Assembly (NCBI GenBank): GCA_024707365.1
Contig: JANPZV010000005.1
Location: forward strand, 1,178,001-1,242,000
Length of the DNA: 64,000 nucleotides
Origin: Terricaulis sp.
Lineage (GTDB): Bacteria; Pseudomonadota; Alphaproteobacteria; Caulobacterales; Aquidulcibacteraceae
Direction of reading: 5' to 3'
Shown: piece after piece, positions 1 through 64,000 of the stretch
Numbering within the stretch: position 1 is the first letter of the stretch
How the letters are laid out: each line of letters starts with the position of its first letter
Position numbers and translations under genes: made by a program
Notes under the pieces: generated by a model
What the model saw: only the letters and a program-made list of their open reading frames with translations
Databases searched by the model: none
What the model was told of the DNA's origin: nothing

Positions 1-1301
1 ATCTTGGCGCTGTGCACCACGCTGATGATGATCGACGGCTATGAATTGTATGTCGTTGGTTGGGTGCTGCCCGATCTGGCGAATGATTTCGGCGTGTCGC
101 GGACGGACCTGACGCCGATCCTCGTCGCGCAGCAGATCGGCATGGTGCTGGGGGCGTATTTCATCACGCCTTTGGCTGATCGGTTCGGCCGGCCCAAGCT
201 CTTGCTGATCGCGTTTTCGGTGATCGCGCTGAGCTGCGTTGCGATCCTTTTTGCGCCAAACATCCCGACATTCATGGCGTGCCGCCTTGTCGCCGGCATG
301 TTTGCAAGCGCTGTTGTGCCGATCCTCTTGTCGATCGTGACGGAGAACGCGCCCAAGCGCTATCGCGCGACGTTCGGCACGATCGTTGTTTCGGGCGCGC
401 TGGCGGGTGCGTTGATTGGCGCGGCGATGCAGGCCTTCCTGCTTGAGCCCTATGGGTGGCGCGCAGGATTTTGGCTTGGCGTGCTCTTGCCCGTTATCAT
501 GCTGCCGGTCATGGCGTTCTATCTGACAGACACGCTGCGCTATCTGGTGGCGCGCCGCCCAGGCGATCCGCGCATTCCGCTGATCGTGCGCCGGATGAAT
601 CGCGGCGGGGAGGATATTGTCGTTCAAGCCCCGGCGGCCCCGGCCAACGCAGATCAGGGACGAGCCGCCGGCAACCCTGGCTTTGTTCAAGGGCTCTTCG
701 GCGAAGGGCGCATGATCAGCACCATCTTCATCTGGCTCGCGTTCATGTCCTCGTTTATCTATATCAGCGCCGGCACATGGAAGACGACGATCTTCCTTGA
801 TGTTGTGGGTATGGATTGGCGGCAGGTCGGCCTCGCCACGGCGATTGGCACGGCGACGAGCATTGTCGGCAATATCTTGATTGGCATGGCGATCGATCGC
901 TGGGGCTTCCGCAAGGTGGTGCCGGCGGCGTTTTTCCTCGCTGCGATTTCTGTCGCGGCGATGGGGTTCACCGTGTCGATGATGGTCCCGTTCTTTATCT
1001 TCCTGGCGATTATGAATGCGTTCCAATCGGGCGGGCAGGCGGGGCTCGCAACGCTGGCCTCGAACCTCTATCCCTCGGCGCAGCGCGCGACGGGCGTAGG
1101 CTGGGCGTATGGCGCGGGGCGCACCGCCTCAATCGTGGCGCCGATTCTGGGCGCGCGATCGCCATCAGCCAGCAATTGCCGGCGCTCAACATGTTCTTGC
1201 TGTTCTCAATTCCGCTCGCCAGCGCGGGGCTTTGCGTGCTGCTGCTGTTCTTTATAACGCGGGATAAGCCGCAGGCGTTTGATCGGCCCGCGCATGCCTA
1301 G
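1..1301 (+). CDS. MFS permease, aromatic acid:H+ symporter type (5' partial, frameshifted)
   Basis: Inner-membrane permease of the major facilitator superfamily. The start lies upstream of the window. The first visible membrane segment carries the acidic motif DGYELYVVG, which matches the DGxD/E of AAHS carriers of the PcaK/VanK kind, and the loop 2-3 motif is present as PLADRFGRP. About twelve hydrophobic segments can be read. The frame breaks near base 1155 after PILG; continuing in the next frame gives a last membrane helix and a stop at 1299-1301, which fits one missing G. The stop overlaps the start of the following amidohydrolase by 8 bases, so the two are probably co-translated. The substrate is inferred from context to be an aromatic or lactone acid. 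Confidence 0.8.
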
Positions 1302-2103
1302 CGCAAGCAGCGCCGCCGCGCCGATCGTGGATTGCCATGCGCATGTCTTCACCCACCGCATGCCGCTGGCGCAGGTGGCGTGGACGCATCCGGACTATGA
1401 GTATAGCGCCGAAGCGTTTGTGGCCGATCTTGATCGTCATGGCGTTTCGTTTGGGGTGATCTCGGCGGCGACGCTTTATGGCGGCTACAACGATTACACG
1501 CTGGCGGCGCTCGCCGCGCATAAGCGGCTGCGCGCCACGGTGATCGCGGATCCGAGCGTCAGCTTGCGTGAGTTTCAGCGTTGGGCCGATGCTGGCGTGG
1601 TGGGCGTGCGCTTTGCGTTGCGGCGTCTGCCGGCGCTGCCTGATTTGCGGGGCTATGAGTATCAGAAAATGCTCAACCGCCTCGCAGACAGTGGCTTACA
1701 TGTCCAATTGCTGGCGCGTGCGGATCAGATGCCTGAAGCGCTTGGCGCGCTGGAGCCGAGCGGCGTGCGTGTGGTGATCGATCATTTCGGCGGCCCGGAG
1801 AAAGACAAAGGGCCAGAGAGTCCAGGCTATGACGCGATATTTCGCGCCATCGGGAATGGACGCACCTGGGTGAAGCTTTCGGCGGCGTACCGGATTGGCG
1901 CGGATGCGGCGCGCGCCTGTGCGCAAGTTTTGTTCGAGCATGCGGGGCCGGAGCGCTTGTTGTGGGGCAGCGATGCGCCTTTCGTCGGGCACGAGAGCGC
2001 CAACGATTACCAGGGCGCGCTCAACACATTTGAGGCCTTGGCCCCCGATCCGGCGGTGCGCCGCGCGATGAGTGACGCGGGGCTGAAGCTGTTTTTCTTC
2101 TAG
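1294..2103 (+). CDS. Amidohydrolase-2 family hydrolase (LigI/PDC-lactonase superfamily branch)
   Basis: TIM-barrel metal-dependent hydrolase of about 269 residues. The HxH metal motif appears as CHAHVF (residues 14-19), followed by a DHFGG histidine near residue 158 and the WGSDAPF aspartate near 229, the usual order in the amidohydrolase-2 family that includes 2-pyrone-4,6-dicarboxylate hydrolase. I chose the ATG at 1294 because it starts just before the HxH strand and overlaps the permease stop. The operon position after a permease suggests it hydrolyses the imported compound or a ring-cleavage product. It is more divergent from LigI than the copies at 31.0 and 52.0 kb, so the exact substrate is open; a decarboxylase role is also possible in this superfamily. 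Confidence 0.75.
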   Translation: MPSASSAAAPIVDCHAHVFTHRMPLAQVAWTHPDYEYSAEAFVADLDRHGVSFGVISAATLYGGYNDYTLAALAAHKRLRATVIADPSVSLREFQRWADAGVVGVRFALRRLPALPDLRGYEYQKMLNRLADSGLHVQLLARADQMPEALGALEPSGVRVVIDHFGGPEKDKGPESPGYDAIFRAIGNGRTWVKLSAAYRIGADAARACAQVLFEHAGPERLLWGSDAPFVGHESANDYQGALNTFEALAPDPAVRRAMSDAGLKLFFF

Positions 2104-2136
2104 AACGCGGAGCGTGGGATGCGGAAAGGAAGTGAG

Positions 2137-2598
2137 ATGAACAGAAGCGAGCGCGCGCTGGCGACGGCGGAGCTGCAGCAAGGGCTCGCTGATTTCTGGC
2201 ATGATGTTGACACCGATTGGGGGCGGCGCGCGTCTGAATTCTATAGCGCGGATGGCGTGTACGAATCGGGCCGGCTGCGGCTTGAGGGGCGCGAGGCGAT
2301 TCAGCGATTCTATAGCTGGCGCGAGGATCGCGGCGCGCGAACGGCTGTTCATGCCTTCACCAATTTTCGCGCGGAGTTCGATGATGCAGGCGGCGCAACC
2401 GCGACCTGGTACATGCTGCTTTACGCCGCCGACGGCGCGCCGCCGCGGCCCAGCGAAGCGCCTTCGCGCATCAGCCGGGCGACCGAGCGCTACCGTTGGG
2501 ATGAAGCGGGGCAGCGCTGGCTTTGCACGCATCGGCGATTGGAAAAAATTGTTGGAGGGCGGCGCCCAGCTGAATGTCCCGAATTTGAACGCGCCTGA
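2137..2598 (+). CDS. SnoaL-like/NTF2-fold small protein
   Basis: A 153-residue protein with the pattern of the cone-shaped NTF2-like fold: an N-terminal helix, then FYSADGVYESGRLRLEG followed by an IQRFY helix and strands ending in RYRWDE. Proteins of this type act as small cyclases, isomerases or dehydratases or have no known activity. An ATG also exists at 2119, but the one at 2137 has an AAAGGAAG ribosome site at the right distance, so I prefer it. It lies 33 bases after the amidohydrolase in the same direction. A second protein of this broad fold is at 63.1-63.5 kb. No catalytic residue can be assigned from the sequence. Confidence 0.65.
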   Translation: MNRSERALATAELQQGLADFWHDVDTDWGRRASEFYSADGVYESGRLRLEGREAIQRFYSWREDRGARTAVHAFTNFRAEFDDAGGATATWYMLLYAADGAPPRPSEAPSRISRATERYRWDEAGQRWLCTHRRLEKIVGGRRPAECPEFERA

Positions 2599-2665
2599 GG
2601 CGGGGTAAGGCCGCCTTGGCGTGTGGCGAGGCGCGCGGTATGCTTTGCCGATTGGAGCCGAAGCA

Positions 2666-3190
2666 ATGCCGCAAAAATCCAAAGCGCCGCAGCCGGGCCG
2701 CATGCTGAGCTTGATCAAGGATGTGCAATACGCCGCCTATGTGCGGCTTGAAAGCGCGCTCCAGCCGCTCGGCGTCACGGCGATGCAGTTTCGTATCCTG
2801 ACGACTTTGAGCAATCAGGATCTGCTTTCATCGGCCGATTTGGGGCGCATCTATAATGTGAAGCCGCAAACGATGATCAAGCAGGTCGTCCTGCTTGAGC
2901 GCAAGAAGCTGACGCGCCGCCATGTCGCGGCAGGAAATAAGCGCGTGCTCACCGTGGAGCTCACCGCGCGCGGCCGCGAAGTGCTGGATGCGTGCATTGC
3001 CGAAGGCGCGCGCCTTGAGGCGGAGGTCATGCAGTCTTTCAGCGACGGCGAGCGCGCGCTCTACCGCGAGCTGATGATCAAAGTGCTGCGCCAGTTGGAT
3101 ACTTTGGATGATGCGGGCGCGCCTGCGCCCGCTGCGCAATGGGACGCGGAAGGAACGCTGCCGGGCGTCCAGCGGCCCAGGGAAGAATGA
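2666..3190 (+). CDS. MarR-family transcriptional regulator
   Basis: A 174-residue winged-helix regulator. The helix-turn-helix region reads as LLSSADLGRIYNVKPQTMIK (about residues 53-72), followed by the wing with LTRRHVAAGNKRVLTVELT and a dimerising C-terminal helix, the standard MarR layout. The ORF is open further upstream with a GTG at 2621, but ATG 2666 is preceded by GGAG at good spacing. MarR proteins of catabolic loci usually repress a neighbouring transporter or enzyme gene and release DNA on binding an aromatic acid or CoA thioester; here the candidates are the upstream permease operon and the minus operon beginning at 5586. The last 20 residues are low complexity. Confidence 0.85.
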   Translation: MPQKSKAPQPGRMLSLIKDVQYAAYVRLESALQPLGVTAMQFRILTTLSNQDLLSSADLGRIYNVKPQTMIKQVVLLERKKLTRRHVAAGNKRVLTVELTARGREVLDACIAEGARLEAEVMQSFSDGERALYRELMIKVLRQLDTLDDAGAPAPAAQWDAEGTLPGVQRPREE

Positions 3191-3203
3191 GCGTAGCGGT
3201 TTT

Positions 3204-3590
3204 TCAATCGTAGGCGCCAATTTCCTTGAGCGCCGCTGTTGCTTGCGCCCAACTATCTGATCCGGCCGGAACGCCTGCGTATACCGTTGCGTGAAGCAGA
3301 ACTTCGCGGATTTGCTCCTTGGTGACGCCGTTGGCGATCGCGCCCTTTACGTGGCGCTGCAATTCCACCGGCCGGCTCATGCCCACCATCATGGCGATGG
3401 TGATCATGCTGCGCGTTGCGCGTGACAAGTGCGGGCGGCCCCACACCTCGCCAAAGCATGCTTGAGTGACAAATTCCTGGATCGGCCGCTGAAAATCATC
3501 GGCTTCATCGAGACGCTCGACGCTGGCGGGGCCGAACATTTCACCGCGAATTTCGCGGCCGCGCTGGAAAGCAGGGGCATCCTTGTTCAT
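3204..3590 (-). CDS. Carboxymuconolactone decarboxylase (CMD) family protein 1
   Basis: A 128-residue CMD-family protein close to the size of PcaC. It shows the family core FGEVWGRPHLSRATRSM then NGVTKEQIREVLLHATVYAG, and ends with ATAALKEIGAY. Known family members decarboxylate gamma-carboxymuconolactone or act in thiol redox; the redox CxxC motif is absent, so a decarboxylase or isomerase-like role is more likely. ATG at 3590 has an AAGGA site. It is the last gene of a minus operon after the esterase (4-base gap) and the core-MetE gene. A clear paralogue is at 26668-27057, with the same final motif. Confidence 0.85.
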   Translation of the reverse strand: MNKDAPAFQRGREIRGEMFGPASVERLDEADDFQRPIQEFVTQACFGEVWGRPHLSRATRSMITIAMMVGMSRPVELQRHVKGAIANGVTKEQIREVLLHATVYAGVPAGSDSWAQATAALKEIGAYD

Positions 3591-3594
3591 CGCT

Positions 3595-4549
3595 TTATCC
3601 TTGTTTCGGCAAAAGGTGAGGCGCGAGCGCGTCAGAGAAGGCGCGCAATTCCCGCTGCGCGGCGGGCGAAACCCCGACACCGCGGCCAAAGCCGTGGATC
3701 ATGCGCGCCGCAGTGCGGAATTGGACGCCAATGCCCGCAGCGTTCAACCGCTTCGCGAACGCCTCGGCCTCGTCAAGCAACGGGTCGTATTCGGCGGCGA
3801 TAAGCACGGCGGGCGGCAACCCGGAAAGATCGGGCGTATCGAGCGGCGCCGGATAAGCGGGCGGGGGTGGCCTTGGCCGATGCGGTGTAAAGATCGATGA
3901 AGCCTTGCACCTTATCGATAGTGAGCACGGGATCTTTGGCCGTTCGATAGGCGGGGCGCTCACGCTCGAGACTAAAAACGCCATAGAGCAGCGCTTGGCA
4001 GCAGAGCGCGGGGCCGCCGCGATCGCGCGCGGCGAGCGCCGTCGTCACCGCGAGCATGGCGCCGGCGCTATCGCCGGCGACGCCGATGCGCAGCGGATCG
4101 ACGCCGAGAATACCTGCGTGTTGGGCGAGCCAGCACAGGGCGCGGTAGCAATCTTCCTGCGCGGCCCTGGCGCTGCTCTCGGGCAGGCGGCGATATTGGA
4201 CGCTGACCACGACAGCGCCTGTCATCTCTGAGAGCGCGGTGGCGAGCCCGTCATAGGTTTCGATGCTGCCCATCGAGAAGCCGCCGCCGTGATAATAGCA
4301 CAGCGCGGCGCGCGTTTGATCGCGGCCCGGATGATAGATGCGCACCGCCATTTCGTGGTCATCGCCAACAATAAAGCTGGTCGTGATCGACATGCCGGCC
4401 GGGCAGGGCCAGGAAAATCCGCGCGCGGCCAGATCGCCGGCGAGCCGCGCCGCTGATGGCCCGCCTGCGGGCCGCGCCGCCGTAAACAGCGCGACATAGG
4501 CGTCCATACCCTCTGCGAGCACGGGCGGGGCGGTTTCAGGTTCGGCCAT
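3595..4549 (-). CDS. HSL-family (type IV) alpha/beta hydrolase, frameshifted
   Basis: Esterase/lipase of the hormone-sensitive-lipase family. The oxyanion motif YHGGGFSMGS, the nucleophile elbow GDSAGA, the acid EYDPLLDEA and the histidine in MIHGFG are all present in the expected order, so the catalytic triad is complete once two frames are joined. The frame breaks near 3865-3875 beside a run of five G on the plus strand. The ATG at 4549 overlaps the end of the core-MetE gene region closely (stop of that gene at 4552), which indicates translational coupling. It probably hydrolyses an ester or lactone of the pathway substrate in the cytoplasm. Confidence 0.8.
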
Positions 4550-4551
4550 GC

Positions 4552-5586
4552 CTAGAGTTCTTTGCGCACGATCTCGGCGCCCGCCGCCATTGCCTGCATT
4601 TTTGCGAACGCAACCTCGCGCGGCAAATATTTCATGCCGCAATCGGGCGCGACGATGATGGCGGCCGGATCGACATGGGCGAACGCGCGGCGAATGCGCT
4701 GGGCGACGATCTCCGGCGTTTCGATGTCATGCGTCGAAAGATCAAGCACGCCGAGCATGATGTGTTTTCCCGGCAGATCCTTGAGCACCACGGTATCGAG
4801 ATTGGATTGGGCCGTCTCGATAGAGACTTGCTGCACAGGCGAATTTTTCAGCTGCGTGAGGAACGAATAGCCCGAGGGGCGCTCGTGAATGATGTGCGCA
4901 TAGCCAAAGCAGATGTGCACGGCGGTCACGCCCGTGACGCCTTCAAAAGCGCGATTGAGGGCGTCCAACCCGTAAGCCATCGCAGGCTCTGGGCGCGCCT
5001 GCATATAAGGCTCGTCGATTTGCACGACATCGGCGCCGGCGTTGAAGAGATCCTTGATTTCAGCATTGACGGCGGCGGCGTAATCCAACGCCATCAAGGC
5101 CGGATCAGAATAGAAATCGTTTTGCGCCTGTTGCGACATGGTGAAGGGGCCAGGCACCGTGATCTTGATGGGCCGATCGGTGTTGGCGCGCAAAAACTCA
5201 ACATCGCGCACCTGTACCGAATGCTTGCGGCGAATTTTTCCGGTCACAAGCGGAACCGGATTTGGGTGGCCGCTGCGGTCAAGCGCTTCGCCGACGCGAT
5301 CAAGATCGACGCCTTCAAGCGCTGTGGCGAAGCGGTTTGAATAGCTTTCGCGGCGCATTTCGCCGTCGCTGATGATATCAATGCCCGCGCGCTCCTGATC
5401 GCGGATCGCGAGCAAGGTGGCGTCATCCTGCGCTTGTTCGAGGTGCGCGGGCGCCACGCGCCAGAGCTCGCGCATTTTCACGCGCGGCGGAAAGCGCCCA
5501 GCCAGATTTTCGCGATCAATCAACCAATCGGGCTGTGGGTATGATCCCACAAGTGTTGTTGGCAAAATGGGGCTGGTTGGCGGCAC
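4552..5586 (-). CDS. Core-MetE-like methyltransferase 1 (cobalamin-independent methionine synthase C-terminal domain only)
   Basis: A 344-residue TIM-barrel protein corresponding only to the C-terminal half of MetE. The Zn site known from E. coli MetE (His, Cys, Glu, Cys) is visible as HICFGY, SIETAQSN and PDCGMKYLPR. The start region carries TTLVGSYPQP, the typical MetE-family opening. The N-terminal folate-binding half of full MetE is missing, so the methyl donor need not be methyl-tetrahydrofolate. It leads the minus operon with the esterase and CMD protein and is divergent from a TonB receptor gene. Two further paralogues are in the window. Inference: methyl transfer from an imported methylated compound, possibly an aryl methyl ether. 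Confidence 0.8.
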   Translation of the reverse strand: MPPTSPILPTTLVGSYPQPDWLIDRENLAGRFPPRVKMRELWRVAPAHLEQAQDDATLLAIRDQERAGIDIISDGEMRRESYSNRFATALEGVDLDRVGEALDRSGHPNPVPLVTGKIRRKHSVQVRDVEFLRANTDRPIKITVPGPFTMSQQAQNDFYSDPALMALDYAAAVNAEIKDLFNAGADVVQIDEPYMQARPEPAMAYGLDALNRAFEGVTGVTAVHICFGYAHIIHERPSGYSFLTQLKNSPVQQVSIETAQSNLDTVVLKDLPGKHIMLGVLDLSTHDIETPEIVAQRIRRAFAHVDPAAIIVAPDCGMKYLPREVAFAKMQAMAAGAEIVRKEL

Positions 5587-5813
5587 GTTTCCCTCCCGTG
5601 CGGCGCGCGGCCCGTATCGACCGGCGCTTGTTAGCCTTGCTGATATATTGGCGAGGAGGGGGGAGGCAATCGCGATATTCCCCTAATGCGTGCAAAATCA
5701 ATTACCGATGCCGGATCGCGATCAAAAAGGGGGAGAGAAAGCATTGGATTTTTGGGTCCGACGTAGGGACACCTACCCAAAAGGTCAGCAATATGACCAT
5801 TGGGAGGAATGCG

Positions 5814-8654
5814 ATGAACAACGGCCAGGGTTGGCAAGCTCAAGAATTGGGCGCGCGCGCCATGCAGGGTTTCGGTGGGGCGGCTGCCCACCGGGCGCTG
5901 TGCACCAGCAGCGTGGTTGCGATTCTGGCGGGCGCATTTGCACTTCTCACACCCGCGCTGGCGAGCGCTCAGGAAAGCGACGGCGAGATCGTTGTTACCG
6001 GCACGCGCATCACCGGATTCAGCGCGCCCACGCCAGTGACGACACTCGGCGAAGGTGAGCTTGAACAGCGCGCGGTGCGCAATCTTGCCGATGTGATGTA
6101 TGATATTCCCGCGCTTAAGCCGGTGCAGAACACCGGGCAATCGAGCCAGCCCGTTGGCGCCAGCAATCTTGATCTGCGCGCCCTTGGCCCAAACCGCACG
6201 CTGCTGCTTGTTGATGGCCGCCGCTTTGCCGCGACGGATCCGACAGGCGGGGTTGATATCAACGTTCTTCCTGTTGGGCTGATCAGCCGGGTGGAAATGG
6301 TGACGGGCGGCGCCTCTGCGGCTTATGGCTCGGACGCTGTCTCGGGCGTCGTGAACATTTTTCTCAATCATCGGTTTGAGGGCCTGAAGGGCGATGTCCA
6401 GTACGGCATCTCAGATTGGGGCGATATGGAAACCTCCGGCGCTTCGCTGACGGGCGGGCGCGGCTTCATGGATGGGCGGCTGCATATTGTCGGTTCGGCC
6501 GATTTCTATCGAAATAACGGCCAACTCTGGCAGGACTCGCGCGATTGGGCGCGCGGCGATTACGCCGTGCTGACCAACCCCGCCTATCCGGGCACGCCCG
6601 GCGCGCCCCGCCAGCTCACCTCGGCGAACGCGCGTTTCTCGCAGATGACTTATGGCGGCGTGACGGCGATCAACAACAATGCGGCGCTGCGCAATATCCA
6701 GTTTGGCCCAGGCGGAACGGTGCTGCCGTTCGCTATGGGGACGAATATCGGCAATACCTACATGACGGGCGGCGATGGCGCATCGCTTTCGGCGACGTCC
6801 AATATTGGCCCGTCCATCGAGCGTATGTCCGCCTATGGCCGCGCGACGTTCGAGGTGAGCAATAATCTGAGCCTCTACGCGGACGTGCTTTGGGCGCGCG
6901 CAGATATTTTCTCGGATGGAACGACCTCCACCGACAACGGCAATATCGTGATCAACCGCGCTAACGCGTACTTGCCGCAACAAATCGCGGCGATCATGGA
7001 TGCAAATAGCCTCACCAGCTTCCGCATCGGCCGCATCGGCGGCGAAGAGGGGATGTTCACCAACGATATCGACAACGAAGTTCAACGCTTCGCCGTCGGT
7101 GCGGAAGGTGCGATTTCGGAAGGGTGGAGCTGGAACGCCTACGTTCAGCACAGCCGCAACACCTATTATCGCGAGGACGGCAACAACCGTAACCTCGATC
7201 GCTGGGCTTACGGCATCGATGCAGTGATCAATCCGGCGACGGGGCAGCCGATTTGCCGGGCGCTGCTCAGCAACCCGAACCCGACAGAAGCGCAGGATCC
7301 GTATCGCGATATTCGCGATTGCGTTCCGATCAATCTGTTCGGCGAGGGCTCGATGAGCCAGGCGGCGCTCGACTATATCGGCGGCACGGCGTGGATGGAT
7401 TCAGAGCAAGAGCAGACGGTCTATGCAGCCAGCGTTGAAGGGCGCCCCTTCAGCACCTGGGCGGGGCCTGTCTCGATCGCGTTTGGCGCGGAATATCGCG
7501 AAGAATCCGTTCGCGCGACCAATGACGAGGTGTCACAGCGGTCACGCTGGAAAACCGTGAACCCGCAAGCTGTCGCCGGTTCGCTTGATGTGACGGAATT
7601 CTTTATCGAAGGCGTTGTCCCGCTGCTGGACGGCGCGCCGTTGGCGCAATTGCTGGAAGTGAATGCGGCCGCGCGTTTTACCGATTATTCAACGAGCGGC
7701 AGCGTCGAGACCTGGAAGCTCGGGTTCAATTATGTGCCGTTCGATGATTTGCGTTTCCGCGCCACGCTTTCGCGCGATATTCGCGCAGCGAACCTCAATG
7801 AGCTGTTCTCCGGGCAAAACCAATTCATCAACACGATCACCAACCCGATCACCAATGTCGCGCTCAGCACACCGCAAATGACCGGCGGCAATCCTGCGCT
7901 CCGCCCTGAGATTGGCGATGCGTTCACCGCCGGGGCGATCTATCAGCCTTCGTGGTTGCCTGGTTTGCGGGTATCGTTCGATTACTACTCGTTTGAGATC
8001 GAGGACGCGATCTCGTCGCTTACGGGCCAGCAGATCGTCGATGGCTGTCTTGTGCGGAATCAGACCGATCTGTGCTCGGCGATCACCTTCAGCGGCGATG
8101 TCATCACGCGCGTGGAAGCCACATTGATCAACGCCGCGGAAGCCACGACCTCTGGCTTTGATGTCGAGGCGGCCTACAGCTTCTCGCTGGGCGGGGGCTC
8201 GGTCGATCTGCGCGCGCTGCTGACGCATATCGAGGAGCTCACGATTTCCAATAACGGGGTGACGACCGATTATGCCGGCCAAGTGGGATCAACCGGCACG
8301 CTTGGCCCGGCGGGCGGCGCGCCTGAATGGCGCGCGAGCCTTTCGGCCGGCTATCGGACGGAGCTTTTCTCATTGGGCGCGCAGGTGCGCTTCATTGACG
8401 GTGGTGTCCGCAACGTCACTTGGGTCGATGGCGTGGATATCGACAGCAATAAGGTGTCCAGCCGCACCTATTTGGACCTCAATGGCAGCATCAAGGTGGG
8501 CGAGAATGTCGAGCTCTATGGCGCGATAGACAACGTATTCAACCTCGAACCGCCGCTGACGCCGAACGCGATCACCGCGCCGAGCTACGCCTCTTCGGCC
8601 TTCTATGATCGGATCGGCCGCTTCTACGCCGTCGGCGCGCGCATGCGCTTTTAG
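5814..8654 (+). CDS. TonB-dependent outer-membrane receptor 1
   Basis: Complete receptor of 946 residues. A signal peptide with a hydrophobic stretch ending in ALASAQ is followed by the TonB-box-like EIVVTGTRI, the plug motifs LLLVDGRRF and VTGGASAAYGSDAVSGVVN, and a long beta-barrel ending in GARMRF, a typical terminal strand. ATG 5814 has a GGGAGGA site; the open frame extends upstream only by chance. It imports a large or scarce substrate across the outer membrane using TonB. It is closely related to receptor 2 at 22.0 kb, sharing the GFSAPTPVT plug segment. The 227-base gap to the divergent methyltransferase gene holds both promoters; no clear operator is seen there. Confidence 0.93.
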   Translation: MNNGQGWQAQELGARAMQGFGGAAAHRALCTSSVVAILAGAFALLTPALASAQESDGEIVVTGTRITGFSAPTPVTTLGEGELEQRAVRNLADVMYDIPALKPVQNTGQSSQPVGASNLDLRALGPNRTLLLVDGRRFAATDPTGGVDINVLPVGLISRVEMVTGGASAAYGSDAVSGVVNIFLNHRFEGLKGDVQYGISDWGDMETSGASLTGGRGFMDGRLHIVGSADFYRNNGQLWQDSRDWARGDYAVLTNPAYPGTPGAPRQLTSANARFSQMTYGGVTAINNNAALRNIQFGPGGTVLPFAMGTNIGNTYMTGGDGASLSATSNIGPSIERMSAYGRATFEVSNNLSLYADVLWARADIFSDGTTSTDNGNIVINRANAYLPQQIAAIMDANSLTSFRIGRIGGEEGMFTNDIDNEVQRFAVGAEGAISEGWSWNAYVQHSRNTYYREDGNNRNLDRWAYGIDAVINPATGQPICRALLSNPNPTEAQDPYRDIRDCVPINLFGEGSMSQAALDYIGGTAWMDSEQEQTVYAASVEGRPFSTWAGPVSIAFGAEYREESVRATNDEVSQRSRWKTVNPQAVAGSLDVTEFFIEGVVPLLDGAPLAQLLEVNAAARFTDYSTSGSVETWKLGFNYVPFDDLRFRATLSRDIRAANLNELFSGQNQFINTITNPITNVALSTPQMTGGNPALRPEIGDAFTAGAIYQPSWLPGLRVSFDYYSFEIEDAISSLTGQQIVDGCLVRNQTDLCSAITFSGDVITRVEATLINAAEATTSGFDVEAAYSFSLGGGSVDLRALLTHIEELTISNNGVTTDYAGQVGSTGTLGPAGGAPEWRASLSAGYRTELFSLGAQVRFIDGGVRNVTWVDGVDIDSNKVSSRTYLDLNGSIKVGENVELYGAIDNVFNLEPPLTPNAITAPSYASSAFYDRIGRFYAVGARMRF

Positions 8655-8678
8655 CCGCCTCGCGTAACGCGAAGGTTG

Positions 8679-8718
8679 AGCGGCCCGCGGCTGAGATGCC
8701 GCGGGCCGCTTCTTTATT
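8679..8718 (+). terminator. Rho-independent terminator between convergent genes
   Basis: A perfect 12-base-pair stem AGCGGCCCGCGG / CCGCGGGCCGCT with an 8-base loop, followed by TTCTTTATT. It ends the TonB receptor transcript 25 bases after its stop and overlaps the stop of the convergent lipoprotein gene. Confidence 0.85.
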
Positions 8719-9720
8719 CGCCGCGCGCCTCAGCGAGCACGCTTGCATCAATCAGCGTCGCCAGTTGCGCGCGCGTGCGCGCGGGACGGTTTGACCTGGC
8801 GGCGAGCCATTGCTCTTGTTCGACAAGGACATCAAGCAAATCCGGCGCGAGCGATGCCGGGAACGCATGGTGAGACCAGCCGGCGGCGATCGCCTCGATA
8901 CTGTGGCCGCTGTGGGCCGACACAAGCGGCCAGATACGCTCAGGCTGCTCGTCCGCCACGCGGGAGGCGGCGATGAGGGCGCGGACAAAGCGCACGATCT
9001 GCGCCCGTTTGACGGGATCAGCGAGCGCTTCGGCGGTTGTGTTGAGATTGTAGAGCTCGCGATAGGCCGCTGAATCCTGAAAGGCGATGGCGTCGTCGCC
9101 GAGCGCCAGGAAAGCGCGCTCGCTCTCCGGCTCCCAAATGGCGATGGCGTCGACCGTTCCGGCGATGATCGCATCGGCCATTTCACGCGCGCGCAAGGGC
9201 ACGAGGATCACGTCATCCTCGCTCATTTCCACGCTTTGCAGCATGCGATGAACGAAGTACGCCGAAGATGTGTTGGCAAACACTGCAACGCGCTTGCCGC
9301 GCAAATCCGAGAGCGTTGCGATTCCCGATGAGCGGCGGGCGACGATCCGATACAGCCCCTCAACCACTGTCATGATGATGCGCAAATTCGGGTTCTCGAG
9401 TGAGGCGCGCAGGGCCTGCGTCTCGGCTTGGCCTGCGAGATCGGCGCGGCCGGGCCATGGATCATAGCTGGATCCCATCGGCGCGGCGCCGTCATTTGCG
9501 CGGAAGAGATTGGGCACGCCGCCGGGGAGGCGATCGTATAGTCCGCTGCGAGATCTGCCGCGGCGAAGTATATGGGGCCCATCTCCACAACGTCCGGGCG
9601 CCCGACGATACGGAGTGGCGCGTCCTCGCTTTGAGGCGCGGTTGCGCAAGCCGCCGCCGCGACGACGGCGAGCGTGGCGAGCGTTGCTTTGGCAAAGCGG
9701 CTGATGGCGCTGGAATGCAT
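8714..9720 (-). CDS. Solitary substrate-binding lipoprotein, NMT1/SsuA type (frameshifted)
   Basis: Periplasmic-binding-protein-like lipoprotein. The start MHSSAISRFAKATL leads into a hydrophobic stretch and a lipobox VAAAAC, so it should be lipid-anchored. The mature part shows IVGRPDVVEMGPIYFA, then GKRVAVFANTSSAYFV and GTVDAIAIWEPE, the two-domain pattern of NMT1/TauA/SsuA binding proteins. The frame breaks near 9523; a missing G restores a continuous reading through ASPGGVPNLF. No permease or ATPase gene is beside it, which is odd for an ABC binding protein; it may act with permeases elsewhere or with TonB uptake. A strong paralogue lies at the right edge (63586-64000). Confidence 0.75.
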
Positions 9721-9887
9721 GTGTTTCGCCTTGTGGTGCCTTGATGATGAGATCGTAGTTGGAGCCCGCGTGTGCATTGGTGTCAACGCGTGCTGCGATG
9801 TGGGCCGCGCCCCACTGCATCGGCGCGCGCTTTGTGGTTCAGCGTGGGCGCGTCTTCCGCATAATTTGTTTCAAGAGAAGCGGAGGA

Positions 9888-10418
9888 ATGCCGGGGCGAT
9901 GCGGGTGTGCATGCGTATCCATTGGCTGCATCGCGGATGTGATCGCGCGCTGCGCGCACGTTCTGCTGGGCGATGCTCTAGGCTTGTGGGAGCAGGGCGT
10001 GCTGCGCTGGTTTTTGCCTGGCGACGTGCCGAAGATCGGTCAGAGCGCGCGCGCGGCGATGCTGCGCTATGAATCGCGGGGCGAGAGTATTGGGTTTTGT
10101 GTGCCCCTCGCCGCGCAGGAGATTGGCGCGAAACTGCTCCAGGCGCGGGCGGCGGCCGATCCTGCTGCGGCGGCGCGCAAATGGGGGCCGCTTTTGGGAA
10201 AGTTCACCTATTTGCGGCAAGGTGCGGATGAAACGCTGGTGGAAACGCCGCTATGGAGCGCACCGTTCATCCGCGCGCGGCGGCGCGCGCATGCAGATCC
10301 GCAGATCGATGGGTTTCTTCTGCGCGATCGGGCGTGGGCGGTGGGCGCGTTTGAACGAAGCCTGCGTGCCGGCTATGATGCTGAAGATGAACCGCGCACA
10401 GATGCGCGGGGCGTTTAA
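9888..10418 (+). CDS. Hypothetical protein upstream of metF
   Basis: An open frame of about 176 residues ending 12 bases before metF, in the same direction and probably in the same transcript. I do not recognise the family. The part from residue 22 on looks like a real protein: a hydrophobic stretch, then GVLRWFLPGDVPKIGQ, RYESRGESIGFCVP and WGPLLGKFTYLRQGADE. The ATG at 9888 sits directly after GGAGGA, too close for ideal initiation, and the first 20 residues are Cys-rich and could be out of frame, so the start is uncertain. Because it precedes metF it might assist folate C1 metabolism, but nothing in its sequence proves this. Confidence 0.5.
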   Translation: MPGRCGCACVSIGCIADVIARCAHVLLGDALGLWEQGVLRWFLPGDVPKIGQSARAAMLRYESRGESIGFCVPLAAQEIGAKLLQARAAADPAAAARKWGPLLGKFTYLRQGADETLVETPLWSAPFIRARRRAHADPQIDGFLLRDRAWAVGAFERSLRAGYDAEDEPRTDARGV

Positions 10419-10430
10419 GGGGCGGCGCAC

Positions 10431-11304
10431 TTGAAAACACGCCTGCAGCAAGCGATTGAGCGGGGTGAGTTTGTCGCCACGGCGGAGGTGACGCCGCCGC
10501 TTTCAACACGCGCATCGGACCTGCTGGACAAAGCCGGGCCGTTGAAAGGGCTGGCGCATGCCGTGAATGTCACCGACGGCGCATCGGCGCGCGCGCATAT
10601 GGACGCCTTGGCGGCGGCGATCATTCTTCAGCGCGCGGGGATCGAGCCGATCCTGCAACTCACTTGCCGCGACCGAAACCGGATCGCCTTGCAAAAGCGC
10701 CTTGGTGGGCGCAGCAGCGCTTGATATCGCCAACGTCCTTTTTCTGACGGGGGATGATCCAAGGCAGGGCGATCAGCCGGACGCCAAGCCGGTGTTTGAT
10801 CTGGATTCCGCAGCGCTCGCGCGGATGGCGCGATCCATTCGGGATGAAGGGGCGCTGCCCAATGGGCGCAAAGTGAGCGGCGCGGCGCCGTTCTTTATTG
10901 GCATGGCGGATATGCCGTTCGATCCGCCCGATGATTGGCGACCATCGGCGCTGAGCCGAAAGATCGATGCCGGCGCGCAATTCATTCAGACGCAATTTTG
11001 CATGGATGCGGGCGTGGTGCGCCGCTATTTCGCGCGGCTGGCCGAACATGACGTGCGCGCGCCAATGCTGATTGGCATTGTGCCAATCGCTTCAGCGAAA
11101 TCTGCGCGATGGATGAAGAACAATCTTTACGGCGCGGTTATCCCGGATTGGATTATCGATAGATTGGAGCGTGCGCCTGATCCGAAGGCCGAGGGGCGCG
11201 CCATTTGCATCGATTTGGCTAAGGAGTTGCGCGAGATTCCCGGCGTTGGCGGCGTGCATGTGATGGCGCCGCTCAATGAGGGGATCTTTGCCTGCGGTGC
11301 TTGA
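10431..11304 (+). CDS. metF: 5,10-methylenetetrahydrofolate reductase (frameshifted)
   Basis: Flavin TIM-barrel enzyme reducing methylene-THF to methyl-THF, or running in reverse when methyl groups are released by THF-dependent O-demethylation. The family signature is clear: FVATAEVTPP at the start, LTCRDRNRIALQ, then NVLFLTGDDP, FIQTQFCMD and a C-terminal GVGGVHVMAP. The frame changes near 10694 inside a run of four A; removing one A joins the reductase perfectly across CRDRNRIALQ-SALVGAAAL. The start is TTG with AAGGGG upstream. In Sphingobium SYK-6 metF stands with ligM and ligH for vanillate/syringate demethylation; here it faces the purU operon, giving the same kind of setting. Confidence 0.9.
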
Positions 11305-11316
11305 GGCGATACGCGG

Positions 11317-12462
11317 CTAAAGCCGCTCATCCTTGCGGGTGATGACAAAACTCTCATCGTTGAACCAGAGGCCGCCATGGCGCTGGAGCACGTCTTTGGT
11401 CGCGTGGATGTAGTCAGCGTCGGCCATGATCTCGGCGAGCCTTTCATCCTCAATCTGGGCGACATAAGTTGCAGCGTTCCAAGCCGCGAGCAGGGTTGAT
11501 GTCCCTATTGATGCAGCGGTGGTCTCGATCTCGCCCGGCAAGGTGTGCATGTCATAGCGAAAGAACGATTTTGAATCCGCGCCGGGCGAGAGGTTGAAAC
11601 GCCGCGCATCTTCACCGAGCACGCTCTTGGTCGCGCGGAGGAGGTCATGGCGCGATGTGATGAAGGGGCGTTCGCCCGGCCAGATGCGTTGGATGATTTC
11701 AAGGCCCGGATCATTGCCGCAGGAGTGAATGCCAATCAGCCGTCCGCCAGGGCCGAGCGCTTTGGCAAGCGGTGCAATGACGCGTTTTGCCTTGAAGCTT
11801 GTGGATGCGCGCGCGCGATAGGGCTGTGAGGCGATGACGAGATCATAATCAGCGCGCGTGGCGCCGCGACGGGGTAGGACCGGATCGAGCAAAAAGCGGC
11901 AATCTTGCCTATAAATGATAAGAACGACCGGCTTTTCGTAAACGGATGCGCCCGTTTTCGGATTGGTCGACGCGCGCCAGTTCTCGCCGAGAAATGGCTG
12001 AAGTTCGGTGATCTGCTGCTCAAATTCCGCAGTCGTGGATCCTGTGAGCGCGACCTCCTTCCACACAAGTTGCGATGCTTTCACAGGATCGACGGGCATG
12101 AGCCATGGCGCCTCCGCGTAGGGCAGGTTCGTCATCACCAGCGCGGTGGCGGGATGTTCAAACAGGCGATCTGGCGCTTTTTCGAGTGTGAGCCTTACGT
12201 CTTCAAGGCTGATCTCCTTGCCGACGATCAGGAATGGATACTTCTCGAAGCGCAGATGCATCTGGCGCATAACACGCGCGAGCACCGTGCCATCGCCGAC
12301 GCCCGCATCAAACACGCGTATCGCGGGCGGCGTCGGGCGTATCGCGTCAAGCTCAAGCGCGATGCGATCGGCCGCCACCCACTTTTCAGAGCAGGTGTTG
12401 ACGAACATGAGGTATTTCTGGCGGTTGTCGTAGAAGCGAAAGTCTCTGCTGCGCGCCATCAT
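11317..12462 (-). CDS. Class I methyltransferase-like protein 2 in C1 operon
   Basis: A 381-residue protein closely related to the protein encoded at 13505-14923. The SAM-binding motif I reads VFDAGVGDGTVL, followed by an acidic turn VGKEISLEDV and a motif-IV-like MTNLPYAEAPW; a later segment YDLVIASQPYRA and GPGGRLIGIHSCG complete a Rossmann methyltransferase. Its substrate is unknown. The conserved block RFYDNRQKYLMFVNTCSEKW near the N terminus is shared with the paralogue. It is the last gene of the minus operon, 174 bases after purU; this gap holds a 24-base palindrome. Start ATG 12462 lacks a clear ribosome site. It lacks the extra N-terminal DNA-binding-like domain of its paralogue. Confidence 0.75.
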   Translation of the reverse strand: MMARSRDFRFYDNRQKYLMFVNTCSEKWVAADRIALELDAIRPTPPAIRVFDAGVGDGTVLARVMRQMHLRFEKYPFLIVGKEISLEDVRLTLEKAPDRLFEHPATALVMTNLPYAEAPWLMPVDPVKASQLVWKEVALTGSTTAEFEQQITELQPFLGENWRASTNPKTGASVYEKPVVLIIYRQDCRFLLDPVLPRRGATRADYDLVIASQPYRARASTSFKAKRVIAPLAKALGPGGRLIGIHSCGNDPGLEIIQRIWPGERPFITSRHDLLRATKSVLGEDARRFNLSPGADSKSFFRYDMHTLPGEIETTAASIGTSTLLAAWNAATYVAQIEDERLAEIMADADYIHATKDVLQRHGGLWFNDESFVITRKDERL

Positions 12463-12599
12463 GTTGTGGTTGCGCGCGCGCGCTTGAGGAATGCTGCGCT
12501 GATAAAGAGAGCTCGCTCATATCGCGTCTCGCCAATTTTGTTGCGGTTTTCCGCGTCAGCGTCCCGCCTTGGGGCCGCCGCTGTAAACCACAAACCTCA

Positions 12600-12623
12600 C
12601 CACATGGCGCATGCGTCATGTGG
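12600..12623. repeat. 24-base inverted repeat between purU and methyltransferase 2
   Basis: CCACATG and CATGTGG frame a palindromic centre GCGCATGCGT. It lies just after the purU stop in transcript direction and is not followed by a T run, so it could be a partial terminator, an RNA-processing site or an operator. Confidence 0.4.
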
Positions 12624-12636
12624 GCGTAGCCCCACT

Positions 12637-13508
12637 TCAGAACACAATTGTGCGATTGCCGTTGAGGAGCACGCGGCGCTGGGCGTGCCAGGTCACGGCG
12701 CGGGCGAGAACATTCGATTCAATGTCGCGTCCGACGGCGACAAAATCGGATACCGATTGATCGTGATGCACGCGCTCAACCGCTTGCTCGATGATGGGGC
12801 CCTCATCGAGATCTGAGGTCACGTAGTGCGCCGTGGCGCCGATCAGCTTCACGCCGCGCTCATGGGCGCGATGATACGGGCGCGCGCCGACAAAACTCGG
12901 CAAGAAGGAGTGGTGGATATTGATGATGCGCCCCGGATGATTTGCGCAAATCTCCGGCGTGAGAACCTGCATGTAGCGGGCCAATACGATAAGCTCGGCG
13001 CCGATGTCATCGAGCGTTTCGGCCAAAAGCTGCATTTGCGCCGGTTTTGTTTCGGGGCGTGACGGGAATGTGGCGAAAAAGGGATGTTGTGAAACCTCTC
13101 CACCATGTCCTTGAAATCGAGATGATTGGAAATGACGGCTTTGATCTCGATTGGCAGCGCATCGATGCTGGCGCGATAGAGCAGATCGCTCAAACAATGG
13201 CCGATTTTTGAGACGAGGATGACAGTGCTTGTTTTTTCCGCCTGATCGTAGAAATTGAAACTCATCGCGTATTTCGCTGCGATTGCCTCAAAATCCTGAC
13301 GAAGCTTTGTGAGCGTTGCGCCCTGCGTGGACTCAAAGCCGGTGCGCATAAAAAAGCGGCCATTGTCGGGATCGCCATATTGGGCGCTATCGATGATGTT
13401 GCAGCCGTTCTCAACGTAAAAGCGGGCCACGTCAGCCACGATGCCGATGCGATCGGGGCATGAAAGCGTGAGAAAATAACGCGGATTGGAGGGGTGAGAG
13501 ATCGTCAT
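12637..13508 (-). CDS. purU: Formyltetrahydrofolate deformylase (frameshifted)
   Basis: Hydrolyses 10-formyl-THF to THF and formate, which recycles THF when it accepts methyl groups. An N-terminal ACT domain (YFLTLSCPDRIGIVADVARF) is followed by a formyltransferase domain with the catalytic block NIHHSFLPSFVGARPY and ATAHYVTSDLDEGPII. The frame breaks near 13078 in a run of five T on the coding strand; one added T gives IPFFATFPSRPETK and restores a protein of about 289 residues, normal for PurU. Its ATG overlaps the stop of the upstream methyltransferase gene as ATGA. In SYK-6 the same enzyme type belongs to the C1 branch of lignin demethylation. Confidence 0.92.
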
Positions 13509-14923
13509 GTGCGGGAAGGGTTTCTTTTGCGGGCAATAACGTAGCTTTCGTCGAAGAACCAAAGCCCGCCGTTTTTTTGAAGAATTTCCTTGGTCGTCAA
13601 CAGATAACCGTGCCCGCTCATGACTTCCGCGAGGCGTTGATCGTCGATTTGGGCGACATAGGTTGCGGCATTCCAGGCGGCGAGCAGAGTCGAGGTGCCG
13701 ATGGGATCGGACGCATGACCGATTTCGCCGGGAAGCGTGTGCATATCATACCGAAAGATTGCTTTTGCATCTGCGCTGCGCAGGAAGGAATAATCATGTG
13801 CGCGGCGGCCGAGCGCGGACCTCGTCGCGCGAAGCAGGCTGTCGCGATCGGTGTGGAAGGGGCGCTCGCCGGGCCATACGCGTTGGATGATTTCCATGCC
13901 CGGATCGCCGCCGCAGGAATGGATGCCCAGCAAACGCCCGCCTGGCCCAAGAGCCTCCGCGAGCGGCGCAAGGACGCGCTTGGCTTTGAACTCGTTTGAT
14001 GCGCTGGCGCGATACGGCTGCGAGGCGATGACGAGGTCAAAGTTAGCATGCACGGCGCCACGGCGCGGCAGAACTGGATCAAGCAGAAAGCGGCAATCCT
14101 CACGATAGAGAACGAGAACGACTGGCCGCTCGTAAATCGGGCCGCCGCTTTCCGGCAGCGTGCGGGTGCGCCAATTCTCGGCGAGAAAAGGCCCAAGCGC
14201 CGCGATCTGAGACTCGAAATCGGCCGTGGTTTCGCCCTGCAGCGCCACCTCTTTCCATATGAGTTGCGAGGCGGTGACGGGATCGCGCGGGGTAAGCCAT
14301 GGCGCTTCCGCATAGGGCAGATTGGTCATCACCAGCACGGTGGCAGGGTGCTCGAAGAGGCGATCTGGCGCTTTCTCAAGTGCGAGGCGCACGTCCTCGA
14401 TGCTGATCTCTTTCCCAACGACATAAAACGGGTAATGCTCAAAGCGGCGATGCATCGAGCGCATCGCGTGCGCGAGCAGCGTGCCGTCGCCGACGCCAGC
14501 ATCAAACAGCCGGATTGCGGGCGGCGTTGGGCGGATAAGGTCCAACTCCTGGGCGATACGTTGCGCAATCACCCACTTCTCGGAGCAGGTGTTGACGAAC
14601 ATCAAGTATTTTTGGCGATTGTCGTAGAAGCGAAAGCTCTGTTTTCCGTGGGCGGATCGTTGGGGCCAGTGGCTTGTGTGCGGCAAAGCGCCGTTGAGCC
14701 CCGACAAGCCGACGCTTTGTGCGGCGTAAAAATTTGTGTTTGCGGTGTCGTCCATGAACGAGCGCACGCGCTCGACCGTGGTGGTGGTGACACGCCCGCC
14801 GTGCTTCAGGCGACCGACAAATTTGCCGTCATTGACGGCGCGCCGCCCGAATGTGCTCTCGGCGATGCCAAAGCGCCGGCAGAAATCGGAGATTTCAAGC
14901 AGCAATTCTTCGGCGGCGAGCAT
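13505..14923 (-). CDS. Class I methyltransferase-like protein 1 with N-terminal DNA-binding-like domain
   Basis: A 472-residue protein. Residues 1-57 hold FCRRFGIAESTFGRRAVNDG and VTTTTVERVRSFM, which look like a short HTH-type domain; from about residue 94 on it matches the methyltransferase-like protein at 11317-12462 nearly throughout. Motif I is LFDAGVGDGTLL and a motif-IV-like MTNLPYAEAPW is also present. I selected ATG 14923 because it precedes the HTH-like domain and leaves a 50-base gap after the core-MetE gene; longer starts would add low-complexity sequence. It is followed by purU with an ATGA overlap, so its expression is tied to folate C1 turnover. Function not known; an RNA, DNA, protein or small-molecule substrate is possible. 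Confidence 0.75.
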   Translation of the reverse strand: MLAAEELLLEISDFCRRFGIAESTFGRRAVNDGKFVGRLKHGGRVTTTTVERVRSFMDDTANTNFYAAQSVGLSGLNGALPHTSHWPQRSAHGKQSFRFYDNRQKYLMFVNTCSEKWVIAQRIAQELDLIRPTPPAIRLFDAGVGDGTLLAHAMRSMHRRFEHYPFYVVGKEISIEDVRLALEKAPDRLFEHPATVLVMTNLPYAEAPWLTPRDPVTASQLIWKEVALQGETTADFESQIAALGPFLAENWRTRTLPESGGPIYERPVVLVLYREDCRFLLDPVLPRRGAVHANFDLVIASQPYRASASNEFKAKRVLAPLAEALGPGGRLLGIHSCGGDPGMEIIQRVWPGERPFHTDRDSLLRATRSALGRRAHDYSFLRSADAKAIFRYDMHTLPGEIGHASDPIGTSTLLAAWNAATYVAQIDDQRLAEVMSGHGYLLTTKEILQKNGGLWFFDESYVIARKRNPSRT

Positions 14924-14972
14924 CGGACAATCGCTAAAGCTTGGAGGTGAGGCGGGCGGCGGAGCGCATGTT

Positions 14973-16182
14973 TCAAGTCCAGAGTTGGCGCGAGGCCAAG
15001 GCGGCGCCCTCAACCAGCGCGCTGAGCTTCGCCCACTGCACTTCAGGATGAACGCGGATCGTGTTCCAACCTTGGGAAAATCCGCAATCTGTGCCTGCGA
15101 TCACGTTCTCGCGGCCGATAACGCTGGCATAGTTGCGGATGCGCCAAGCAACCAGCTCGGGATGCTCAACCACATTGGTTTGATGGCTGACGACGCCGGG
15201 AATGAGGATCTTTCCCTCCGGGAGCTTTATATCCTGCCAGACCATCCATTCGTGCTCATGACGCGGGTTTGCGGCTTCGATGGCGAAGGCCTGAGCGTTG
15301 ATCTTGAGGATGATGTCGATGATGTCGCGCAAAGGCACGTCCGTCGTGTGCGGGGTGTTCATGCTGCCCCAACAGAGGTGATAACGCACGCGCTCTTCCG
15401 GTATGCCGCGCAGCGCGTAATTGTAAGCTTCAACCTGCATTTCCGAGGCGCGGCGCAGGTCGTTCGAGGTGGGATTGGGGTTGCCGCGGAGCACCTGGTT
15501 GCGCGCAGGCAGGCCAAGATCGAGTTGCACAATGAAGCCAGCTTCGACGATGGCGAGATATTCTTCGCGCATCGCGTCGGCGAGGGCGTAGAGGTAGGCC
15601 TCTTCGCTGTCATAGACGTGCTCTGGATCGGCGTCTTCGCGCGATGGCGTGGCCGAGGGCATGAACGCTTCTTGGAAATCGTACTGGCTGACGGCGGCTT
15701 TGAACGTCTCGATATCGCGCGTCAGAAAAAGCGTGCCCGTCATAGCGGATGGGGCCAGTGACGCGGCTGCGCGGACCGGGCGCAGCGAGCGCCGCCTCGA
15801 CGAGATCACGCGGCAATTCGGCATGCATCCACATGGTGCGATACATGCTGTTATATTGCTTCATAAAGCCTGGAAACTCGGTTTCGAGTTTGGCGTATTG
15901 CATGCCGGCGTTGCGAGCGTCTTCCTGCTCAAGCCCTGCAAGGCGCTCGATCACGTAGCTATGGAAGCTGGGCTTGGAGAATTCACCGTCGCTTGGAATG
16001 TCGATGCCGATTTCCGCCTGCTGGCGCACGACCGCATCAACGCCAGCGCGCACGCGGCGTTGAAACTCTTCTTCGTCGAACGGGCGCCCCGCCACTTTCG
16101 AGAGAATCGCCTCCATGACATCGAGCGGGCGGATGAGACTCCCGACATGCGTCGTCAGGATACGATCGGTGCTGCGTTTCAC
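14973..16182 (-). CDS. Core-MetE-like methyltransferase 2 (frameshifted)
   Basis: About 403 residues, single MetE barrel without the N-terminal folate half. The start reads MKRSTDRILTTHVGSLIRP and the Zn ligands can be placed in RYHLCWGS, FAIEAANPRHEHE and GTDCGFSQG. The start codon is GTG with GGAGGA five bases upstream. The frame breaks near 15750, where removal of one G from a GGG run joins GPIRYDG to GTLFLTRD. It follows the SMP-30 lactonase gene by 11 bases in the purU operon. It resembles core-MetE 3 (20.5 kb) more than core-MetE 1. Known family members move a methyl to a thiol; the operon with metF and purU across the way suggests the methyl comes from a catabolic substrate. Confidence 0.82.
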
Positions 16183-16193
16183 GAGTCCTCCGC

Positions 16194-17132
16194 TTATTCT
16201 TTATTTCTCACTCGGACGACGCCTCTGGGAACGGGCACGCCGGGTATCTTGAGTTTGATGCGATTGATGGAATTGCGGCCCGTGAAATAGAGCGTGCGCC
16301 AATCGTCATCGCCCCAGGCCATGTTCACCATCCAAGGGCCTTGAATGGAGCCGATATGTTCGCCAGCGGGGTTCATCACCCAAATTCCGCCGGGCCCTGT
16401 GCAATAGACATTGCCTTCGACGTCGACTTTCATGCCGTCGGGGCCGCCGGGCAAATCTTGACCGCGCATGTCGCAAAATACGCGCGCGCTGCCGAGATCG
16501 ACAAAGCCATTGGCTTCGACATCATACGCCATGATCAATTTGCGATGGCGGTTGCTGTCATTGACGTAGAGGATTTTCTCGTCGGGCGAGAAGCAGAGGC
16601 CATTCGGATTGATGAGGTCGCTGATGATGCGGTTGATCTTGCTTAAATCCGCCGAAACCCGATAGACGCCGGCGCAATCTTGCTCGGGCGTGTGCTCTGG
16701 CGGCGTGAATGGTATTTTTGGCGGTGGATCGGTGAAATAGATGCAGCCGTCGGATTTCACCACGACATCATTCGGCCGGTTGAGTTTGAGCCCACGATAG
16801 GCGTCGGCGATCATCGTGATTGAGCCATCCGCTTCCTCGCGATCGACGCAGCGGCTGAAATGGTGGCAGACAACGAGCCGCCCCTGCGGATCGCGGGTCT
16901 GGCCATTGCCGTTGGCGGTGCCCTGTTTGTCGAGCGTGACGCCGCGCTCAGGGGTCCAGCGCATCCGACGATCGCCATGGATGTCGCTGAAGAGAAGGTA
17001 GCCGCCTTCGCGGATCCAAACCGGCCCTTCGGCGGGGCCGGTTGGCCCGCCGAAGCCCACGCCCAATTCCTCCCAATCGGCGCCCTCGTCGGCGATCGCC
17101 CGCATGGCGTCGGAGATGAATTTTATCGGCAT
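16194..17132 (-). CDS. SMP-30/gluconolactonase-family lactonase
   Basis: A 312-residue six-bladed beta-propeller hydrolase. Metal-binding positions of the family are visible: the glutamate of AEGPVWIREGG, the asparagine of NRPNDVVVKSDG with the following CIYFTDPPPK, and the aspartate of GPDGMKVDVEGNVY. These enzymes open sugar or other lactones with a divalent metal. No signal peptide is present from the chosen ATG at 17132 (MPIKFISDAM), so it should be cytoplasmic; the open frame upstream lacks support. It is the first gene of the minus C1 operon and is divergent from the permease at 17279, sharing a 146-base promoter region with an AT-rich pocket around 17170-17205. Confidence 0.85.
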   Translation of the reverse strand: MPIKFISDAMRAIADEGADWEELGVGFGGPTGPAEGPVWIREGGYLLFSDIHGDRRMRWTPERGVTLDKQGTANGNGQTRDPQGRLVVCHHFSRCVDREEADGSITMIADAYRGLKLNRPNDVVVKSDGCIYFTDPPPKIPFTPPEHTPEQDCAGVYRVSADLSKINRIISDLINPNGLCFSPDEKILYVNDSNRHRKLIMAYDVEANGFVDLGSARVFCDMRGQDLPGGPDGMKVDVEGNVYCTGPGGIWVMNPAGEHIGSIQGPWMVNMAWGDDDWRTLYFTGRNSINRIKLKIPGVPVPRGVVRVRNKE

Positions 17133-17278
17133 CGGCGCTGTCTCGCGGCGGTGGGGGGGCGGCCCGGCGTTAGATAATAGCATCTTGCATGTGCCATTGT
17201 TGAATGTCAGTGTCAAACGACGCACCGCGCATTGCCCCCGGAAGAGAGGCGCTCGCGGCTTGCGGGGAGGAGAGCGGC

Positions 17279-18606
17279 GTGAGTCAGGGATCGCCTGCCG
17301 ACATCATCAAGGCCTCGTCCATGGGCTTTGCCCAGTACGTGTTGATCGGCCTTTGCGTGCTGACCTACGCCGCTGACGGCATTGATGTGGCCTCCATTAC
17401 CTACGCCGCGCCTGCGATGATCGCTGAGTGGGGCGTGCGCCCGGAGGCCTTTGGGCTCGTCTACAGCGTCACGCCGATTGGGATTGTGATCTCTTCGTTC
17501 TTCTTCGCGCCGCTCGGTGATCGCTTCGGGCGGCGCGCCGTCACGCTGACGGGCATTGGCGTGATGACGGTTGTGTTGTTTTTAATGGCGTTCGCCAACT
17601 CGCTGGAGATGGTGGCGGTGCTGCGCTTGCTGATGGGATTGTGCATCGGCGCGCTTGTTGTCAGCCTCAACGTGCTGGTGGCGGAATTCGCCAACGAAAC
17701 GCGCCGCAATTTTTTTATCGGCATCTTGCACACGGGCTATTCAATTGGCGGGATGGCTTGCGCGGGCCTCGCGGCGTTCTTGATCGAGCCTTATGGCTGG
17801 CGCGCGTTGTTTTTGGCGGCCGCCGCGATCAATCTGGTCGTGTTCATTTTAGACGTTCTGTTCCTGGCGGAATCGCCAGCCTATCTCGTCGCGCGGCGGC
17901 CAAAGAATGCGTTGGCGCGGCTCAACGCGATATTCTTGCGCATGGGCAAGCCGCAATTTGACGCTTTGCCGCCCGCGCCAGAATCGGCTGGAGAAAAGCG
18001 CGCATTGTTCACGTTGCCGGCGCCGGAATTTCGCGCGCTGACCTTGGTTTTGTGTGTGATCGGCTTTGTTTTCACGGTGGCGGGATCGTTTCTGGCGAGT
18101 TGGCGCCCGCAAATATTGTCTGACGCGGGGCTGAGCTATTTTGGAACGGCATGGCCGGCGTGGCCGCCAGCGCAGCAGGTATTCTAGGCCATCTGGTTTC
18201 CGGCGCGCTGGCGCGCAAAGGCGGAGAGGCGCGCCTCGCGGCGTTCTTGATCGCCGGCATGGCGCTTTCGATGATCGCGTTCGGCTTTGCGCCGCGGCAG
18301 GAAGCGGCGCTGATCGTGGCGGCCTCCTTCACGACATTCTTCACCGTCGCATCTTACACCGCGCTGATCGTTGTCGCGCTTTCCTTCTACACCGCTGAGA
18401 ACCGCAACGCCGGTCTCGGCCTCATGGTGGGGTTTGAGCGGCTGGGCGGCATTCTCGGGCCGACGCTTGGCGGCTTCGTAATCGGCGCCGGGCTTGAGCG
18501 CAGCGCCACGCTTGGCGTTTTCGCCGCAATTCTGATTGTGCCGATGATTGGCATCTTTGTCGCGCGCAGGCAGCGCCAAGCGATTGGCGAGGAGGCGCCT
18601 GCATGA
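17279..18606 (+). CDS. MFS permease 2, aromatic acid:H+ symporter type (frameshifted)
   Basis: Twelve-helix permease. TM1 carries YAADGIDVASITYAAP, the AAHS acidic motif, and the loop motif is PLGDRFGRR; a second ARRPKNALARLN loop is shared with the permease at 32.9-34.3 kb. I chose the GTG at 17279, which follows GGGGAGGAG and aligns with the start of that relative; an ATG at 17204 is an alternative. The frame breaks near 18150, consistent with one missing base, after which the last four helices follow. The stop overlaps the next ATG as ATGA. It leads an operon with an amidohydrolase, a beta-propeller and core-MetE 3, so it probably imports their substrate. Confidence 0.85.
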
Positions 18607-19466
18607 GCCAAATTGAAATCATCGACGCGCAAATTCATGAGCCGCCCTTGCCGCAGCCGCCTGAGGGGCTTGATCCGGCGGTGCGCAGCCTCATTGGCGT
18701 GGAATTGGCGCGCGAGGCGATGGATAGCGCAGGCGTGGACGCCGCGCTTCTCGTGGCCAGCCCCACTTATATCGACGCCTGCGTCGCGCGCTATCCGAGC
18801 CGCTTTGCCGGCGTGCATACGCTTGATCCCAGCGCGGAGGATTTGCCTTCGCGGATTGCCGGCTTGCGCGACAAGCCCGGCCATCTCGCGGCGCGTGCGC
18901 TCATCGCCGATTGGCGCGACGCCGCGCTGCGGCGTGATTTCAAAGAGGGCGCATTCGACGCGATCTTCGAGGCGTGCGCGCGGCATGACACGCCGCTTTT
19001 TGTCTCCACGCACGGCTGGGCCGAAGCGATGGCGGACATCGCCGCGCGCTATCCCGATCTCACGCTGATCATTGACCATTTTGGCGTCAGCCAGTCGCCA
19101 GTTTCACCGCCGCGCGCCGAGCCGTGGGATCGACTCCCTGGATTGCTTGCCTTGGCGCGCTTTCCCAATGTGCACGTCAAATTGTGCGGCGCGCCGCTGC
19201 TGTCGCGGCGAAATTATCCGTTCGAGGATGTGTGGCCCTATCTGATGCAGGTGATCGAGGCGTTTGAGCCGCGCCGGCTGATGTGGGCCAGTGATTACAC
19301 CCGTTTGCGTATGGCGCCGGGGCGGCGCTTGGGCGTGCTCTACAGTGAAAGCAGAGATTTCCTGTTCCACACAGAGAAGCTCTCGCGCGCCGATAAAGAG
19401 GCTATATTTGGCGGAACGGCGCGGCGTGTTTTGCGCTGGCCGGCACGCATGCAGGCGGGTGCGTGA
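18603..19466 (+). CDS. Amidohydrolase-2 family protein with QxH in place of HxH
   Basis: A 287-residue TIM-barrel hydrolase. The first metal strand reads IIDAQIHEPP, so the first histidine of the usual HxH pair is glutamine; a later LIIDHFGV histidine and MWASDYTRL aspartate are kept. The Q variant is known in some amidohydrolase-2 members and may still bind one metal. It is translationally coupled to the permease (ATGA) and followed within 2 bases by the beta-propeller gene. The product could hydrolyse a lactone or cleave an acyl group of the imported substrate. Distinct from the LigI-like copies at 31.0 and 52.0 kb by length and motif. Confidence 0.75.
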   Translation: MSQIEIIDAQIHEPPLPQPPEGLDPAVRSLIGVELAREAMDSAGVDAALLVASPTYIDACVARYPSRFAGVHTLDPSAEDLPSRIAGLRDKPGHLAARALIADWRDAALRRDFKEGAFDAIFEACARHDTPLFVSTHGWAEAMADIAARYPDLTLIIDHFGVSQSPVSPPRAEPWDRLPGLLALARFPNVHVKLCGAPLLSRRNYPFEDVWPYLMQVIEAFEPRRLMWASDYTRLRMAPGRRLGVLYSESRDFLFHTEKLSRADKEAIFGGTARRVLRWPARMQAGA

Positions 19467-19467
19467 G

Positions 19468-20485
19468 ATGATGGTTGATGCGCTCTCTGCGCCGCGCTTC
19501 AGCGTTCAGGCCGATTGGGAGCAATTACCGGCGGCTTTCGCGCACCGCGACGTTACTGGCGTCGCCGTCGATTCACATGATCGCGTGTATCTGTTCACGC
19601 GCTTTGACAGCCGCATTTTGGTCTATGAAGCCGATGGGCGCTTTATCAAAGCGTGGGGCGACGGCGTCTTTACCGGCGCGCATGGCCTGACGATCGGCCC
19701 CGATGATCGTGTGTATTGCGTCGATAATGGCGATCACAGCGTACGGGTATTCACGCCTGAGGGCGAGCAGCTGATGGTGCTCGGCGTGCCGGGGCATGCC
19801 TCGGATACGGGCTACGTCTCGGGCCGGCCGTATGACGTGCATGCGGTGGAGTGCGTGCTTTATCCGGGCGGGCCGTTTAATCGCTGCACCAATCTGGCGG
19901 TGGCGCCCGATGGCGATCTCTTTGTCGCCGACGGCTACGGCAATTGCCGCGTGCATCATTTCACCGCCGAAGGCGAGTTGCTGCATTCTTGGGGCGAGCC
20001 CGGATCGGGGCCGGGACAATTTTATTTGCCGCATGGCATTCGTGTCGCGGGCGATGGGCGCGTGCTTGTCGCCGATCGCGAGAATGACCGGATTCAGGTG
20101 TTCGCGCCCGATGGGCGCTTCATCGAGCAATGGACGGATGTGCAGCGGCCCTGCGACTTGGCGATTGGCGGCGATGGGCTTGTTTATGTCGCGGAGCTTT
20201 GGCGGCCCAAGGGCAAAAAATCGTTCGTGCATGGCGTGACGCACGAGGATCAACCGGGGCGCGTTTCGGTGCTGGATCTGCGCGGGCGCCCGCTTGCGCG
20301 TTTCGGCGCATCTTCGGGCGCGCGCCACGCGGACGGAAATTTTATCGCCCCCCCATTCGATCACGCTCGATTCCCTAGGAAATATCTACGTGGCGGAGGT
20401 GACGTACAGCTTCGCTATCCGGCCCGGCTGGGTCGCGCCCGAACATGGCGGGCATCAAATTCAAAAATTTATTCGCCAGCCATAA
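19468..20485 (+). CDS. NHL/PAL-like six-bladed beta-propeller (frameshifted)
   Basis: About 338 residues of NHL repeats. The segment FVADGYGNCRVHHF, then GPGQFYLPHGI and VADRENDRIQVF, closely resembles the catalytic propeller of peptidylglycine alpha-hydroxylating amidating lyases (PAL), which cleave a hydroxylated C-N bond using a metal. No signal peptide is seen, so the role is cytoplasmic unless exported otherwise. A run of seven C at 20347-20353 shifts the frame; with six C the protein continues HSITLDSLGNIYVAEV and stops at 20485. Without this correction the frame runs into the next gene and creates a false propeller-MetE fusion. Its link with an amidohydrolase and a methyltransferase is unusual. 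Confidence 0.78.
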
Positions 20486-20508
20486 GCGGACTGAACGCGA
20501 GGAAGACG

Positions 20509-21711
20509 ATGAAGCGCTCAACAGATCATATCCTCACCACGCATGGCGGAAATCTGCCAAGGCCGACGGATCTCGATGCGCTCATTGGCGATCCTGGCGC
20601 CAACAAGCGGGAGATCGCGGCGCGGCTGCCCAGCGCGGTGCAAGAAGTGGTCGATCGGCAAATCGGCTGTGGGCTCGATGTGATCAATGACGGCGAGTAT
20701 GTCAAAGCCGCCGCTTCAGGATATAGCGGCTATATCCATGCGCGCGTCACCGGATGGGAGCGCTTGCCGAATGACCCGGCGCAGGCGCCCAAGCGCGGCA
20801 TTCCTGGCGCACGCGATGCGCGAGACTTTCCCGGTTTTTATGAATCGGGCCTTTGGTTCGCTGGCGCGGGCGGGCCGGTTCGGCCTGGATTTTTCAAGGC
20901 TGGCGCGCCAAAGCGCCCGGACACGCATTTGGCGTGCACCGGGGCTGTTCGCTATATCGGCGCTGAAGCGATCGCCGCGGACGTGGCGGCGCTGAAGGCG
21001 GCGCTGGGAAAGTGGCGCGACGCCGAAGGATTCATCGCCGCGCTCGGCCCGCTCAGTCTTGGCGCCGGCGCGCGCAATCTGCACTACGCCACTGAAGAAG
21101 AATACATGTTCGCGGTGGCCGAGGCGCTGCGCGAAGAATACAAGGCCGTCACTGACGCGGGGCTCGTGCTTCAGATCGACGAGCCCGAATTCGCCACGAC
21201 CTGGATGTTTTACCCGGAGTGGAGCGTCGAAGACTATCGGCGTTATCTTGGCTTCGCCGTTGAGGTGATCAACCACGCGGTCAAAGGTTTGCCGGAGGAG
21301 CAAATTCGCTTCCACATGTGCTGGGGCAGCGGGCACCGGCCGCATGTGCACGACATCGCGTTTCACAATATCGTGGATCTGCTTCTGCAAATTCGCGCGC
21401 AAGCTTACGCGTTTGAAGCAAGCAATGTCCGGCATGCGCATGAATGGCGTGTCTGGGAAGATGTGAAGCTGCCGCCGGGCAAGATTATCGCGCCAGGCGT
21501 TGTCGGGCACGCCACCGATCTTGTCGAACATCCAGAGCTCGTGGCCGAACGCCTTATCAATTTTGGCCGCATCGTCGGCATGGAAAACCTGCAAGGCGGC
21601 ACCGATTGCGGGATCGGATCGCGCGTCGGGCACGCGGAAATCGCGTGGGCGAAACTTGAGGCTCTAGCGGAGGGGGCGGCTATTGCGAGCAAAGCACTTA
21701 AAGGGCGCTAG
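20509..21711 (+). CDS. Core-MetE-like methyltransferase 3
   Basis: A 400-residue single-barrel MetE relative. It opens with MKRSTDHILTTHGGNLPRP, carries Zn ligands in RFHMCWGSGH, YAFEASNVRHAHE and GGTDCGIGS, and is intact. ATG 20509 has an AGGAAG site and lies 23 bases after the propeller stop. It is the closest paralogue of core-MetE 2 (same MKRSTD opening, same HxHEW block and VVxHxTxxVEHPELVA segment). The N-terminal folate-binding half of MetE is absent. With a permease, an amidohydrolase and a propeller upstream it is more likely catabolic than a methionine synthase; the methyl acceptor may be a thiol or a folate bound in some other way. Confidence 0.85.
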   Translation: MKRSTDHILTTHGGNLPRPTDLDALIGDPGANKREIAARLPSAVQEVVDRQIGCGLDVINDGEYVKAAASGYSGYIHARVTGWERLPNDPAQAPKRGIPGARDARDFPGFYESGLWFAGAGGPVRPGFFKAGAPKRPDTHLACTGAVRYIGAEAIAADVAALKAALGKWRDAEGFIAALGPLSLGAGARNLHYATEEEYMFAVAEALREEYKAVTDAGLVLQIDEPEFATTWMFYPEWSVEDYRRYLGFAVEVINHAVKGLPEEQIRFHMCWGSGHRPHVHDIAFHNIVDLLLQIRAQAYAFEASNVRHAHEWRVWEDVKLPPGKIIAPGVVGHATDLVEHPELVAERLINFGRIVGMENLQGGTDCGIGSRVGHAEIAWAKLEALAEGAAIASKALKGR

Positions 21712-21922
21712 GCCTCTCGCTCGGGGGGCGGCGGTAAATGGCGCGCTGACACGCGGCGCAGCAAATGTCGGCGCTTGGCGCCGCGCAGACGAAGGCGCGC
21801 GGCGCAGCGCTGACGCAGCAGGCGCATCCGCCCCCGGCGGAGGCCGCATCCAATTGCGCCAGCATCTCCGCTGTCCATGCGGCGGCGCAGAACGGGCAGG
21901 TGGGGGTGATTGATGATGGCAT
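21698..21922 (-). CDS. Small Cys-rich zinc-ribbon-like protein (tentative)
   Basis: A 74-residue frame with CPFCAAAW near the start, a central GCACC and a late CCAACQRAIYRRP, a spacing that could make a two-knuckle zinc ribbon. It sits in the only gap longer than 300 bases in the window (21712-22035) and its 3' end overlaps the end of core-MetE 3 by 14 bases. The start at 21922 lacks a strong ribosome site, so it may be a chance frame in GC-rich DNA. The rest of this gap is AT-rich and holds the promoter region of the next receptor gene. Confidence 0.4.
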   Translation of the reverse strand: MPSSITPTCPFCAAAWTAEMLAQLDAASAGGGCACCVSAAPRAFVCAAPSADICCAACQRAIYRRPPSERPSAL

Positions 21923-21975
21923 GAGTGAGCTTCTGTTTAATAGCAAATCGGCATTAGTCGAGCGAAAATTGTCTA

Positions 21976-22008
21976 TTGAATTAAAAAACTAAATGTACGA
22001 ACTATAGT
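21976..22008 (+). promoter_or_regulatory. Candidate promoter/operator of TonB receptor 2
   Basis: A rare AT-rich island. ACTATAGT at 22001-22008 is an 8-base palindrome and contains TATAGT, a good -10 match 27 bases before the ATG; TTAAAA at 21981 could be a weak -35 at 16 bases. No experiment supports it. Confidence 0.3.
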
Positions 22009-22035
22009 CGAAACAACAAAACCTTGGGGAGTGAC

Positions 22036-24880
22036 ATGCGCACCGATCAGATCACAGCCTGCGCGTCTGCGCGCTTAACGGGCGCCAAGCTGCGCCAGGG
22101 TACGTCAAGCGTGTTGGCGTTGTTGGCCGGGGCGCCATTGCTGCTGGCGCCGCTTCCGGCGCTTGCGCAGGATGGCGGCGATGTTGGCGATATCGTTGTG
22201 ACTGGTACGCGCATCTCAGGCTTTAGCGCCCCCACGCCGGTCACCTCGCTTGGGGAGGCGGAGCTCCAGGTTAAGGCGGCGTCGACGATGTCGGAATTGC
22301 TGGATGATGTGCCGCAACTGCGCATCAATCAGAATATCGGCAAATCCAGTGAGCCCGTTGGATTTAGCACGGTCGATTTGCGCGGCCTTGGATCGCAGCG
22401 CACGCTTGTTCTGGTGGATGGCCGCCGCCTTGGCGTTACAGACCCGCAAGGCAATATTGATACGAACATCGTGCCCGTCGCGTTGATTTCAAATATTGAG
22501 ATCGTCACGGGCGGGGCCTCGGCAGCTTATGGCTCGGATGCCGTTGCCGGCGTTGTGAACTTCAGGCTGAATCATAGGCTTGAGGGGCTGCGCGCCGATG
22601 TCTCTTACGGGCAAACGATCCATGACGATTTTGAACGCCCATCGCTGAGCCTTGCATGGGGCGGCGGCTTTCTTGACGGGCGCGCCCACGTTGTCGTGGC
22701 CGGCGATTATATGCAGAATTCCGGGCAAACCATGCAAAGCGCGCGCGATTGGGGCGCGAATAGAACGGCGTTGCTGACGAACCCGGCTTACACGCCGACG
22801 AACGGCCAGCCGCGCCTGCTAATCTCCGACAATTCGACCTTTTCGCTGATGACGCCTGGCGGTGTTATGGCGCGTGCGCCTGGCCTTGCCTTGGCGCAGC
22901 AGCTTGGCTTCGCGCCAGGCCAAGGCGTGCAGTTCGATGCATCCGGCAATCCAATCCCGTTCAATTACGGGACCAATATTGGCGGCGTGTTCATGACCGG
23001 CGGCGATGGCGGGTCATTCATCGACGATGGCAATTTGTTTCCTGAGCTTGATCGTCTCAGCCTCTATGGGCGCGTGAGTTTTGACATCACGCCAAACATC
23101 ACGGCGTTCACGGACATCATGTATTCGCGTTTGGACGTGCTCTCCGACCTCACGCCGAATTATGACAACGGCACGCTGACGATCCGCGCTGATAACGCCT
23201 ATCTGCCGACGAGCGTGCAGACGGCGATGACGAACGCGAGCATGGCCAGCTTCCTGTTTGGCCGCCAGATCATGGAAGATGGCCCGTCGATCTTCGACAA
23301 TCGCACCGAGGTGCTGCGTTGGACGCTCGGGTTGGAAGGCAGTTTCAACGGCTGGTCTTGGGATGTCTCGGCGCAGATCGGCCGCAACACCTACGAATCA
23401 GCCAGCCAAAACAATCGTATTCAGGCGCGCTGGTTCAACTCTGTCGATGCCGTGATCGATCCGGTGTCGGGGCAGGCCGTTTGCCGGGCGACGCTGGCCA
23501 ATCCTGGCGCGAACGATACGACCGACCCCTATCGCGACATTCGCGATTGCGTGCCGGTGAATTTGTTTGGCGCCGGCTCGGTGTCGCCGGCGGCGCGTGC
23601 CTATTATACGGGAACCTCAACCTATGAAGCGGAGATGAGCCAGGAAGTGTTTGCGGCCAATGTGGCGGGCGAGCCGTTTTCGACATGGGCGGGCCCCGTC
23701 GCGCTTGCGTTCGGCGCGGAGCACCGCCGTGAAGAGACGGTGCAAACGGCGGACGTCGATTCCGAACTGCGCCGCTGGCGGTCGATCAACACGCAGGGCT
23801 TTTCGGGCGAATACGAAGTGACCGAGGCGTATGCCGAAGTCGTGGTGCCGATCGCCGTGGACGCGCCTTTTGCGCGCAATCTCGATCTGAACGGCGCTAT
23901 TCGTTACACCGATTATTCCACGAGCGGCGGCGTAACGACGTGGAAGGTGGGCGTCAACTACACCCCGGTCGATGATATTCGTGTTCGCGGCACGGTCTCG
24001 CGCGATATCCGCGCGCCAAATAATTACGAGCTATTTTCGCGTGGCAACCAAGTGATCAATGCGATCATCGATCCGCGTGACAATATCCAGCGCCAGACCC
24101 AGCAGGTCACAAGCGGCAATCCCAATCTCAATCCGGAAGAAGCGGATACGCAAACCATTGGCGTTGTGTATCAGCCCGGCTGGATCCCTGGATTGCGCGC
24201 TTCGATCGATTACTATCAGATCGAAATAAATGGTGCGATCTCGACGGTCTCGCCTCAGAACATCGTCGATTTTTGCCATCAGGGGCAGACGCAGTTTTGC
24301 CAAGGCGTAATCCGCGATCCGGTCAGCGACTTGATCACGCGGGTGAACATCACGCCATTCAACGCGGATTCGTTGGAAACCAGCGGCATCGATTTTGAGT
24401 TGGCGTATAGTTTCGATGCGTTCGGCGGGGAGATGACGTTGCGTGGCCTGGCCAACCAGGTGTTCGAGCTCGTGACGTCAAGCAATGGCGTCGCCAACGA
24501 TTATGTCGGGCTGGCGGGCGTTTCGGCGCCGCCGCAAGGCGTGCCCGAGTGGCGCTACAATCTCGATGCAAGCTATCGCGCGGGCCCGTTCACGCTCGGG
24601 GCGTCGTATCGGTACATCGGCGGCGGCAAATTTGACACGCGCTTTAATCGCACTGTGCTAGATATCGCGGACAATGATATCGACGGCATTGGCTATGTGG
24701 ATTTGAGCGCGTCGTTCGCGTTGAACTCTTCTGTTGAGTTCTACGGGCGCGTCGAGAATCTCTTCGATGAAGACCCGCCGATCGCCCCCTAACTCCATCG
24801 TGCAGCCGACGATCGCGAACTCTTCGTTCTTTGATCGTCGCGGGACGTTCTGGGTGCTTGGCGCCCGCCTCAGGCTCTAG
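22036..24880 (+). CDS. TonB-dependent outer-membrane receptor 2 (frameshift near C terminus)
   Basis: About 947 residues. A signal peptide ending LPALAQ is followed by DIVVTGTRI, plug motifs LVLVDGRRL and VTGGASAAYGSDAVAGVVN, and a full barrel. A premature stop at 24790 falls right after a run of five C; with four C the frame continues through NSSFFDRRGTFWVLGARLRL to a stop at 24880, which restores the normal terminal aromatic strand. ATG 22036 has GGGGAG upstream. It is a close paralogue of receptor 1 (shared GFSAPTPVTSLGE plug start), so the two may take up related compounds. Followed by a strong terminator. Confidence 0.92.
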
Positions 24881-24949
24881 CGTCGTCCGCCGCGCCAGCC
24901 CGCGCTGGCGCAGCGGAACCATTTCAAGGGACCCCTCCTTTGAGCACTC

Positions 24950-24979
24950 AGCGCCGGCGGTTTCGCCGGCGCTTTTTTT
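24950..24979 (+). terminator. Rho-independent terminator after TonB receptor 2
   Basis: Perfect 10-base-pair stem AGCGCCGGCG / CGCCGGCGCT with a four-base loop, followed by six T. It ends the receptor transcript 70 bases after the corrected stop. Confidence 0.9.
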
Positions 24980-24989
24980 CGCAAGATAA

Positions 24990-25026
24990 AGCGCGCGCTC
25001 CGTGAAGAGCGCGCGCTCTTCATCGT
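24990..25026. terminator. Second hairpin, possible terminator of the convergent aldehyde dehydrogenase gene
   Basis: AGCGCGCGCT occurs twice (24990 and 25008) with 8 bases between; the unit is self-complementary. T/A-rich tracts flank both sides, so it could work in either direction, most likely for the minus-strand gene ending at 25036. Confidence 0.5.
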
Positions 25027-25035
25027 TTTTAGGCG

Positions 25036-26435
25036 TTACCGCGCGGCGTTGATCACGTGGATCTGTGTGAATTCGGCGAGACCTTCGGTGCTCATTTCTA
25101 CGCCGAGGCCAGATTGTTTGCTGCCTGCGAAGGGTAGATCCGCGCCCATCTCCGGGTGTTTGTTGATCCAGACAGTGCCGGTGTCCATGCGTTCCGCGAA
25201 CTGAAGCGCGCGCTCCATATTGGATGACCAGATCGAGCCGCCGAGGCCGTAGGGGAGGCGTTCGCACGGCGGAGCGCGTCCTCGGGGTCGTCATATTTGA
25301 CGACCGGAAGCACGGGGCCGAATTGTTCTTCATCCACCAGCCGCGCGCCGTCGCTGATGTCGCGCACGATAGTCGGGCGAATGAAGTATCCTGGGCGGTT
25401 GACGCGCCCGCCGCACAACACGTTCGCCTCGGCGCGGGCTTCTTCGATCAGGGCGCATACGCGCTCAAATTGAGCGCTGTTCTGCAGGGGGCCGATCTGG
25501 GTGTTGTCGTCCATCCCGTCGCCAACGATTGCGCCGTCAGCGAGCGCGGTAAGCGCGGCGCACATTTCATCATACAGCGCCGCAGGCACGTACAAACGCT
25601 TCAACGCCGCACAAATCTGGCCGGAATTGCGGAAGGCGCCATTGAAGATTTTGGGCGCAACCGTTGCGACATCCACATCGTCGAGCACGATCGCCGCGTC
25701 ATTGCCGCCGAGCTCAAGCGTAAGGCGCTTTAGCGAAGGCGCGGCGCTCGCCATTACCTTGCGGCCTGTGGCGGTCGAGCCGGTGAAAGAGATTTTCTGG
25801 ATATCGGGGTGCGTGGTAAGCGCTTCGCCAAGGTCGCCCGCATCGGTGATGACGTTGAGCACGCCAGCAGGGACGAAATCCTTCACCAACTCGCCAAAAC
25901 GAAGCGTTGCAAGCGGTGTTGTCGGCGCGGGCTTGAGAATGACAGTGTTGCCGGCCAAGAGCGCGTAGGGCAGCTTGGACGACATCAGCGCGAGCGGAAA
26001 ATTCCAGGGCACGATCGCGGCGACCACGCCCAGCGGGCGCCGACGCATCGTGACATGGCGGCGGGCGGAATCGTCAATCACATGCGCGGGAAGATCGAAG
26101 CCGGCGACGTGCAAGAATGCATCGCCAGCCTTTAGCGTTTCCTGGCGCGCGGCCGCGAGCGGCTTGCCTTGTTCGAGCGTCAACAGCTTCGCCAGTTCCT
26201 CGACATTGGCGATGATGGTCTCGCCCATCCGGATGAGAAGCTCACGCCGCGTTTGCATATCCGTGCGGCTCCAGGCGGGAAACGCCGCTTTTGCAGCTGC
26301 GACGGCGTCCTCGAGCTGCGCGCGGTCTGCGCGTGGCGCGCGTATGAGAACGCTCTCTGTGGCGGGATTGAGGACGTCCATCTGCTGGGCGCCGTCCACG
26401 AGGTTTCCGCCGATAAGCATGCGCACGGGCTGCAT
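25036..26435 (-). CDS. NAD(P)-dependent aldehyde dehydrogenase (frameshifted)
   Basis: About 467 residues, ALDH superfamily. The glutamate motif LELGGNDAAIV and the catalytic cysteine in FRNSGQICAALKRL are present, with IVPWNFPLALM and FTGSTATGRKV for cofactor binding. The frame breaks near 25253 in a run of four C on the coding strand; one added C gives NASPYGLGGSIWSSN and a normal C terminus. ATG 26435 has CAGGAAG upstream. In a locus with ferulate cleavage enzymes the natural candidate substrate is an aromatic aldehyde such as vanillin, giving vanillate, but the sequence alone also fits aliphatic semialdehyde dehydrogenases. It is monocistronic and sits convergent to TonB receptor 2. Confidence 0.85.
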
Positions 26436-26667
26436 AGAATCTTCCTGGTTTGGGGCCGGCGGACGCCTAGCCCAACGCCGAAGAATTTAGCGCAAAAAGC
26501 AGGATTTTTCAATGAATCTATCGCGCGCCAGCGCCATGCGGGCGCAGAGGCGGCCATCGATGCCCGAAGGGCATTGAAGATCAAAGATAAGGAATTGGAC
26601 AGGCCAACTCAGCGCGCCCGATCTACTGAATTTTGAAGCGCCGCGGGCACATTGAGGGAGATTAAGA

Positions 26668-27057
26668 ATGAGCGATTCAAATGAATCCGACGCGTTGGCA
26701 AAAGGCATCGCCATGCGCGAGCAGATTTTTGGCGCGGCGGGCATGAAGAGCTTTCACGAGGCGGACGATTTTCAGCAGCCGCTTCAAGATGTGGTGACGC
26801 GCATCTGCTTTGGGGAGGTGTGGAGCCGGCCGACGCTCTCGCTGAAGATGCGCAGCATGCTCACGATCGCCATCTTGGCGGGGCAGAGCCGGCCAAACCA
26901 ATTGCGGAATCATGTGCGCGGTGCGATCAGCAATGGCGTCACCAAGGAGGAGATTCGCGAGGTGCTGCTGCACGCGATGATCTATGTCGGCGTGCCAGCA
27001 GGGACGGACAGCTGGGCCCAGGCCACCGCCGCGCTCAAGGAAATCGACGCGTATTGA
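26668..27057 (+). CDS. Carboxymuconolactone decarboxylase (CMD) family protein 2
   Basis: A 129-residue paralogue of the CMD protein at 3204-3590. It shares CFGEVWSRPTLSLKMRSM, NGVTKEEIREVLLHAMIYVG and the closing ATAALKEIDAY. The redox CxxC motif is absent. ATG 26668 has GGGAG upstream. It stands alone on the plus strand, divergent from the aldehyde dehydrogenase (232-base gap, no other gene seen there) and convergent with the lipoprotein hydrolase. A decarboxylase or isomerase acting on a ring-cleavage lactone is the family-based guess; presence of two near copies suggests two related substrates. Confidence 0.88.
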   Translation: MSDSNESDALAKGIAMREQIFGAAGMKSFHEADDFQQPLQDVVTRICFGEVWSRPTLSLKMRSMLTIAILAGQSRPNQLRNHVRGAISNGVTKEEIREVLLHAMIYVGVPAGTDSWAQATAALKEIDAY

Positions 27058-27079
27058 GCGTGCGGAGCGCCGCGCGGGA

Positions 27080-28057
27080 TCAATTGTGCTGTGTAAGAAA
27101 TTCGAGCACGGCGTCATTGAATGCGCGCGGCTGTTCCCAAAACACAGCGTGCGCGGCGCCGCGCAGTAGCACGACCTGCGCCGATGGCAGGCGAGCCGCT
27201 AGATCCTGCAGCAATGACGGCGGAAGATACAAATCCGCGTCACCGCCCATCAGCAGCATCGGCGTCTCAAGCTGCGCGAGCGCTTCAAAGGTGACCTGAT
27301 TGAGCGCTGGAACTGCGGGGGCGTCGGGATGGTGCGCGCGCGATTCTATTTCGGCCCAGCGCGCCGCGCCTTCGGGATTGGCGTAGCGGTAAGAGGCCGA
27401 GAGCTCCAGCACCGCTGGCGGCAGGCGGCGCACGTCTTCCAGCGAGAGCCTATGGCGCGCATCCGCAACAAGCGGATCGCGAAAGGAGATCAACGAAGCT
27501 GCAAAGACGATGCTTTGAATGCGCTCAGGGTAGGAGAGCGCGAAATCGGCGGCGACGATCGATCCTGCAGCCGTGGAGACGATGTGCGCACGCGGAATGT
27601 TTAACTGTTGCATAAGCGCATGCAGATCAGCTGCGTGCGCCGGCTGCGGATCAAGCGGCTCGGATGTCGATCGACCATGGCCGCGCCGGGAATAGGCGAT
27701 CACGCGGTATCCCGCATCGGCAAAAACCGGTTGCTGATAGATCCAGGATTCGGCGCTGCCGGTGGCGGCGTGAAGAAGAATGATTGGGGCGCCTGGTCCG
27801 CCGGTGTCCCAATATTCAAGCTGCGCGCCCTCGACGGCGACAAAGCCTTCATGCGCGGGCCGCTGCGTTGGCGGCGCGATGATTTCGATCACGGGCTCTG
27901 CTATTGAAAACGCGCGCGAATGATCGCGCGCGCTTTCGCAGCCGAGGGGGAGGATGACGGCCGCAAGAATGGCGAGGCGCTTAAGCAGCGCCCCGCGCTG
28001 GATGCGATCAGAACCGGAGGTGGACGCCGAGTTGGAAGGCGCGACCAACTTTATCAT
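27080..28057 (-). CDS. Alpha/beta-hydrolase-fold lipoprotein lacking the nucleophile serine
   Basis: About 325 residues. A short N-terminal hydrophobic segment ends in the lipobox LPLGC, so it should be membrane anchored in the periplasm or outer membrane. The fold is clear: IILLHAATGSAESW (oxyanion turn), VIAYSRRGHGRS, GGDADLYLPP (acid) and GAAHAVFWEQP (histidine). The nucleophile elbow, normally GxSxG, reads STAAG, so the serine is alanine. Either the enzyme is inactive and binds ligands, or it uses another mechanism. Its ATG at 28057 overlaps the end of the TonB receptor 3 gene by 50 bases in the same direction, so the two are probably made together and meet the same ligand. Confidence 0.75.
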   Translation of the reverse strand: MIKLVAPSNSASTSGSDRIQRGALLKRLAILAAVILPLGCESARDHSRAFSIAEPVIEIIAPPTQRPAHEGFVAVEGAQLEYWDTGGPGAPIILLHAATGSAESWIYQQPVFADAGYRVIAYSRRGHGRSTSEPLDPQPAHAADLHALMQQLNIPRAHIVSTAAGSIVAADFALSYPERIQSIVFAASLISFRDPLVADARHRLSLEDVRRLPPAVLELSASYRYANPEGAARWAEIESRAHHPDAPAVPALNQVTFEALAQLETPMLLMGGDADLYLPPSLLQDLAARLPSAQVVLLRGAAHAVFWEQPRAFNDAVLEFLTQHN

Positions 28058-30834
28058 AGTAATTGCCGTTCACAGGTTGGTTCAGGATCGGATAGGGGCT
28101 CGCCGGAGGATCTTGATCCAACAGGTTGTTGACCGCCCCGAACAGTCGAACGCTTTCAGTAAGATTGTATGAGCCGTACAGATTGAGATACGTCCGCGCC
28201 GGGATTGTATTGTTGTTGATCGTAAGGTTGGGCGCGGTGTTGTAAAGCACGTCCAGCTTGCCCGAGCTGATATAGATCGCTTGCAGCGTCACCGAGTAAT
28301 CGTCGGTGCGGAAGGTCTGCGAGAGGTTGCCGCGGAACGTCGGCAGGCCGCCGAAATTGGCCCAGCCGTTTTCACCCGCGCGGTTCACAACACTGCCCGT
28401 GCCGGTGTCGACGATTGAATCGGTTACGTACGTCCCGCTGAACGATGTTTGCATCGTGCCTGGGCCGAAATCGAACTGATAGTCGATCACGAGATCGTAG
28501 CCGGAGCTTGTGTAGCTGCCGATGTTCATCGCGGGCGCCGTCAAAGAGGTGGGGTTGCCCGCGTCATCGAACGTGAAGTAATCGCAGAACGATTGATTGC
28601 CCTGTGTGCAGAGCGTAGCGATGTTCGCCGTCGACAGGTTGGTGATGGCGCCGTCAATCTCGATATTGTAATAGTCGAGCGAAAGGCGCAGCCCTTGAAG
28701 CGCACCGCCCGGTTGGATCACGAATCCAAGCGTTGTCGTGTCCGCGAATTCGGGCTCGACGTTGGGGTTTCCTAGGCTGGTGTTCTGCGGGATGCTGGCG
28801 CTGCGGCCAAGCACAGTCACAACATTGCGCACGTTGGAGCCTGGGCTGAACAATTCGTTCAGCGCAGGCGCGCGGATGTCGCGTGAGCGCGTGGTGCGCA
28901 GGCGCAGCCAATCGGCCGGCTCCCAAACGGCGCCAATTTTTCCAAGCCGTTTGCCCGCCGGCGGTGCTGTATTCAGCGTAGCGGACGGCGGCGTTGAGAT
29001 CGAACAGGCGAGCGAACGCGGCATCGCGCGCCAAAGGAATGATCGCCTCGACATAGCCTTCGAGCACGTCGAACTTTCCGCTCCAAGGAACGGCGTTGCC
29101 CGCGCTCAGGAAGCCGTTTGAACCCCCGATCGCATCGGCGGTGAGCACCTCTTCTTCTTCGCGCCACTCAATGCCGGTTGAGGCTGACACCGGCCCCGCC
29201 CAGGTCGAGAACGGCTCGCCGCGCAGATTGGCCGCGAAAGCTTGCTGGATGTATTCCACGTCAAGCGTGCCGCCTTGATTGACATAGGCCCTTGCCTCTT
29301 CCGAAGGGGAGCCGTTGCCGAACATATTCAACGGCACGCAGCCTGCCGCTGCGGCGTTAAACGAAGGGCCCGGCAACGTCGCGCGGCACACGATGTTTCC
29401 CGAAATCGGATCTCTTACGGCGTCGAGCGCGAATTGGAGGTTCGCGGTGATTGGGTTGTTGCGCGTCAGCGAGCTGTAATCGTTGCGGCCGTAGGAATAA
29501 TGGACGTCCCAATCCCAACCGTCGCCGAACTCGCCTTCAAAGCCTGCGTTAAACCGCGGTGATTTGTTGGTCACGATATATTCGTTGACGCGCATATCCT
29601 GGCCGATGCGGCTCATCGTGAAGGATGTGATCCCCGCGCTGGCCATGGCGGTTTTGCACCTCGGCCGGCAGAAAAGCGTTGTCGTCGCGAATTGTTTGTG
29701 CGGTGAGCCGGATCGGCACGCCGGTCAGGTGGCCTTCGGACTCAGAGTAGCCCAAAGCGAAATGTCCACGGAGATTTGGCGTGAACTCGTACTCAAACCG
29801 GCCATAAGTGGTGAAGCGCTCGACGCGCGGCACAAGGTCTGTCCCGGTGATGATTGCGCTGCCTTCGCCGCCGATCATCAGCGCGCCGCTGCGCACCGAG
29901 CCGTATTCAAAGGGGCGTAGCGATCCATCGGGATTGAAGGTTTGGCCGTTCAGGAAAAGCCGGCCGGCCCGACGATGACGCCACCCGCACCGAGGGCGTT
30001 GTTGACATTGGTCGACATCAACAAGGCGGGCATGCCGTTCGTCGCCCACCCTGTGTTGTTGACGATCATCCACTGATTGCTGCCCCAATCGCGCGTGTAG
30101 ATATCCCGCACGCCGTCATTGCGGTCATAATCGCCGCTGATCACCAGATGCGCGCGATCGCTTAAGAAGCTTCTGCCGCCGACAAAGCCGATGCGAAGCG
30201 TTTCATTATCGCTCTCTTGGGAAATGCCCGCCTGCGCCCGGACTTCAAATCCATCCATCTGGCGCTTGAGCAAGATGTTGACGACGCCGGCGACGGCGTC
30301 TGAGCCGTATTGCGCCGAGGCGCCGCCAGTGACGACTTCGACGCGATCGATCATCAGAGTGGGGATGAGGTTCAAATCGGTCGTGGTTGGCACGTTCAAA
30401 TTGCTCGCCGGCGCAAACGGCACGATGCGTGAGCCGTTGACGAGCACGAGCGTGCGTTGGCCGCCAAGGCCGCGCAAATCGGCCGTCCATTGCGCCGGGC
30501 TCGAGGTGTTGGTGGCGTTGGCGCCGGGATTGCGGGTGCCTTTGAAAGCGGGGTTCTGCACCAGCACGGCGCCGATCCCGGTCGCCGCTTGGCGGTCCAC
30601 GAGTTCTGAATTGATGACAGCGGTTGGCGTCGGTGCGGCGAAGCCGCTGCGGGCTGCGCGCGAACCTGTCACGACCAGTTCATCGGACTCAGACGCGGCG
30701 GGCCGCGATTCTTGCGCCATCGCGGGAAGGGAGACCCCGAAGCCGGCGGTGACGGCTGTCGCCGCCAGCAGAAGATCGCGGAAAGTCCTGTCTTTGCCGT
30801 GAGCGCGCGCGCGATTGCTCTTTGATGCAGTCAT
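28008..30834 (-). CDS. TonB-dependent outer-membrane receptor 3 (three frameshifts)
   Basis: About 940 residues when joined. A signal peptide ends in LPAMAQ, followed by DELVVTGSRAARSG, plug motifs LVLVNGSRI and VTGGASAQYGSDAVAGVVN, and a barrel ending in QLGVHLRF. The frame is broken near 29960, 29655 and 28945, the last next to a TTTTT run; each piece continues the next without loss of receptor motifs (for example RDIRAPALNELFSPG and LSLDYYNIEIDGAI). This fits base-call errors better than decay. ATG 30834 has GGGAGGA upstream. It differs from receptors 1 and 2 in the plug. It shares a 201-base divergent promoter region with the LigI-like gene at 31036. Confidence 0.88.
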
Positions 30835-31035
30835 ATTTTCCTCCCCCCTGGCCGCAACACGCGGGTGGCTCGCCTTCGCCCAATCTTCGGAGGGTTGGCG
30901 GCCATCATTTTCTGTGGCTTATCATCAGCCAGGGTGATATTATCCTTCCGCGATGTCAACCAAAAAAGGCAAAGGACTAGACTTTTAGTGCCGGGTGCGT
31001 CTCATTGGTTTCACAGTGAGAGGGTCGCTCAAAAA

Positions 31036-31926
31036 ATGTATCGCAAGAAAGACGACGGGACGCCTTGGTTTTCAGCGCCGAAAGCCATGCTGCCGGCGCG
31101 GGCATGCGATGCGCACGCGCACGTTTTTGGCCCTTATGACCGTTTCCCGCTTGGTGAAGATCGCAGCTACACCCCGCCGGAGGCGAGCGCCGATGCACAT
31201 GCTGAAATGCTTGCCGGGCTGGGTTTTGAACGTGCGGTGATCGTTCAACCTTCCGCCTATGGCGACGACAATCGCTGCATTCTTGACGCAGTGGCGCGTG
31301 ACCCGGCGGGGCGGCGCGCCATTGGCGTGGCGCAACCATCTATCACGGATGAAGAACTTGCGGCGCTGGCGGCGGCGAAGCTCGCCGGGTTTCGTTTTGT
31401 CGAGCTCATCTCCAAGCGCTATGGCGGGCGACCGAAAGGCTCGTCAGGCTTTGCCGAGCTTGTGCAATTGGCGCCGCGGATGCGCGAGCATGGGATCCAC
31501 GCGCAACTTTTTCCGCGACATCGACGTTCGCCGACGCCGCGCAGGAGCTTTTAAAGCTCGATCTGCCGATCGCTTGACCATATGGCTTCCGCAGGCGCGG
31601 ACGAGGCCGATGTCAATCATCCGTCGTTTCAAACCGTGCTGGAATTGCTGCGCGATGGGCGGATATGGGTGAAGCTCACTGTTATTCGGCGATCTCAGAA
31701 TGGGCCGAATTATGAAGATGCGCGCCCATTCCACGAGGCGATGATCAAAGCCAACCCCAATCGCCTGCTTTGGGGCACAGATTGGCCGCTGGTGAATCTG
31801 GGGGAACGCACCCCTGATCTCGGCGCGCTGGTTGACCTGGCTGATGCCTGGCTCGACCAAGACGAGGGGCTGAAGCGCAAAATCTTCGTTGATAATCCCG
31901 CTGCGCTTTACGGGTTTGCCGCTTAG
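31036..31926 (+). CDS. LigI-like amidohydrolase (2-pyrone-4,6-dicarboxylate hydrolase family), frameshifted
   Basis: About 296 residues. It matches the protein at 52014 closely: ACDAHAHVFGPYDRFPL, RAVIVQPSAYG, DHMASAGAD, WVKLTV and WGTDWPLVNL, which are the metal and lactone-pocket positions of LigI. Two compensating frame changes lie near 31512 (after a TTTTT run) and 31577; between them a third frame reads FADAAQELLKLDLP, exactly as in the paralogue. LigI opens the lactone PDC to 4-oxalomesaconate in protocatechuate 4,5-cleavage. The gene is convergent with the LigB-type dioxygenase, only 4 bases between stops, and divergent from receptor 3. A related amidohydrolase activity, such as C-C hydrolase of the LigY kind, cannot be excluded. 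Confidence 0.8.
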
Positions 31927-31930
31927 CCCA

Positions 31931-32921
31931 TCAAGACCAGATCGCGAACGCTACACCAGTGCCTGTGCCGGCGGGCGTCCGGTAGCAGGGCAGGTACTCG
32001 CTCCATGTGAGATCGAGATGTTCGACCGCGCCTGCCGTGCAAATCCAGTTGCGGATTTCGGAGCTACCGGAATTGAGTTTCGCGCGGCTGATCGCTGTGA
32101 TGGCTTGCGCGTCTTTGCGCCCGAGAGCCTCGAGCAATCCGCGATCAAGCTCTTCGTCTACGGTGAAATGGCTAAGCCCGCCCGAGGCGATGATCCCGAC
32201 GCGTAAGTCCGGCGCAAAAGACGCGACACCGGCGGCGATTGCCCGCCCGATGTCGTAACACCGTTTGGGTGTCGGCTGGTTGGGCGGATAGTAGGTATTG
32301 AGGCAGACGGGAATGATGGGCGTGATCTTATCGCCCATCAATCGCTTATGAATAAAGGCGAACGCATGGCCCTCGCCTTCGCCGTCAGGCAATTTGTTTG
32401 AGGTCGAGACGTCGATCTCCTGATCAATCAGCGATGCGATCAGGTGTGACGCCAATTCAGCATGGACGGGGAAATCGCGCGCGCCCTCGGCCTCATAATA
32501 GCCTGCACGCGCGCGCTGGAACCATTCAAGCTTGTTTGGCTTCGTGAGGTGGCGCGGCGTGTTGCGGATGGTTTGCCCGTAATAGATCAGCAGGCTTGGG
32601 AGATTGTCTTCGTGATAGAGTTCTTTCTGGTCGTCGCCGATCACGATCAGCGCATCGAGATTGGCGTCGGCTATGGTTTTGGTTAGGCGCTCCACGTTTT
32701 CCTGGGCTTTTGCGTAGCGCGTCTTGAGAACCTCGGGCGCGATCTGCGCGTGAATGTCTGTGGGCGCGCGCGCCAGAAGCTCGGCATAGGTGGCGGGGCG
32801 GCCTTCTTTATCGAGAAAGCCGCCCTTTTCGTCGCGCTCTACAAAAAGATCCCACTCATCCGATTCCGTATTGAGCATCGGTGTGTGTGAGGAGCCAAAG
32901 CCTACCGACAATTTTCGCCAT
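31931..32921 (-). CDS. Class III extradiol dioxygenase, LigB family
   Basis: About 330 residues, the catalytic LigB fold as a single chain. The first metal histidine is in GFGSSHTPML, a middle block reads VIGDDQKELYHEDN, and the catalytic histidine is in ASGGLSHF. No LigA-like small subunit is fused or adjacent, unlike protocatechuate 4,5-dioxygenase LigAB or gallate dioxygenase; biaryl dioxygenase LigZ is also a single chain of this size. The natural start is probably ATG 32921 (MAKIVG) with one extra base near 32902; otherwise TTG 32911 is used. It lies 22 bases after the permease gene in the same operon, so it probably cleaves the ring of the imported diol. Confidence 0.85.
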
Positions 32922-32943
32922 GATGCCTATCCGTCCCGAGTGT

Positions 32944-34295
32944 CTAGTGCGTTTGCGGTGAGGCGCCCGCGTCCGCGTTGTTCTTGGCCGTGTCTTTGAC
33001 CAAACTCCAGATCGCAAACGCCCCGATAAGCGCGCATGCAGCGAATACGGCGTAAAAGGCTTGCCGCTCCCAGCCTATCGCCATCAACACGCCGCCGAGA
33101 TAGGGGCCGAGCACGGCGCCGATCCGGCCAAATCCAATCACAAAGCCCGTGCCTGTGCTGCGCAATTCCGGCGGATAGAAGCGGACGATGGTGATCATCA
33201 TGCCGGTGAAGGCTCCTTGCATGAAGAAGCTGGTCAAGCCCGCGACAGCAGCATCGAGCCTGGCTCTGCGGGCATCAGGCCGAGTGTCAGCAGCGAAGCG
33301 GCTGCGCCGGCCATGTACGCGCCGGTGAGCCGGGCTGAGCCGAAGGTGGAGGCGAAGATCCCCATTGAGATATTGCCAATGAGCGAGCCAAGGCCGGTGA
33401 CGGTGTGGCTCGAGAGCGCGGCGTGCTCAGGCAGGCCTGCATCCGCGAGCACGGCCGGCGTCCATTGGAACTGGAAATAGCTGATAATGTAGTAGGCGAA
33501 CGCCATCAGCAGCAGCAGCAAGCTCGGGCGGCGCAAAGCCGGAATGAGCACCGCACTGACATTTTGGCCGGTTTTCTTGGCGTTGATGGTCGGCGGCGGC
33601 TCCGGCAGCGCCGCCAGTTCAGGCTGGCGCAACTTGCGGAGCGTTGAATTGGCGCGCGCCAGGGCGTTCTTTGGCCGGCGCGCGATCAGAAATTCGAGCG
33701 ATTCCGGCAACAGCAAAAGCACCAGCAGGCAGAGCACGGCGCTAGAAATGCCGCCCGTGGCGAAAATGCCCTGCCAGCCAAACGCTTCAACCAGCGGCAC
33801 AGTGATAAGGCCGCTGATCGTGGTGCCTACGGCAAAGCCGCTATGCAGCAAGGCCACGAAAATGTTGCCTAGGCGCTGATTTGTGTACTCCACCATCATC
33901 ACGTTCAGGCTGACGATCATGGTGCCAAGGCCGATACCGGTGCAGAAACGCAGGATTGTCAGGGTTTCGACGTTGCCTGCGATTACGGAGGCGGTCATCG
34001 CGGCGGCGATAAAGCCCATGGCGGAAAAAATGATGGTGCGGCGCCCGAAGCGATCGGCCAACGGGGCGAGCAGAATGGAACCCACCACCATGCCGATCGC
34101 CTGCGCGCTGAACGCGATGCCAAGCATATCGGGGCTGACGTTCCAATCGTTCCGGATCAGCGGCGCCGCGTTCGACATCGAGGCGGCGTCATAGCCATCG
34201 GAGATGTTCATGATGATGCAGAGCGCTACGACGACATATTGAAAGATCGTCATCGGCCGTGAGGCGATCATCGCTCTGAATTCAGCCTGGTTCAT
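32944..34295 (-). CDS. MFS permease 3, aromatic acid:H+ symporter type (frameshifted)
   Basis: Twelve-helix permease. TM1 holds MNISDGYDAASMSNAAP and the loop motif is PLADRFGRR, as in AAHS carriers. ATG 34295 (MNQAEFRAMIA) was chosen over an upstream start because of the GGAAAAGAG ribosome site. The frame breaks near 33242 after SMLLSRA and resumes as GLTSFFMQGAFTGM. It precedes the LigB-type dioxygenase in a two-gene minus operon, so the cargo is presumably the ring-cleavage substrate or its precursor. Divergent from the Tat-exported EthD gene, with a CTTAGA palindrome between them. Confidence 0.87.
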
Positions 34296-34452
34296 TTCTC
34301 TTTTCCGCCCCCACTTGCCTTCAAAGGTCAAAAGTATGATTTATAGAAAAAAGTAACAGCGGGCAGTCAGCCCTGCAAGGCGGAAATAATTGGGATGGCG
34401 AGCGGGCGGCGCCCGGCGGCGTTGCATGCCGAAGGCAAATAGGTCAAAAAAC

Positions 34453-34466
34453 CAGTTCTTAGACTG
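34453..34466. promoter_or_regulatory. Candidate operator CAGT-TCTTAG-ACTG
   Basis: An inverted repeat in the divergent region between permease 3 and the EthD/aldolase operon, 46 bases before the EthD start. It shares the TCT-T-AGA centre with sites at 51297 and 55864, also in divergent regions beside EthD or permease genes. Confidence 0.4.
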
Positions 34467-34512
34467 AGAAACTCGAGCGGGGCAGCCCGTATGGGTGCGC
34501 AGGGAGGGCCAA

Positions 34513-35328
34513 ATGACGGACATTCAGGGTGGTTTCACGCGGCGCGGCTTTATGGCTGGCGGGGCGGTCATGGCCGCAGGTTGCGCAGGGGGGCATGTGA
34601 GCGAGGCCGGATCGGCCGTCGCCGCGGCGCCGGCTGAGCGAATCGTAAAATCCATGACTTTGCTTGTCCGGCCGCAAGGTTGGAGCCACCTCGAATTCAT
34701 GCGTTATTGGCTCGACGTGCACGCGCCGATGGCGCTCAATATTCCGGGCATGACGGGCATGGTCTGCGCCGAAGTTCTGGGGCCGACGCGGCGGCGGCTC
34801 GATATTCCGCGCGGCGAAGAGATCGAGATCGACGGCATCGCGGAATCTTGGAAGCTTGAGTCCAATTATCCCAGCAATCCCGATGCGCCGCCGGAGGCGC
34901 GCGCGTGGTACAATGACGGGCCAAAATTTGTTGGCCAAATCCGCGGTTTTCGCGTGCGCGAGAATGTGATCATGCGCCCGCGCCGCGGCGGCAAGGGGCT
35001 CGTCTCGCTTCTGAACCGCAAGCCCGAGCACACGCGCGAGCAGTTTGAGCAGCATTGGGTTGGCGTGCATGGGCCGATGGCGCGCAACGTTCCGGAAGTG
35101 GAGGGCCTGATCCTCAACCAGATCGAGCGCGTCGCGTCGCGTGATGATATTCCGCCGCTGCATGGATATGACGACATCGATGGCATCGCGGAATCCTGGC
35201 ATGTCGATCAAAGCTATCCAGGCGTGACCTCGCCGGAGGGCCAAGCGTGGTATGCGGATGGCGCGTCCCATATCGGCATGGCGCGTGGCTATTTTACGCA
35301 GGAACACGTGATTATTGAGCCGCGCTAA
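34513..35328 (+). CDS. Tat-exported two-domain EthD-family lipoprotein 1
   Basis: A 271-residue protein with two tandem EthD (dimeric alpha/beta-barrel) domains, about residues 48-155 and 160-271. Each has the family pattern: WLDVHAPMALNIPGMTGM and HWVGVHGPMARNVPEVEGL. The N terminus has the twin-arginine motif TRRGFMAGG and a following AAGC lipobox, so it should be folded in the cytoplasm and anchored outside. EthD proteins are small accessory or enzymatic proteins of ether and quinone catabolism with poorly defined chemistry. ATG 34513 has GGGAGGG upstream. It is the first gene of an operon with three aldolase paralogues. Two related genes are at 55.0-56.7 kb. Confidence 0.8.
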   Translation: MTDIQGGFTRRGFMAGGAVMAAGCAGGHVSEAGSAVAAAPAERIVKSMTLLVRPQGWSHLEFMRYWLDVHAPMALNIPGMTGMVCAEVLGPTRRRLDIPRGEEIEIDGIAESWKLESNYPSNPDAPPEARAWYNDGPKFVGQIRGFRVRENVIMRPRRGGKGLVSLLNRKPEHTREQFEQHWVGVHGPMARNVPEVEGLILNQIERVASRDDIPPLHGYDDIDGIAESWHVDQSYPGVTSPEGQAWYADGASHIGMARGYFTQEHVIIEPR

Positions 35329-35344
35329 GGCGCTGAGGTGAACG

Positions 35345-36018
35345 ATGAGTGATGATGTGGCGCAGCGCCTGGCGCGCCTTGATGTTTGCGGGTTATCGGA
35401 CGCGCTCGATCAATTGGGGCTGCCGTCGGCGATTAGCGGCATTGCGCCGCGTTCGGTGCGCAAGCGCATATCGGGCCGCGTGATCACGGTGCGTCTCGCT
35501 GCGGGGGCGCCGCCCGCCGATGCGCCGCCGCGTCACCTCTGCACGCATGCGATTGAAATCGCCTCCGCAGGGGATGTCATCGTGGTTGAGCAGGCAACGG
35601 GCGTCAACGCGGCGGGCTGGGGCGGAATATTGTCAAACGCCGCACGCCTCAAAGGCATTGCAGGCGTTATCGTCGAAGGCCCGGCGCGAGACTTAGACGA
35701 GGCCGCCGATATTGGCTTTCCTGTCTTCAGCCGCGAGACGACGGCCCGAACGGCGCGGGGACGGGTCTTTGAATTGGCGACCGGAGAGCGATCGAGGTCG
35801 GCGGGGTTACGGTTGCGAGCGGCGATTATATCGCTGCGGATTCGAGTGGCGTCGCGTGCATTCGCACGTCCGACATAGAGGCCGTGCTCGCCGCGGCCGA
35901 GAAAATCGCCGCGCGAGAAGCGGCGATGACAAAGGACGTCCTTGCCGGAAAGCCTGCGCACGAGGTGATGGGCGCGAGCTATGAGCAGATGCTCACAAAG
36001 AGCGGAGATCGGGCATGA
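35345..36018 (+). CDS. RraA/LigK-family aldolase paralogue 1 (frameshifted)
   Basis: About 224 residues. The family site GWGGILSNAARLKGIAG followed by VEGPARDLDEA and GFPVFSR corresponds to the glycine-rich turn and Arg-Asp pair that bind pyruvate and metal in 4-carboxy-4-hydroxy-2-oxoadipate aldolases. The frame breaks near 35793; one added base gives IEVGGVTVASGDYIAAD and a normal C terminus. The stop at 36016 overlaps the next ATG. These class II aldolases split CHA or HMG into pyruvate plus oxaloacetate or pyruvate, the last step of 4,5-cleavage. The GxxxRD motif is kept, so activity is likely. Confidence 0.82.
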
Positions 36019-36668
36019 GCGATGCAAACGTCGAACGCGCATCGAAACTGGACACGGCCACGTTGAGCGATGCGCTCGACAAGCTCGGAATAGCCGGCCA
36101 ATGCCTTGACATCAAACCGCTGGATCATCGCTTCCGCATGGCTGGCAGGGCTTTTACGCTGCAATACGCGCCGGCGGGAAAGCCAGCGGGGACGGTTGGC
36201 GATTATATCGACGATGCGCCGGATGGCGCGGTCATCGCGCTGGACAATGGCGGGCGCGCAAACGCGACTGTCTGGGGCGATATTCTGACATTCGTGGCGC
36301 ACAAACGCGGCCTTGCGGGCACGGTGATCGATGGCGCATGCCGTGACACGCACTTGGCGCTCGATCTGAATTACCCGATTTACAGCCGCTCATACTCAAT
36401 GCGCACGGGTAAGGATCGCGTGCAGCTGGAAGCGACTCAAACGCCGATCACGATCGGCGAAGCGCGCGTGGCCCCAGGTGACATTTTGCGCGGCGATTCC
36501 GATGGTGTTGTTGCGATTCCGCGCGAGCACGAAGAGGCGGTGCTGGCGACCGCAGAGGCCATCGAGAAAGCGGAGAATGAAATTCGTGCGGCTGTCGCCA
36601 AAGGCGAGCGGCTCACGGATGTGCGCCGCAGGCTTCAATACCACTTATTGCAGCGAAAAGAGGATTGA
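36015..36668 (+). CDS. RraA/LigK-family aldolase paralogue 2
   Basis: A 217-residue intact family member. It opens with TATLSDALDKLGI, carries VWGDILTFVAHKRGLAG then IDGACRDTHLAL and NYPIYSR, with the Arg-Asp pair in place. The substrate-binding loops differ from paralogues 1 and 3 (for example SYSMRTGKDRVQLEA), which argues against simple dosage and for different substrates. It is coupled to paralogue 1 by ATGA and followed by paralogue 3 within 2 bases. A long basic C-terminal tail ends in HLLQRKED. The reaction class, retro-aldol release of pyruvate, follows from the family; the exact substrate does not. Confidence 0.87.
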   Translation: MSDANVERASKLDTATLSDALDKLGIAGQCLDIKPLDHRFRMAGRAFTLQYAPAGKPAGTVGDYIDDAPDGAVIALDNGGRANATVWGDILTFVAHKRGLAGTVIDGACRDTHLALDLNYPIYSRSYSMRTGKDRVQLEATQTPITIGEARVAPGDILRGDSDGVVAIPREHEEAVLATAEAIEKAENEIRAAVAKGERLTDVRRRLQYHLLQRKED

Positions 36669-36670
36669 AC

Positions 36671-37302
36671 GTGATCAACGCGGATGAGATCGCGCAGGCG
36701 CGGAAATTCGGCGCAGCCACGCTGCACGAGGCGGCGGGGCGCATCGGGGCGCTGCCCGGCGCGCTGCAGGCCATCGACCCAAGTTTCGGCGTCGCTGGGC
36801 GCGCCTTCACCATCCATGGGCCGGGGGGCGACAATCTTTGGATCCACCGCGCGCTCTATCTGGCTCAGCCCGGCGATATTCTCGTTGTATGCACCAGCGG
36901 CGGCCATGAATTTGGCTATTGGGGCGAGATTCTGAACGAGGCGGCAATCGCGCGCGGCCTCGGCGGGCTGGTGATTGATGGCGGGGTGCGCGATGTTGCG
37001 GCGCTCAGGCGCGCATCGTTCCCGGTGTTCGCGCGCGGCCATTGCATTCGCGGCACGGGCAAGGATCACGGCGCCATCGCGTGGCTTAATAAGCCGATCC
37101 AGATCGGCGACGTTGTCATTGCATCTGGCGATTTGATCGTGGGCGATGTGGATGGCGTCGTGGCGATTCCGCCGCGGACGTTGCGCGCGTGCTTGAGCGT
37201 TCTAAAGCGCGCGAAGACGATGAGGTCGAAAAGATCGAAAAAATTCGCGCCGGCGCGCGAACGATTGATCTTTACAACTTTGGCTCTGGCGCCCTGCGTT
37301 AA
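36671..37302 (+). CDS. RraA/LigK-family aldolase paralogue 3 (frameshifted)
   Basis: About 210 residues, closest in motif to known CHA/HMG aldolases: YWGEILNEAAIARGLGG, IDGGVRDVAAL, FPVFARGHCIRGTGKDH and GDVDGVVAIPP. Start GTG 36671 follows AGAGGA. One missing G near 37172 shifts the frame; the corrected reading continues ADVARVLERSK and ends LYNFGSGALR at 37302. Its stop overlaps the stop of the convergent CoA-transferase gene. Of the three paralogues it is the best candidate for LigK, the aldolase/oxaloacetate decarboxylase that follows LigJ. The aldolases thus stand 11 kb from ligJ, in a separate operon. Confidence 0.87.
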
Positions 37303-38489
37303 GGAGGGGGCTTGCGCGCGGATAGTTCAGCCAGAATTTCGTCCGTGTGTTCTCCCAAACGCGGTGGCGCGCGCGAATATGTGACGGGCGCATTCAGAAA
37401 ACGCATGGGGCTTGCGACAAGCGGTATCGCCCCATCGCCGGGCCGGTCGAGGTGGATGAGCATGTCGCGATGCGCCACCTGAGGATCGGCGAACACTTCG
37501 GGCACGGTGTTGATCGGCGTGCAGGGCACGCCAGCCGCCTCAAGCCGTTCTGACCATGCGTGCATGTCATCGGACGCAAAAATCTCGCGGATCAGCGGCA
37601 GCAAGACCGCCTGGTGCTCCACCCGCCCGCCATTGGTGCGAAAGCGCTGATCGCTGGCGAGGTCTGGGCGGCCGATCACCTCGCAAAATTTCTCAAATTG
37701 CCTGTCGTTGCCGACGACGAGGACGACATATCCATCGCGGCAGGCGAAAACATCCTGCGGCTGGATGTTTGGATGCTTGTTGCCGGCGCGCTTGGGCGGC
37801 TTGCCGGAGATAAGGTAGTTCATCGCCTGATTGGCGAGTGAGCCAACCATGACGTCCAGCATGGCGATGTCGATAAATTCGCCTTCGCCGGTCTGATCGC
37901 GGCGCGAGAGGGCGGCAAGCACTGCGATGGCGGCATACATGCCCGTCATCAAATCCACCACTGGAACGCCGACTTTTTGCGGGCCGCCGCCAGGCTCGCC
38001 GTCCGCTTCGCCGGTGACGCTCATCAGGCCGCCCATGGCCTGGATCATGAAATCGTAAGCCGCTTGCGGTGCGCGCGGGCCGCTCTGGCCAAAGCCTGTG
38101 ATCGCGCAATAGATGATGTCAGGCTTGACCGCGCGAAGGCTTGTGTAGTCGAGGCCATAGCGCGCGAGTGCGCCAACTTTGAAATTTTCAAGGACAATGT
38201 CGCTCTCGGCGGCAATCTCGCGCACGATTTTCTGGCCTTCGGCGCTGGCGAGGTCGAGTGCGATGGAGCGCTTGCCGCGGTTGGCTGCGAGGTAATAGCC
38301 GGCATCGCCGCGCGCGCCGGCTATATCAGCCGTGAAGGGCGGGCCCCAGCTGCGGGTGTCATCGCCGCCCTCCGGGCGCTCGACTTTGATGACGTCCGCG
38401 CCCAGATCGGCGAGAATTTGGCCCGCCCATGGGCCGGCGAGGATGCGACTGAGGTCAAGAACCTTGAGGTGGCTGAGTGGTCCCGGCAA
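37299..38489 (-). CDS. Class III CoA-transferase (CaiB/BaiF family)
   Basis: About 396 residues. The family blocks LDLSRILAGPWAGQILADLG, NRGKRSIALDL and the catalytic aspartate in VGVPVVDLMTGMYA are all present, with a full C-terminal domain. I place the start at TTG 38489 (LPGPLSHLKVLDL), which has a GGAGAG site and matches the usual family length; the open frame to 38609 would add 40 residues without homology. These enzymes move CoA between carboxylic acids, here presumably activating an aromatic or ring-fission acid. It is convergent with the aldolases and divergent from the GntR gene, so GntR may control it. Confidence 0.87.
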   Translation of the reverse strand: MPGPLSHLKVLDLSRILAGPWAGQILADLGADVIKVERPEGGDDTRSWGPPFTADIAGARGDAGYYLAANRGKRSIALDLASAEGQKIVREIAAESDIVLENFKVGALARYGLDYTSLRAVKPDIIYCAITGFGQSGPRAPQAAYDFMIQAMGGLMSVTGEADGEPGGGPQKVGVPVVDLMTGMYAAIAVLAALSRRDQTGEGEFIDIAMLDVMVGSLANQAMNYLISGKPPKRAGNKHPNIQPQDVFACRDGYVVLVVGNDRQFEKFCEVIGRPDLASDQRFRTNGGRVEHQAVLLPLIREIFASDDMHAWSERLEAAGVPCTPINTVPEVFADPQVAHRDMLIHLDRPGDGAIPLVASPMRFLNAPVTYSRAPPRLGEHTDEILAELSARKPPP

Positions 38490-38636
38490 ATGCCTGCTCT
38501 CCGTAGCGCCATCGGGGCGGCGCGCGCCTGCACGCAAAAATGCTAAAGCCCAGCTATATGGATGAACTGACGGCCTGGCAATTGGCGGACGGCATGGGAT
38601 TGGTCCCAATATTCACTGTGCGCCGCTGGGCCAGAC

Positions 38637-38651
38637 TAGATACATGATCTA
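38637..38651. promoter_or_regulatory. Candidate operator TAGAT-N5-ATCTA
   Basis: Inverted repeat with five-base arms and a five-base spacer, 63 bases before the GntR gene and in the divergent region with the CoA-transferase gene. The size fits a GntR/HutC operator. Inference only. Confidence 0.4.
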
Positions 38652-38714
38652 AACTATGCGAACTTTCGTGTTCACGCCGATGCGGCAAGATTCTACAGCT
38701 AAGGGGCTGATTTT

Positions 38715-39463
38715 ATGGGAAAGTCTGCGACGGTTCTGCGTCCGCATAAACCCCGCGCCAATGGCATGCCGCGGTATCTGCAACTTTCGACCCTGTTCCG
38801 CCGGCAGATTGTCTCGGGGCAGTGGCAAAATGGGCAGCAGATTCCGACGGTCGAGGAGCTTTCGGCCGAGTTTGGCGTTGCGCGCGCCACGGTGCGCCAG
38901 GCGCTGGAATCTTGGAATCCGAGGCGCTGATTGAGCGCCACCGCGCCAAGGGCACGTTCGTTATCTACCGGCCGCAGGAGATGCTGTGGTGTGAGGTCGA
39001 AACTGATTGGTCCGGGCTTTTGCGGCCGCGCGAAGGGGCGATCATCGAGGTTTTGGCCGAAGAGCAAGGCCAGCAACCGCCCGCTATTTTTCACGCCATA
39101 GGCGAGCGGGCGCGCTCTTATCGCATGTTCAAACGCCGCCATTCGCGTGAAGGCGAGCCGTTCTTGCTGGCGCACGTGTATTTTGAAGAGGGTCTTGCCA
39201 AGCGTATCGCGCGCAAGGATTTGGAGACCAAGACGGCCTTGAGTCTGCTCGCGTCGCTCCGCGGGGTGAAAGCCGCCGATGTCCGCCAGACGCTGACAAT
39301 CGGCACCGCCGACATGATCACCGCCGAAGCGTTGCGCCTGCCGCTCAACACGCCTGTCGCGTACGTCCAGCGTGTGGCGGCGGACGAGGCCGGGCGGCTG
39401 ATATTCGTGACGGATGGGGTCTATCGCGGCGATGTCGTGCGGCTTGATTTCAAGCTCAAATAA
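38715..39463 (+). CDS. GntR/HutC-family regulator with UTRA domain (frameshifted)
   Basis: About 249 residues. The N-terminal winged helix reads YLQLSTLFRRQIVSGQWQNG then TVEELSAEFGVARATVRQAL, and the C-terminal UTRA ligand domain contains AYVQRVAADEAGRLIFVTDG. One missing T near 38915 breaks the frame between domains; corrected it reads QALESLESEALIERHRAKGTFV, the normal hinge. ATG 38715 follows AAGGGG. Such regulators respond to small metabolites and bind palindromes near their own gene; TAGAT-N5-ATCTA upstream and GCTTATAAGC downstream are candidates. Likely targets are the CoA-transferase and the CMD3-crotonase pair. Confidence 0.87.
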
Positions 39464-39519
39464 ATCCGCCCATCCGGCGCCGCTTAAGGCGCCCTGGCTC
39501 GACATAGAATAGAAGATTA

Positions 39520-39529
39520 GCTTATAAGC
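39520..39529. promoter_or_regulatory. Palindrome GCTTATAAGC before CMD3
   Basis: Perfect ten-base palindrome in an AT-rich spot 58 bases before the CMD3 start; could be an operator or part of a promoter. Confidence 0.3.
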
Positions 39530-39587
39530 CTTTTGGGCGTTTCGCCCCGGCCGTGATGGCGGCCGCCAGATTGCAGCTGGAGAAGGC

Positions 39588-40151
39588 ATGCCGCGAATTC
39601 CCTTTCCTCAGCCCGAGACGATGGGCCCCGAGCAGCGCCGTGTGTACGACGCGATCGTCAGCGGCCCGCGCGGGGGAATTGTCGGCCCGTTATTGGCGGC
39701 TCTGCATCGCCCGGAGCTGGCGGATCGCTGGCAGCAATTGGGAGAATTGCTGCGATACCGCACAAGCTTGCCGACGCGGCTGAGTGAACTCGCCATCCTG
39801 GTGACGGCGCGGCGTTGGAATAGCATTCTTGAGTGGCATATCCACGAGGGAGTCGCGGTGAAGGCGGATCTCTCGCGCGATGTCATCGAAGCGATCCGGC
39901 GCAACCAGACGCCGGATTTCAGTGGCGATGAAGAGGGGCGCGAAATCTACGCCTTCGCCTCGGAGCTGCAATACCAAACCCAAGTTTCAGACGAGGCTTA
40001 CCAGGCGGTGCTTGCGCGCTGGGAGATCGTCGGCGTGGTCGAGCTCGCGGCGCTGATTGGCTATTACACCATGGTGGCGATGACGCTGAACGCACACGTT
40101 TATGATCTGCCTGAAGGTGCGGCGCATCCATTTCCGGAGTTGATGGCATGA
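39588..40151 (+). CDS. CMD/AhpD-like fold protein 3
   Basis: A 187-residue protein of the carboxymuconolactone-decarboxylase superfamily but of a different branch from CMD1 and CMD2. It has GIVGPLLAALHRPELADRW, LSELAILVTARRWNSILEWH and YQAVLARWEIVGVVELAALIGYY; the AhpD CxxC is missing, so it is not an obvious peroxidase. ATG 39588 has GGAGAAGG upstream. Its stop overlaps the start of the crotonase gene (ATGA), which makes a tight two-gene unit. Many lignin and steroid catabolic loci hold this branch near acyl-CoA enzymes, without a proven reaction. Confidence 0.8.
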   Translation: MPRIPFPQPETMGPEQRRVYDAIVSGPRGGIVGPLLAALHRPELADRWQQLGELLRYRTSLPTRLSELAILVTARRWNSILEWHIHEGVAVKADLSRDVIEAIRRNQTPDFSGDEEGREIYAFASELQYQTQVSDEAYQAVLARWEIVGVVELAALIGYYTMVAMTLNAHVYDLPEGAAHPFPELMA

Positions 40152-40917
40152 GTGTTGAAGGTTTGGAGATCGTGCGCTCGGGTGCGATCGTGACGATTGC
40201 GATCGATCGTGCGCCGGTGAATGCGATTACGTTGGCGATCTACGAAGCGATCGCTGAGACGTTTGAAGTCCTGGGTAAGGATGATGGCGCCAATTGCGCA
40301 ATCTTTACCGGGCGCGGCGATCGCGCGTTCTGCGCGGGGCTCGATCTCAACGAGTTTCTCGCCGCCAGGGTTGAGGACGATGCGCATCGCGCCAAGATCG
40401 TGCGCCGCACGTTCGAGGCGGTGCGCAATTGCGCCATTCCGGTGATCGCGGCGGTCAACGGGCCTGCGCTTGGCGCTGGTTGCGTGCTTACATCCGTGTG
40501 CGATGTGCGCATTGCTTCGGAAAAGGCCAAATTTGGCTTGCCGGAAATCAATGTGGGCCGCTGCGGCGGCACGGCACATCTGGGGCGGCTCATTCCCCAA
40601 GGGGCGTTGCGCAAGATGTTTTTCACTGGCGCGCCAATCTCTGCGGAGGAAGCCTTCCGCATTGGTCTTGCCGATGAGGTGGTGGCGCCAGAGCGCTTGA
40701 TGCCGCGCGCCGAAGAATTGGCGGCGGTGATCGCCGCCAAGGCGCCGCTCGGGCTTCGGCTTGGCAAGGAGGCGCTGAATGGCGCCGAATTTTGCCGGTC
40801 GCGGAAGGGTATGCGCTCGAGCAATCGTTCAGCACGAAGCTTATGGCCACCGAGGATGCGCGCGAGGCGACGCGCGCCGTGCTGGAGAAGCGTGCGCCGC
40901 GCTTTGTCGGGCGCTAG
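40148..40917 (+). CDS. Enoyl-CoA hydratase/isomerase (crotonase), frameshifted
   Basis: About 257 residues, crotonase fold. AFCAGLDLNEFL, NGPALGAGCVLTSVCD and KFGLPEINVGRCGGT form the oxyanion and active-site strands; the glutamate of GLPEINVG is the usual acid/base residue. The frame shifts near 40792 in a TTTT run; the corrected C terminus reads YALEQSFSTKLMATEDAREA and ends at 40917. Distinct from ferB at 59440, which carries the FerB signature. With the CoA-transferase and CMD3 it may handle CoA thioesters of a side chain. Confidence 0.85.
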
Positions 40918-40918
40918 T

Positions 40919-41403
40919 TTAGCGCGGCTTTTTGGGCGGCGGCGGCGCCTCGGCGATACGCATAAACGCCGCCTTTTGCTGGGCGGTGTCGAGCACGTGA
41001 TCGAGGCCCATCTCGCGCGCAAGCCGAAGGCGATCGCGCGCGCGTTCCAGCAATTCTTTATCAAATACATCGCCCCGCCGCTTGAGAGCCTTGCGCACAT
41101 AATGCGGCAATTCCTCAAGCGCCTTGGCGGTGCGCGCGCAATGATAGCGCCGGCAGATCGCCGGCCGCTTGTCGTGGATCGAGCAGCCGGTGGCGGCCAA
41201 GTACATGCAATGCCCCGTCTGCGGGTCGCGCTTCAGTGCGGCGGAGACGCGGCCTGGATAAAGCGCGCGCTTGCAATGGGCTCCCATTCGTAGAGACTGA
41301 GATCGTCTCCATCTTCAGGGCGCAGGATAACTTGATCATTCTTGCAGCACTGGATGCACCCATCGCACGGGATGGCGTTTTGATCGAGCGGGGGCGTGGG
41401 CAT
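40919..41403 (-). CDS. YkgJ-family Cys-cluster protein (frameshifted)
   Basis: A metal-chelating protein of about 160 residues with the YkgJ cysteine pattern: CDGCIQCCKND at the start, GHCMYL, GCSIHDKRPAICRRYHC in the middle. Such proteins bind zinc or an iron-sulfur cluster; function is not settled. The frame breaks near 41270-41285 between the two Cys blocks. The start at 41403 (MPTPPLDQN) is likely; an in-frame TTG further up is possible. It is convergent with the crotonase gene, one base between, and divergent from the lipoprotein propeller gene. Likely a housekeeping gene in a catabolic locus. Confidence 0.75.
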
Positions 41404-41459
41404 CGGATCCGTCCCAAGGCCTTTAATCCAAGATTTCAATGCTAGGTGTGGCTTCGGCA

Positions 41460-42399
41460 ATGAGCAAGCATTCTAATTTTTTTCGGCGCGTGCATTTTTG
41501 CGTGCGCGGCTTTTGTTGAGCGGATGCGCTGCATCGCAACCCGAACCACAAGTAACGGTGATCGCCATCCCAGGCGTTGGCGTATTCCCTGAGAGCCTCA
41601 CCTCAACATCTGCGGGTGACATCATCATCGGCAGCGCCGGCAGCGGCGCGATTTACCGGGCGGCTCCGGGGATGCCGCCGCGCGGGTTTGGATCGCGCCT
41701 CAAAGTAGTGGGCTTGTCTCGGTTTTAGGCGTGTTCGCTGATGAGGCGGGCGGGCGATTGTTTGTTTGTTCGCGGCCCGGGCGCGGCGCGTCCGGCCCCG
41801 AAGCGGACGCCGCCTCCGCCTTGCGCGTTTTCGATTTGGCAAGCGGCGCCGCGATGGCGCGCTATGCCATGCCGGGCGGGGCCGGGGATGTTTGCAACGA
41901 TATCGCGGTGCGCGATGGCTTCGCTTTTGTGGCGGAAACTCGCACGGGGCGCATCTACAGGCTTTCTCCTGGCGCGCAGGCGCTGGAGCTCTGGGCTGAA
42001 GATGCGCGCTTTGCCGGCGCGGATGGGCTTGCCTTCGATCAGGATGGCGGGCTCGTTTTCAATACGGTCACGACCAATCGGCTTTTCAAAGTCGTCTTTG
42101 GCGCAGACGGCAGTGCGGCCGCGATTACCGAACTCGCGCCCACGAGGCCGCTGTCGCGTCCTGACGGCCTGCGCGCGCTTGAGGGCGGTGTGTTTATCAT
42201 GGCGGAAGCGGGAAGCGGCGTGACGCGCTTTACGATCGACGGCGATGTGGCGCGCATCGAGCCGCTCGGCGGCGTGCCCGGAACAACAGCCGTTACGTTC
42301 GCGCGCGGCCGCATCTGGGCCGTCGACGCCAAGTTGGCGCATCGCAGCGATGATGCGTATCCGGGGCCATTTGAGGTTTATTCGCTGCCGTTGGAGTGA
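41460..42399 (+). CDS. SMP-30-like beta-propeller lipoprotein (two frameshifts)
   Basis: About 312 residues. A signal segment LLLSGC gives a lipobox and the mature protein shows propeller repeats: [35 protein letters not shown] and [15 protein letters not shown]. It is a gluconolactonase/strictosidine-synthase-like propeller placed outside the cytoplasm. Base errors are likely near 41503 (TTTTT run, joining [13 protein letters not shown] to [10 protein letters not shown]) and near 41690. ATG 41460 is the first start. It could be a periplasmic lactonase acting before uptake; it pairs conceptually with the cytoplasmic SMP-30 at 16194. Confidence 0.65.
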
Positions 42400-42403
42400 G
42401 ACT

Positions 42404-43989
42404 TCACGCAGCCATGACAGCGATATCGACAAGCATGGGCGCCTCATGCGCAAACGCGCTTTAAGCGCCGGCTCGATCTCGGCGGCATCGGTGACGCGCA
42501 CGGCCGAGCAGCCATGACCTCGCGCCAGCGCGACAAAATCGAGCCCAGGAAGATCGACGCCAACAGGGCTGACATTCATCCGCACGCCAAAGCGCTTAAG
42601 CGCCAAATAGCTGCTGTTATTGACGACGATGAAGGTGATCGGCAGCCGCAGCTGCGCCGCCGACCAGAGCGCCTGGATCGCATACATCATGGAGCCATCG
42701 CCAATCACAGCGATAATCTTTCGCCGTGGCTCGGCTAACGCGACGCCGATAGCGGCTGGCAATGCAAAGCCGAGGCCGCCGCTGCCGGTGGCGAGAAAGC
42801 CGCCGCTTTCCTCAATCGGCACGCGCGCGCGAAATGGCAGGCGGCTCGATGGCGCCTCTTCAACGATGATGCTGTTGCGCGGGCGTGTGCGGGCGAGCGC
42901 ATCGAACAAAAATTCCACGCTTGCCGGTTCGCTAATGGCGGCTGGCGGCGCTTCTGGCCGTGTGCGCGCCGCTGGCGGCGGGCGTTTAGGCGGGCCCGCG
43001 GTCAACGCGGTGAGTGTCGCGGCGACATTGGCGATGATGGCGGAGCCTTCAGGCGTCCAGGCGGCTTGAGAACCGTCACTGGTGATTTGCAGCAAGCGCG
43101 CGCCGGGCGGAAGGAAGGGGCCATCTGCTTCGACATGATAGGTGAAAGCGGGCGCGCCGATCACGAGCACGAGATCATGGCCAGATAGTCGCGCGCAGAT
43201 TTCTTTTCTGTTGGCGGGCAGGAAGCCGGCGAACAAGGCGTGCGTCTCTGGGAATGCGCAGCGCGCTGCGTTTGGGCTTGTCCATACCGGCGCGCCAAGT
43301 TGCTCTGCGAATGGCGCCAGCAGCGAAAACGCGCCCGATCGGTCAACTTCCGCGCCGGCGACAATAACAGGCGCCTTGGCTTCGTTGATAAGCGCGCGGG
43401 CGTGTGCGAGCGCCTCGGGCGCGGGCAGGGCTTTTGAGATGAGAGTGCGAGGCGCGATCGGCTCGCACGGCACGTCCCAATCATCCACCGGGACCGAGAC
43501 GAACGTGGGACCGCGCGGCTCCTGCATGGCGATGTGATAGGCGCGCGCGATCGCGGCCGGGGTATCTTCGGCGCGCGCGGTTTCGATGCTCCACTTTACA
43601 TGCGGATGCGGAAATTCCGCCGCCGCCTTGGCGGAGAGGAAGGGCTCGGTGGCGAGAAGCGAGCGCGCCTGCTGCCCCGCGGTGATGACCAGCGGGGTAT
43701 TGTTGCAGGCTGCTGTGTAGATGCTGCCAAGCGCGTGCCCGACGCCGGCGGCGGCGTGCAGATTGACGAAGGCGGCGTTTCCGGTGGCCTGCGCATAGCC
43801 ATCGGCCATGCCGACAACGACTGATTCCTGAAGCCCGAGGATGTAGCGAAAGTCTTCCGGCCAATCACGGAAGAGCGGCATCTCCGTCGAGCCTGGATTG
43901 CCGAACACCGTTGTCATGCCATAGGCGCGCATGAGGCCTGTCACGGCTTCGCGCACGGTGACTTTTGCCGAAGGGCCTGGCGCGTTCAA
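42404..43989 (-). CDS. mdlC: ThDP-dependent decarboxylase, benzoylformate decarboxylase-like (frameshift near C terminus)
   Basis: About 529 residues. The sequence tracks benzoylformate decarboxylase closely: FGNPGSTEMPLFRDWPEDF (active-site Ser), LQESVVVGMADGYAQ (catalytic Glu), NLHAAAGVGHA (first His) and PAFTYHVEADG (second His), and the ThDP motif GDGSMMYAIQALWSA ending in IVVNN. The frame shifts near 42458; corrected it ends AHEAPMLVDIAVMAA. It starts with TTG two bases after the VanA-like stop, so both are co-transcribed. Expected reaction: aryl glyoxylate to aryl aldehyde plus CO2. Its coupling to an O-demethylase suggests a methoxylated benzoylformate as substrate. Confidence 0.85.
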
Positions 43990-43991
43990 GG

Positions 43992-45015
43992 CTATGAGCC
44001 TGCGTTTTCTTGCGCTTTTTGCATGCGCTCAAGCACGCGGCGCGCGTGGGCGCCGCCGGCGTCGATACTGAATGCGCGCAGTTTGCGATCTGGGAAATCA
44101 TCAATCGATCTTTGCTGGGCTTCGAGGATTTCGACGTCCTCTTGAAACACCGCGCCCTGGCCGCGCACGCGCTCTGCGATGTCGTCAGGGTTGGTGTCTT
44201 TTTCGCGCCGCGCCCCAAAAGTACCAGCAGCTGCGTTCGGTTTCGGGCGTTATGAGGTTGATTACAAAGCTGCGCCGCCATTTGGCGTGATCAGCGAGCG
44301 TTTGTTTCTCTTCCACGGGCGCAACGCCGATATCGATGACGATGGCCGATGGGGCGAGAAATTGGCATACCTGCCAACGATCCACATTGCCGACATCCTT
44401 CGGGAGCCTTGCTTTGTAAAGCGGAGCCGGCGGAATGTCGGGCATCCAGCGTGAGCAGATGACCGATTGGCCTTCTGTGCGGGTTTCGATGGGAAAATCG
44501 TGAATCTCCGCTTGGCCAATGGATGATGAGTGCACGTATGTTTCGTGGGTCAGATCCATGAGATTATCGATGAGCAGGCGATAATCGCATTTAACGTGAT
44601 AGACCCCGCCATCGGCGCGCCAGCCTTCGGCTGTGTTCATGCTCATATCTGGAAGCAAAGCCGCGTCTGCTTTTTCTGCGTCGCCGATCCAAATCCAAAC
44701 AAAGCGGTGTTGCTCGATGGCGGGATAGGCCTTGCCGCAGATATGCGGCCTTGGCGGATCTCCGCCGGGCATCTCGACGGTTTCGCCGCGCTCATTCATG
44801 AGCAGGCCGTGATAGCCGCAGCGGATATTATCGCCTTCGACCTTGCCGGCGGACATAGGAAGCAAGCGGTGCGGGCAGGCGTCCTCCAAGGCGACGAGGC
44901 CGCCGTCCAGCTTGCGGTAGACCACAATCGGTTCATTGCAGATGCGCCGGCCAAGCGGCGTGCGCCCGACCTCATAATCCCAACCAAACGGATACCATTG
45001 ATTGCGCGGGAACAT
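43992..45015 (-). CDS. vanA: VanA-like Rieske O-demethylase oxygenase subunit (frameshift near C terminus)
   Basis: About 340 residues with the VanA layout: Rieske [2Fe-2S] ligands in CPHRLLPM and CGYHGL, the mononuclear iron site in DNLMDLTHETYVHSSSIGQ, and the VanA-typical ends FPRNQWYPFGW and WYFWGAARK. One extra A in a run of five A near 44205 truncates it; corrected, it continues DTNPDDIAERVRGQG and ends at 43992. VanA demethylates vanillate with a VanB reductase, but no VanB gene is in the window, so electrons must come from elsewhere. ATG 45015 has AAGGAG upstream. Followed directly by the benzoylformate-decarboxylase-like gene. Confidence 0.9.
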
Positions 45016-45194
45016 CGGCGCTCCTTTTTCGCGCCCGCCCCTTATGGCGACTTAGCGCGTCCCTTTAGTTCAGGATTCTAGCCTATACGCCCTCCGCAAG
45101 CCTGGTCAATTCAAACGCGCCGCCGCCTCAATCCCGCTTTTCGTGGCGGCTGCCGGCCCGCTGGCGGTGACACAAAGGTATAAAGCGCAAATGA

Positions 45195-45214
45195 TTGACC
45201 TAATATGGTTTGAC
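45195..45214. promoter_or_regulatory. TTGAC direct repeat in the vanA/PQQ divergent region
   Basis: Two TTGAC units 15 bases apart in the 276-base region between the VanA-like and PQQ dehydrogenase genes. Could be tandem activator sites or a -35 element. The rest of the gap shows nothing else I can name. Confidence 0.25.
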
Positions 45215-45291
45215 GCGTTAGGGAGGGGGCGCGGCGCGCGCTTGGCGCGTGGGCGAACGATAAAACCAGAAGAATAAGCGGCGAGGCGACG

Positions 45292-47407
45292 ATGGGCGGA
45301 CGTGCTTTCGGGGTGGTTCTGGTGGCGATGGCGCTCGCCCTGTCGGGGTGCGGGCGCGAAGCTTGGCGCGGTGGCCCAGGCGCGATCGATGACCGGCGCA
45401 TGATCAACGCCGCGTCCGAGCCGGAAAATTGGCTCGTCAACGGCGGCACGCTCAATGGAGAGCATTATTCGGCGCTGGACCAGATCAACCTCGACACGAT
45501 CCAGAATCTGCGCCCGGCCTGGTCCTTCGATTTTGACACCACGCGCAACCAAGAGGCCGAGCCGATCGTGGTGGATGGCGTGATGTATGTCACGACCGCC
45601 TGGAGCAAAGTGTACGCCATCAACGCCGCAACCGGCGAGCAGATCTGGTTCTACGATCCCGAGGTGCCGGGCGAAGCCGGGCTTATGGCGTGCTGCGATG
45701 TCGTGAACCGCGGCGCTGCGGTTTATAAGGGCCGGGTTTATGTCGCCACGCTCGATGGGCGGCTCATCGCGCTCGACGCCGCCAGCGGCGCGCTGGTTTG
45801 GAGCACGATGACGGTTGAGCCCAACAGCAATTACACGATCACCGGCGCGCCGCGCGTGGTGAAGGATCTTGTGATTATCGGCAATGCGGGCGGGGATTTT
45901 GGCATTCGCGGCTATGTGAGCGCCTATCGCGCCGATACGGGCGAGCAGGCGTGGCGCTTCTATCTGGCGCCGGGCGATCCTGCGGCCGGCCCTGATAACG
46001 CCGCCTCCGATTCGGTGATGGAAACGCTGATCCGCCCCACCTGGGCGGGCGATTACTGGCGCTATGGCGGCGGCGCCAATGCTTGGAACGCGATCGTTTA
46101 CGATCCCGATCTTGATCAAATTTATGTTGGCACCGGCAATGGTTCGCCTTGGGATGCGCAATATCGCTCCAATGGCGAAGGCGACAATTTGTTCGTCTGC
46201 TCGATCGTCGCGCTCGATCCCGATACGGGCGAATATATTTGGCACTACCAGCAAAACCCTCAGGAATCCTGGGACTATAATTCGGTGATGCCGATCATCC
46301 TCGCTGATCTCCACGATCGAGGGGCGTGAGCGCAAAGTGCTGATGCAGGCGCCGAAGAATGGCTTCTTTTATGTGATTGATCGCATCGACGGGCGCGTGA
46401 TCTCGGCCGAGCCTATTACCGACGTAACATGGGCGAGCCGCATTGATCTTGAGACCGGCCGCCCGGTCGAGGCGGCGAACGCGCGCTATCGGAACGGGCC
46501 GTTTGTGGGCCGCCCCGGCACAGCCGGCGCACACAATTGGCATCCGATGGCGTTCAGCCCGCAAACCGGCTTGGTTTATCTGACCGTGCGCGAAAGCCAG
46601 ACGATTTTCAGCGCGGATCCCGATTACGCGCAGCGCCCGCGCGGCGTGTTCAACACGGGCAATCGCCGGCAAACGTCTTTTGGCGCGGTTGATTTGCTGG
46701 CGTGGGATCCGGTGCATCAAAGAGAAGCGTGGCGCGCGCCGATGGGCGGCGGCGGCGTGCTGGCCACGGCGGGCGGGCTTGTGTTTCAAGGGCGCGGACA
46801 AGTGACCGGCGAATTTGTCGCCTATCGCGCCGATACGGGTGAGCAAGTCTGGGCCCATGACACGCCGAACGGTATTCTCGCCGGCGCGGTCACGTATAGT
46901 ATCGATGGCGTGCAATATATCGCGGTGACGACAGGCGCTGGCGGCGGCGGCATGACGGGCGGAACAGACGCGCGCGAGCGCCAGCCGGGGCGCGTCATCG
47001 CCTTCCGCCTCGATGGCGATGCAACCTTGCCGCCGGAGCCTGGCCCTGCGCCGCCACCCAATCCTTCCGCTGAGCGCTGGAGCGGCGCCCAGATCGCGCG
47101 CGGAGAGCAGGTCTATGCAGAGACGTGTGCGCGTTGCCATGGCATGGCGGCGGCTTCATCCAATGTGATCCCCGATTTGCGCCGCTCGATGTCGCTCACC
47201 GACAGCGCGTTTTGGGATGCGATCGTCATGGATGGCATGCTGACGCCAAATGGCATGGTGGGCTTCCGCGAGCGGATCAGTGAAGCGGATTCCCACGCCT
47301 TGCGCGGCTATATCTCATCGCGGGCGCAAACCTTGCAGCGCGAGATCGCGCGCGGCGGCCAGGGGGCAAACCAACGCGCGAGCGCCGGAGCCATGGGCGA
47401 GCAATAG
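45292..47407 (+). CDS. PQQ-dependent alcohol dehydrogenase with C-terminal cytochrome c, lipoprotein 1 (frameshifted)
   Basis: About 705 residues, quinohaemoprotein type. A lipobox LALSGC anchors it outside. The eight-bladed propeller shows the vicinal disulfide LMACCDVVNRG over PQQ, many W-docking repeats (ADTGEQAWRF) and the catalytic Asp in ESWDYNS; a haem c site CARCHG follows near residue 612. It oxidises alcohols or aldehydes and passes electrons to the respiratory chain. The frame changes near 46312; removing one C joins ILADL to TIEGRERKVL. A second copy lies at 52.9 kb. In lignin degraders such enzymes can oxidise aryl alcohols in the periplasm, but the substrate here is open. Confidence 0.9.
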
Positions 47408-47428
47408 CAGCGCGCGCTGCGCAGAAAA

Positions 47429-47470
47429 ATAAGGGCGCGAGCGATGCGCTCGCGCCCTTATCATTTCTTG
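47429..47470. terminator. Bidirectional terminator between PQQ dehydrogenase and ligJ operon
   Basis: Perfect 15-base-pair inverted repeat ATAAGGGCGCGAGCG / CGCTCGCGCCCTTAT with a three-base loop, A-rich before and T-rich after. It serves both converging transcripts. Confidence 0.9.
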
Positions 47471-47486
47471 GCTGCATCGCCTGCGT

Positions 47487-48005
47487 TTAGGGCGCACGTG
47501 TGAAGGTCATGCGCTTGTTGCCGGTGCGGTAGCGTTGCATGCGCTTGGTCCAGGGCGTTGTGGCGGCGGCCACCCAGCGCGGCCCCTGGCAAATGTCGCG
47601 GTGGCTGAGATGGTAGAGCGCTGCGTAGCGCGGCGCGCCGTCAATCACCCGAAAGCGCCGCGCGGCGAGGACGCCTTCCAGCGCCATCAGGCGGGGCATG
47701 TGTTCGGTATTGTACCAATCGTTGAATTCTTCGTCCTGCGCTTCGCCGATCGTCATTACATTGATGAGCAGGCCTTGCGCCTCCGGCGGCGCGGCCAGAT
47801 CGCCGGGCAAAATCTGGACGCCGAACCAGGTCCAAAGGTCGTTGCTGGCAGCGATCCCCGTGCTGGCGTCGGCGCTGAGATCGCACACAAGCAGCGGGCG
47901 TTCGGCTTCACCGGAGGCACCGCCAATCCATCGCTGCACGCTGAGCGCCGGCGAAGGCGCAACGCCGCCTTCGCCGAGCGCAAACGCTAAGCGTAGCGCG
48001 CTCAC
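47487..48005 (-). CDS. EthD-like dimeric alpha/beta-barrel protein A
   Basis: A 172-residue protein whose C-terminal half holds the ferredoxin-like barrel pattern EEFNDWYNTEHMPRLMALEGV followed by RRFRVIDGAPRYAALYHL. The N-terminal half may be a second, degenerate unit. The GTG start at 48005 overlaps the ligJ stop, so it is coupled to that gene. It shares the FNDWYxxEH core with protein B at 49425 in the same operon. Family members act as small isomerases, oxygenases or heme-degrading-like proteins; no catalytic residue can be fixed. It ends beside the strong terminator at 47429. Confidence 0.75.
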   Translation of the reverse strand: MSALRLAFALGEGGVAPSPALSVQRWIGGASGEAERPLLVCDLSADASTGIAASNDLWTWFGVQILPGDLAAPPEAQGLLINVMTIGEAQDEEFNDWYNTEHMPRLMALEGVLAARRFRVIDGAPRYAALYHLSHRDICQGPRWVAAATTPWTKRMQRYRTGNKRMTFTRAP

Positions 48006-48985
48006 TTGAATGCGCGCGTGAAGAGTTTGCGGGCGTTGCCTTCAAAAATTTTGGCGCGATCTTCGGCGCTGAGCCATTCGATCTTCTCGATGACGGGCTT
48101 TAGCACATCGAAATCATGACCCCATTCTTTGCAGAATGCCGAGCCTGTGCCCGGGCGCTCGGTGCCGAAAAGGCAATTGTCAGGCCCGACAACATCGAAC
48201 AACAGCTCAAGCCCCTCCTGAGAATAGAGGCAGGTGTCGAAATACAATTTGCGCAGCGATTCATCGAACGACTTGCCCCGGCGCGAGGCGCCGGCGCGAA
48301 AGCGGCCGATCTGATAGGGGATGGCGCCGCCGCCATGGGAGATAATGATCTTCAGCGTCGGGAAATCCTCAAACACCTTGGATGAGGTGAGCGAGATGCA
48401 AGCGATGCTGGCTTCGTTGACGAATTTCAGCGTGTAGGATTCGCGCGGATGGCAGCAGCCGGCCGAGTGCACCAGCGCCGGGACGTCAAGCTCGCAGAGT
48501 TTTTCGTAGAGCGGATACCAGAATTTGTCGCCCAGGCCGGGCGGGGGCGCGCCGTCGCCCTCGGTTGGATCCGGGTCGAGGATGCAGCCCACAAAACCAA
48601 GCTCGTTCACGCAGCGATCGAGTTCTTCCAGGCAATTGACGGGGCTGGTGTCGCGAAACTGCGGCAAGCCGGCGACGCCCTTAAGGCGATCGGGAAACAT
48701 CTCCACTTGCTTGTGGATCAGGTTGTTCACGTATCGCGCCCAGGCCAATGATACGTTCGCAGGCGCGAGCGAATGCATCTGCATGTAGGGGCGCGGTGAG
48801 ATGAACTGCACGTCGGTGCCAACCTCGTCCATCTGCTTAATCAGCCCCTCGGCGGTGCGGCGCACCACATCGTCGGGCGGGAGCTTGCCCCCGGTTGGCG
48901 GATTGTTGCGGCCTCCGGTGAGCGTGGCCATGATGCGATAACATTCATCGGTCATCACAACATGGGCGTGGGCGTCGATGATCAT
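48002..48985 (-). CDS. ligJ: 4-oxalomesaconate hydratase, amidohydrolase type
   Basis: A 327-residue enzyme matching LigJ of the protocatechuate 4,5-pathway: MIIDAHAHV at the start, FISPRPYMQMHSLAP, DRLKGVAGLPQFRD, GDKFWYPLYEKLCELDVPA, IISHGGGAIPYQIGRF and LYFDTCLYSQEGLELL, then LFGTERPGTGSAF. LigJ hydrates 4-oxalomesaconate (from LigI) to 4-carboxy-4-hydroxy-2-oxoadipate, which LigK-type aldolases split. The gene is intact, overlaps the RidA gene by ATGA and the EthD-like gene at its end. This is the clearest lower-pathway marker in the window. Metal ligands HxH and later His/Asp are kept. Confidence 0.92.
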   Translation of the reverse strand: MIIDAHAHVVMTDECYRIMATLTGGRNNPPTGGKLPPDDVVRRTAEGLIKQMDEVGTDVQFISPRPYMQMHSLAPANVSLAWARYVNNLIHKQVEMFPDRLKGVAGLPQFRDTSPVNCLEELDRCVNELGFVGCILDPDPTEGDGAPPPGLGDKFWYPLYEKLCELDVPALVHSAGCCHPRESYTLKFVNEASIACISLTSSKVFEDFPTLKIIISHGGGAIPYQIGRFRAGASRRGKSFDESLRKLYFDTCLYSQEGLELLFDVVGPDNCLFGTERPGTGSAFCKEWGHDFDVLKPVIEKIEWLSAEDRAKIFEGNARKLFTRAFK

Positions 48986-49374
48986 TGGGCTTCCTTGGCG
49001 ACTGCGAGGGCTTCAAGTTGAATGAGGACGGCGCCGCGCAGCGCCATCACTTGCGTGTGGCGCGCCGGGCGCTTGGCGGGATCAGGATAATGTTCAAGCC
49101 AGGGCGCGTTGATCGCATCGCGGAACGCATCCTCTTTGACATAGACGGTGAGCTTGACGACATCGCCCAAATCCATGCCCGCTTCGCCAAGCGTGAAGGC
49201 GAGATTGGCGAAGCAATTGCGGGCCTGCGCTTGGGCGTCGGCGGGCATTTCGCCGGTCTCGGCGTTGCGCCCCATAACGCCTGAGGTGGCGAGGATGGGG
49301 CCAATGCGGCACGCCAGCGGGATGGGGGCCGCGCCATGGCCGATCTTGGGGGAAAGGATGCTGCGTTGGCGCAA
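48982..49374 (-). CDS. RidA/YjgF-family protein
   Basis: A 130-residue trimeric-type protein. It shows ILATSGVMGRNAETGEMPAD, ARNCFANLAFTLGEAGMDL, VVKLTVYVKED and a C-terminal RPARHTQVMALRGAVLIQLE. RidA members hydrolyse reactive enamines or enols or, in catabolic loci, act as 2-aminomuconate or enol-type deaminases and isomerases. The key arginine of RidA proteins seems retained in the RPARHTQV block, though the local motif differs from classic RidA. The start is TTG 49374 with a strong AGGAGG site. Coupled to ligJ (ATGA), so it may tautomerise or protect an unstable oxo-acid in that step. Confidence 0.82.
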   Translation of the reverse strand: MRQRSILSPKIGHGAAPIPLACRIGPILATSGVMGRNAETGEMPADAQAQARNCFANLAFTLGEAGMDLGDVVKLTVYVKEDAFRDAINAPWLEHYPDPAKRPARHTQVMALRGAVLIQLEALAVAKEAQ

Positions 49375-49424
49375 GTTCGCCTCCTGAAAAGTCTATATAT
49401 CTGTACTAACGTGTGTTCTGCGCG

Positions 49425-49913
49425 TCAAACGCCCATTGGGCGGAAAAGGAAGCTCTGATAGCCGCTTGTGAAGCGTTTCATGCGCGCCGTCCAAGGGGTG
49501 TCGGCCGCTTGGCGCCACGCGGGGCTTTGCACGATGTCCGCAGCCTCAAGCGCGAAGAGCGCGAGATAGCGGGGCGCGTGCTGCGCTGCGCGGTAGCGCC
49601 ATGCGCGGATAACACCTGGCGCGGCGCAGAGCGCCGGCACATGCTCGCTGTCATACCAATCGTTGAATTCGCCCTCCGCTTCCGGCGCGATGTCGAGGAA
49701 ATTGCAGAGGAGCGCTGGCGCCAGTCCTGGCGGGCCGCGACCGCTGATGGCGTCGCCTTCCCAATAGAGCAGACGTGGCGCCGGTGCTGGCCAAGGCGCG
49801 CCGCAGAGCGTGAGAAAGAGCGCCTCTGTGCTGGCCTCGCGTCGCCTTGCGCCGCGCCAGGAAATCCCGTTCGGCGCGGGGGTGGGCACGGGCGTGATGC
49901 TGAGCGCAATCAT
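49425..49913 (-). CDS. EthD-like dimeric alpha/beta-barrel protein B
   Basis: A 162-residue protein paralogous in its C-terminal half to the one at 47487: EGEFNDWYDSEHVPALCAAPGV, then AWRYRAAQHAPRYLALFALE. It follows the permease gene by 9 bases and precedes RidA in the minus operon. The conserved histidine of the SEHVP motif is also in protein A and in the two-domain EthD proteins, and may be a functional residue. Function of this family in aromatic catabolism is not known. The N-terminal part differs from protein A. Confidence 0.72.
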   Translation of the reverse strand: MIALSITPVPTPAPNGISWRGARRREASTEALFLTLCGAPWPAPAPRLLYWEGDAISGRGPPGLAPALLCNFLDIAPEAEGEFNDWYDSEHVPALCAAPGVIRAWRYRAAQHAPRYLALFALEAADIVQSPAWRQAADTPWTARMKRFTSGYQSFLFRPMGV

Positions 49914-49922
49914 CGGCGCGTA

Positions 49923-51257
49923 TCAGGCCGGCTTTTCGGCCGGTGGCCGCGATCGCGCCATCGCAGCCATCACCGCAATCGCGCCGATAATGGCCGCCGC
50001 AGCGTACACCGGAAAATACGCTGTGCGATCGAGGTTCATGCCGATAAGCGCCCCGCCGACATACGGCCCGACAATCGCACCAAGCCGGCCAACGCCCATC
50101 GTGTAGCCAACGCCGGTGCTGCGATTTTCGGCCGGATAAAAACGCGTCGTTGTAATGACGATGCCGGTGAAGGCAGCCTCGATCGTGAACATGCATGCTG
50201 CGGCCAGCAAAACGAGCGGTATCGGATCTTCGGTGAACGCGAACCCCAAAAGTGCAAGCGCGCACAATACGAACGCAATCGCCGTTGCGCGCGCCGCGCC
50301 AATCACCGATGCAAAAAGCCCCATCAAAAGCACGCCCACGGCGGCGGCCGCGCTTGTCGCCATGCCGACGGCGATGGCGGCCTGGTTGGTGAAGCCGGCC
50401 AGCACCAGCACTTGCGGCTTCCAGCCGGTAAGAAAATAGCTGATGAAATAACGCGCGAACGAGGCCACCCATAAGAGCAGCGTTGCGCGCAGGAAAAGCG
50501 GCGTGAGGATCGATAAGGCGATCCCGCGCTGGCGCGGCTTGGCTGGCGGGCGCGGCGGCAATTCCGAGAGCGCGCTTTCGCCAAAGCGGAGGCGAAGCTT
50601 GTTGACCCGGCCGAGAGCCCCAACGGGCTGGCGGGTCATCAGGAAGGTCAGCGATTCTGGCATGAAGAGATGGCAAAGCAGCGCCGCGATGCTTGTCACG
50701 AGGCCGGCGACGAAGAAAATCGAGCGCCAGCCGTGCGTCTCCACGAGGGCCGCGCCGATGGCTGCGCCTAAGATCGCGCCAGCGGCGAAGCCGATATGCA
50801 CGAGCGAGAGAAAGAGGTTGCCGCGCCGCTCGTTGGAGAATTCAACCACCATGATGGAGAGGGAGGGCACAAGCGCGCCCACGGCCACCCCGATAATCAG
50901 CCGCAGCACCAACAATTGCGGCAAGTTCTGGCTCATCGCCAAGCCGAACATGCAGATCGCGCAGGTTGTGACCGAGGCGAGGATGACCGCGCGCCGCCCG
51001 ACCTTATCCGCCATGGGGGCGATCACGATCGCGCCGATCATCAGCCCAAGCGCGCCCGCGCTTAGCACCAGGCCGAAGGTTTGCGCGGGGATATTCCAAT
51101 CCCGGAGCAGGGAGGGCGCGGCATAGGCGATTGAGGTGGTGTCCAGCCCATCGCAAATGTTGACGAACACGCAAAGCGACACGATGGCGATTTGCCAGAG
51201 CGTGAGCGGGCTATCCTGCCCGAGCGTGTGGACGCCTGAAATGGGTGGCGCAGCCAT
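49923..51257 (-). CDS. MFS permease 4, aromatic acid:H+ symporter type
   Basis: Intact 444-residue twelve-helix permease. TM1 carries NICDGLDTTSIAYAAP, the AAHS motif, with PMADKVGRR in the loop and a second motif in the C-terminal half. ATG 51257 has AGGGAG upstream. It leads the ligJ operon, so it probably imports a pathway acid. It is one of four permeases of this type in 51 kb, alongside a DHA2 transporter at 56.7 kb. Divergent from the GST gene across a 120-base region with a GTCTTAGAC palindrome. Confidence 0.92.
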   Translation of the reverse strand: MAAPPISGVHTLGQDSPLTLWQIAIVSLCVFVNICDGLDTTSIAYAAPSLLRDWNIPAQTFGLVLSAGALGLMIGAIVIAPMADKVGRRAVILASVTTCAICMFGLAMSQNLPQLLVLRLIIGVAVGALVPSLSIMVVEFSNERRGNLFLSLVHIGFAAGAILGAAIGAALVETHGWRSIFFVAGLVTSIAALLCHLFMPESLTFLMTRQPVGALGRVNKLRLRFGESALSELPPRPPAKPRQRGIALSILTPLFLRATLLLWVASFARYFISYFLTGWKPQVLVLAGFTNQAAIAVGMATSAAAAVGVLLMGLFASVIGAARATAIAFVLCALALLGFAFTEDPIPLVLLAAACMFTIEAAFTGIVITTTRFYPAENRSTGVGYTMGVGRLGAIVGPYVGGALIGMNLDRTAYFPVYAAAAIIGAIAVMAAMARSRPPAEKPA

Positions 51258-51282
51258 CGATTGCTCCCTAACCAGTCTTGGG

Positions 51283-51305
51283 TATAATATCAGCCTGTCT
51301 TAGAC
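51283..51305. promoter_or_regulatory. Promoter-like TATAAT and GTCT-T-AGAC palindrome
   Basis: TATAAT at 51283-51288 is an exact -10 match on the plus strand; the palindrome at 51297-51305 lies just behind it. The TCT-T-AGA core recurs at 34457 and 55868. Located in the divergent region of permease 4 and GST1. Confidence 0.4.
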
Positions 51306-51377
51306 TCTGCGACTGGACAGCGGACGCTAAATCGAGTTAGGTCATAAAGCTAGTTTAATAATGACGGGCGCTCCATC

Positions 51378-51980
51378 GTGCTGACAATGTTTGGCTCCTC
51401 CCGCTCGCCCTTTGCGCGAAAGGCGGCGATCGTGGCGCTTGAAGCCGGGTTGCGGGAGCGATTGGAATTTATCGACGTGCCCATTCCCGCGCCGACGCCG
51501 AACGCGGCGCTCGCGGCGGCCAACCCGCTCCGCAAATTGCCGACTTTGGTGGCTGAGGGCGGCGTTGCGCTGTTTGATTCACCCGTGATCTGCGAATATC
51601 TGGCGGACCAAGGCGCCGCGCATCTCTTCCCTGTGGGCGGGCCTGCGCGCTGGCGCGCGCTGACGCGTCAGGCGCTCGCGGATGGGCTCTTGGACATGCT
51701 CTTGCTTTGGCGCGCCGAGATGCGCAGGCCTGAACCTGAGCGCAACGCGGCGCTGTTTGCAACGTGGGCGCAGCGCCGTGATGGGGCGCTTGATCGCTGC
51801 GAAGCGGAGGCGGGCGTCGGGGCGCTGGATATTGGAGACATCGCAATCGGCGTGTTGCTCAGTTATCTCGATTTCCGCTTCCCTGAATTTGATTGGCGCG
51901 CCGGCCGGCCGCGCCTGGCTGATTGGCAGGCGGCGATTGAGCGCCGCCCGTCCCTTCGCGCAGACCCCGTTCGGAGCTGA
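51378..51980 (+). CDS. Glutathione S-transferase family protein 1 (YibF-like)
   Basis: A 200-residue two-domain GST. The thioredoxin-like N domain has FGSSRSPFARKAAIVALEAG and NPLRKLPTLV then FDSPVICEYLAD, the glutathione gamma-glutamyl site; the helical domain follows with LADGLLDMLLLWR and ends FDWRAGRPRLADWQA. The start is GTG 51378. It is first in an operon with LigI and a PQQ dehydrogenase. GSTs of lignin degraders cleave beta-aryl ethers or isomerise maleyl compounds; the motif here is nearest YibF, so neither role is certain. A relative is at 62390. Confidence 0.85.
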   Translation: MLTMFGSSRSPFARKAAIVALEAGLRERLEFIDVPIPAPTPNAALAAANPLRKLPTLVAEGGVALFDSPVICEYLADQGAAHLFPVGGPARWRALTRQALADGLLDMLLLWRAEMRRPEPERNAALFATWAQRRDGALDRCEAEAGVGALDIGDIAIGVLLSYLDFRFPEFDWRAGRPRLADWQAAIERRPSLRADPVRS

Positions 51981-52013
51981 CGCCTGGTTTGGCGAAGCGC
52001 GGGAGAGCGCGCC

Positions 52014-52913
52014 GTGAGCGCGCACGCAAGCGATAGCCGCGCCTTGCGTATTTCGGCTCCGCGACGTCCGTTGCCGCCGGGCGCGTGCGATAGCCATTCG
52101 CACGTGTTTGGCCCTTTTGACCGCTTCCCGTTGGCCGAGAGCCGCACCTACACGCCGCCGATCGCCACGGCTGAGATGCACGCTGCGATGCTGGAGCGCT
52201 TGGGGCTTGAGCGGGCGGTGATTGTGCAGCCATCCGCCTATGGCGTAAATCACGCCAGCACGCTTGATGCGATTGCGCGCGATCCTGCGCGGCGCAGGGG
52301 CATAGGCGTTGTCGATGCAAGCTTTGATGATGACGCGCTCGCCGCGCTTCGCGGCGGCGGCATTCGCGGCATGCGTTTTACGGAAATGCGCGCCAAGGGC
52401 TCGGGGCAACGCCTTGTGGGCGCCAGTGGCTTTGCGGAATTGGAGCAATTGGGCGCGCGGCTGAAGGCGCACGATATTCATGCGCAGATTTACGCCTCGC
52501 TTGAGGATTTCATAGAAGCCGCGCCCCGGCTGCTTGCGCTTGATGTGCCGCTTGTTCTTGACCACATGGCGCGGATCGGTCCTTCGGACCGTACCTTGAG
52601 TGATCGCAATTTCCAGACGCTGCTTGGCCTTCTGCGCGAGGGGCGCGTTTGGGTGAAGCTCACCGTGTTCCGCAATGCGCGGCAGAGCAATTGCGAGGAC
52701 GTGCGCGCCTTTCATGATGCGCTGGTCAACGCCAACGCGGACAATCTTGTTTGGGGCGCAGATTGGCCGCTGTTGAACACCGGCGATGGCCCGCCCGATA
52801 TTGGCGGCTTGCTCGATATGCTTGACGATTGGCTCGGTGACGACGCCATCCGGCGCAAAATTCTCGTCGACAATCCGGCGCGGCTTTACGGGTTCGAGGC
52901 TGCGGCGGGCTGA
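52014..52913 (+). CDS. ligI: 2-pyrone-4,6-dicarboxylate hydrolase-like amidohydrolase
   Basis: A 299-residue intact enzyme. It shares LigI blocks in order: PPGACDSHSHVFGPFDRFPL (metal HxH), RAVIVQPSAYGVNHASTLDA, LDHMARIGPSDR (His), VWVKLTVFR and WGADWPLLNTGDGPPD (Asp). LigI hydrolyses the stable lactone PDC to 4-oxalomesaconate, the substrate of LigJ, which is encoded 3 kb away on the other strand. The start is GTG 52014. A close paralogue is at 31036. The arginines near the pyrone pocket can be seen (RLVG, RIGPSDR) but I have not compared them with a structure. Confidence 0.82.
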   Translation: MSAHASDSRALRISAPRRPLPPGACDSHSHVFGPFDRFPLAESRTYTPPIATAEMHAAMLERLGLERAVIVQPSAYGVNHASTLDAIARDPARRRGIGVVDASFDDDALAALRGGGIRGMRFTEMRAKGSGQRLVGASGFAELEQLGARLKAHDIHAQIYASLEDFIEAAPRLLALDVPLVLDHMARIGPSDRTLSDRNFQTLLGLLREGRVWVKLTVFRNARQSNCEDVRAFHDALVNANADNLVWGADWPLLNTGDGPPDIGGLLDMLDDWLGDDAIRRKILVDNPARLYGFEAAAG

Positions 52914-52944
52914 AATAAGCAAGAACATGAAAGTAGGGTGGGCG

Positions 52945-55048
52945 ATGGATTTTATGCGGGTTTGCAGGCTTTGGCTGGTTGCAGGTTTAGCGGCCGCGAT
53001 CGCGGCCTGCTCCGGTGATCGCGCCGCTGACGTCAACAACGCACGTATGCGCGCCGCTGAGTCCGAGGCCGAAAACTGGCTTTCTGTCGGGCGGACCTGG
53101 GGTGAGCAGCGCTTTAGCCCGCTGACGCAGATCAATGCGGAAAATGTGAGCCGCCTGGGGCTTGCTTGGTATGTCGATCTCGAAACCGATCGCGGCGTTG
53201 AGGCGACGCCGCTTGTGATCGATGGCGTGCTCTACAACACAACGCCCTGGAACGTCACAACCGCCTACAACGCCGTCACCGGCGAAGTTCTGTGGCGGCA
53301 CGATCCGGAGGTGCCGCGCCGGTTTGGCGGCATCGCCTGTTGCGACATCGTCACGCGCGGGCTGGCCGCTTGGAATGGGAAAATCTACAGCGCAACGCTC
53401 GATGGCCGCTTGATTGCGCTTGATGCGCGCACCGGCCGCCCCGTTTGGACGGCGCAGACGCTGGAAGAGGTTTGGCCCTACACGATCACAGGCGCGCCGC
53501 GTGTGTATGACGGCGTCGTGGTGATCGGCAATGCTGGCTCGGAAGGCGCGGCGCGCGGCTATGTGAGTGGCTATAACGCCGAAAATGGCCGCCTTATGTG
53601 GCGTTTTTACATTGTGCCGGGCAATCCGGCCGATGGCTTTTCCAGCGAAGCCGAAGCCATGGCCGCCGAAACCTGGAGCGGGGAGTGGTGGCGCGTCGGC
53701 GGCGGCGGCACGGCGTGGGATGCGTTTGCTTTCGACCCGGAGCTTGGGCTGGTTTATATCGGCACCGGCAATGGCGGCCCTTGGGCGCAGGCCCATCGCA
53801 GCCCCGGCGGCGGCGATAATCTCTTTCTCTCATCCATCGTCGCGGTGAACGTGCGCACTGGCGCATATGCTTGGCACTATCAACAGACGCCCGGCGATGA
53901 ATGGGACTACGGCGACGCAATCGATCATCTTGGCCGATCTTGAAATCGAAGGCCGCCAGCGCCAAGTGCTGCTGCATGCGCCGAAGAACGGGTTTTTCTA
54001 TGTGATTGACCGCGCCACCGGCGAGCTTATCTCGGCGGAGCCTTATGTTGACGTCACCTGGGCGCGCGGGATCGACATGGCCACAGGGCGGCCCATCATC
54101 AATCCTGAGGCGCGTTACGGCGAAAGGCCGGTGATTGTGAAGCCCAGCGCGGCGGGCGGGCACAATTGGCATCCGATGGCGTTCAGCCCCGCGACAGGGC
54201 TTGCCTATTTTCCCGTGTTTGACAGCGGCATGGTCTATGCGCTCGATCCTAATTTCCGGCCCGAACCTGGCCGCATGCAGCAATTGGGTGTTTCCACCAC
54301 CAGCTTTCCTGAGCAGCGCGCGCGTTTGAATGAACAAGTTCGCCGCGAGGCGCGCGCTTGGCTGACGGCATGGGATCCTGTCACGCAGCGCGAGGTATGG
54401 CGCCAGCCTTATTCTCAGCGCGGCAGCGGCGGGGTGCTCGTCACAGCGGGAGATCTTGTGTTTCAGGGCACGATCGACACGACGTTCGCCGCCTATCATG
54501 CGCGCACCGGGGAAAAGCTCTGGGAAATGCCGGTGCAGCAAGTGGCGATCGCCGGCGCCATGACGTTCATGGTCGATGGCGTGCAATATGTGGCGGTGAA
54601 CGCGGGCTGGGGCGGCGGGCGCACGCACGGCCCGCCGGCGAGCGAATTGGGCTTGCAGCTTTCGCAGAGCGCGCGCCTGCTGGTGTATCGCCTTGATGGC
54701 GATGTCGCTTTGCCGCCGCTGTCGGATGTCGCGTGGGAGCGCACGCGCATTGTCGAGCCGCCGGCGGACACCGGCGCGCCGGCTGCCGTCATCGCGCGGG
54801 GCGAGCGGCTCTATGCAGAGACGTGCGCAGGCTGCCATGGCGCGAACGCGCGCGGCGGCATCAAGGATCTGCGGATGATGACTGCGGAGACGCACGCAGA
54901 GTTCAATGACATCGTTCTTGGCGGCATTCGCGAGGAGCGCGGCATGGTGTCCTTCGCTGAATTTCTTTCACCGGAGGACGCAGCCGCCATACATGCCTAT
55001 CTCATCCGCCGCGCCAACGAAGAGTGGAGCGGAGAGGATATCCGCTAA
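52945..55048 (+). CDS. PQQ-dependent alcohol dehydrogenase with cytochrome c, lipoprotein 2 (frameshifted)
   Basis: About 700 residues, paralogue of the enzyme at 45292. Lipobox AIAACSGD, vicinal disulfide IACCDIVTRG, catalytic DEWDYG region, and haem c site CAGCHG near residue 627. The frame changes near 53925; the second half starts ATQSIILADLEIEG as in paralogue 1. The chosen ATG at 52945 follows AGGGTGGG; another ATG 18 bases upstream is possible. It follows LigI by 31 bases, an unusual pairing of a periplasmic oxidase with a cytoplasmic lactonase, which suggests both serve one substrate. Its stop overlaps that of the convergent EthD gene. Confidence 0.88.
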
Positions 55049-55825
55049 GCTAGCGGCGGCGCGCGTGCGATGTGCTCATCCACGAGCAGCAATTCGTGGC
55101 TGTGGAAGAAGGCAAGGCGTTCTTCCAGGCCTTGCCGCACGACGGCGCGTGCGTTCTCATAGGCGTCCCAATCGGTCCACCAGAGCGCGGCATAGCCATC
55201 CCAAGGCGTGTGCGGGGACCGATCCTTCGAGAGCAGGTTGAGCACATAGCGCTCTAGCCCTGGTTGGCGGTCAACCGGCGGGGCGTGGATGTCGATCCAC
55301 TCACGAAAAGAAGGTGTCTTGCGGGGTTTGCGGCAGGCGGCCCACAAGGCCAATTCGCTTCGCGCGCGGCGTTTGCAGTCCTGGCGTTTGCTGGCGGATC
55401 GCGGCTTCGCGCGTATAGAGCGCCATCACATCCGGCTGCATGAAAGACGCAGCTTTATCGATCAACGGCGCGGTGATTTCCGGCGGCGCTGAATTCATGG
55501 CGCTGTGATAGGCGGCTTCGCTGACGAACGAATATTCAATCGCCGCATCAAATCGCGTTGGCGGTGAGCGCGCGTGATCGACGAGGTTAAACACGAGCCC
55601 CGTGAGCCCTGGCAGCTGCTCAAGCAGCGGCGCGCGCTCGCTGAGCCAGATGTCAAGAAATGCGGCGCGATCGAGCGCGGGCGCGCGGCGGATAAACTCC
55701 GTGCATTTGAACGCGCTATAGCTTTCGGCCTGGCTCGCGCCATGCGCGCAGGATGCAAGCGCGGGCGCGCCGAGCGCCGAGGTAAGCGCCGCGCGCCGGC
55801 TGAGAGTGAAAACGCCTTTGCGCAT
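55045..55825 (-). CDS. Tat-exported two-domain EthD-family lipoprotein 2 (frameshifted)
   Basis: About 259 residues. The N terminus MRKGVFTLSRRAALTSALG has a twin-arginine motif and an ALASC lipobox. The EthD pattern is weaker than in the other members: AFLDIWLSERAPLLEQLPGL in domain 1 and REWIDIHAPPVDRQPGLER in domain 2, with YAALWWTDWDAYENARAVV following. One extra T in a TTTT run near 55308 ends the frame early; removing it joins PQDTFF to REWIDIHAP. ATG 55825 has GAGGAAA upstream. It faces the EthD gene at 55961 across a region with two inverted repeats and is likely co-regulated with it. Confidence 0.72.
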
Positions 55826-55840
55826 CGGGATTTCCTCGCG

Positions 55841-55882
55841 TTGACACATTTTTGTGTATAGGCTAGTTCTTAGAACTATAAG
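55841..55882. promoter_or_regulatory. Two inverted repeats in the EthD/EthD divergent region
   Basis: ACACA-TTTT-TGTGT at 55844-55857 and the 15-base perfect inverted repeat TAGTTCT-T-AGAACTA at 55864-55878. A TTGACA at 55841 may be a -35 box. The second repeat is the strongest operator candidate in the window. Confidence 0.55.
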
Positions 55883-55960
55883 GGGTCAAGTCAGAAGCGG
55901 CCGCGTGCAAAGCCGCCAGCGCGCAGCGTTCGATCGCGGGCGGGTGCAGAGGAGGCGCGT

Positions 55961-56674
55961 ATGGCGCACGCATCATCACGTCCGCTCACGAAATCCATAT
56001 CCTTGATTGTCCGCAAGGCGGAGCTTTCACGCGAGCAATTCAACGCGCGCTGGCTGGGCGAGCATGGCCCCGGCGCGCGGCGGATACCAGACTTGCACGG
56101 CTTCGTGCTCGGCGAGATCACGCAAGATCCGGGGCGGGCGCAAAGTGCGGCGGGGCACAGCGTTGCTTTGGATGGCGTCGCGGAATCGTGGCAACCCGAA
56201 GGCGTGGATCGCGCGGCGCAGGCGCGTGAGAACGCGCTCGTGCGCGATTGGCTCGGTGCTGCGCCGAGCTATATCGGCGCCATCAATATATTCGTGACCC
56301 GCGAGCACGTCTTTGCGCCGCCCAAGCGCGGCGGGCTCAAAGTGATGACGCTGATTGCGCGCAAGCCAGGGACGTCACACGAGGATTTTGTGCGCCACGT
56401 GCTGGGCGTGCACGGGCCGATGGCGAGCGCTGTTCCAGGGCTAGGGGGCTATGTGCTCTCAGAGATTGTGCGGCGACCGCAGATGGCGCTGCCGCCCGTG
56501 CCGGGGCTCGGCGATGTAGATATTATTGGCACAAGCTGGCTGCCGCTTGATCCCAGCGAGCGTACGCCCGATACGCCTGAACGCCGCGCTTGGCTCGCGG
56601 ATGGCGCTGCGCATTTTGGCGCGTTTCAGCGTCACGTCATGGTGGAGCACGCCTTTGTGACGCCGCCAAATTAA
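55961..56674 (+). CDS. Two-domain EthD-family protein 3 (cytoplasmic)
   Basis: A 237-residue protein with tandem EthD domains but no signal peptide. Domain 1 shows REQFNARWLGEHGPGARRIPD, domain 2 HEDFVRHVLGVHGPMASAVPG, and each ends with a long beta hairpin and an xHVF/HAF strand. It is the closest relative of the Tat-exported protein at 34513 (shared VHGPMA motif and AESW segment) but should stay in the cytoplasm. ATG 55961 follows GAGGAGG. It is the first gene of the operon that includes the DHA2 transporter, Rieske oxygenase, ferB and ferA, so it likely serves ferulate-related metabolism. Confidence 0.82.
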   Translation: MAHASSRPLTKSISLIVRKAELSREQFNARWLGEHGPGARRIPDLHGFVLGEITQDPGRAQSAAGHSVALDGVAESWQPEGVDRAAQARENALVRDWLGAAPSYIGAINIFVTREHVFAPPKRGGLKVMTLIARKPGTSHEDFVRHVLGVHGPMASAVPGLGGYVLSEIVRRPQMALPPVPGLGDVDIIGTSWLPLDPSERTPDTPERRAWLADGAAHFGAFQRHVMVEHAFVTPPN

Positions 56675-56675
56675 G

Positions 56676-58073
56676 TTGACGCCAATGGACGCGGATGAAG
56701 ATCAGGGCCCAGAGCCTATCGTGCCGCTGATCATTGGCGCAGCGATGTTCATGCAATCGCTGACGGCGACGATTATTGCTGCGGCGCTGCCGGTTATGGC
56801 TGACGCGCTTAACGAACCTGTTCTGGCGCTCAATCTCACAATTACCGCTTATATTGTAAGCGCGGCGGTGTTCTTGCCGGTGAGCGGCTGGCTGGCGGAT
56901 CGCTTTGGCGCGCGCGCGACGTTGCTTGCGGCCGTGTGTGTGTTTGTTTTTGCGTCGGTTCTCTGCGGCTTTTCGCGGACATTGGAGGAATTGGTCGGCG
57001 CGCGCATCCTGCAGGGCGCCGCCGGCGCGATGCTGTTGCCCGTTGGGCGGCTGGTGTTGCTGCGGGTGACGCCGAAGCAGGGCCTGGTTCGGGCGCTATC
57101 GTATCTCGCCATTCCGATGCTGATCGGTCCTGCAATCGGGCCGCCGCTCGGCGGCTTTATCGTTACCTATTTTAGCTGGCCGTGGATCTTCTTTATCAAC
57201 GTGCCGGTTGGCGTGCTTGGCGCGCTGCTTATCATGCGCTTCGTGCAAGAGGTGAAATCGGAGAGCCCAACGGTGTTGGATATTCCAGGCGTGGTTTTGA
57301 GCGCGACAGCGCTCGCTTGCACCATCTATGGATTGGAAAATATCGGCGGCGGCCATATTTCGCGTGAACTCGCGGCGGCGATTCTCGCCGTAGGGTTGGG
57401 CGCGGCGGCGGGGTATGTCTTTTATGCGGTGCGCGTTCAGGATCCGATCCTGCAATTAAGCCTCTTCCGCATTCAGACTTTTTCAGCGGCCACGCTCGGC
57501 GGCTTTTTTATGCGGCTCATGATTGGAGGCACGCCGTTTCTTCTCGTGCTATTATTCCAGGTCGGCTTCGGCATGAGCCCGCTGACGGCGGGGTGGTTCA
57601 TTTTCGCGATCGCGATTGGCGCGTTGCTTATGCGATTTACGTCGATCCAGATGTTCAGGCGCTTTGGGTTTCGGATGGTGCTGATCGTGAATGGCGCCCT
57701 GGCGTCGCTAAGCTATATGGCGATCGCCTTTTTGCGGCCGAGCACGTCGTACTGGCTGATCGCAGCGCTGCTGATTTTGCACGGCTATTTGCGCTCTGTG
57801 CAGATGACCGGACTCAATGCGCTCGCCTATGCCGATATTGACAGCGCCCAGATGGCGTCGTCGAGCACGCTCACGGGCGTGTTTCAGATGCTGGCGCAGG
57901 CCGTTGCTGTCGGTGGCGCGGCGGCGCTGCTTTATGCCGCCCAGGGCGCTGCGCCGCAGCTTTTGGCGTCGCATATCTATCCAGTTTTTCTGATCATCGG
58001 CGTGCTGAGCCTTGCGTCGCTGGTTTGGTTCATGCGCCTCCCCGCGAGCGCGGGCGCATCGCTACGTGACTGA
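56676..58073 (+). CDS. DHA2-family MFS transporter (EmrB/QacA type)
   Basis: About 465 residues with many membrane helices. It shows the drug:H+ antiporter signatures: MFMQSLTATIIAAALPVMAD in TM1 and WLADRFGARATLL in the loop, and a GARILQGAAGAMLLPVGRL block with RxxQGxGxA-like motif C region GPAIGPPLGGFIV. Family members export drugs or aromatic acids. The start may be TTG 56676 or ATG 56685; neither has a clear ribosome site, and the gene lies one base after the EthD stop. It probably exports toxic intermediates such as aldehydes or hydroxycinnamates. Confidence 0.85.
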   Translation: MTPMDADEDQGPEPIVPLIIGAAMFMQSLTATIIAAALPVMADALNEPVLALNLTITAYIVSAAVFLPVSGWLADRFGARATLLAAVCVFVFASVLCGFSRTLEELVGARILQGAAGAMLLPVGRLVLLRVTPKQGLVRALSYLAIPMLIGPAIGPPLGGFIVTYFSWPWIFFINVPVGVLGALLIMRFVQEVKSESPTVLDIPGVVLSATALACTIYGLENIGGGHISRELAAAILAVGLGAAAGYVFYAVRVQDPILQLSLFRIQTFSAATLGGFFMRLMIGGTPFLLVLLFQVGFGMSPLTAGWFIFAIAIGALLMRFTSIQMFRRFGFRMVLIVNGALASLSYMAIAFLRPSTSYWLIAALLILHGYLRSVQMTGLNALAYADIDSAQMASSSTLTGVFQMLAQAVAVGGAAALLYAAQGAAPQLLASHIYPVFLIIGVLSLASLVWFMRLPASAGASLRD

Positions 58074-58093
58074 GAGCAATAAGGGAGGCGCGG

Positions 58094-59356
58094 ATGTTGA
58101 ATGAAGAGCGAAACCGGGCGCTCACCCAGATTGGCCCTGGCGCGCCGATGGGCGCTGTGCTGCGGCGTCACTGGCTGCCGATCGGCGCGGTGAGCGAATT
58201 CGATGGCAAAAACGTGCGGCCCGCGCGCGTGCTCGGTGAAGATCTTGTGCTTTACAAGGATCTCAGCGGCGACTTTGGCTTGATCGAGCGCCAATGCCCG
58301 CATCGCCGGGCTGACCTTGCGAACGGCTTTGTTGAAGCGCACGGTCTGCGCTGCAGCTATCACGGCTGGCACTTTAGCGGGCAGGGCCGGTGCCTTGCCA
58401 TGCCGTATGAAGACATCGCCGCGCCTGAGCTTGCATTCCGCGATAAAATCTCCATCAAGGCGTATCCGGTGCGCGCCCATGCGGGGCTTTTGTGGGCGTA
58501 TATGGGTGATGCGCCCGCGCCCGATGTGCCAAATTATGAGCCATTTACGTGGCCGCATGGCTTTCGCCAGATTGTTTTCGCTGAGCTGCCCTGCAACTGG
58601 GCGCAATGCCAAGAGAACTCGATTGATCCGGTGCACTTTGAATGGGCGCACGCCAATTGGAGCGTGCGTCTGCGCGGCGAAACCGGCCCCTATAGCGCGC
58701 GGCACGTGAAAGTGGCGTTCGAGGAGTTCGATCACGGCCTTATCTATAAGCGCATCCGTGAGGACACTGACGAGGCAAATGATTTGTGGACCGTCGGGCG
58801 CGTGGCGCTCTGGCCGATAGGCATGTTCCTTGGCGATCATATCGAGTGGCGTGTGCCGATCGACGATACGCGCACGCTCTCTGTCACATGGTATTTCCAG
58901 CGTATGCCGCAGGAGAGTGAGCCGTTTGAACAGGCCAGCGTGCCGCACTGGTATGGCCCTGTGAAAGATGAAAACGGCGCCTGGATCACAAGCCATGTGA
59001 TGAACCAGGATTTCGTCGCGTGGGCGGGGCAAGGCGCGGTGGCGGATCGATCGCGGGAGCGCTTGGGCAAGAGCGACGAGGGTATCCTGATGATGCGCCG
59101 TCTGCTGTTTAAGGACATCGAACGTGTCGCCAAGGGCGAGGATCCAAAGGCGGTCGTGCGCGGCGGCGGGATTATTGCGCTGCCGGTTGTCGAGCGGGAG
59201 CGGCATACTGAAAGCCGCACGCGCGCGGAAATGCTGGCGCATCCGTTGATGCGGCGGAATTTCCTGCGCTACCCCTATCAGGCCGGGCAACCTGAGACGG
59301 TGCGGGCCGCCCTTTGGGCTGCGGCGGGCGTACGCGAGGCCGATCTTTCCCCTTAA
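58094..59356 (+). CDS. Rieske non-haem iron oxygenase, LigXa/phthalate-dioxygenase-like
   Basis: A 420-residue intact oxygenase. The Rieske ligands are CPHRRADL and CSYHGWHF, and the iron site is QENSIDPVHFEWAH. The start NRALTQIGPGAPMGAVLRRH and size match oxygenase components of the LigXa group, which demethylates a methoxylated biphenyl dicarboxylate, and phthalate dioxygenases. No ferredoxin or reductase gene is near, as for LigXa, whose partners are encoded elsewhere. ATG 58094 has AGGGAGG upstream. It precedes ferB in the operon, so it may demethylate a ferulate-type compound or its product. Confidence 0.87.
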   Translation: MLNEERNRALTQIGPGAPMGAVLRRHWLPIGAVSEFDGKNVRPARVLGEDLVLYKDLSGDFGLIERQCPHRRADLANGFVEAHGLRCSYHGWHFSGQGRCLAMPYEDIAAPELAFRDKISIKAYPVRAHAGLLWAYMGDAPAPDVPNYEPFTWPHGFRQIVFAELPCNWAQCQENSIDPVHFEWAHANWSVRLRGETGPYSARHVKVAFEEFDHGLIYKRIREDTDEANDLWTVGRVALWPIGMFLGDHIEWRVPIDDTRTLSVTWYFQRMPQESEPFEQASVPHWYGPVKDENGAWITSHVMNQDFVAWAGQGAVADRSRERLGKSDEGILMMRRLLFKDIERVAKGEDPKAVVRGGGIIALPVVERERHTESRTRAEMLAHPLMRRNFLRYPYQAGQPETVRAALWAAAGVREADLSP

Positions 59357-59439
59357 AGGTCAATAAAATAGCCTTTGACATTTTATGGGCCGGCCGGGCA
59401 AAATCCGCGCTAAGCCAGTTAGTAAGCCAGGAGGCAAGT

Positions 59440-60282
59440 ATGAGCGAAGCGGGGCCCGATTTGTCCGCATCGTGCGTGGACGTGACGTTCGAGGACGGCA
59501 TCGCTTGGGTGACGCTGAACCGCCCTGAGAAGCGCAATGCGATGAGCCCGACGCTCAATCGCGAAATGCTCGAGATTATCGAGGCGCTGGAAACCGATGA
59601 ACGCTGCAAAGTGTTGATCCTCACTGGCGCGGGCGAATCCTTTTCGGCCGGCATGGACCTCAAAGAATATTTCCGTGAGGTGGATGGGCTGTCGCCCGCA
59701 GAGGTGCGGCGCGTGCGGCAAACAGCTTATGCGTGGCAGTGGCGCAGGCTGATGAATTACCCAAAGCCGACGATCGCGATGGTCAATGGCTGGTGTTTCG
59801 GCGGGGCGTTCACGCCTTTGATTGCCTGCGATCTTTCGGTCGCCGCCAACGAGGCGGTGTTTGGTTTGTCTGAGATCAATTGGGGCATCATCCCTGGCGG
59901 GAATGTCACCAAAGCAGTTTGCGACAAGCTCCGCCCGGCCGATGCGATGCTCTACATCATGACGGGCCGGAACTTCGACGGCGTGAAGGCGGCGGATATG
60001 GGGCTTGTCAATGAGGCCGTCCCGCGCGCGCAATTGCGTGACCACACGCGCGCGCTGGCCAAGGAATTGATGAGCAAGAATCTCCTGGTGATGAACGCCG
60101 CCAAGATTGCGCTCAAGCAGGTGCGAACCATGACGTGGGAGCAGGCGGAGGATTATCTCGGCGCAAAAGCCGGCCAATTGCGCGGGCAGGATACTGAGCG
60201 TGGGCGTGAAAAGGGCCTCACCCAGTTTCTTGACGAAAAGTCCTTCAAGCCGGGGCTCGGAGCGTATCGTCGTGACGAGTGA
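59440..60282 (+). CDS. ferB: Feruloyl-CoA hydratase/lyase
   Basis: A 280-residue crotonase that matches hydroxycinnamoyl-CoA hydratase/lyase closely: WVTLNRPEKRNAMSPTLNRE, SAGMDLKEYFREVDG, MVNGWCFGGAFTPLIACDL and FGLSEINWGIIPGGNV, then WEQAEDYLGAK and FLDEKSFKPGLGAY. These signatures distinguish it from ordinary enoyl-CoA hydratases. It converts feruloyl-CoA (or coumaroyl/caffeoyl-CoA) to the aromatic aldehyde and acetyl-CoA. ATG 59440 has AGGAGG upstream. It precedes ferA by 13 bases; the order ferB-ferA also occurs in Sphingobium SYK-6. Intact. Confidence 0.95.
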   Translation: MSEAGPDLSASCVDVTFEDGIAWVTLNRPEKRNAMSPTLNREMLEIIEALETDERCKVLILTGAGESFSAGMDLKEYFREVDGLSPAEVRRVRQTAYAWQWRRLMNYPKPTIAMVNGWCFGGAFTPLIACDLSVAANEAVFGLSEINWGIIPGGNVTKAVCDKLRPADAMLYIMTGRNFDGVKAADMGLVNEAVPRAQLRDHTRALAKELMSKNLLVMNAAKIALKQVRTMTWEQAEDYLGAKAGQLRGQDTERGREKGLTQFLDEKSFKPGLGAYRRDE

Positions 60283-60295
60283 GCGAGAAGCGTTC

Positions 60296-62393
60296 ATGGC
60301 GAATGTCGCGGCGCTTCTTAAGCCGCGTTCAATTGCGCTCGTTGGCGCATCGGATAAGCCGGGCAGCATCGGCAGCCGCATTCTTGGCAATATCGAGCGG
60401 TTCGCCTTCGCCGGCGATCTGCATCTTGTCAGCCGGACGCGCGAGGAAATCGGCGGGCGCGCGTGCGTGCGCGCGATTGATGATTTGCCGCTCGGCGTTG
60501 ATGTCGCGTTGCTCGCGGTGCCGCGCGATGGGGTTGCCGAGGCCGTTGAAGCGTGCGTGCGGCGTAAGGTGAAAAGCGCGGTGGTGTACGCCTCTGGATT
60601 TTCCGAGACGGGCGAAGAGGGTGAGGCGCTTCAGCACAAGATCGTGGAGATCGCCGCGCGCGGCGATCTTGCATTGCTTGGGCCCAATTGCATTGGCCTC
60701 ACCAATTATCGCGACGGCGCGCCCCTATCATTTGGCAACCAGAGGCCTCGCGCCACGCCTGCGCCTGCGCTGGCCATCGTTGGGCAGAGCGGGGGCATGG
60801 TGGGCGCTGTGCGCATGGCGGCGGAGGCGCGTGGGCTTTCTGTTGCCTGCACGATCGCCACTGGAAACGAAGCCGTCGTCCGCATCGCGGATTTCCTCGA
60901 GCTTCTGGTGGATGATGCAGAGACAAGCGTGATCGCGATCATCGCCGAGGAGATCCGCGATGCGCGGCGCTTTCTCAAACTTGCGGCGCGCGCCAGCGCG
61001 GCGGGCAAGGCGGTGCTCCTGCTGCATCCGGGCCGCAGTGAAGAAGCGCGCGAGGCGGCGCGCTCACACCGGCGCGGTGGCGACGGATTTCGCTGTCATG
61101 GCGGCCATGGTACGCCGCGAGGGCGTTGTCCTGCTCGAAACGCTTGAGGAGGTGGTTGATGTCGCTGAGGTGTTTCTACGCGCGCCGGCAAATGCCGCAA
61201 GCGTTGCGATCCTTACCGATTCCGGCGCATTCAAGGGGATGGCGGCGGACTTCTGCCAGAAGGTCGGGCTCGAACTCGCGGCCCTTTCTCCTGACACGGC
61301 GGCGAAGCTGAAGGCGCGCTTGCCGGATTTTGCGCCCAGCGGCAATCCGGTGGATGTCACCGCGCAAGGTTTGACTGATCCGGCGGTCTATGGCGATTGC
61401 GCGGCGCTTTTGCTTGAGGATGATGCCGTTGGCGCGCTGATGATTGCGATCATGCCGGGCGACGCAGCTACCGGGCTCAAGGTTGCGCGCGCGACATTGC
61501 CGAAACTGGCCGGCGCGCAAAAGCCAATTCAATATGTGCTGTTTGGCGAGGGAAGCCCTGTGGCGCCTGAACTGGCGGCGGAGCTGCATGCTGCTGGCGT
61601 GTCGTTTTCGCGTTCGCCGGAGCGGGCGCTGCGGGCGCTGGCGCACGCGGCGCATCAGGCGCGCGTTGTGGCGCGGCTGAAACAGCGGCGCGCCATGGCG
61701 GCGGCGGCGCCATCGGCGGTCGCTAAGGCCGGAACGCTCACGGAAACACACAGTAAAGCGCTGCTTTCCGCAGCGGGGTTTCCAACGCCGGAGGGCGCGG
61801 AGGCGTCAACCGTTGAGGAAGCGATCGCGATCGCCACGCGCGTGGGCTATCCAGTCGCGCTCAAGGCGCAGGCGGCGGATTTGCCGCATAAAAGCGATGT
61901 CGGCGGCGTGGTTTTGAACGTCGCTGATGAAGCGGGGCTGCGCCAAAGCTGGCGCACATTGCATGACTCTGTCGCCAACGCGCGCCCGGATCTGACGCTT
62001 GATGGCGTTCTGGTTGAGCGCATGGGCGCGCGCGGTTTAGAGATGATTGTCTCGGCGCGGCGCGATCCGCAATGGGGCGTCGTTCTTATGGCGGGCGTTG
62101 GCGGGGTCTGGATTGAAGCGCTTGATGATGTGCGGCTTATGCCGGCCGATTTGTCCGAGGCCGAGATCGTCGCAGAGCTCAAGAATCTGCGCGCGGCGAA
62201 ATTGCTCGATGGGATACGCGGGGCGCCGCCGGCGGATGTCAGCGCGCTGAGCGGGGTGCTGCTTAAGCTGGGCGATCTGATGTACGCCGATCCTGGGATC
62301 GACGAGGTTGAGATCAATCCCTTGGTGGTATACCCGCGCGACGATGGCGCTGTTGTCCTCGATGCCTTGATCACGATTGGAAGTGTTGCATGA
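60296..62393 (+). CDS. ferA: Feruloyl-CoA synthetase, ADP-forming acyl-CoA synthetase type (frameshifted)
   Basis: About 699 residues in one chain: N-terminal CoA-binding Rossmann domain (IALVGASDKPGSIG), ligase domain (VASGFSE-like VYASGFSETGEEG, LLGPNCIGLTNY, IVGQSGGM) and C-terminal ATP-grasp (THSKALLSAAGFP, VALKAQAADLPHKSDVGGV, EINPLVVYP). The phosphohistidine region reads SH-TGAVATDF once a missing base near 61070 is restored. In SYK-6 FerA belongs to this ADP-forming superfamily rather than the usual AMP-forming ligases, so with FerB next to it the call is strong. It activates ferulate and related hydroxycinnamates. The stop overlaps the next ATG. Confidence 0.92.
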
Positions 62394-63055
62394 AGCTGCA
62401 TTGGTCGCCAAGCGCGCCGTTTGTGCGTAAAGTTATGCTCGCCGCAGAAGAGCTTGGGCTCGCGGATCGGATTGAGCGCGTGCGCAGCGGCGTTGGGCCA
62501 ACACGGTTGAACGAGGCGCTGCTTGCCGACAATCCGCTCAACAAATTGCCGACCCTGGTGCTCGACAGCGGGGAGGCGCTTTATGATTCCCGTGTGATCT
62601 GCGAATATCTGGATCATCTGGCGGGTGGCGGGCGGCTTTTTCCTGTCGATCCCGCGCAGCGGTTTAAAGCGCTTCGCCGCCAAGTGTTGGCTGACGGCCT
62701 GTTGGACGTCGCGATCTTGAAGCGTGATGAAGATTGCCGCGGCCTGCGGCATGAATCGCCGTCGCATCAAACGGCCTTCGCCCGAAAGATCGCTGGCGCG
62801 TTTGACGTGATGGAGCGCGATGCGCCTGATTTGGAGGCGAGCCCGTTTGGCATCGGCCATATCGCGTTCGGCTGCGCGCTTACGTATTTCGATTTCCGTT
62901 TTGAGAACTATGACTGGCGCGCGGGGCGCCCAAGGCTCGCTGCCTGGTGCGACATTTTCAAAGCGCGCCCCGCATGCAGCGCGCAGCCATTTGTGGGTGA
63001 GCCGGGCAAGACCTTCCCGCTTTATAAATTCCCCGACGATCCGCCCGCCGCCTAG
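62390..63055 (+). CDS. Glutathione S-transferase family protein 2 (YibF-like)
   Basis: A 221-residue GST, translationally coupled to ferA (ATGA). SPSAPFVRKVMLAAEELG, NPLNKLPTLV and YDSRVICEYLDHL form the glutathione site, and the helical domain ends YDWRAGRPRLAAWCDIF. It is a paralogue of GST 1 at 51378. As the last gene of the ferulate operon it may conjugate or reduce an aldehyde or quinone by-product, or cleave an ether; the sequence does not resolve this. Intact. Confidence 0.87.
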   Translation: MKLHWSPSAPFVRKVMLAAEELGLADRIERVRSGVGPTRLNEALLADNPLNKLPTLVLDSGEALYDSRVICEYLDHLAGGGRLFPVDPAQRFKALRRQVLADGLLDVAILKRDEDCRGLRHESPSHQTAFARKIAGAFDVMERDAPDLEASPFGIGHIAFGCALTYFDFRFENYDWRAGRPRLAAWCDIFKARPACSAQPFVGEPGKTFPLYKFPDDPPAA

Positions 63056-63073
63056 ATGCGGGCGTGATCCTTC

Positions 63074-63514
63074 TCATGGCTTCTTCGGCGTGAACTTCGC
63101 GACTGCGCCAATTTCCCGCAAAACCGATAGCAAATCGCGCACGCCCCAATGTTCGACCACAAGGCCGTCCACCACGCGGTCAAAGCACATGGATTGCATG
63201 CGGATGCGCTTGCCGCTGGGCGGATAGTCCATCAGCTGGCCTGTGTGCGTCGCTTCAAGCGTCCAGTGCGTGGCGACCATGTCGCCCTCGGCTGTCTGGC
63301 GATGGATGGTGGTTTTGATGTCGCTCATGGCGCGGCGAAAGCGGTGCTCGCGTTCAATCCATAAGGCGAGCGTTGGCGGGGAATCGGCGCGGCCGTGATA
63401 GATCACGTCTTTGGAAATAGACGCCATCGAAATTTCGATAGGCGCGCCGTGCTCGGCATAATAGGTCGCCGCCGCAGCTTTGATGGCCTCTAGCCGAGCT
63501 TGTTCGTGACTCAT
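63074..63514 (-). CDS. SnoaL-like/NTF2-fold protein 2
   Basis: A 146-residue protein of the NTF2-like fold: TYYAEHGAPIEISM, a VIYHGR strand, the WIEREHRFRRAM helix, HWTLEATHTGQLMDYPPSG and MCFDRVVDGLVVEHWGVRD, typical of the SnoaL/ester-cyclase branch. The conserved EHWGVRD end is common in that branch and suggests a real enzyme-like pocket. ATG 63514 was chosen. It is convergent with the ferulate operon, 18 bases between. It is only loosely similar to the one at 2137. Role unknown. Confidence 0.75.
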   Translation of the reverse strand: MSHEQARLEAIKAAAATYYAEHGAPIEISMASISKDVIYHGRADSPPTLALWIEREHRFRRAMSDIKTTIHRQTAEGDMVATHWTLEATHTGQLMDYPPSGKRIRMQSMCFDRVVDGLVVEHWGVRDLLSVLREIGAVAKFTPKKP

Positions 63515-63585
63515 GATGGGCCTCAGGCTCGTGATTTTTCTATTCGCCTTTCAAACATTAAAGCAGCGTTCCAGCAAGCGCGGCG

Positions 63586-64000
63586 TCACGGGGAGAGTGC
63601 TTCAGCGAGCACGCTAGCGTCAATCAGCGTGGCCAATTGCGCGCGAGATCGCGCCGCGCGGCCTGCTTGTTGAGCGAGCCAAATCTCCTGTTCGGTGAGC
63701 ACATCCAGCAAATCATCCGGCAACGCGCCTGGGAAGCGATGGTGCGGCCAGCTCGCGGCGACAAGATCAACCGGATAGCCGCTATGCCGCGCCACGAGCG
63801 GCCATATCGTCGCCGGATCAGATGCGCTTTGGCGCGCGCCAGCAATCACAGCGCGGGTAAACTGAACGATGCTCGCGCGCTTTGCCGGATCGGCGAGCGC
63901 GGCGGCTGTCGTATTGAGATTGAACAATTCCCGATAGATCATCGCGTCTTTGAATTCTATCGCGTCATCGCCGAGCGCGGCGAAAGCGCGTTCGCATTCG
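63586..64000 (-). CDS. NMT1/SsuA-type substrate-binding protein 2 (5' partial, cut by window end)
   Basis: The C-terminal 137 residues of a protein very similar to the lipoprotein at 8714: ERAFAALGDDAIEFKD, YRELFNLNTTAAALADPAKRA and a shared RAQLATLIDASVLAEA end. The start lies beyond the window. The two copies flank the catabolic region at both ends. As with the first, no permease is seen in the part available. The aligned region shows roughly half the residues unchanged by eye. Confidence 0.75.
   Translation of the reverse strand, partial: ECERAFAALGDDAIEFKDAMIYRELFNLNTTAAALADPAKRASIVQFTRAVIAGARQSASDPATIWPLVARHSGYPVDLVAASWPHHRFPGALPDDLLDVLTEQEIWLAQQAGRAARSRAQLATLIDASVLAEALSP

Follow-up and report, generated by a model that had tools for sequence, protein, structure and literature searches.

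Three core MetE genes in a putative aromatic-catabolic gene island and a possible route from methyl groups to formate

What could serve as methyl donor for MetE-like enzymes that carry no folate half? The question is raised by a 64-kb window (the whole stretch of DNA analysed here, 64,000 nucleotides), which holds all four stretches matched by PF01717 in the genome, representing three core-MetE genes (metE1, metE2 and metE3). A sequence-only reading had proposed them as candidate aryl O-demethylases; its gene count and domain assignment were borne out by the Pfam scan, in which the ORFs show the Meth_synt_2 barrel (PF01717) and the folate half (Meth_synt_1) was not seen, while metE2 turned out to be split between two frames. 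We know of no demonstrated methyl donor for core MetEs of these types. The proteins look non-housekeeping, because MetH and a canonical metF are encoded elsewhere in the genome, outside the window. Housekeeping methionine synthesis was considered as their role and judged unlikely, with both genes on the same contig. The genome is 89.7% complete, and gene absences are therefore not absolute.

The zinc site read earlier in all three proteins stands: the ligands His, Cys, Glu and Cys are invariant in all 19 aligned core MetEs, metE1 and metE3 included, and the metE2 motif was recognised by eye in its ORFs (the HxC...E...C pattern is HIC/SIET/PDCG in metE1, HLC/IEAA/TDCG in metE2 and HMC/FEAS/TDCG in metE3). 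The same 19 rows share the equivalents of Glu484 and Asp599, whose roles at homocysteine, like that of Ser433, are taken from the part of PMC7857596 available to us; metE1 has all three residues, and metE3 carries Asn at the Ser433 position. Since the homocysteine-binding Glu and Asp are kept, the product would be methionine, and domain content and zinc ligands assign the three putative enzymes to the single-barrel core methionine synthase type. metE1 matches 3rpd (E=2e-58), with a sub-threshold URO-D match besides PF01717, and the AF2 model of metE3 resembles 3rpd as well (Z 34.3, rmsd 2.7, 321 aligned). In the tree, metE1 falls in a 27-row clade (support 99/99) adjoining MesD and is 36–37% identical to two MesX-linked MesD proteins; the C part of metE2 groups with the metE3-type clade, which is distant from MetE and MesD.

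The two frames of metE2 cover 16182-15610 (N-terminal part) and 15824-14973 (C-terminal part), with one PF01717 fragment barely over the cut-off and the other barely under it. The alignment with a relative covers 16182-15928 and 15782-14979, which places the break between 15928 and 15782. The metF and purU genes reported beside the core MetEs are both present (Table 1), each likewise split by one frameshift, while metE1 and metE3 are intact. As metH looks frameshifted too, these breaks are tentatively read as assembly errors rather than pseudogenes.

Judging from the neighbouring genes, the three core MetEs appear to sit in an island for plant-aromatic breakdown. The permease, lactonase, amidohydrolase and esterase neighbours described earlier were all recovered with Pfam and NCBIfam models as MFS, SMP-30, amidohydrolase and HSL-type genes; the hydrolase probably starts near 4550 and changes frame at its 3' end, and the permease beside metE3 probably does so near 18.17 kb. 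Two MFS permeases have the aromatic acid/H+ symporter subfamily as best model, with scores below the cut-off, and LigB-like and LigK-like genes in the island also score under their cut-offs. The open frame of metE3 runs on upstream into the NHL-repeat gene (ORF 19291-21711). Rfam gave zero riboswitch matches at gathering score in the 64-kb window and seven loci of the X family described below.

Table 1 Features of the window discussed in the text
Feature	Position	Strand	Evidence and remarks
Carboxymuconolactone-decarboxylase-family protein, after metE1	3204..3689	-	PF02627
HSL-type alpha/beta hydrolase (esterase), downstream of metE1	3773..4550	-	PF07859 138.6 bits, profile positions 2-151 of 210
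metE1, core MetE, clade beside MesD	4552..5586	-	PF01717 119.5 bits, 344 aa
Second metF, frameshifted near 10702-10718	10437..11289	+	PF02219; 57% in two frames to the metF beside X in locus L079
X1, SAM-methyltransferase-like, without N-terminal helical domain	11317..12462	-	399 relatives; alignment
purU, formyl-THF deformylase, frameshifted near 13077-13122	12637..13562	-	PurU halves in two frames
X2, X1 paralogue with N-terminal helical (HTH-like) domain	13505..14923	-	AF2 model, pLDDT 88.5
metE2, core MetE, one frameshift	14973..16182	-	PF01717 as two fragments
SMP-30/gluconolactonase-family protein, upstream of metE2	16194..17225	-	PF08450 162.6 bits
Aromatic acid/H+ symporter-like MFS permease	17204..18606	+	TIGR00895 best match, below cut-off; two ORFs
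Amidohydrolase, lactonase-like	18603..19466	+	PF04909 107.5 bits
NHL-repeat protein, frame open into metE3	19480..20490	+	PF01436
metE3, core MetE	20509..21711 (ATG 20509)	+	PF01717, 400 aa
VanA-type Rieske oxygenase, ordinary O-demethylase candidate	44185..45015	-	PF19112 VanA_C 115 bits (1-128 of 193, part match), Rieske 61.6 bits
LigXa-like Rieske oxygenase	58094..59356	+	PF00355 65 bits, PF19301 LigXa_C 47 bits
p-Hydroxycinnamoyl-CoA hydratase/lyase	59314..60282	+	NF006588 435 bits (cut-off 276)

The row around metE2 (SMP-30, metE2, X2, purU, X1) contains two paralogous proteins with zero Pfam or NCBIfam matches, and literature searches turned up no paper on their family, here called X. 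X is predicted to be a class I SAM-dependent methyltransferase with a Rossmann-like MTase fold, motif I and a beta-2 acid: D-A-G-x-G-D and that acid are kept in 76 of 76 rows, and the best folds found with the predicted model are dimethylxanthine, fatty-acid O-methyl and histamine methyltransferases (Z 17–18; Z 17.9 against 2efj at 8% identity). A folate enzyme is absent among the 50 matches listed by Foldseek and VIA, which excludes nothing. The N-terminal domain is missing in 22 of the 76 rows, X1 included, and MetF or MetK context occurs for X with and without it. The idea of X as a mere DNA-binding regulator is weakened, given that those 22 rows keep the remainder of the protein. Apparent X-MetF fusions at two loci (L035 and L084) were rejected, a stop interrupting the extended ORF. 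Searches of plasmids and phages for X gave zero matches.

Across 80 loci, MetF lies within 2 kb of X at 46, MetK at 20, AhcY at 12, a core MetE at 11 and a GcvT-like gene at none; at 5–9 kb, MetF, MetK and AhcY are each found at 0 of 80. Core MetE genes occur at 11 loci at 0–2 kb, 3 at 2–5 kb and 7 at 5–9 kb, and five of the nearest 11 form a third MetE branch distinct from the window types. Four loci (L018, L019, L024 and L091) have a relative of metE1 no more than about 2 kb away from X, one genome (G348) has a metE3-type gene at 0.4 kb, and the closest metE3 relative (63%) is within 0.6 kb of X (L059). The order X-metK-ahcY-metF recurs at L027, L039 and L041 and is extended to X-metK-ahcY-metF-purU at L087; neither metK nor ahcY adjoins X in the window. 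A purU gene is found less than 5 kb from X at one of the 80 loci and less than 9 kb away at two. GTP cyclohydrolase I, an enzyme of folate synthesis, adjoins X at three loci, and X frequently has aromatic-catabolic genes around it (6 of the 104 neighbours scanned match FAD_binding_3). For the MetF that adjoins X in L018, the single PDB relative is 7xg9 (219 bits), which we take to be the oxidative MTHFR of SYK-6; the window metF is not 7xg9-like (best tblastn match no better than E 0.5). In SYK-6, an MTHFR reportedly works in the oxidative direction alongside LigM (PMC12585457).

Core MetE genes are not rare in the class: the metE3 type is present in 51 of 385 sampled genomes at E<=1e-60, this one included. 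It occurs in 15 of 22 X genomes (expected 3.0, p 1e-9; 10 of 15 at family level), and the metE1 type in 10 of 22 (expected 2.0, p 2e-6; 7 of 15 at family level). This co-occurrence may be ecological, because LigM-like genomes show a comparable association with the metE3 type (6 of 8); as core MetE co-occurs with LigM-like genes, it is also no simple substitute for LigM. In the class sample, metF, purU, X or a LigM/GcvT-like gene was found at 0 of 40 other metE2/3-type loci, and metF, purU or X at 1 of 20 metE1-type loci.

Tentatively, we favour a model in which all three core MetEs are zinc-dependent homocysteine methyltransferases recruited to the aromatic-catabolic island and feed a methyl-to-formate route. 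Some methylated compound that the island processes, such as a methoxyaromatic, would give up a methyl group to homocysteine through core MetE, and MetK would turn the resulting methionine into SAM; X would then pass the methyl group from SAM to tetrahydrofolate while AhcY returns homocysteine, and the second MetF, run oxidatively, would release the carbon as formate together with PurU. The model is built on the gene content and order, the co-occurrence, the predicted folds and the conservation of active-site residues described above; from these we infer the donor, the acceptor of X, the direction of MetF and the coupling of the first and third steps in this cell. With the same guarded preference, metE2, at least, could be part of a C1-disposal operon. 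That X is a SAM:tetrahydrofolate N5-methyltransferase which, with core MetE, MetK, AhcY, MetF and PurU, forms a cobalamin-free, LigM-free demethylation of dietary methyl ethers through methionine and SAM to formate is, as a whole, quite unlikely. To our knowledge, no organism links the methionine cycle to folate by SAM:THF methyl transfer.

Counted for the model are the zinc ligands with Glu484/Asp599, the metE2 row, the proximity of X to MetF, MetK and AhcY, the co-occurrence of X and core MetE, relatives of metE1 and metE3 close to X, the kept SAM-site motifs of X, GTP cyclohydrolase I beside X, MetH and canonical metF elsewhere, and the 7xg9-like MetF in L018. Against it count the lack of metK and ahcY beside X in the window, the rarity of purU near X, the core MetE genes at 5–9 kb from X and the third branch among the nearest ones, the possibly ecological co-occurrence, the window metF not resembling 7xg9, Asn for Ser433 in metE3, the 0 of 40 and 1 of 20 loci given above, and the ATP cost of a SAM-to-folate route. 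The first step has a precedent in another family, as Bmt forms methionine with DMSP and betaine as methyl donors and needs neither THF nor cobalamin, according to the accessible part of PMC12366255. There, a Phaeobacter mutant in a core-MetE-like (mes-like) gene did not lose the DMSP lag effect, a result that we count against the model.

Alternatively, the core MetEs could be spare methionine synthases that do without folate and draw on a donor unrelated to aromatics, either a corrinoid protein or an oxygen-dependent source as for MesD, an explanation we regard as somewhat unlikely. The position of metE1 beside MesD, its match to 3rpd and the conserved homocysteine residues agree with it, and metE1-type genes elsewhere adjoin flavin reductase (3), luciferase-like (3) and VOC-family (4) genes among 54 neighbours scanned, recalling the O2 need of MesD (PMC7857596, in the part available). 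Against this, MetH is present, metE2 shares a row with purU, and MesX (DUF1852) was not found in this genome, in a search whose controls were silent, though it detected MesX in 2 of 289 genomes, both of which fall outside the set of metE1-type carriers at E<=1e-80.

Ordinary oxygenases might do the demethylation instead. VanA-like and LigXa-like Rieske genes, missed by the earlier reading, lie in the window, the latter adjoining the p-hydroxycinnamoyl-CoA hydratase/lyase gene, and the available part of PMC8091115 gives genetic support to the VanA-like DmtS of N. aromaticivorans as an O-demethylase. Folate genes would then handle formaldehyde, and the core MetEs would be bystanders or regenerate methionine; this is decidedly unlikely, and it leaves unexplained the metE2-X-purU row and the company that X keeps with MetK, AhcY and MetF in other genomes. 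The reported lack of a LigM/DesA-type gene was reproduced in this genome: a LigM-like query gave zero matches at E<=1e-40, and GCV_T only two, one strong (242 bits), which reads as GcvT, and one weak and CAF17/YgfZ-like. Nor do the core MetEs belong to the LigM/DesA type, carrying PF01717 and not GCV_T. They may strip food molecules of methyl groups, and an aryl ether is a possible, if rather unlikely, donor; the retained homocysteine-binding Glu and Asp, the two Rieske genes, the 0 of 40 loci with metF, purU or a GcvT-like gene and the LigM co-occurrence count against the aryl-demethylase reading, and literature searches turned up no core MetE described as one. The earlier interpretation is partly supported, for spare single-barrel enzymes in an aromatic island, metE2 with purU and near a second metF.

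X could also be a high-flux SAM-dependent methyltransferase supplied with methyl groups by MetF, core MetE, MetK and AhcY in the biosynthetic direction. The small-molecule methyltransferase folds and the SAM-cycle genes beside X speak for this, but purU beside X (here and in L087) and GTP cyclohydrolase I better fit folate use, X is often found among aromatic-catabolic genes, and one neighbouring MetF resembles 7xg9; we consider it improbable. Highly improbable is a thiol chemistry of metE2 and metE3 other than methyl transfer, as in the MetE-like zinc enzyme epoxyalkane:coenzyme M transferase, suggested by their clade far from MetE and MesD, the lost Ser433 equivalent of metE3 and neighbouring cupins (7), SnoaL-like proteins (5) and alpha/beta hydrolases (4) among 94 genes scanned elsewhere, but opposed by the retained Glu484 and Asp599 equivalents.

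The tie to the conserved X family near MetF, MetK and AhcY offers a concrete partner for core MetE and opens the donor question to experiment; the preferred model, if true, would add a route for demethylating lignin aromatics, and if it is wrong, a folate-linked methyltransferase family worth assaying has still been named.

Among known systems, MesD/MesX (PMC7857596, in the part available) shares with metE1 the single barrel, the zinc ligands, the Ser/Glu/Asp homocysteine residues and the occurrence in aerobic bacteria, whereas metE1 forms a separate clade, its 36–37% identity compares with a MesD threshold of about 55%, and MesX was not found. The C-terminal barrel of T. maritima MetE (1t7l/1xdj) has the same fold (Z 33 for the metE3 model) and zinc site at about 20% identity, but is preceded by an N-terminal folate barrel absent from core MetEs. 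LigM/DesA, THF-dependent O-demethylases working with MetF and PurU, would serve the same step through a GcvT fold and were not found in this genome; a metE2/3 homologue shares a locus of this kind on the Novosphingobium plasmid pLA3, near an aminomethyltransferase-family gene, metF, purU, ligAB and folD. Finally, small-molecule class I SAM methyltransferases (2efj, 5f2o and 1jqe), for which we take SABATH to be the family name, share with X the fold over residues 95-468 and the SAM-site motifs, whereas X, at 8–12% identity to them, is tied to MetF, MetK and AhcY and in 54 of 76 rows carries an additional helical domain at the N terminus.

A PF01717 profile search found three core-MetE genes in the genome, all inside the window, and a Pfam scan detected no folate barrel on metE1, metE2 or metE3, in agreement with the sequence-only reading. 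The frames of metE1 and metE3 are whole and metE2 carries a single frameshift; because the match to metH, outside the window, is also in two pieces with a stop, we take this break and those in purU and the window's metF as assembly errors. Across all 19 core MetEs aligned, neither the zinc ligands nor the equivalents of Glu484 and Asp599 vary; metE2, outside this alignment, was read by eye, so the zinc site claimed for all three genes stands for metE2 on that reading (the roles of these and other active-site residues follow PMC7857596). The position of Ser433 is Asn in metE3, whose AlphaFold2 model (pLDDT 82.6; residues 94–135 poor) matches the MesD-type structure 3rpd (Z 34.3, with rmsd 2.7 over 321 aligned residues) as well as T. 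maritima MetE (Z 33.2). With these corrections, the earlier observation is sound.

A tree of 75 core-MetE rows places metE1 in a clade of 27 rows (99/99), separate from a pair of MesX-linked MesD rows with which it shares 36–37% identity. MesX gave no match in the genome, where the search's controls were also silent; the search does work, since it found MesX in 2 of 289 class genomes. The second clade (42 rows, 99/97) holds metE3 and, by its C part only, metE2, together with a long-branched Rhodococcus MetE of unsure placement; from the 41 metE2/3-type places in 40 fetched loci, the tree took in the 29 with clean ORFs.

Locations of the features discussed (window positions unless a locus is named)
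Feature	Position	Strand	Remark
metE1	4552-5586	-	core MetE
Substrate-binding protein gene	8714-9820		SsuA/NMT1-like; between TonB receptor gene and metF
metF	10437-11289	+	frameshift near 10702-10718
X1	11317-12462	-	family X
purU	12637-13562	-	frameshift near 13077-13122
X2	13505-14923	-	family X
metE2	14973-16182	-	frameshift between 15928 and 15782
metE3	20509-21711	+	core MetE
VanA-like/LigXa-like Rieske, benzoylformate-decarboxylase-family and hydroxycinnamoyl-CoA hydratase/lyase genes	41725-45015, 58094-60282
GTP cyclohydrolase I, immediately downstream of X or X-metF	L058:11238-11882, L066:11171-11917, L079:12186-12899
metE1-type and metE2/3-type genes, Croceibacterium soli	L091:11247-13399		overlap by four bases, adjoining X; similar adjacent pairs in L150 and L152, stretches with no X
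Full-length metE directly before metE3-type core MetE (45.8%)	L098:11686-15212		Rhodococcus sp. PD04 plasmid

The row containing metE2 also holds X1 and X2, paralogues that match no Pfam or NCBIfam model and, with X1 alone or the family as a profile, no PDB sequence at E ≤ 1. Relatives of X number 399 stretches in named genomes; among 59 further genomes from the host's family, 3 carry one. By predicted fold X2 is a class I SAM methyltransferase (model pLDDT 88.5; residues 65–101 poor), with dimethylxanthine (SABATH), fatty-acid O-methyl- and histamine methyltransferases as the nearest folds (Z 17–18). All 76 rows retain motif I and the beta-2 acid, and 54 of them have an N-terminal helical domain that looks HTH-like (the first criterion gave 50, and four more rows have a late start). 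One X gene (L043) comes from a MAG record titled Klebsiella pneumoniae, a title that looks doubtful.

The neighbourhood of X was surveyed by tblastn (E ≤ 1e-6) at the best 80 of the 399 relatives. Within 2 kb lie MetF at 46 loci, MetK at 20, AhcY at 12 and core MetE at 11, with purU and GcvT-like genes at 0 of 80; at 2–5 and 5–9 kb the counts are 4 and 0 for MetF, 3 and 7 for core MetE, 1 and 1 for purU, and 0 in both bins for MetK, AhcY and GcvT-like genes. MetF, MetK, AhcY, MetE or PurU thus occurs within 5 kb at 67 loci. Among the other 13, the contig stops within 70 bases past X in four (L056, L057, L064, L071), and GTP cyclohydrolase I adjoins X in two (L058, L066). The position of this gene next to X or X-metF in L058, L066 and L079 suggests a folate demand. 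The order X-metK-ahcY-metF recurs in L027, L039 and L041, and is extended by purU in L087. Where core MetE is found this close to X (within 2 kb, 11 loci), its genes belong to three branches: metE1-type (L019, L024, L091), metE2/3-type (L059, L070, L081 and again L091) and a third, 1ypx-like by eye (L032, L040, L041, L046, L048). FAD aromatic hydroxylases (6/104) and thiamine-diphosphate enzymes (4/104) also appear among the neighbours scanned.

Viewed from core MetE, the link looks less general: of 65 listed metE2/3-type places in other genomes, 41 were covered by 40 fetched stretches of 10–20 kb, and in 0 of 40 was MetF, PurU, a GcvT-like gene or X found at E ≤ 1e-10; among the places outside these stretches, G348:C88 has coordinates that put it 0.4 kb away from an X gene. 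X and metF accompany 1 of 20 metE1-type loci (L161), and a homologue on plasmid pLA3 (33% to metE3) occurs with an aminomethyltransferase-family gene, metF, purU, ligAB and folD.

Among 371 class genomes besides the host's own (the metE3 search spanned 385, treated as 371), X is carried by 22, the metE3 type by 50 and the metE1 type by 33. X meets the metE3 type in 15 genomes versus 3.0 expected (p 1e-9) and the metE1 type in 10 versus 2.0 (p 2e-6), genome size and relatedness being uncontrolled except in a family-level recount, which gives 10/15 and 7/15 and assumes 172 families, a total taken from the highest family label encountered. Counter to the reading favoured here, the 8 genomes out of 372 that have LigM-like genes often carry the metE3 type (6), the metE1 type (5) and X (4); core MetE is therefore no substitute for LigM, and part of its association with X may reflect a shared lifestyle.

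The window itself has an aromatic-catabolic character. The best model for two MFS genes is the aromatic acid/H+ symporter subfamily, at scores below its cut-off, and further MFS-like ORFs lie near 33, 50 and 57 kb; there are also two lactonase-like amidohydrolases, an SMP-30 gene and, all below cut-offs, one LigB-like and two LigK/RraA-like genes. Two others score above their cut-offs: a benzoylformate-decarboxylase-family gene (734 bits against 493) and a p-hydroxycinnamoyl-CoA hydratase/lyase (435 bits against 276). No LigM/DesA-type gene was found in this genome, as previously noted; by their domains, two Rieske genes, one with VanA_C and one with LigXa_C, are candidates for ordinary O-demethylases.

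We propose that core MetE would pass a methyl group from a methylated substrate to methionine, from which it would return to folate via SAM, with X as a putative SAM:THF methyltransferase. Direct transfer from methionine to folate is uphill, while the route via SAM is downhill. Such a role, suggested by gene order and predicted fold, would explain the company that X keeps with MetK, AhcY, MetF, PurU and GTP cyclohydrolase I. Some 4 kb away from metH, outside the window, there is a canonical metF, which makes the window's own metF a second copy. This second copy is of another type than the MetF adjoining X in L018, whose sole PDB relative at E ≤ 0.001 is 7xg9, which we believe to be the SYK-6 oxidative MetF of the report cited below. 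MetF would here run in the oxidative direction, as has precedent in SYK-6 (PMC12585457).

Family X, with no Pfam or NCBIfam model, 399 relatives and a recurrent C1 context, is a better lead than the proposal that core MetEs are aryl O-demethylases: an aryl ether as their methyl donor is possible but rather unlikely. Homocysteine-dependent demethylation by a core MetE would have a precedent in Bmt, a member of a different family that acts without THF or cobalamin (PMC12366255).
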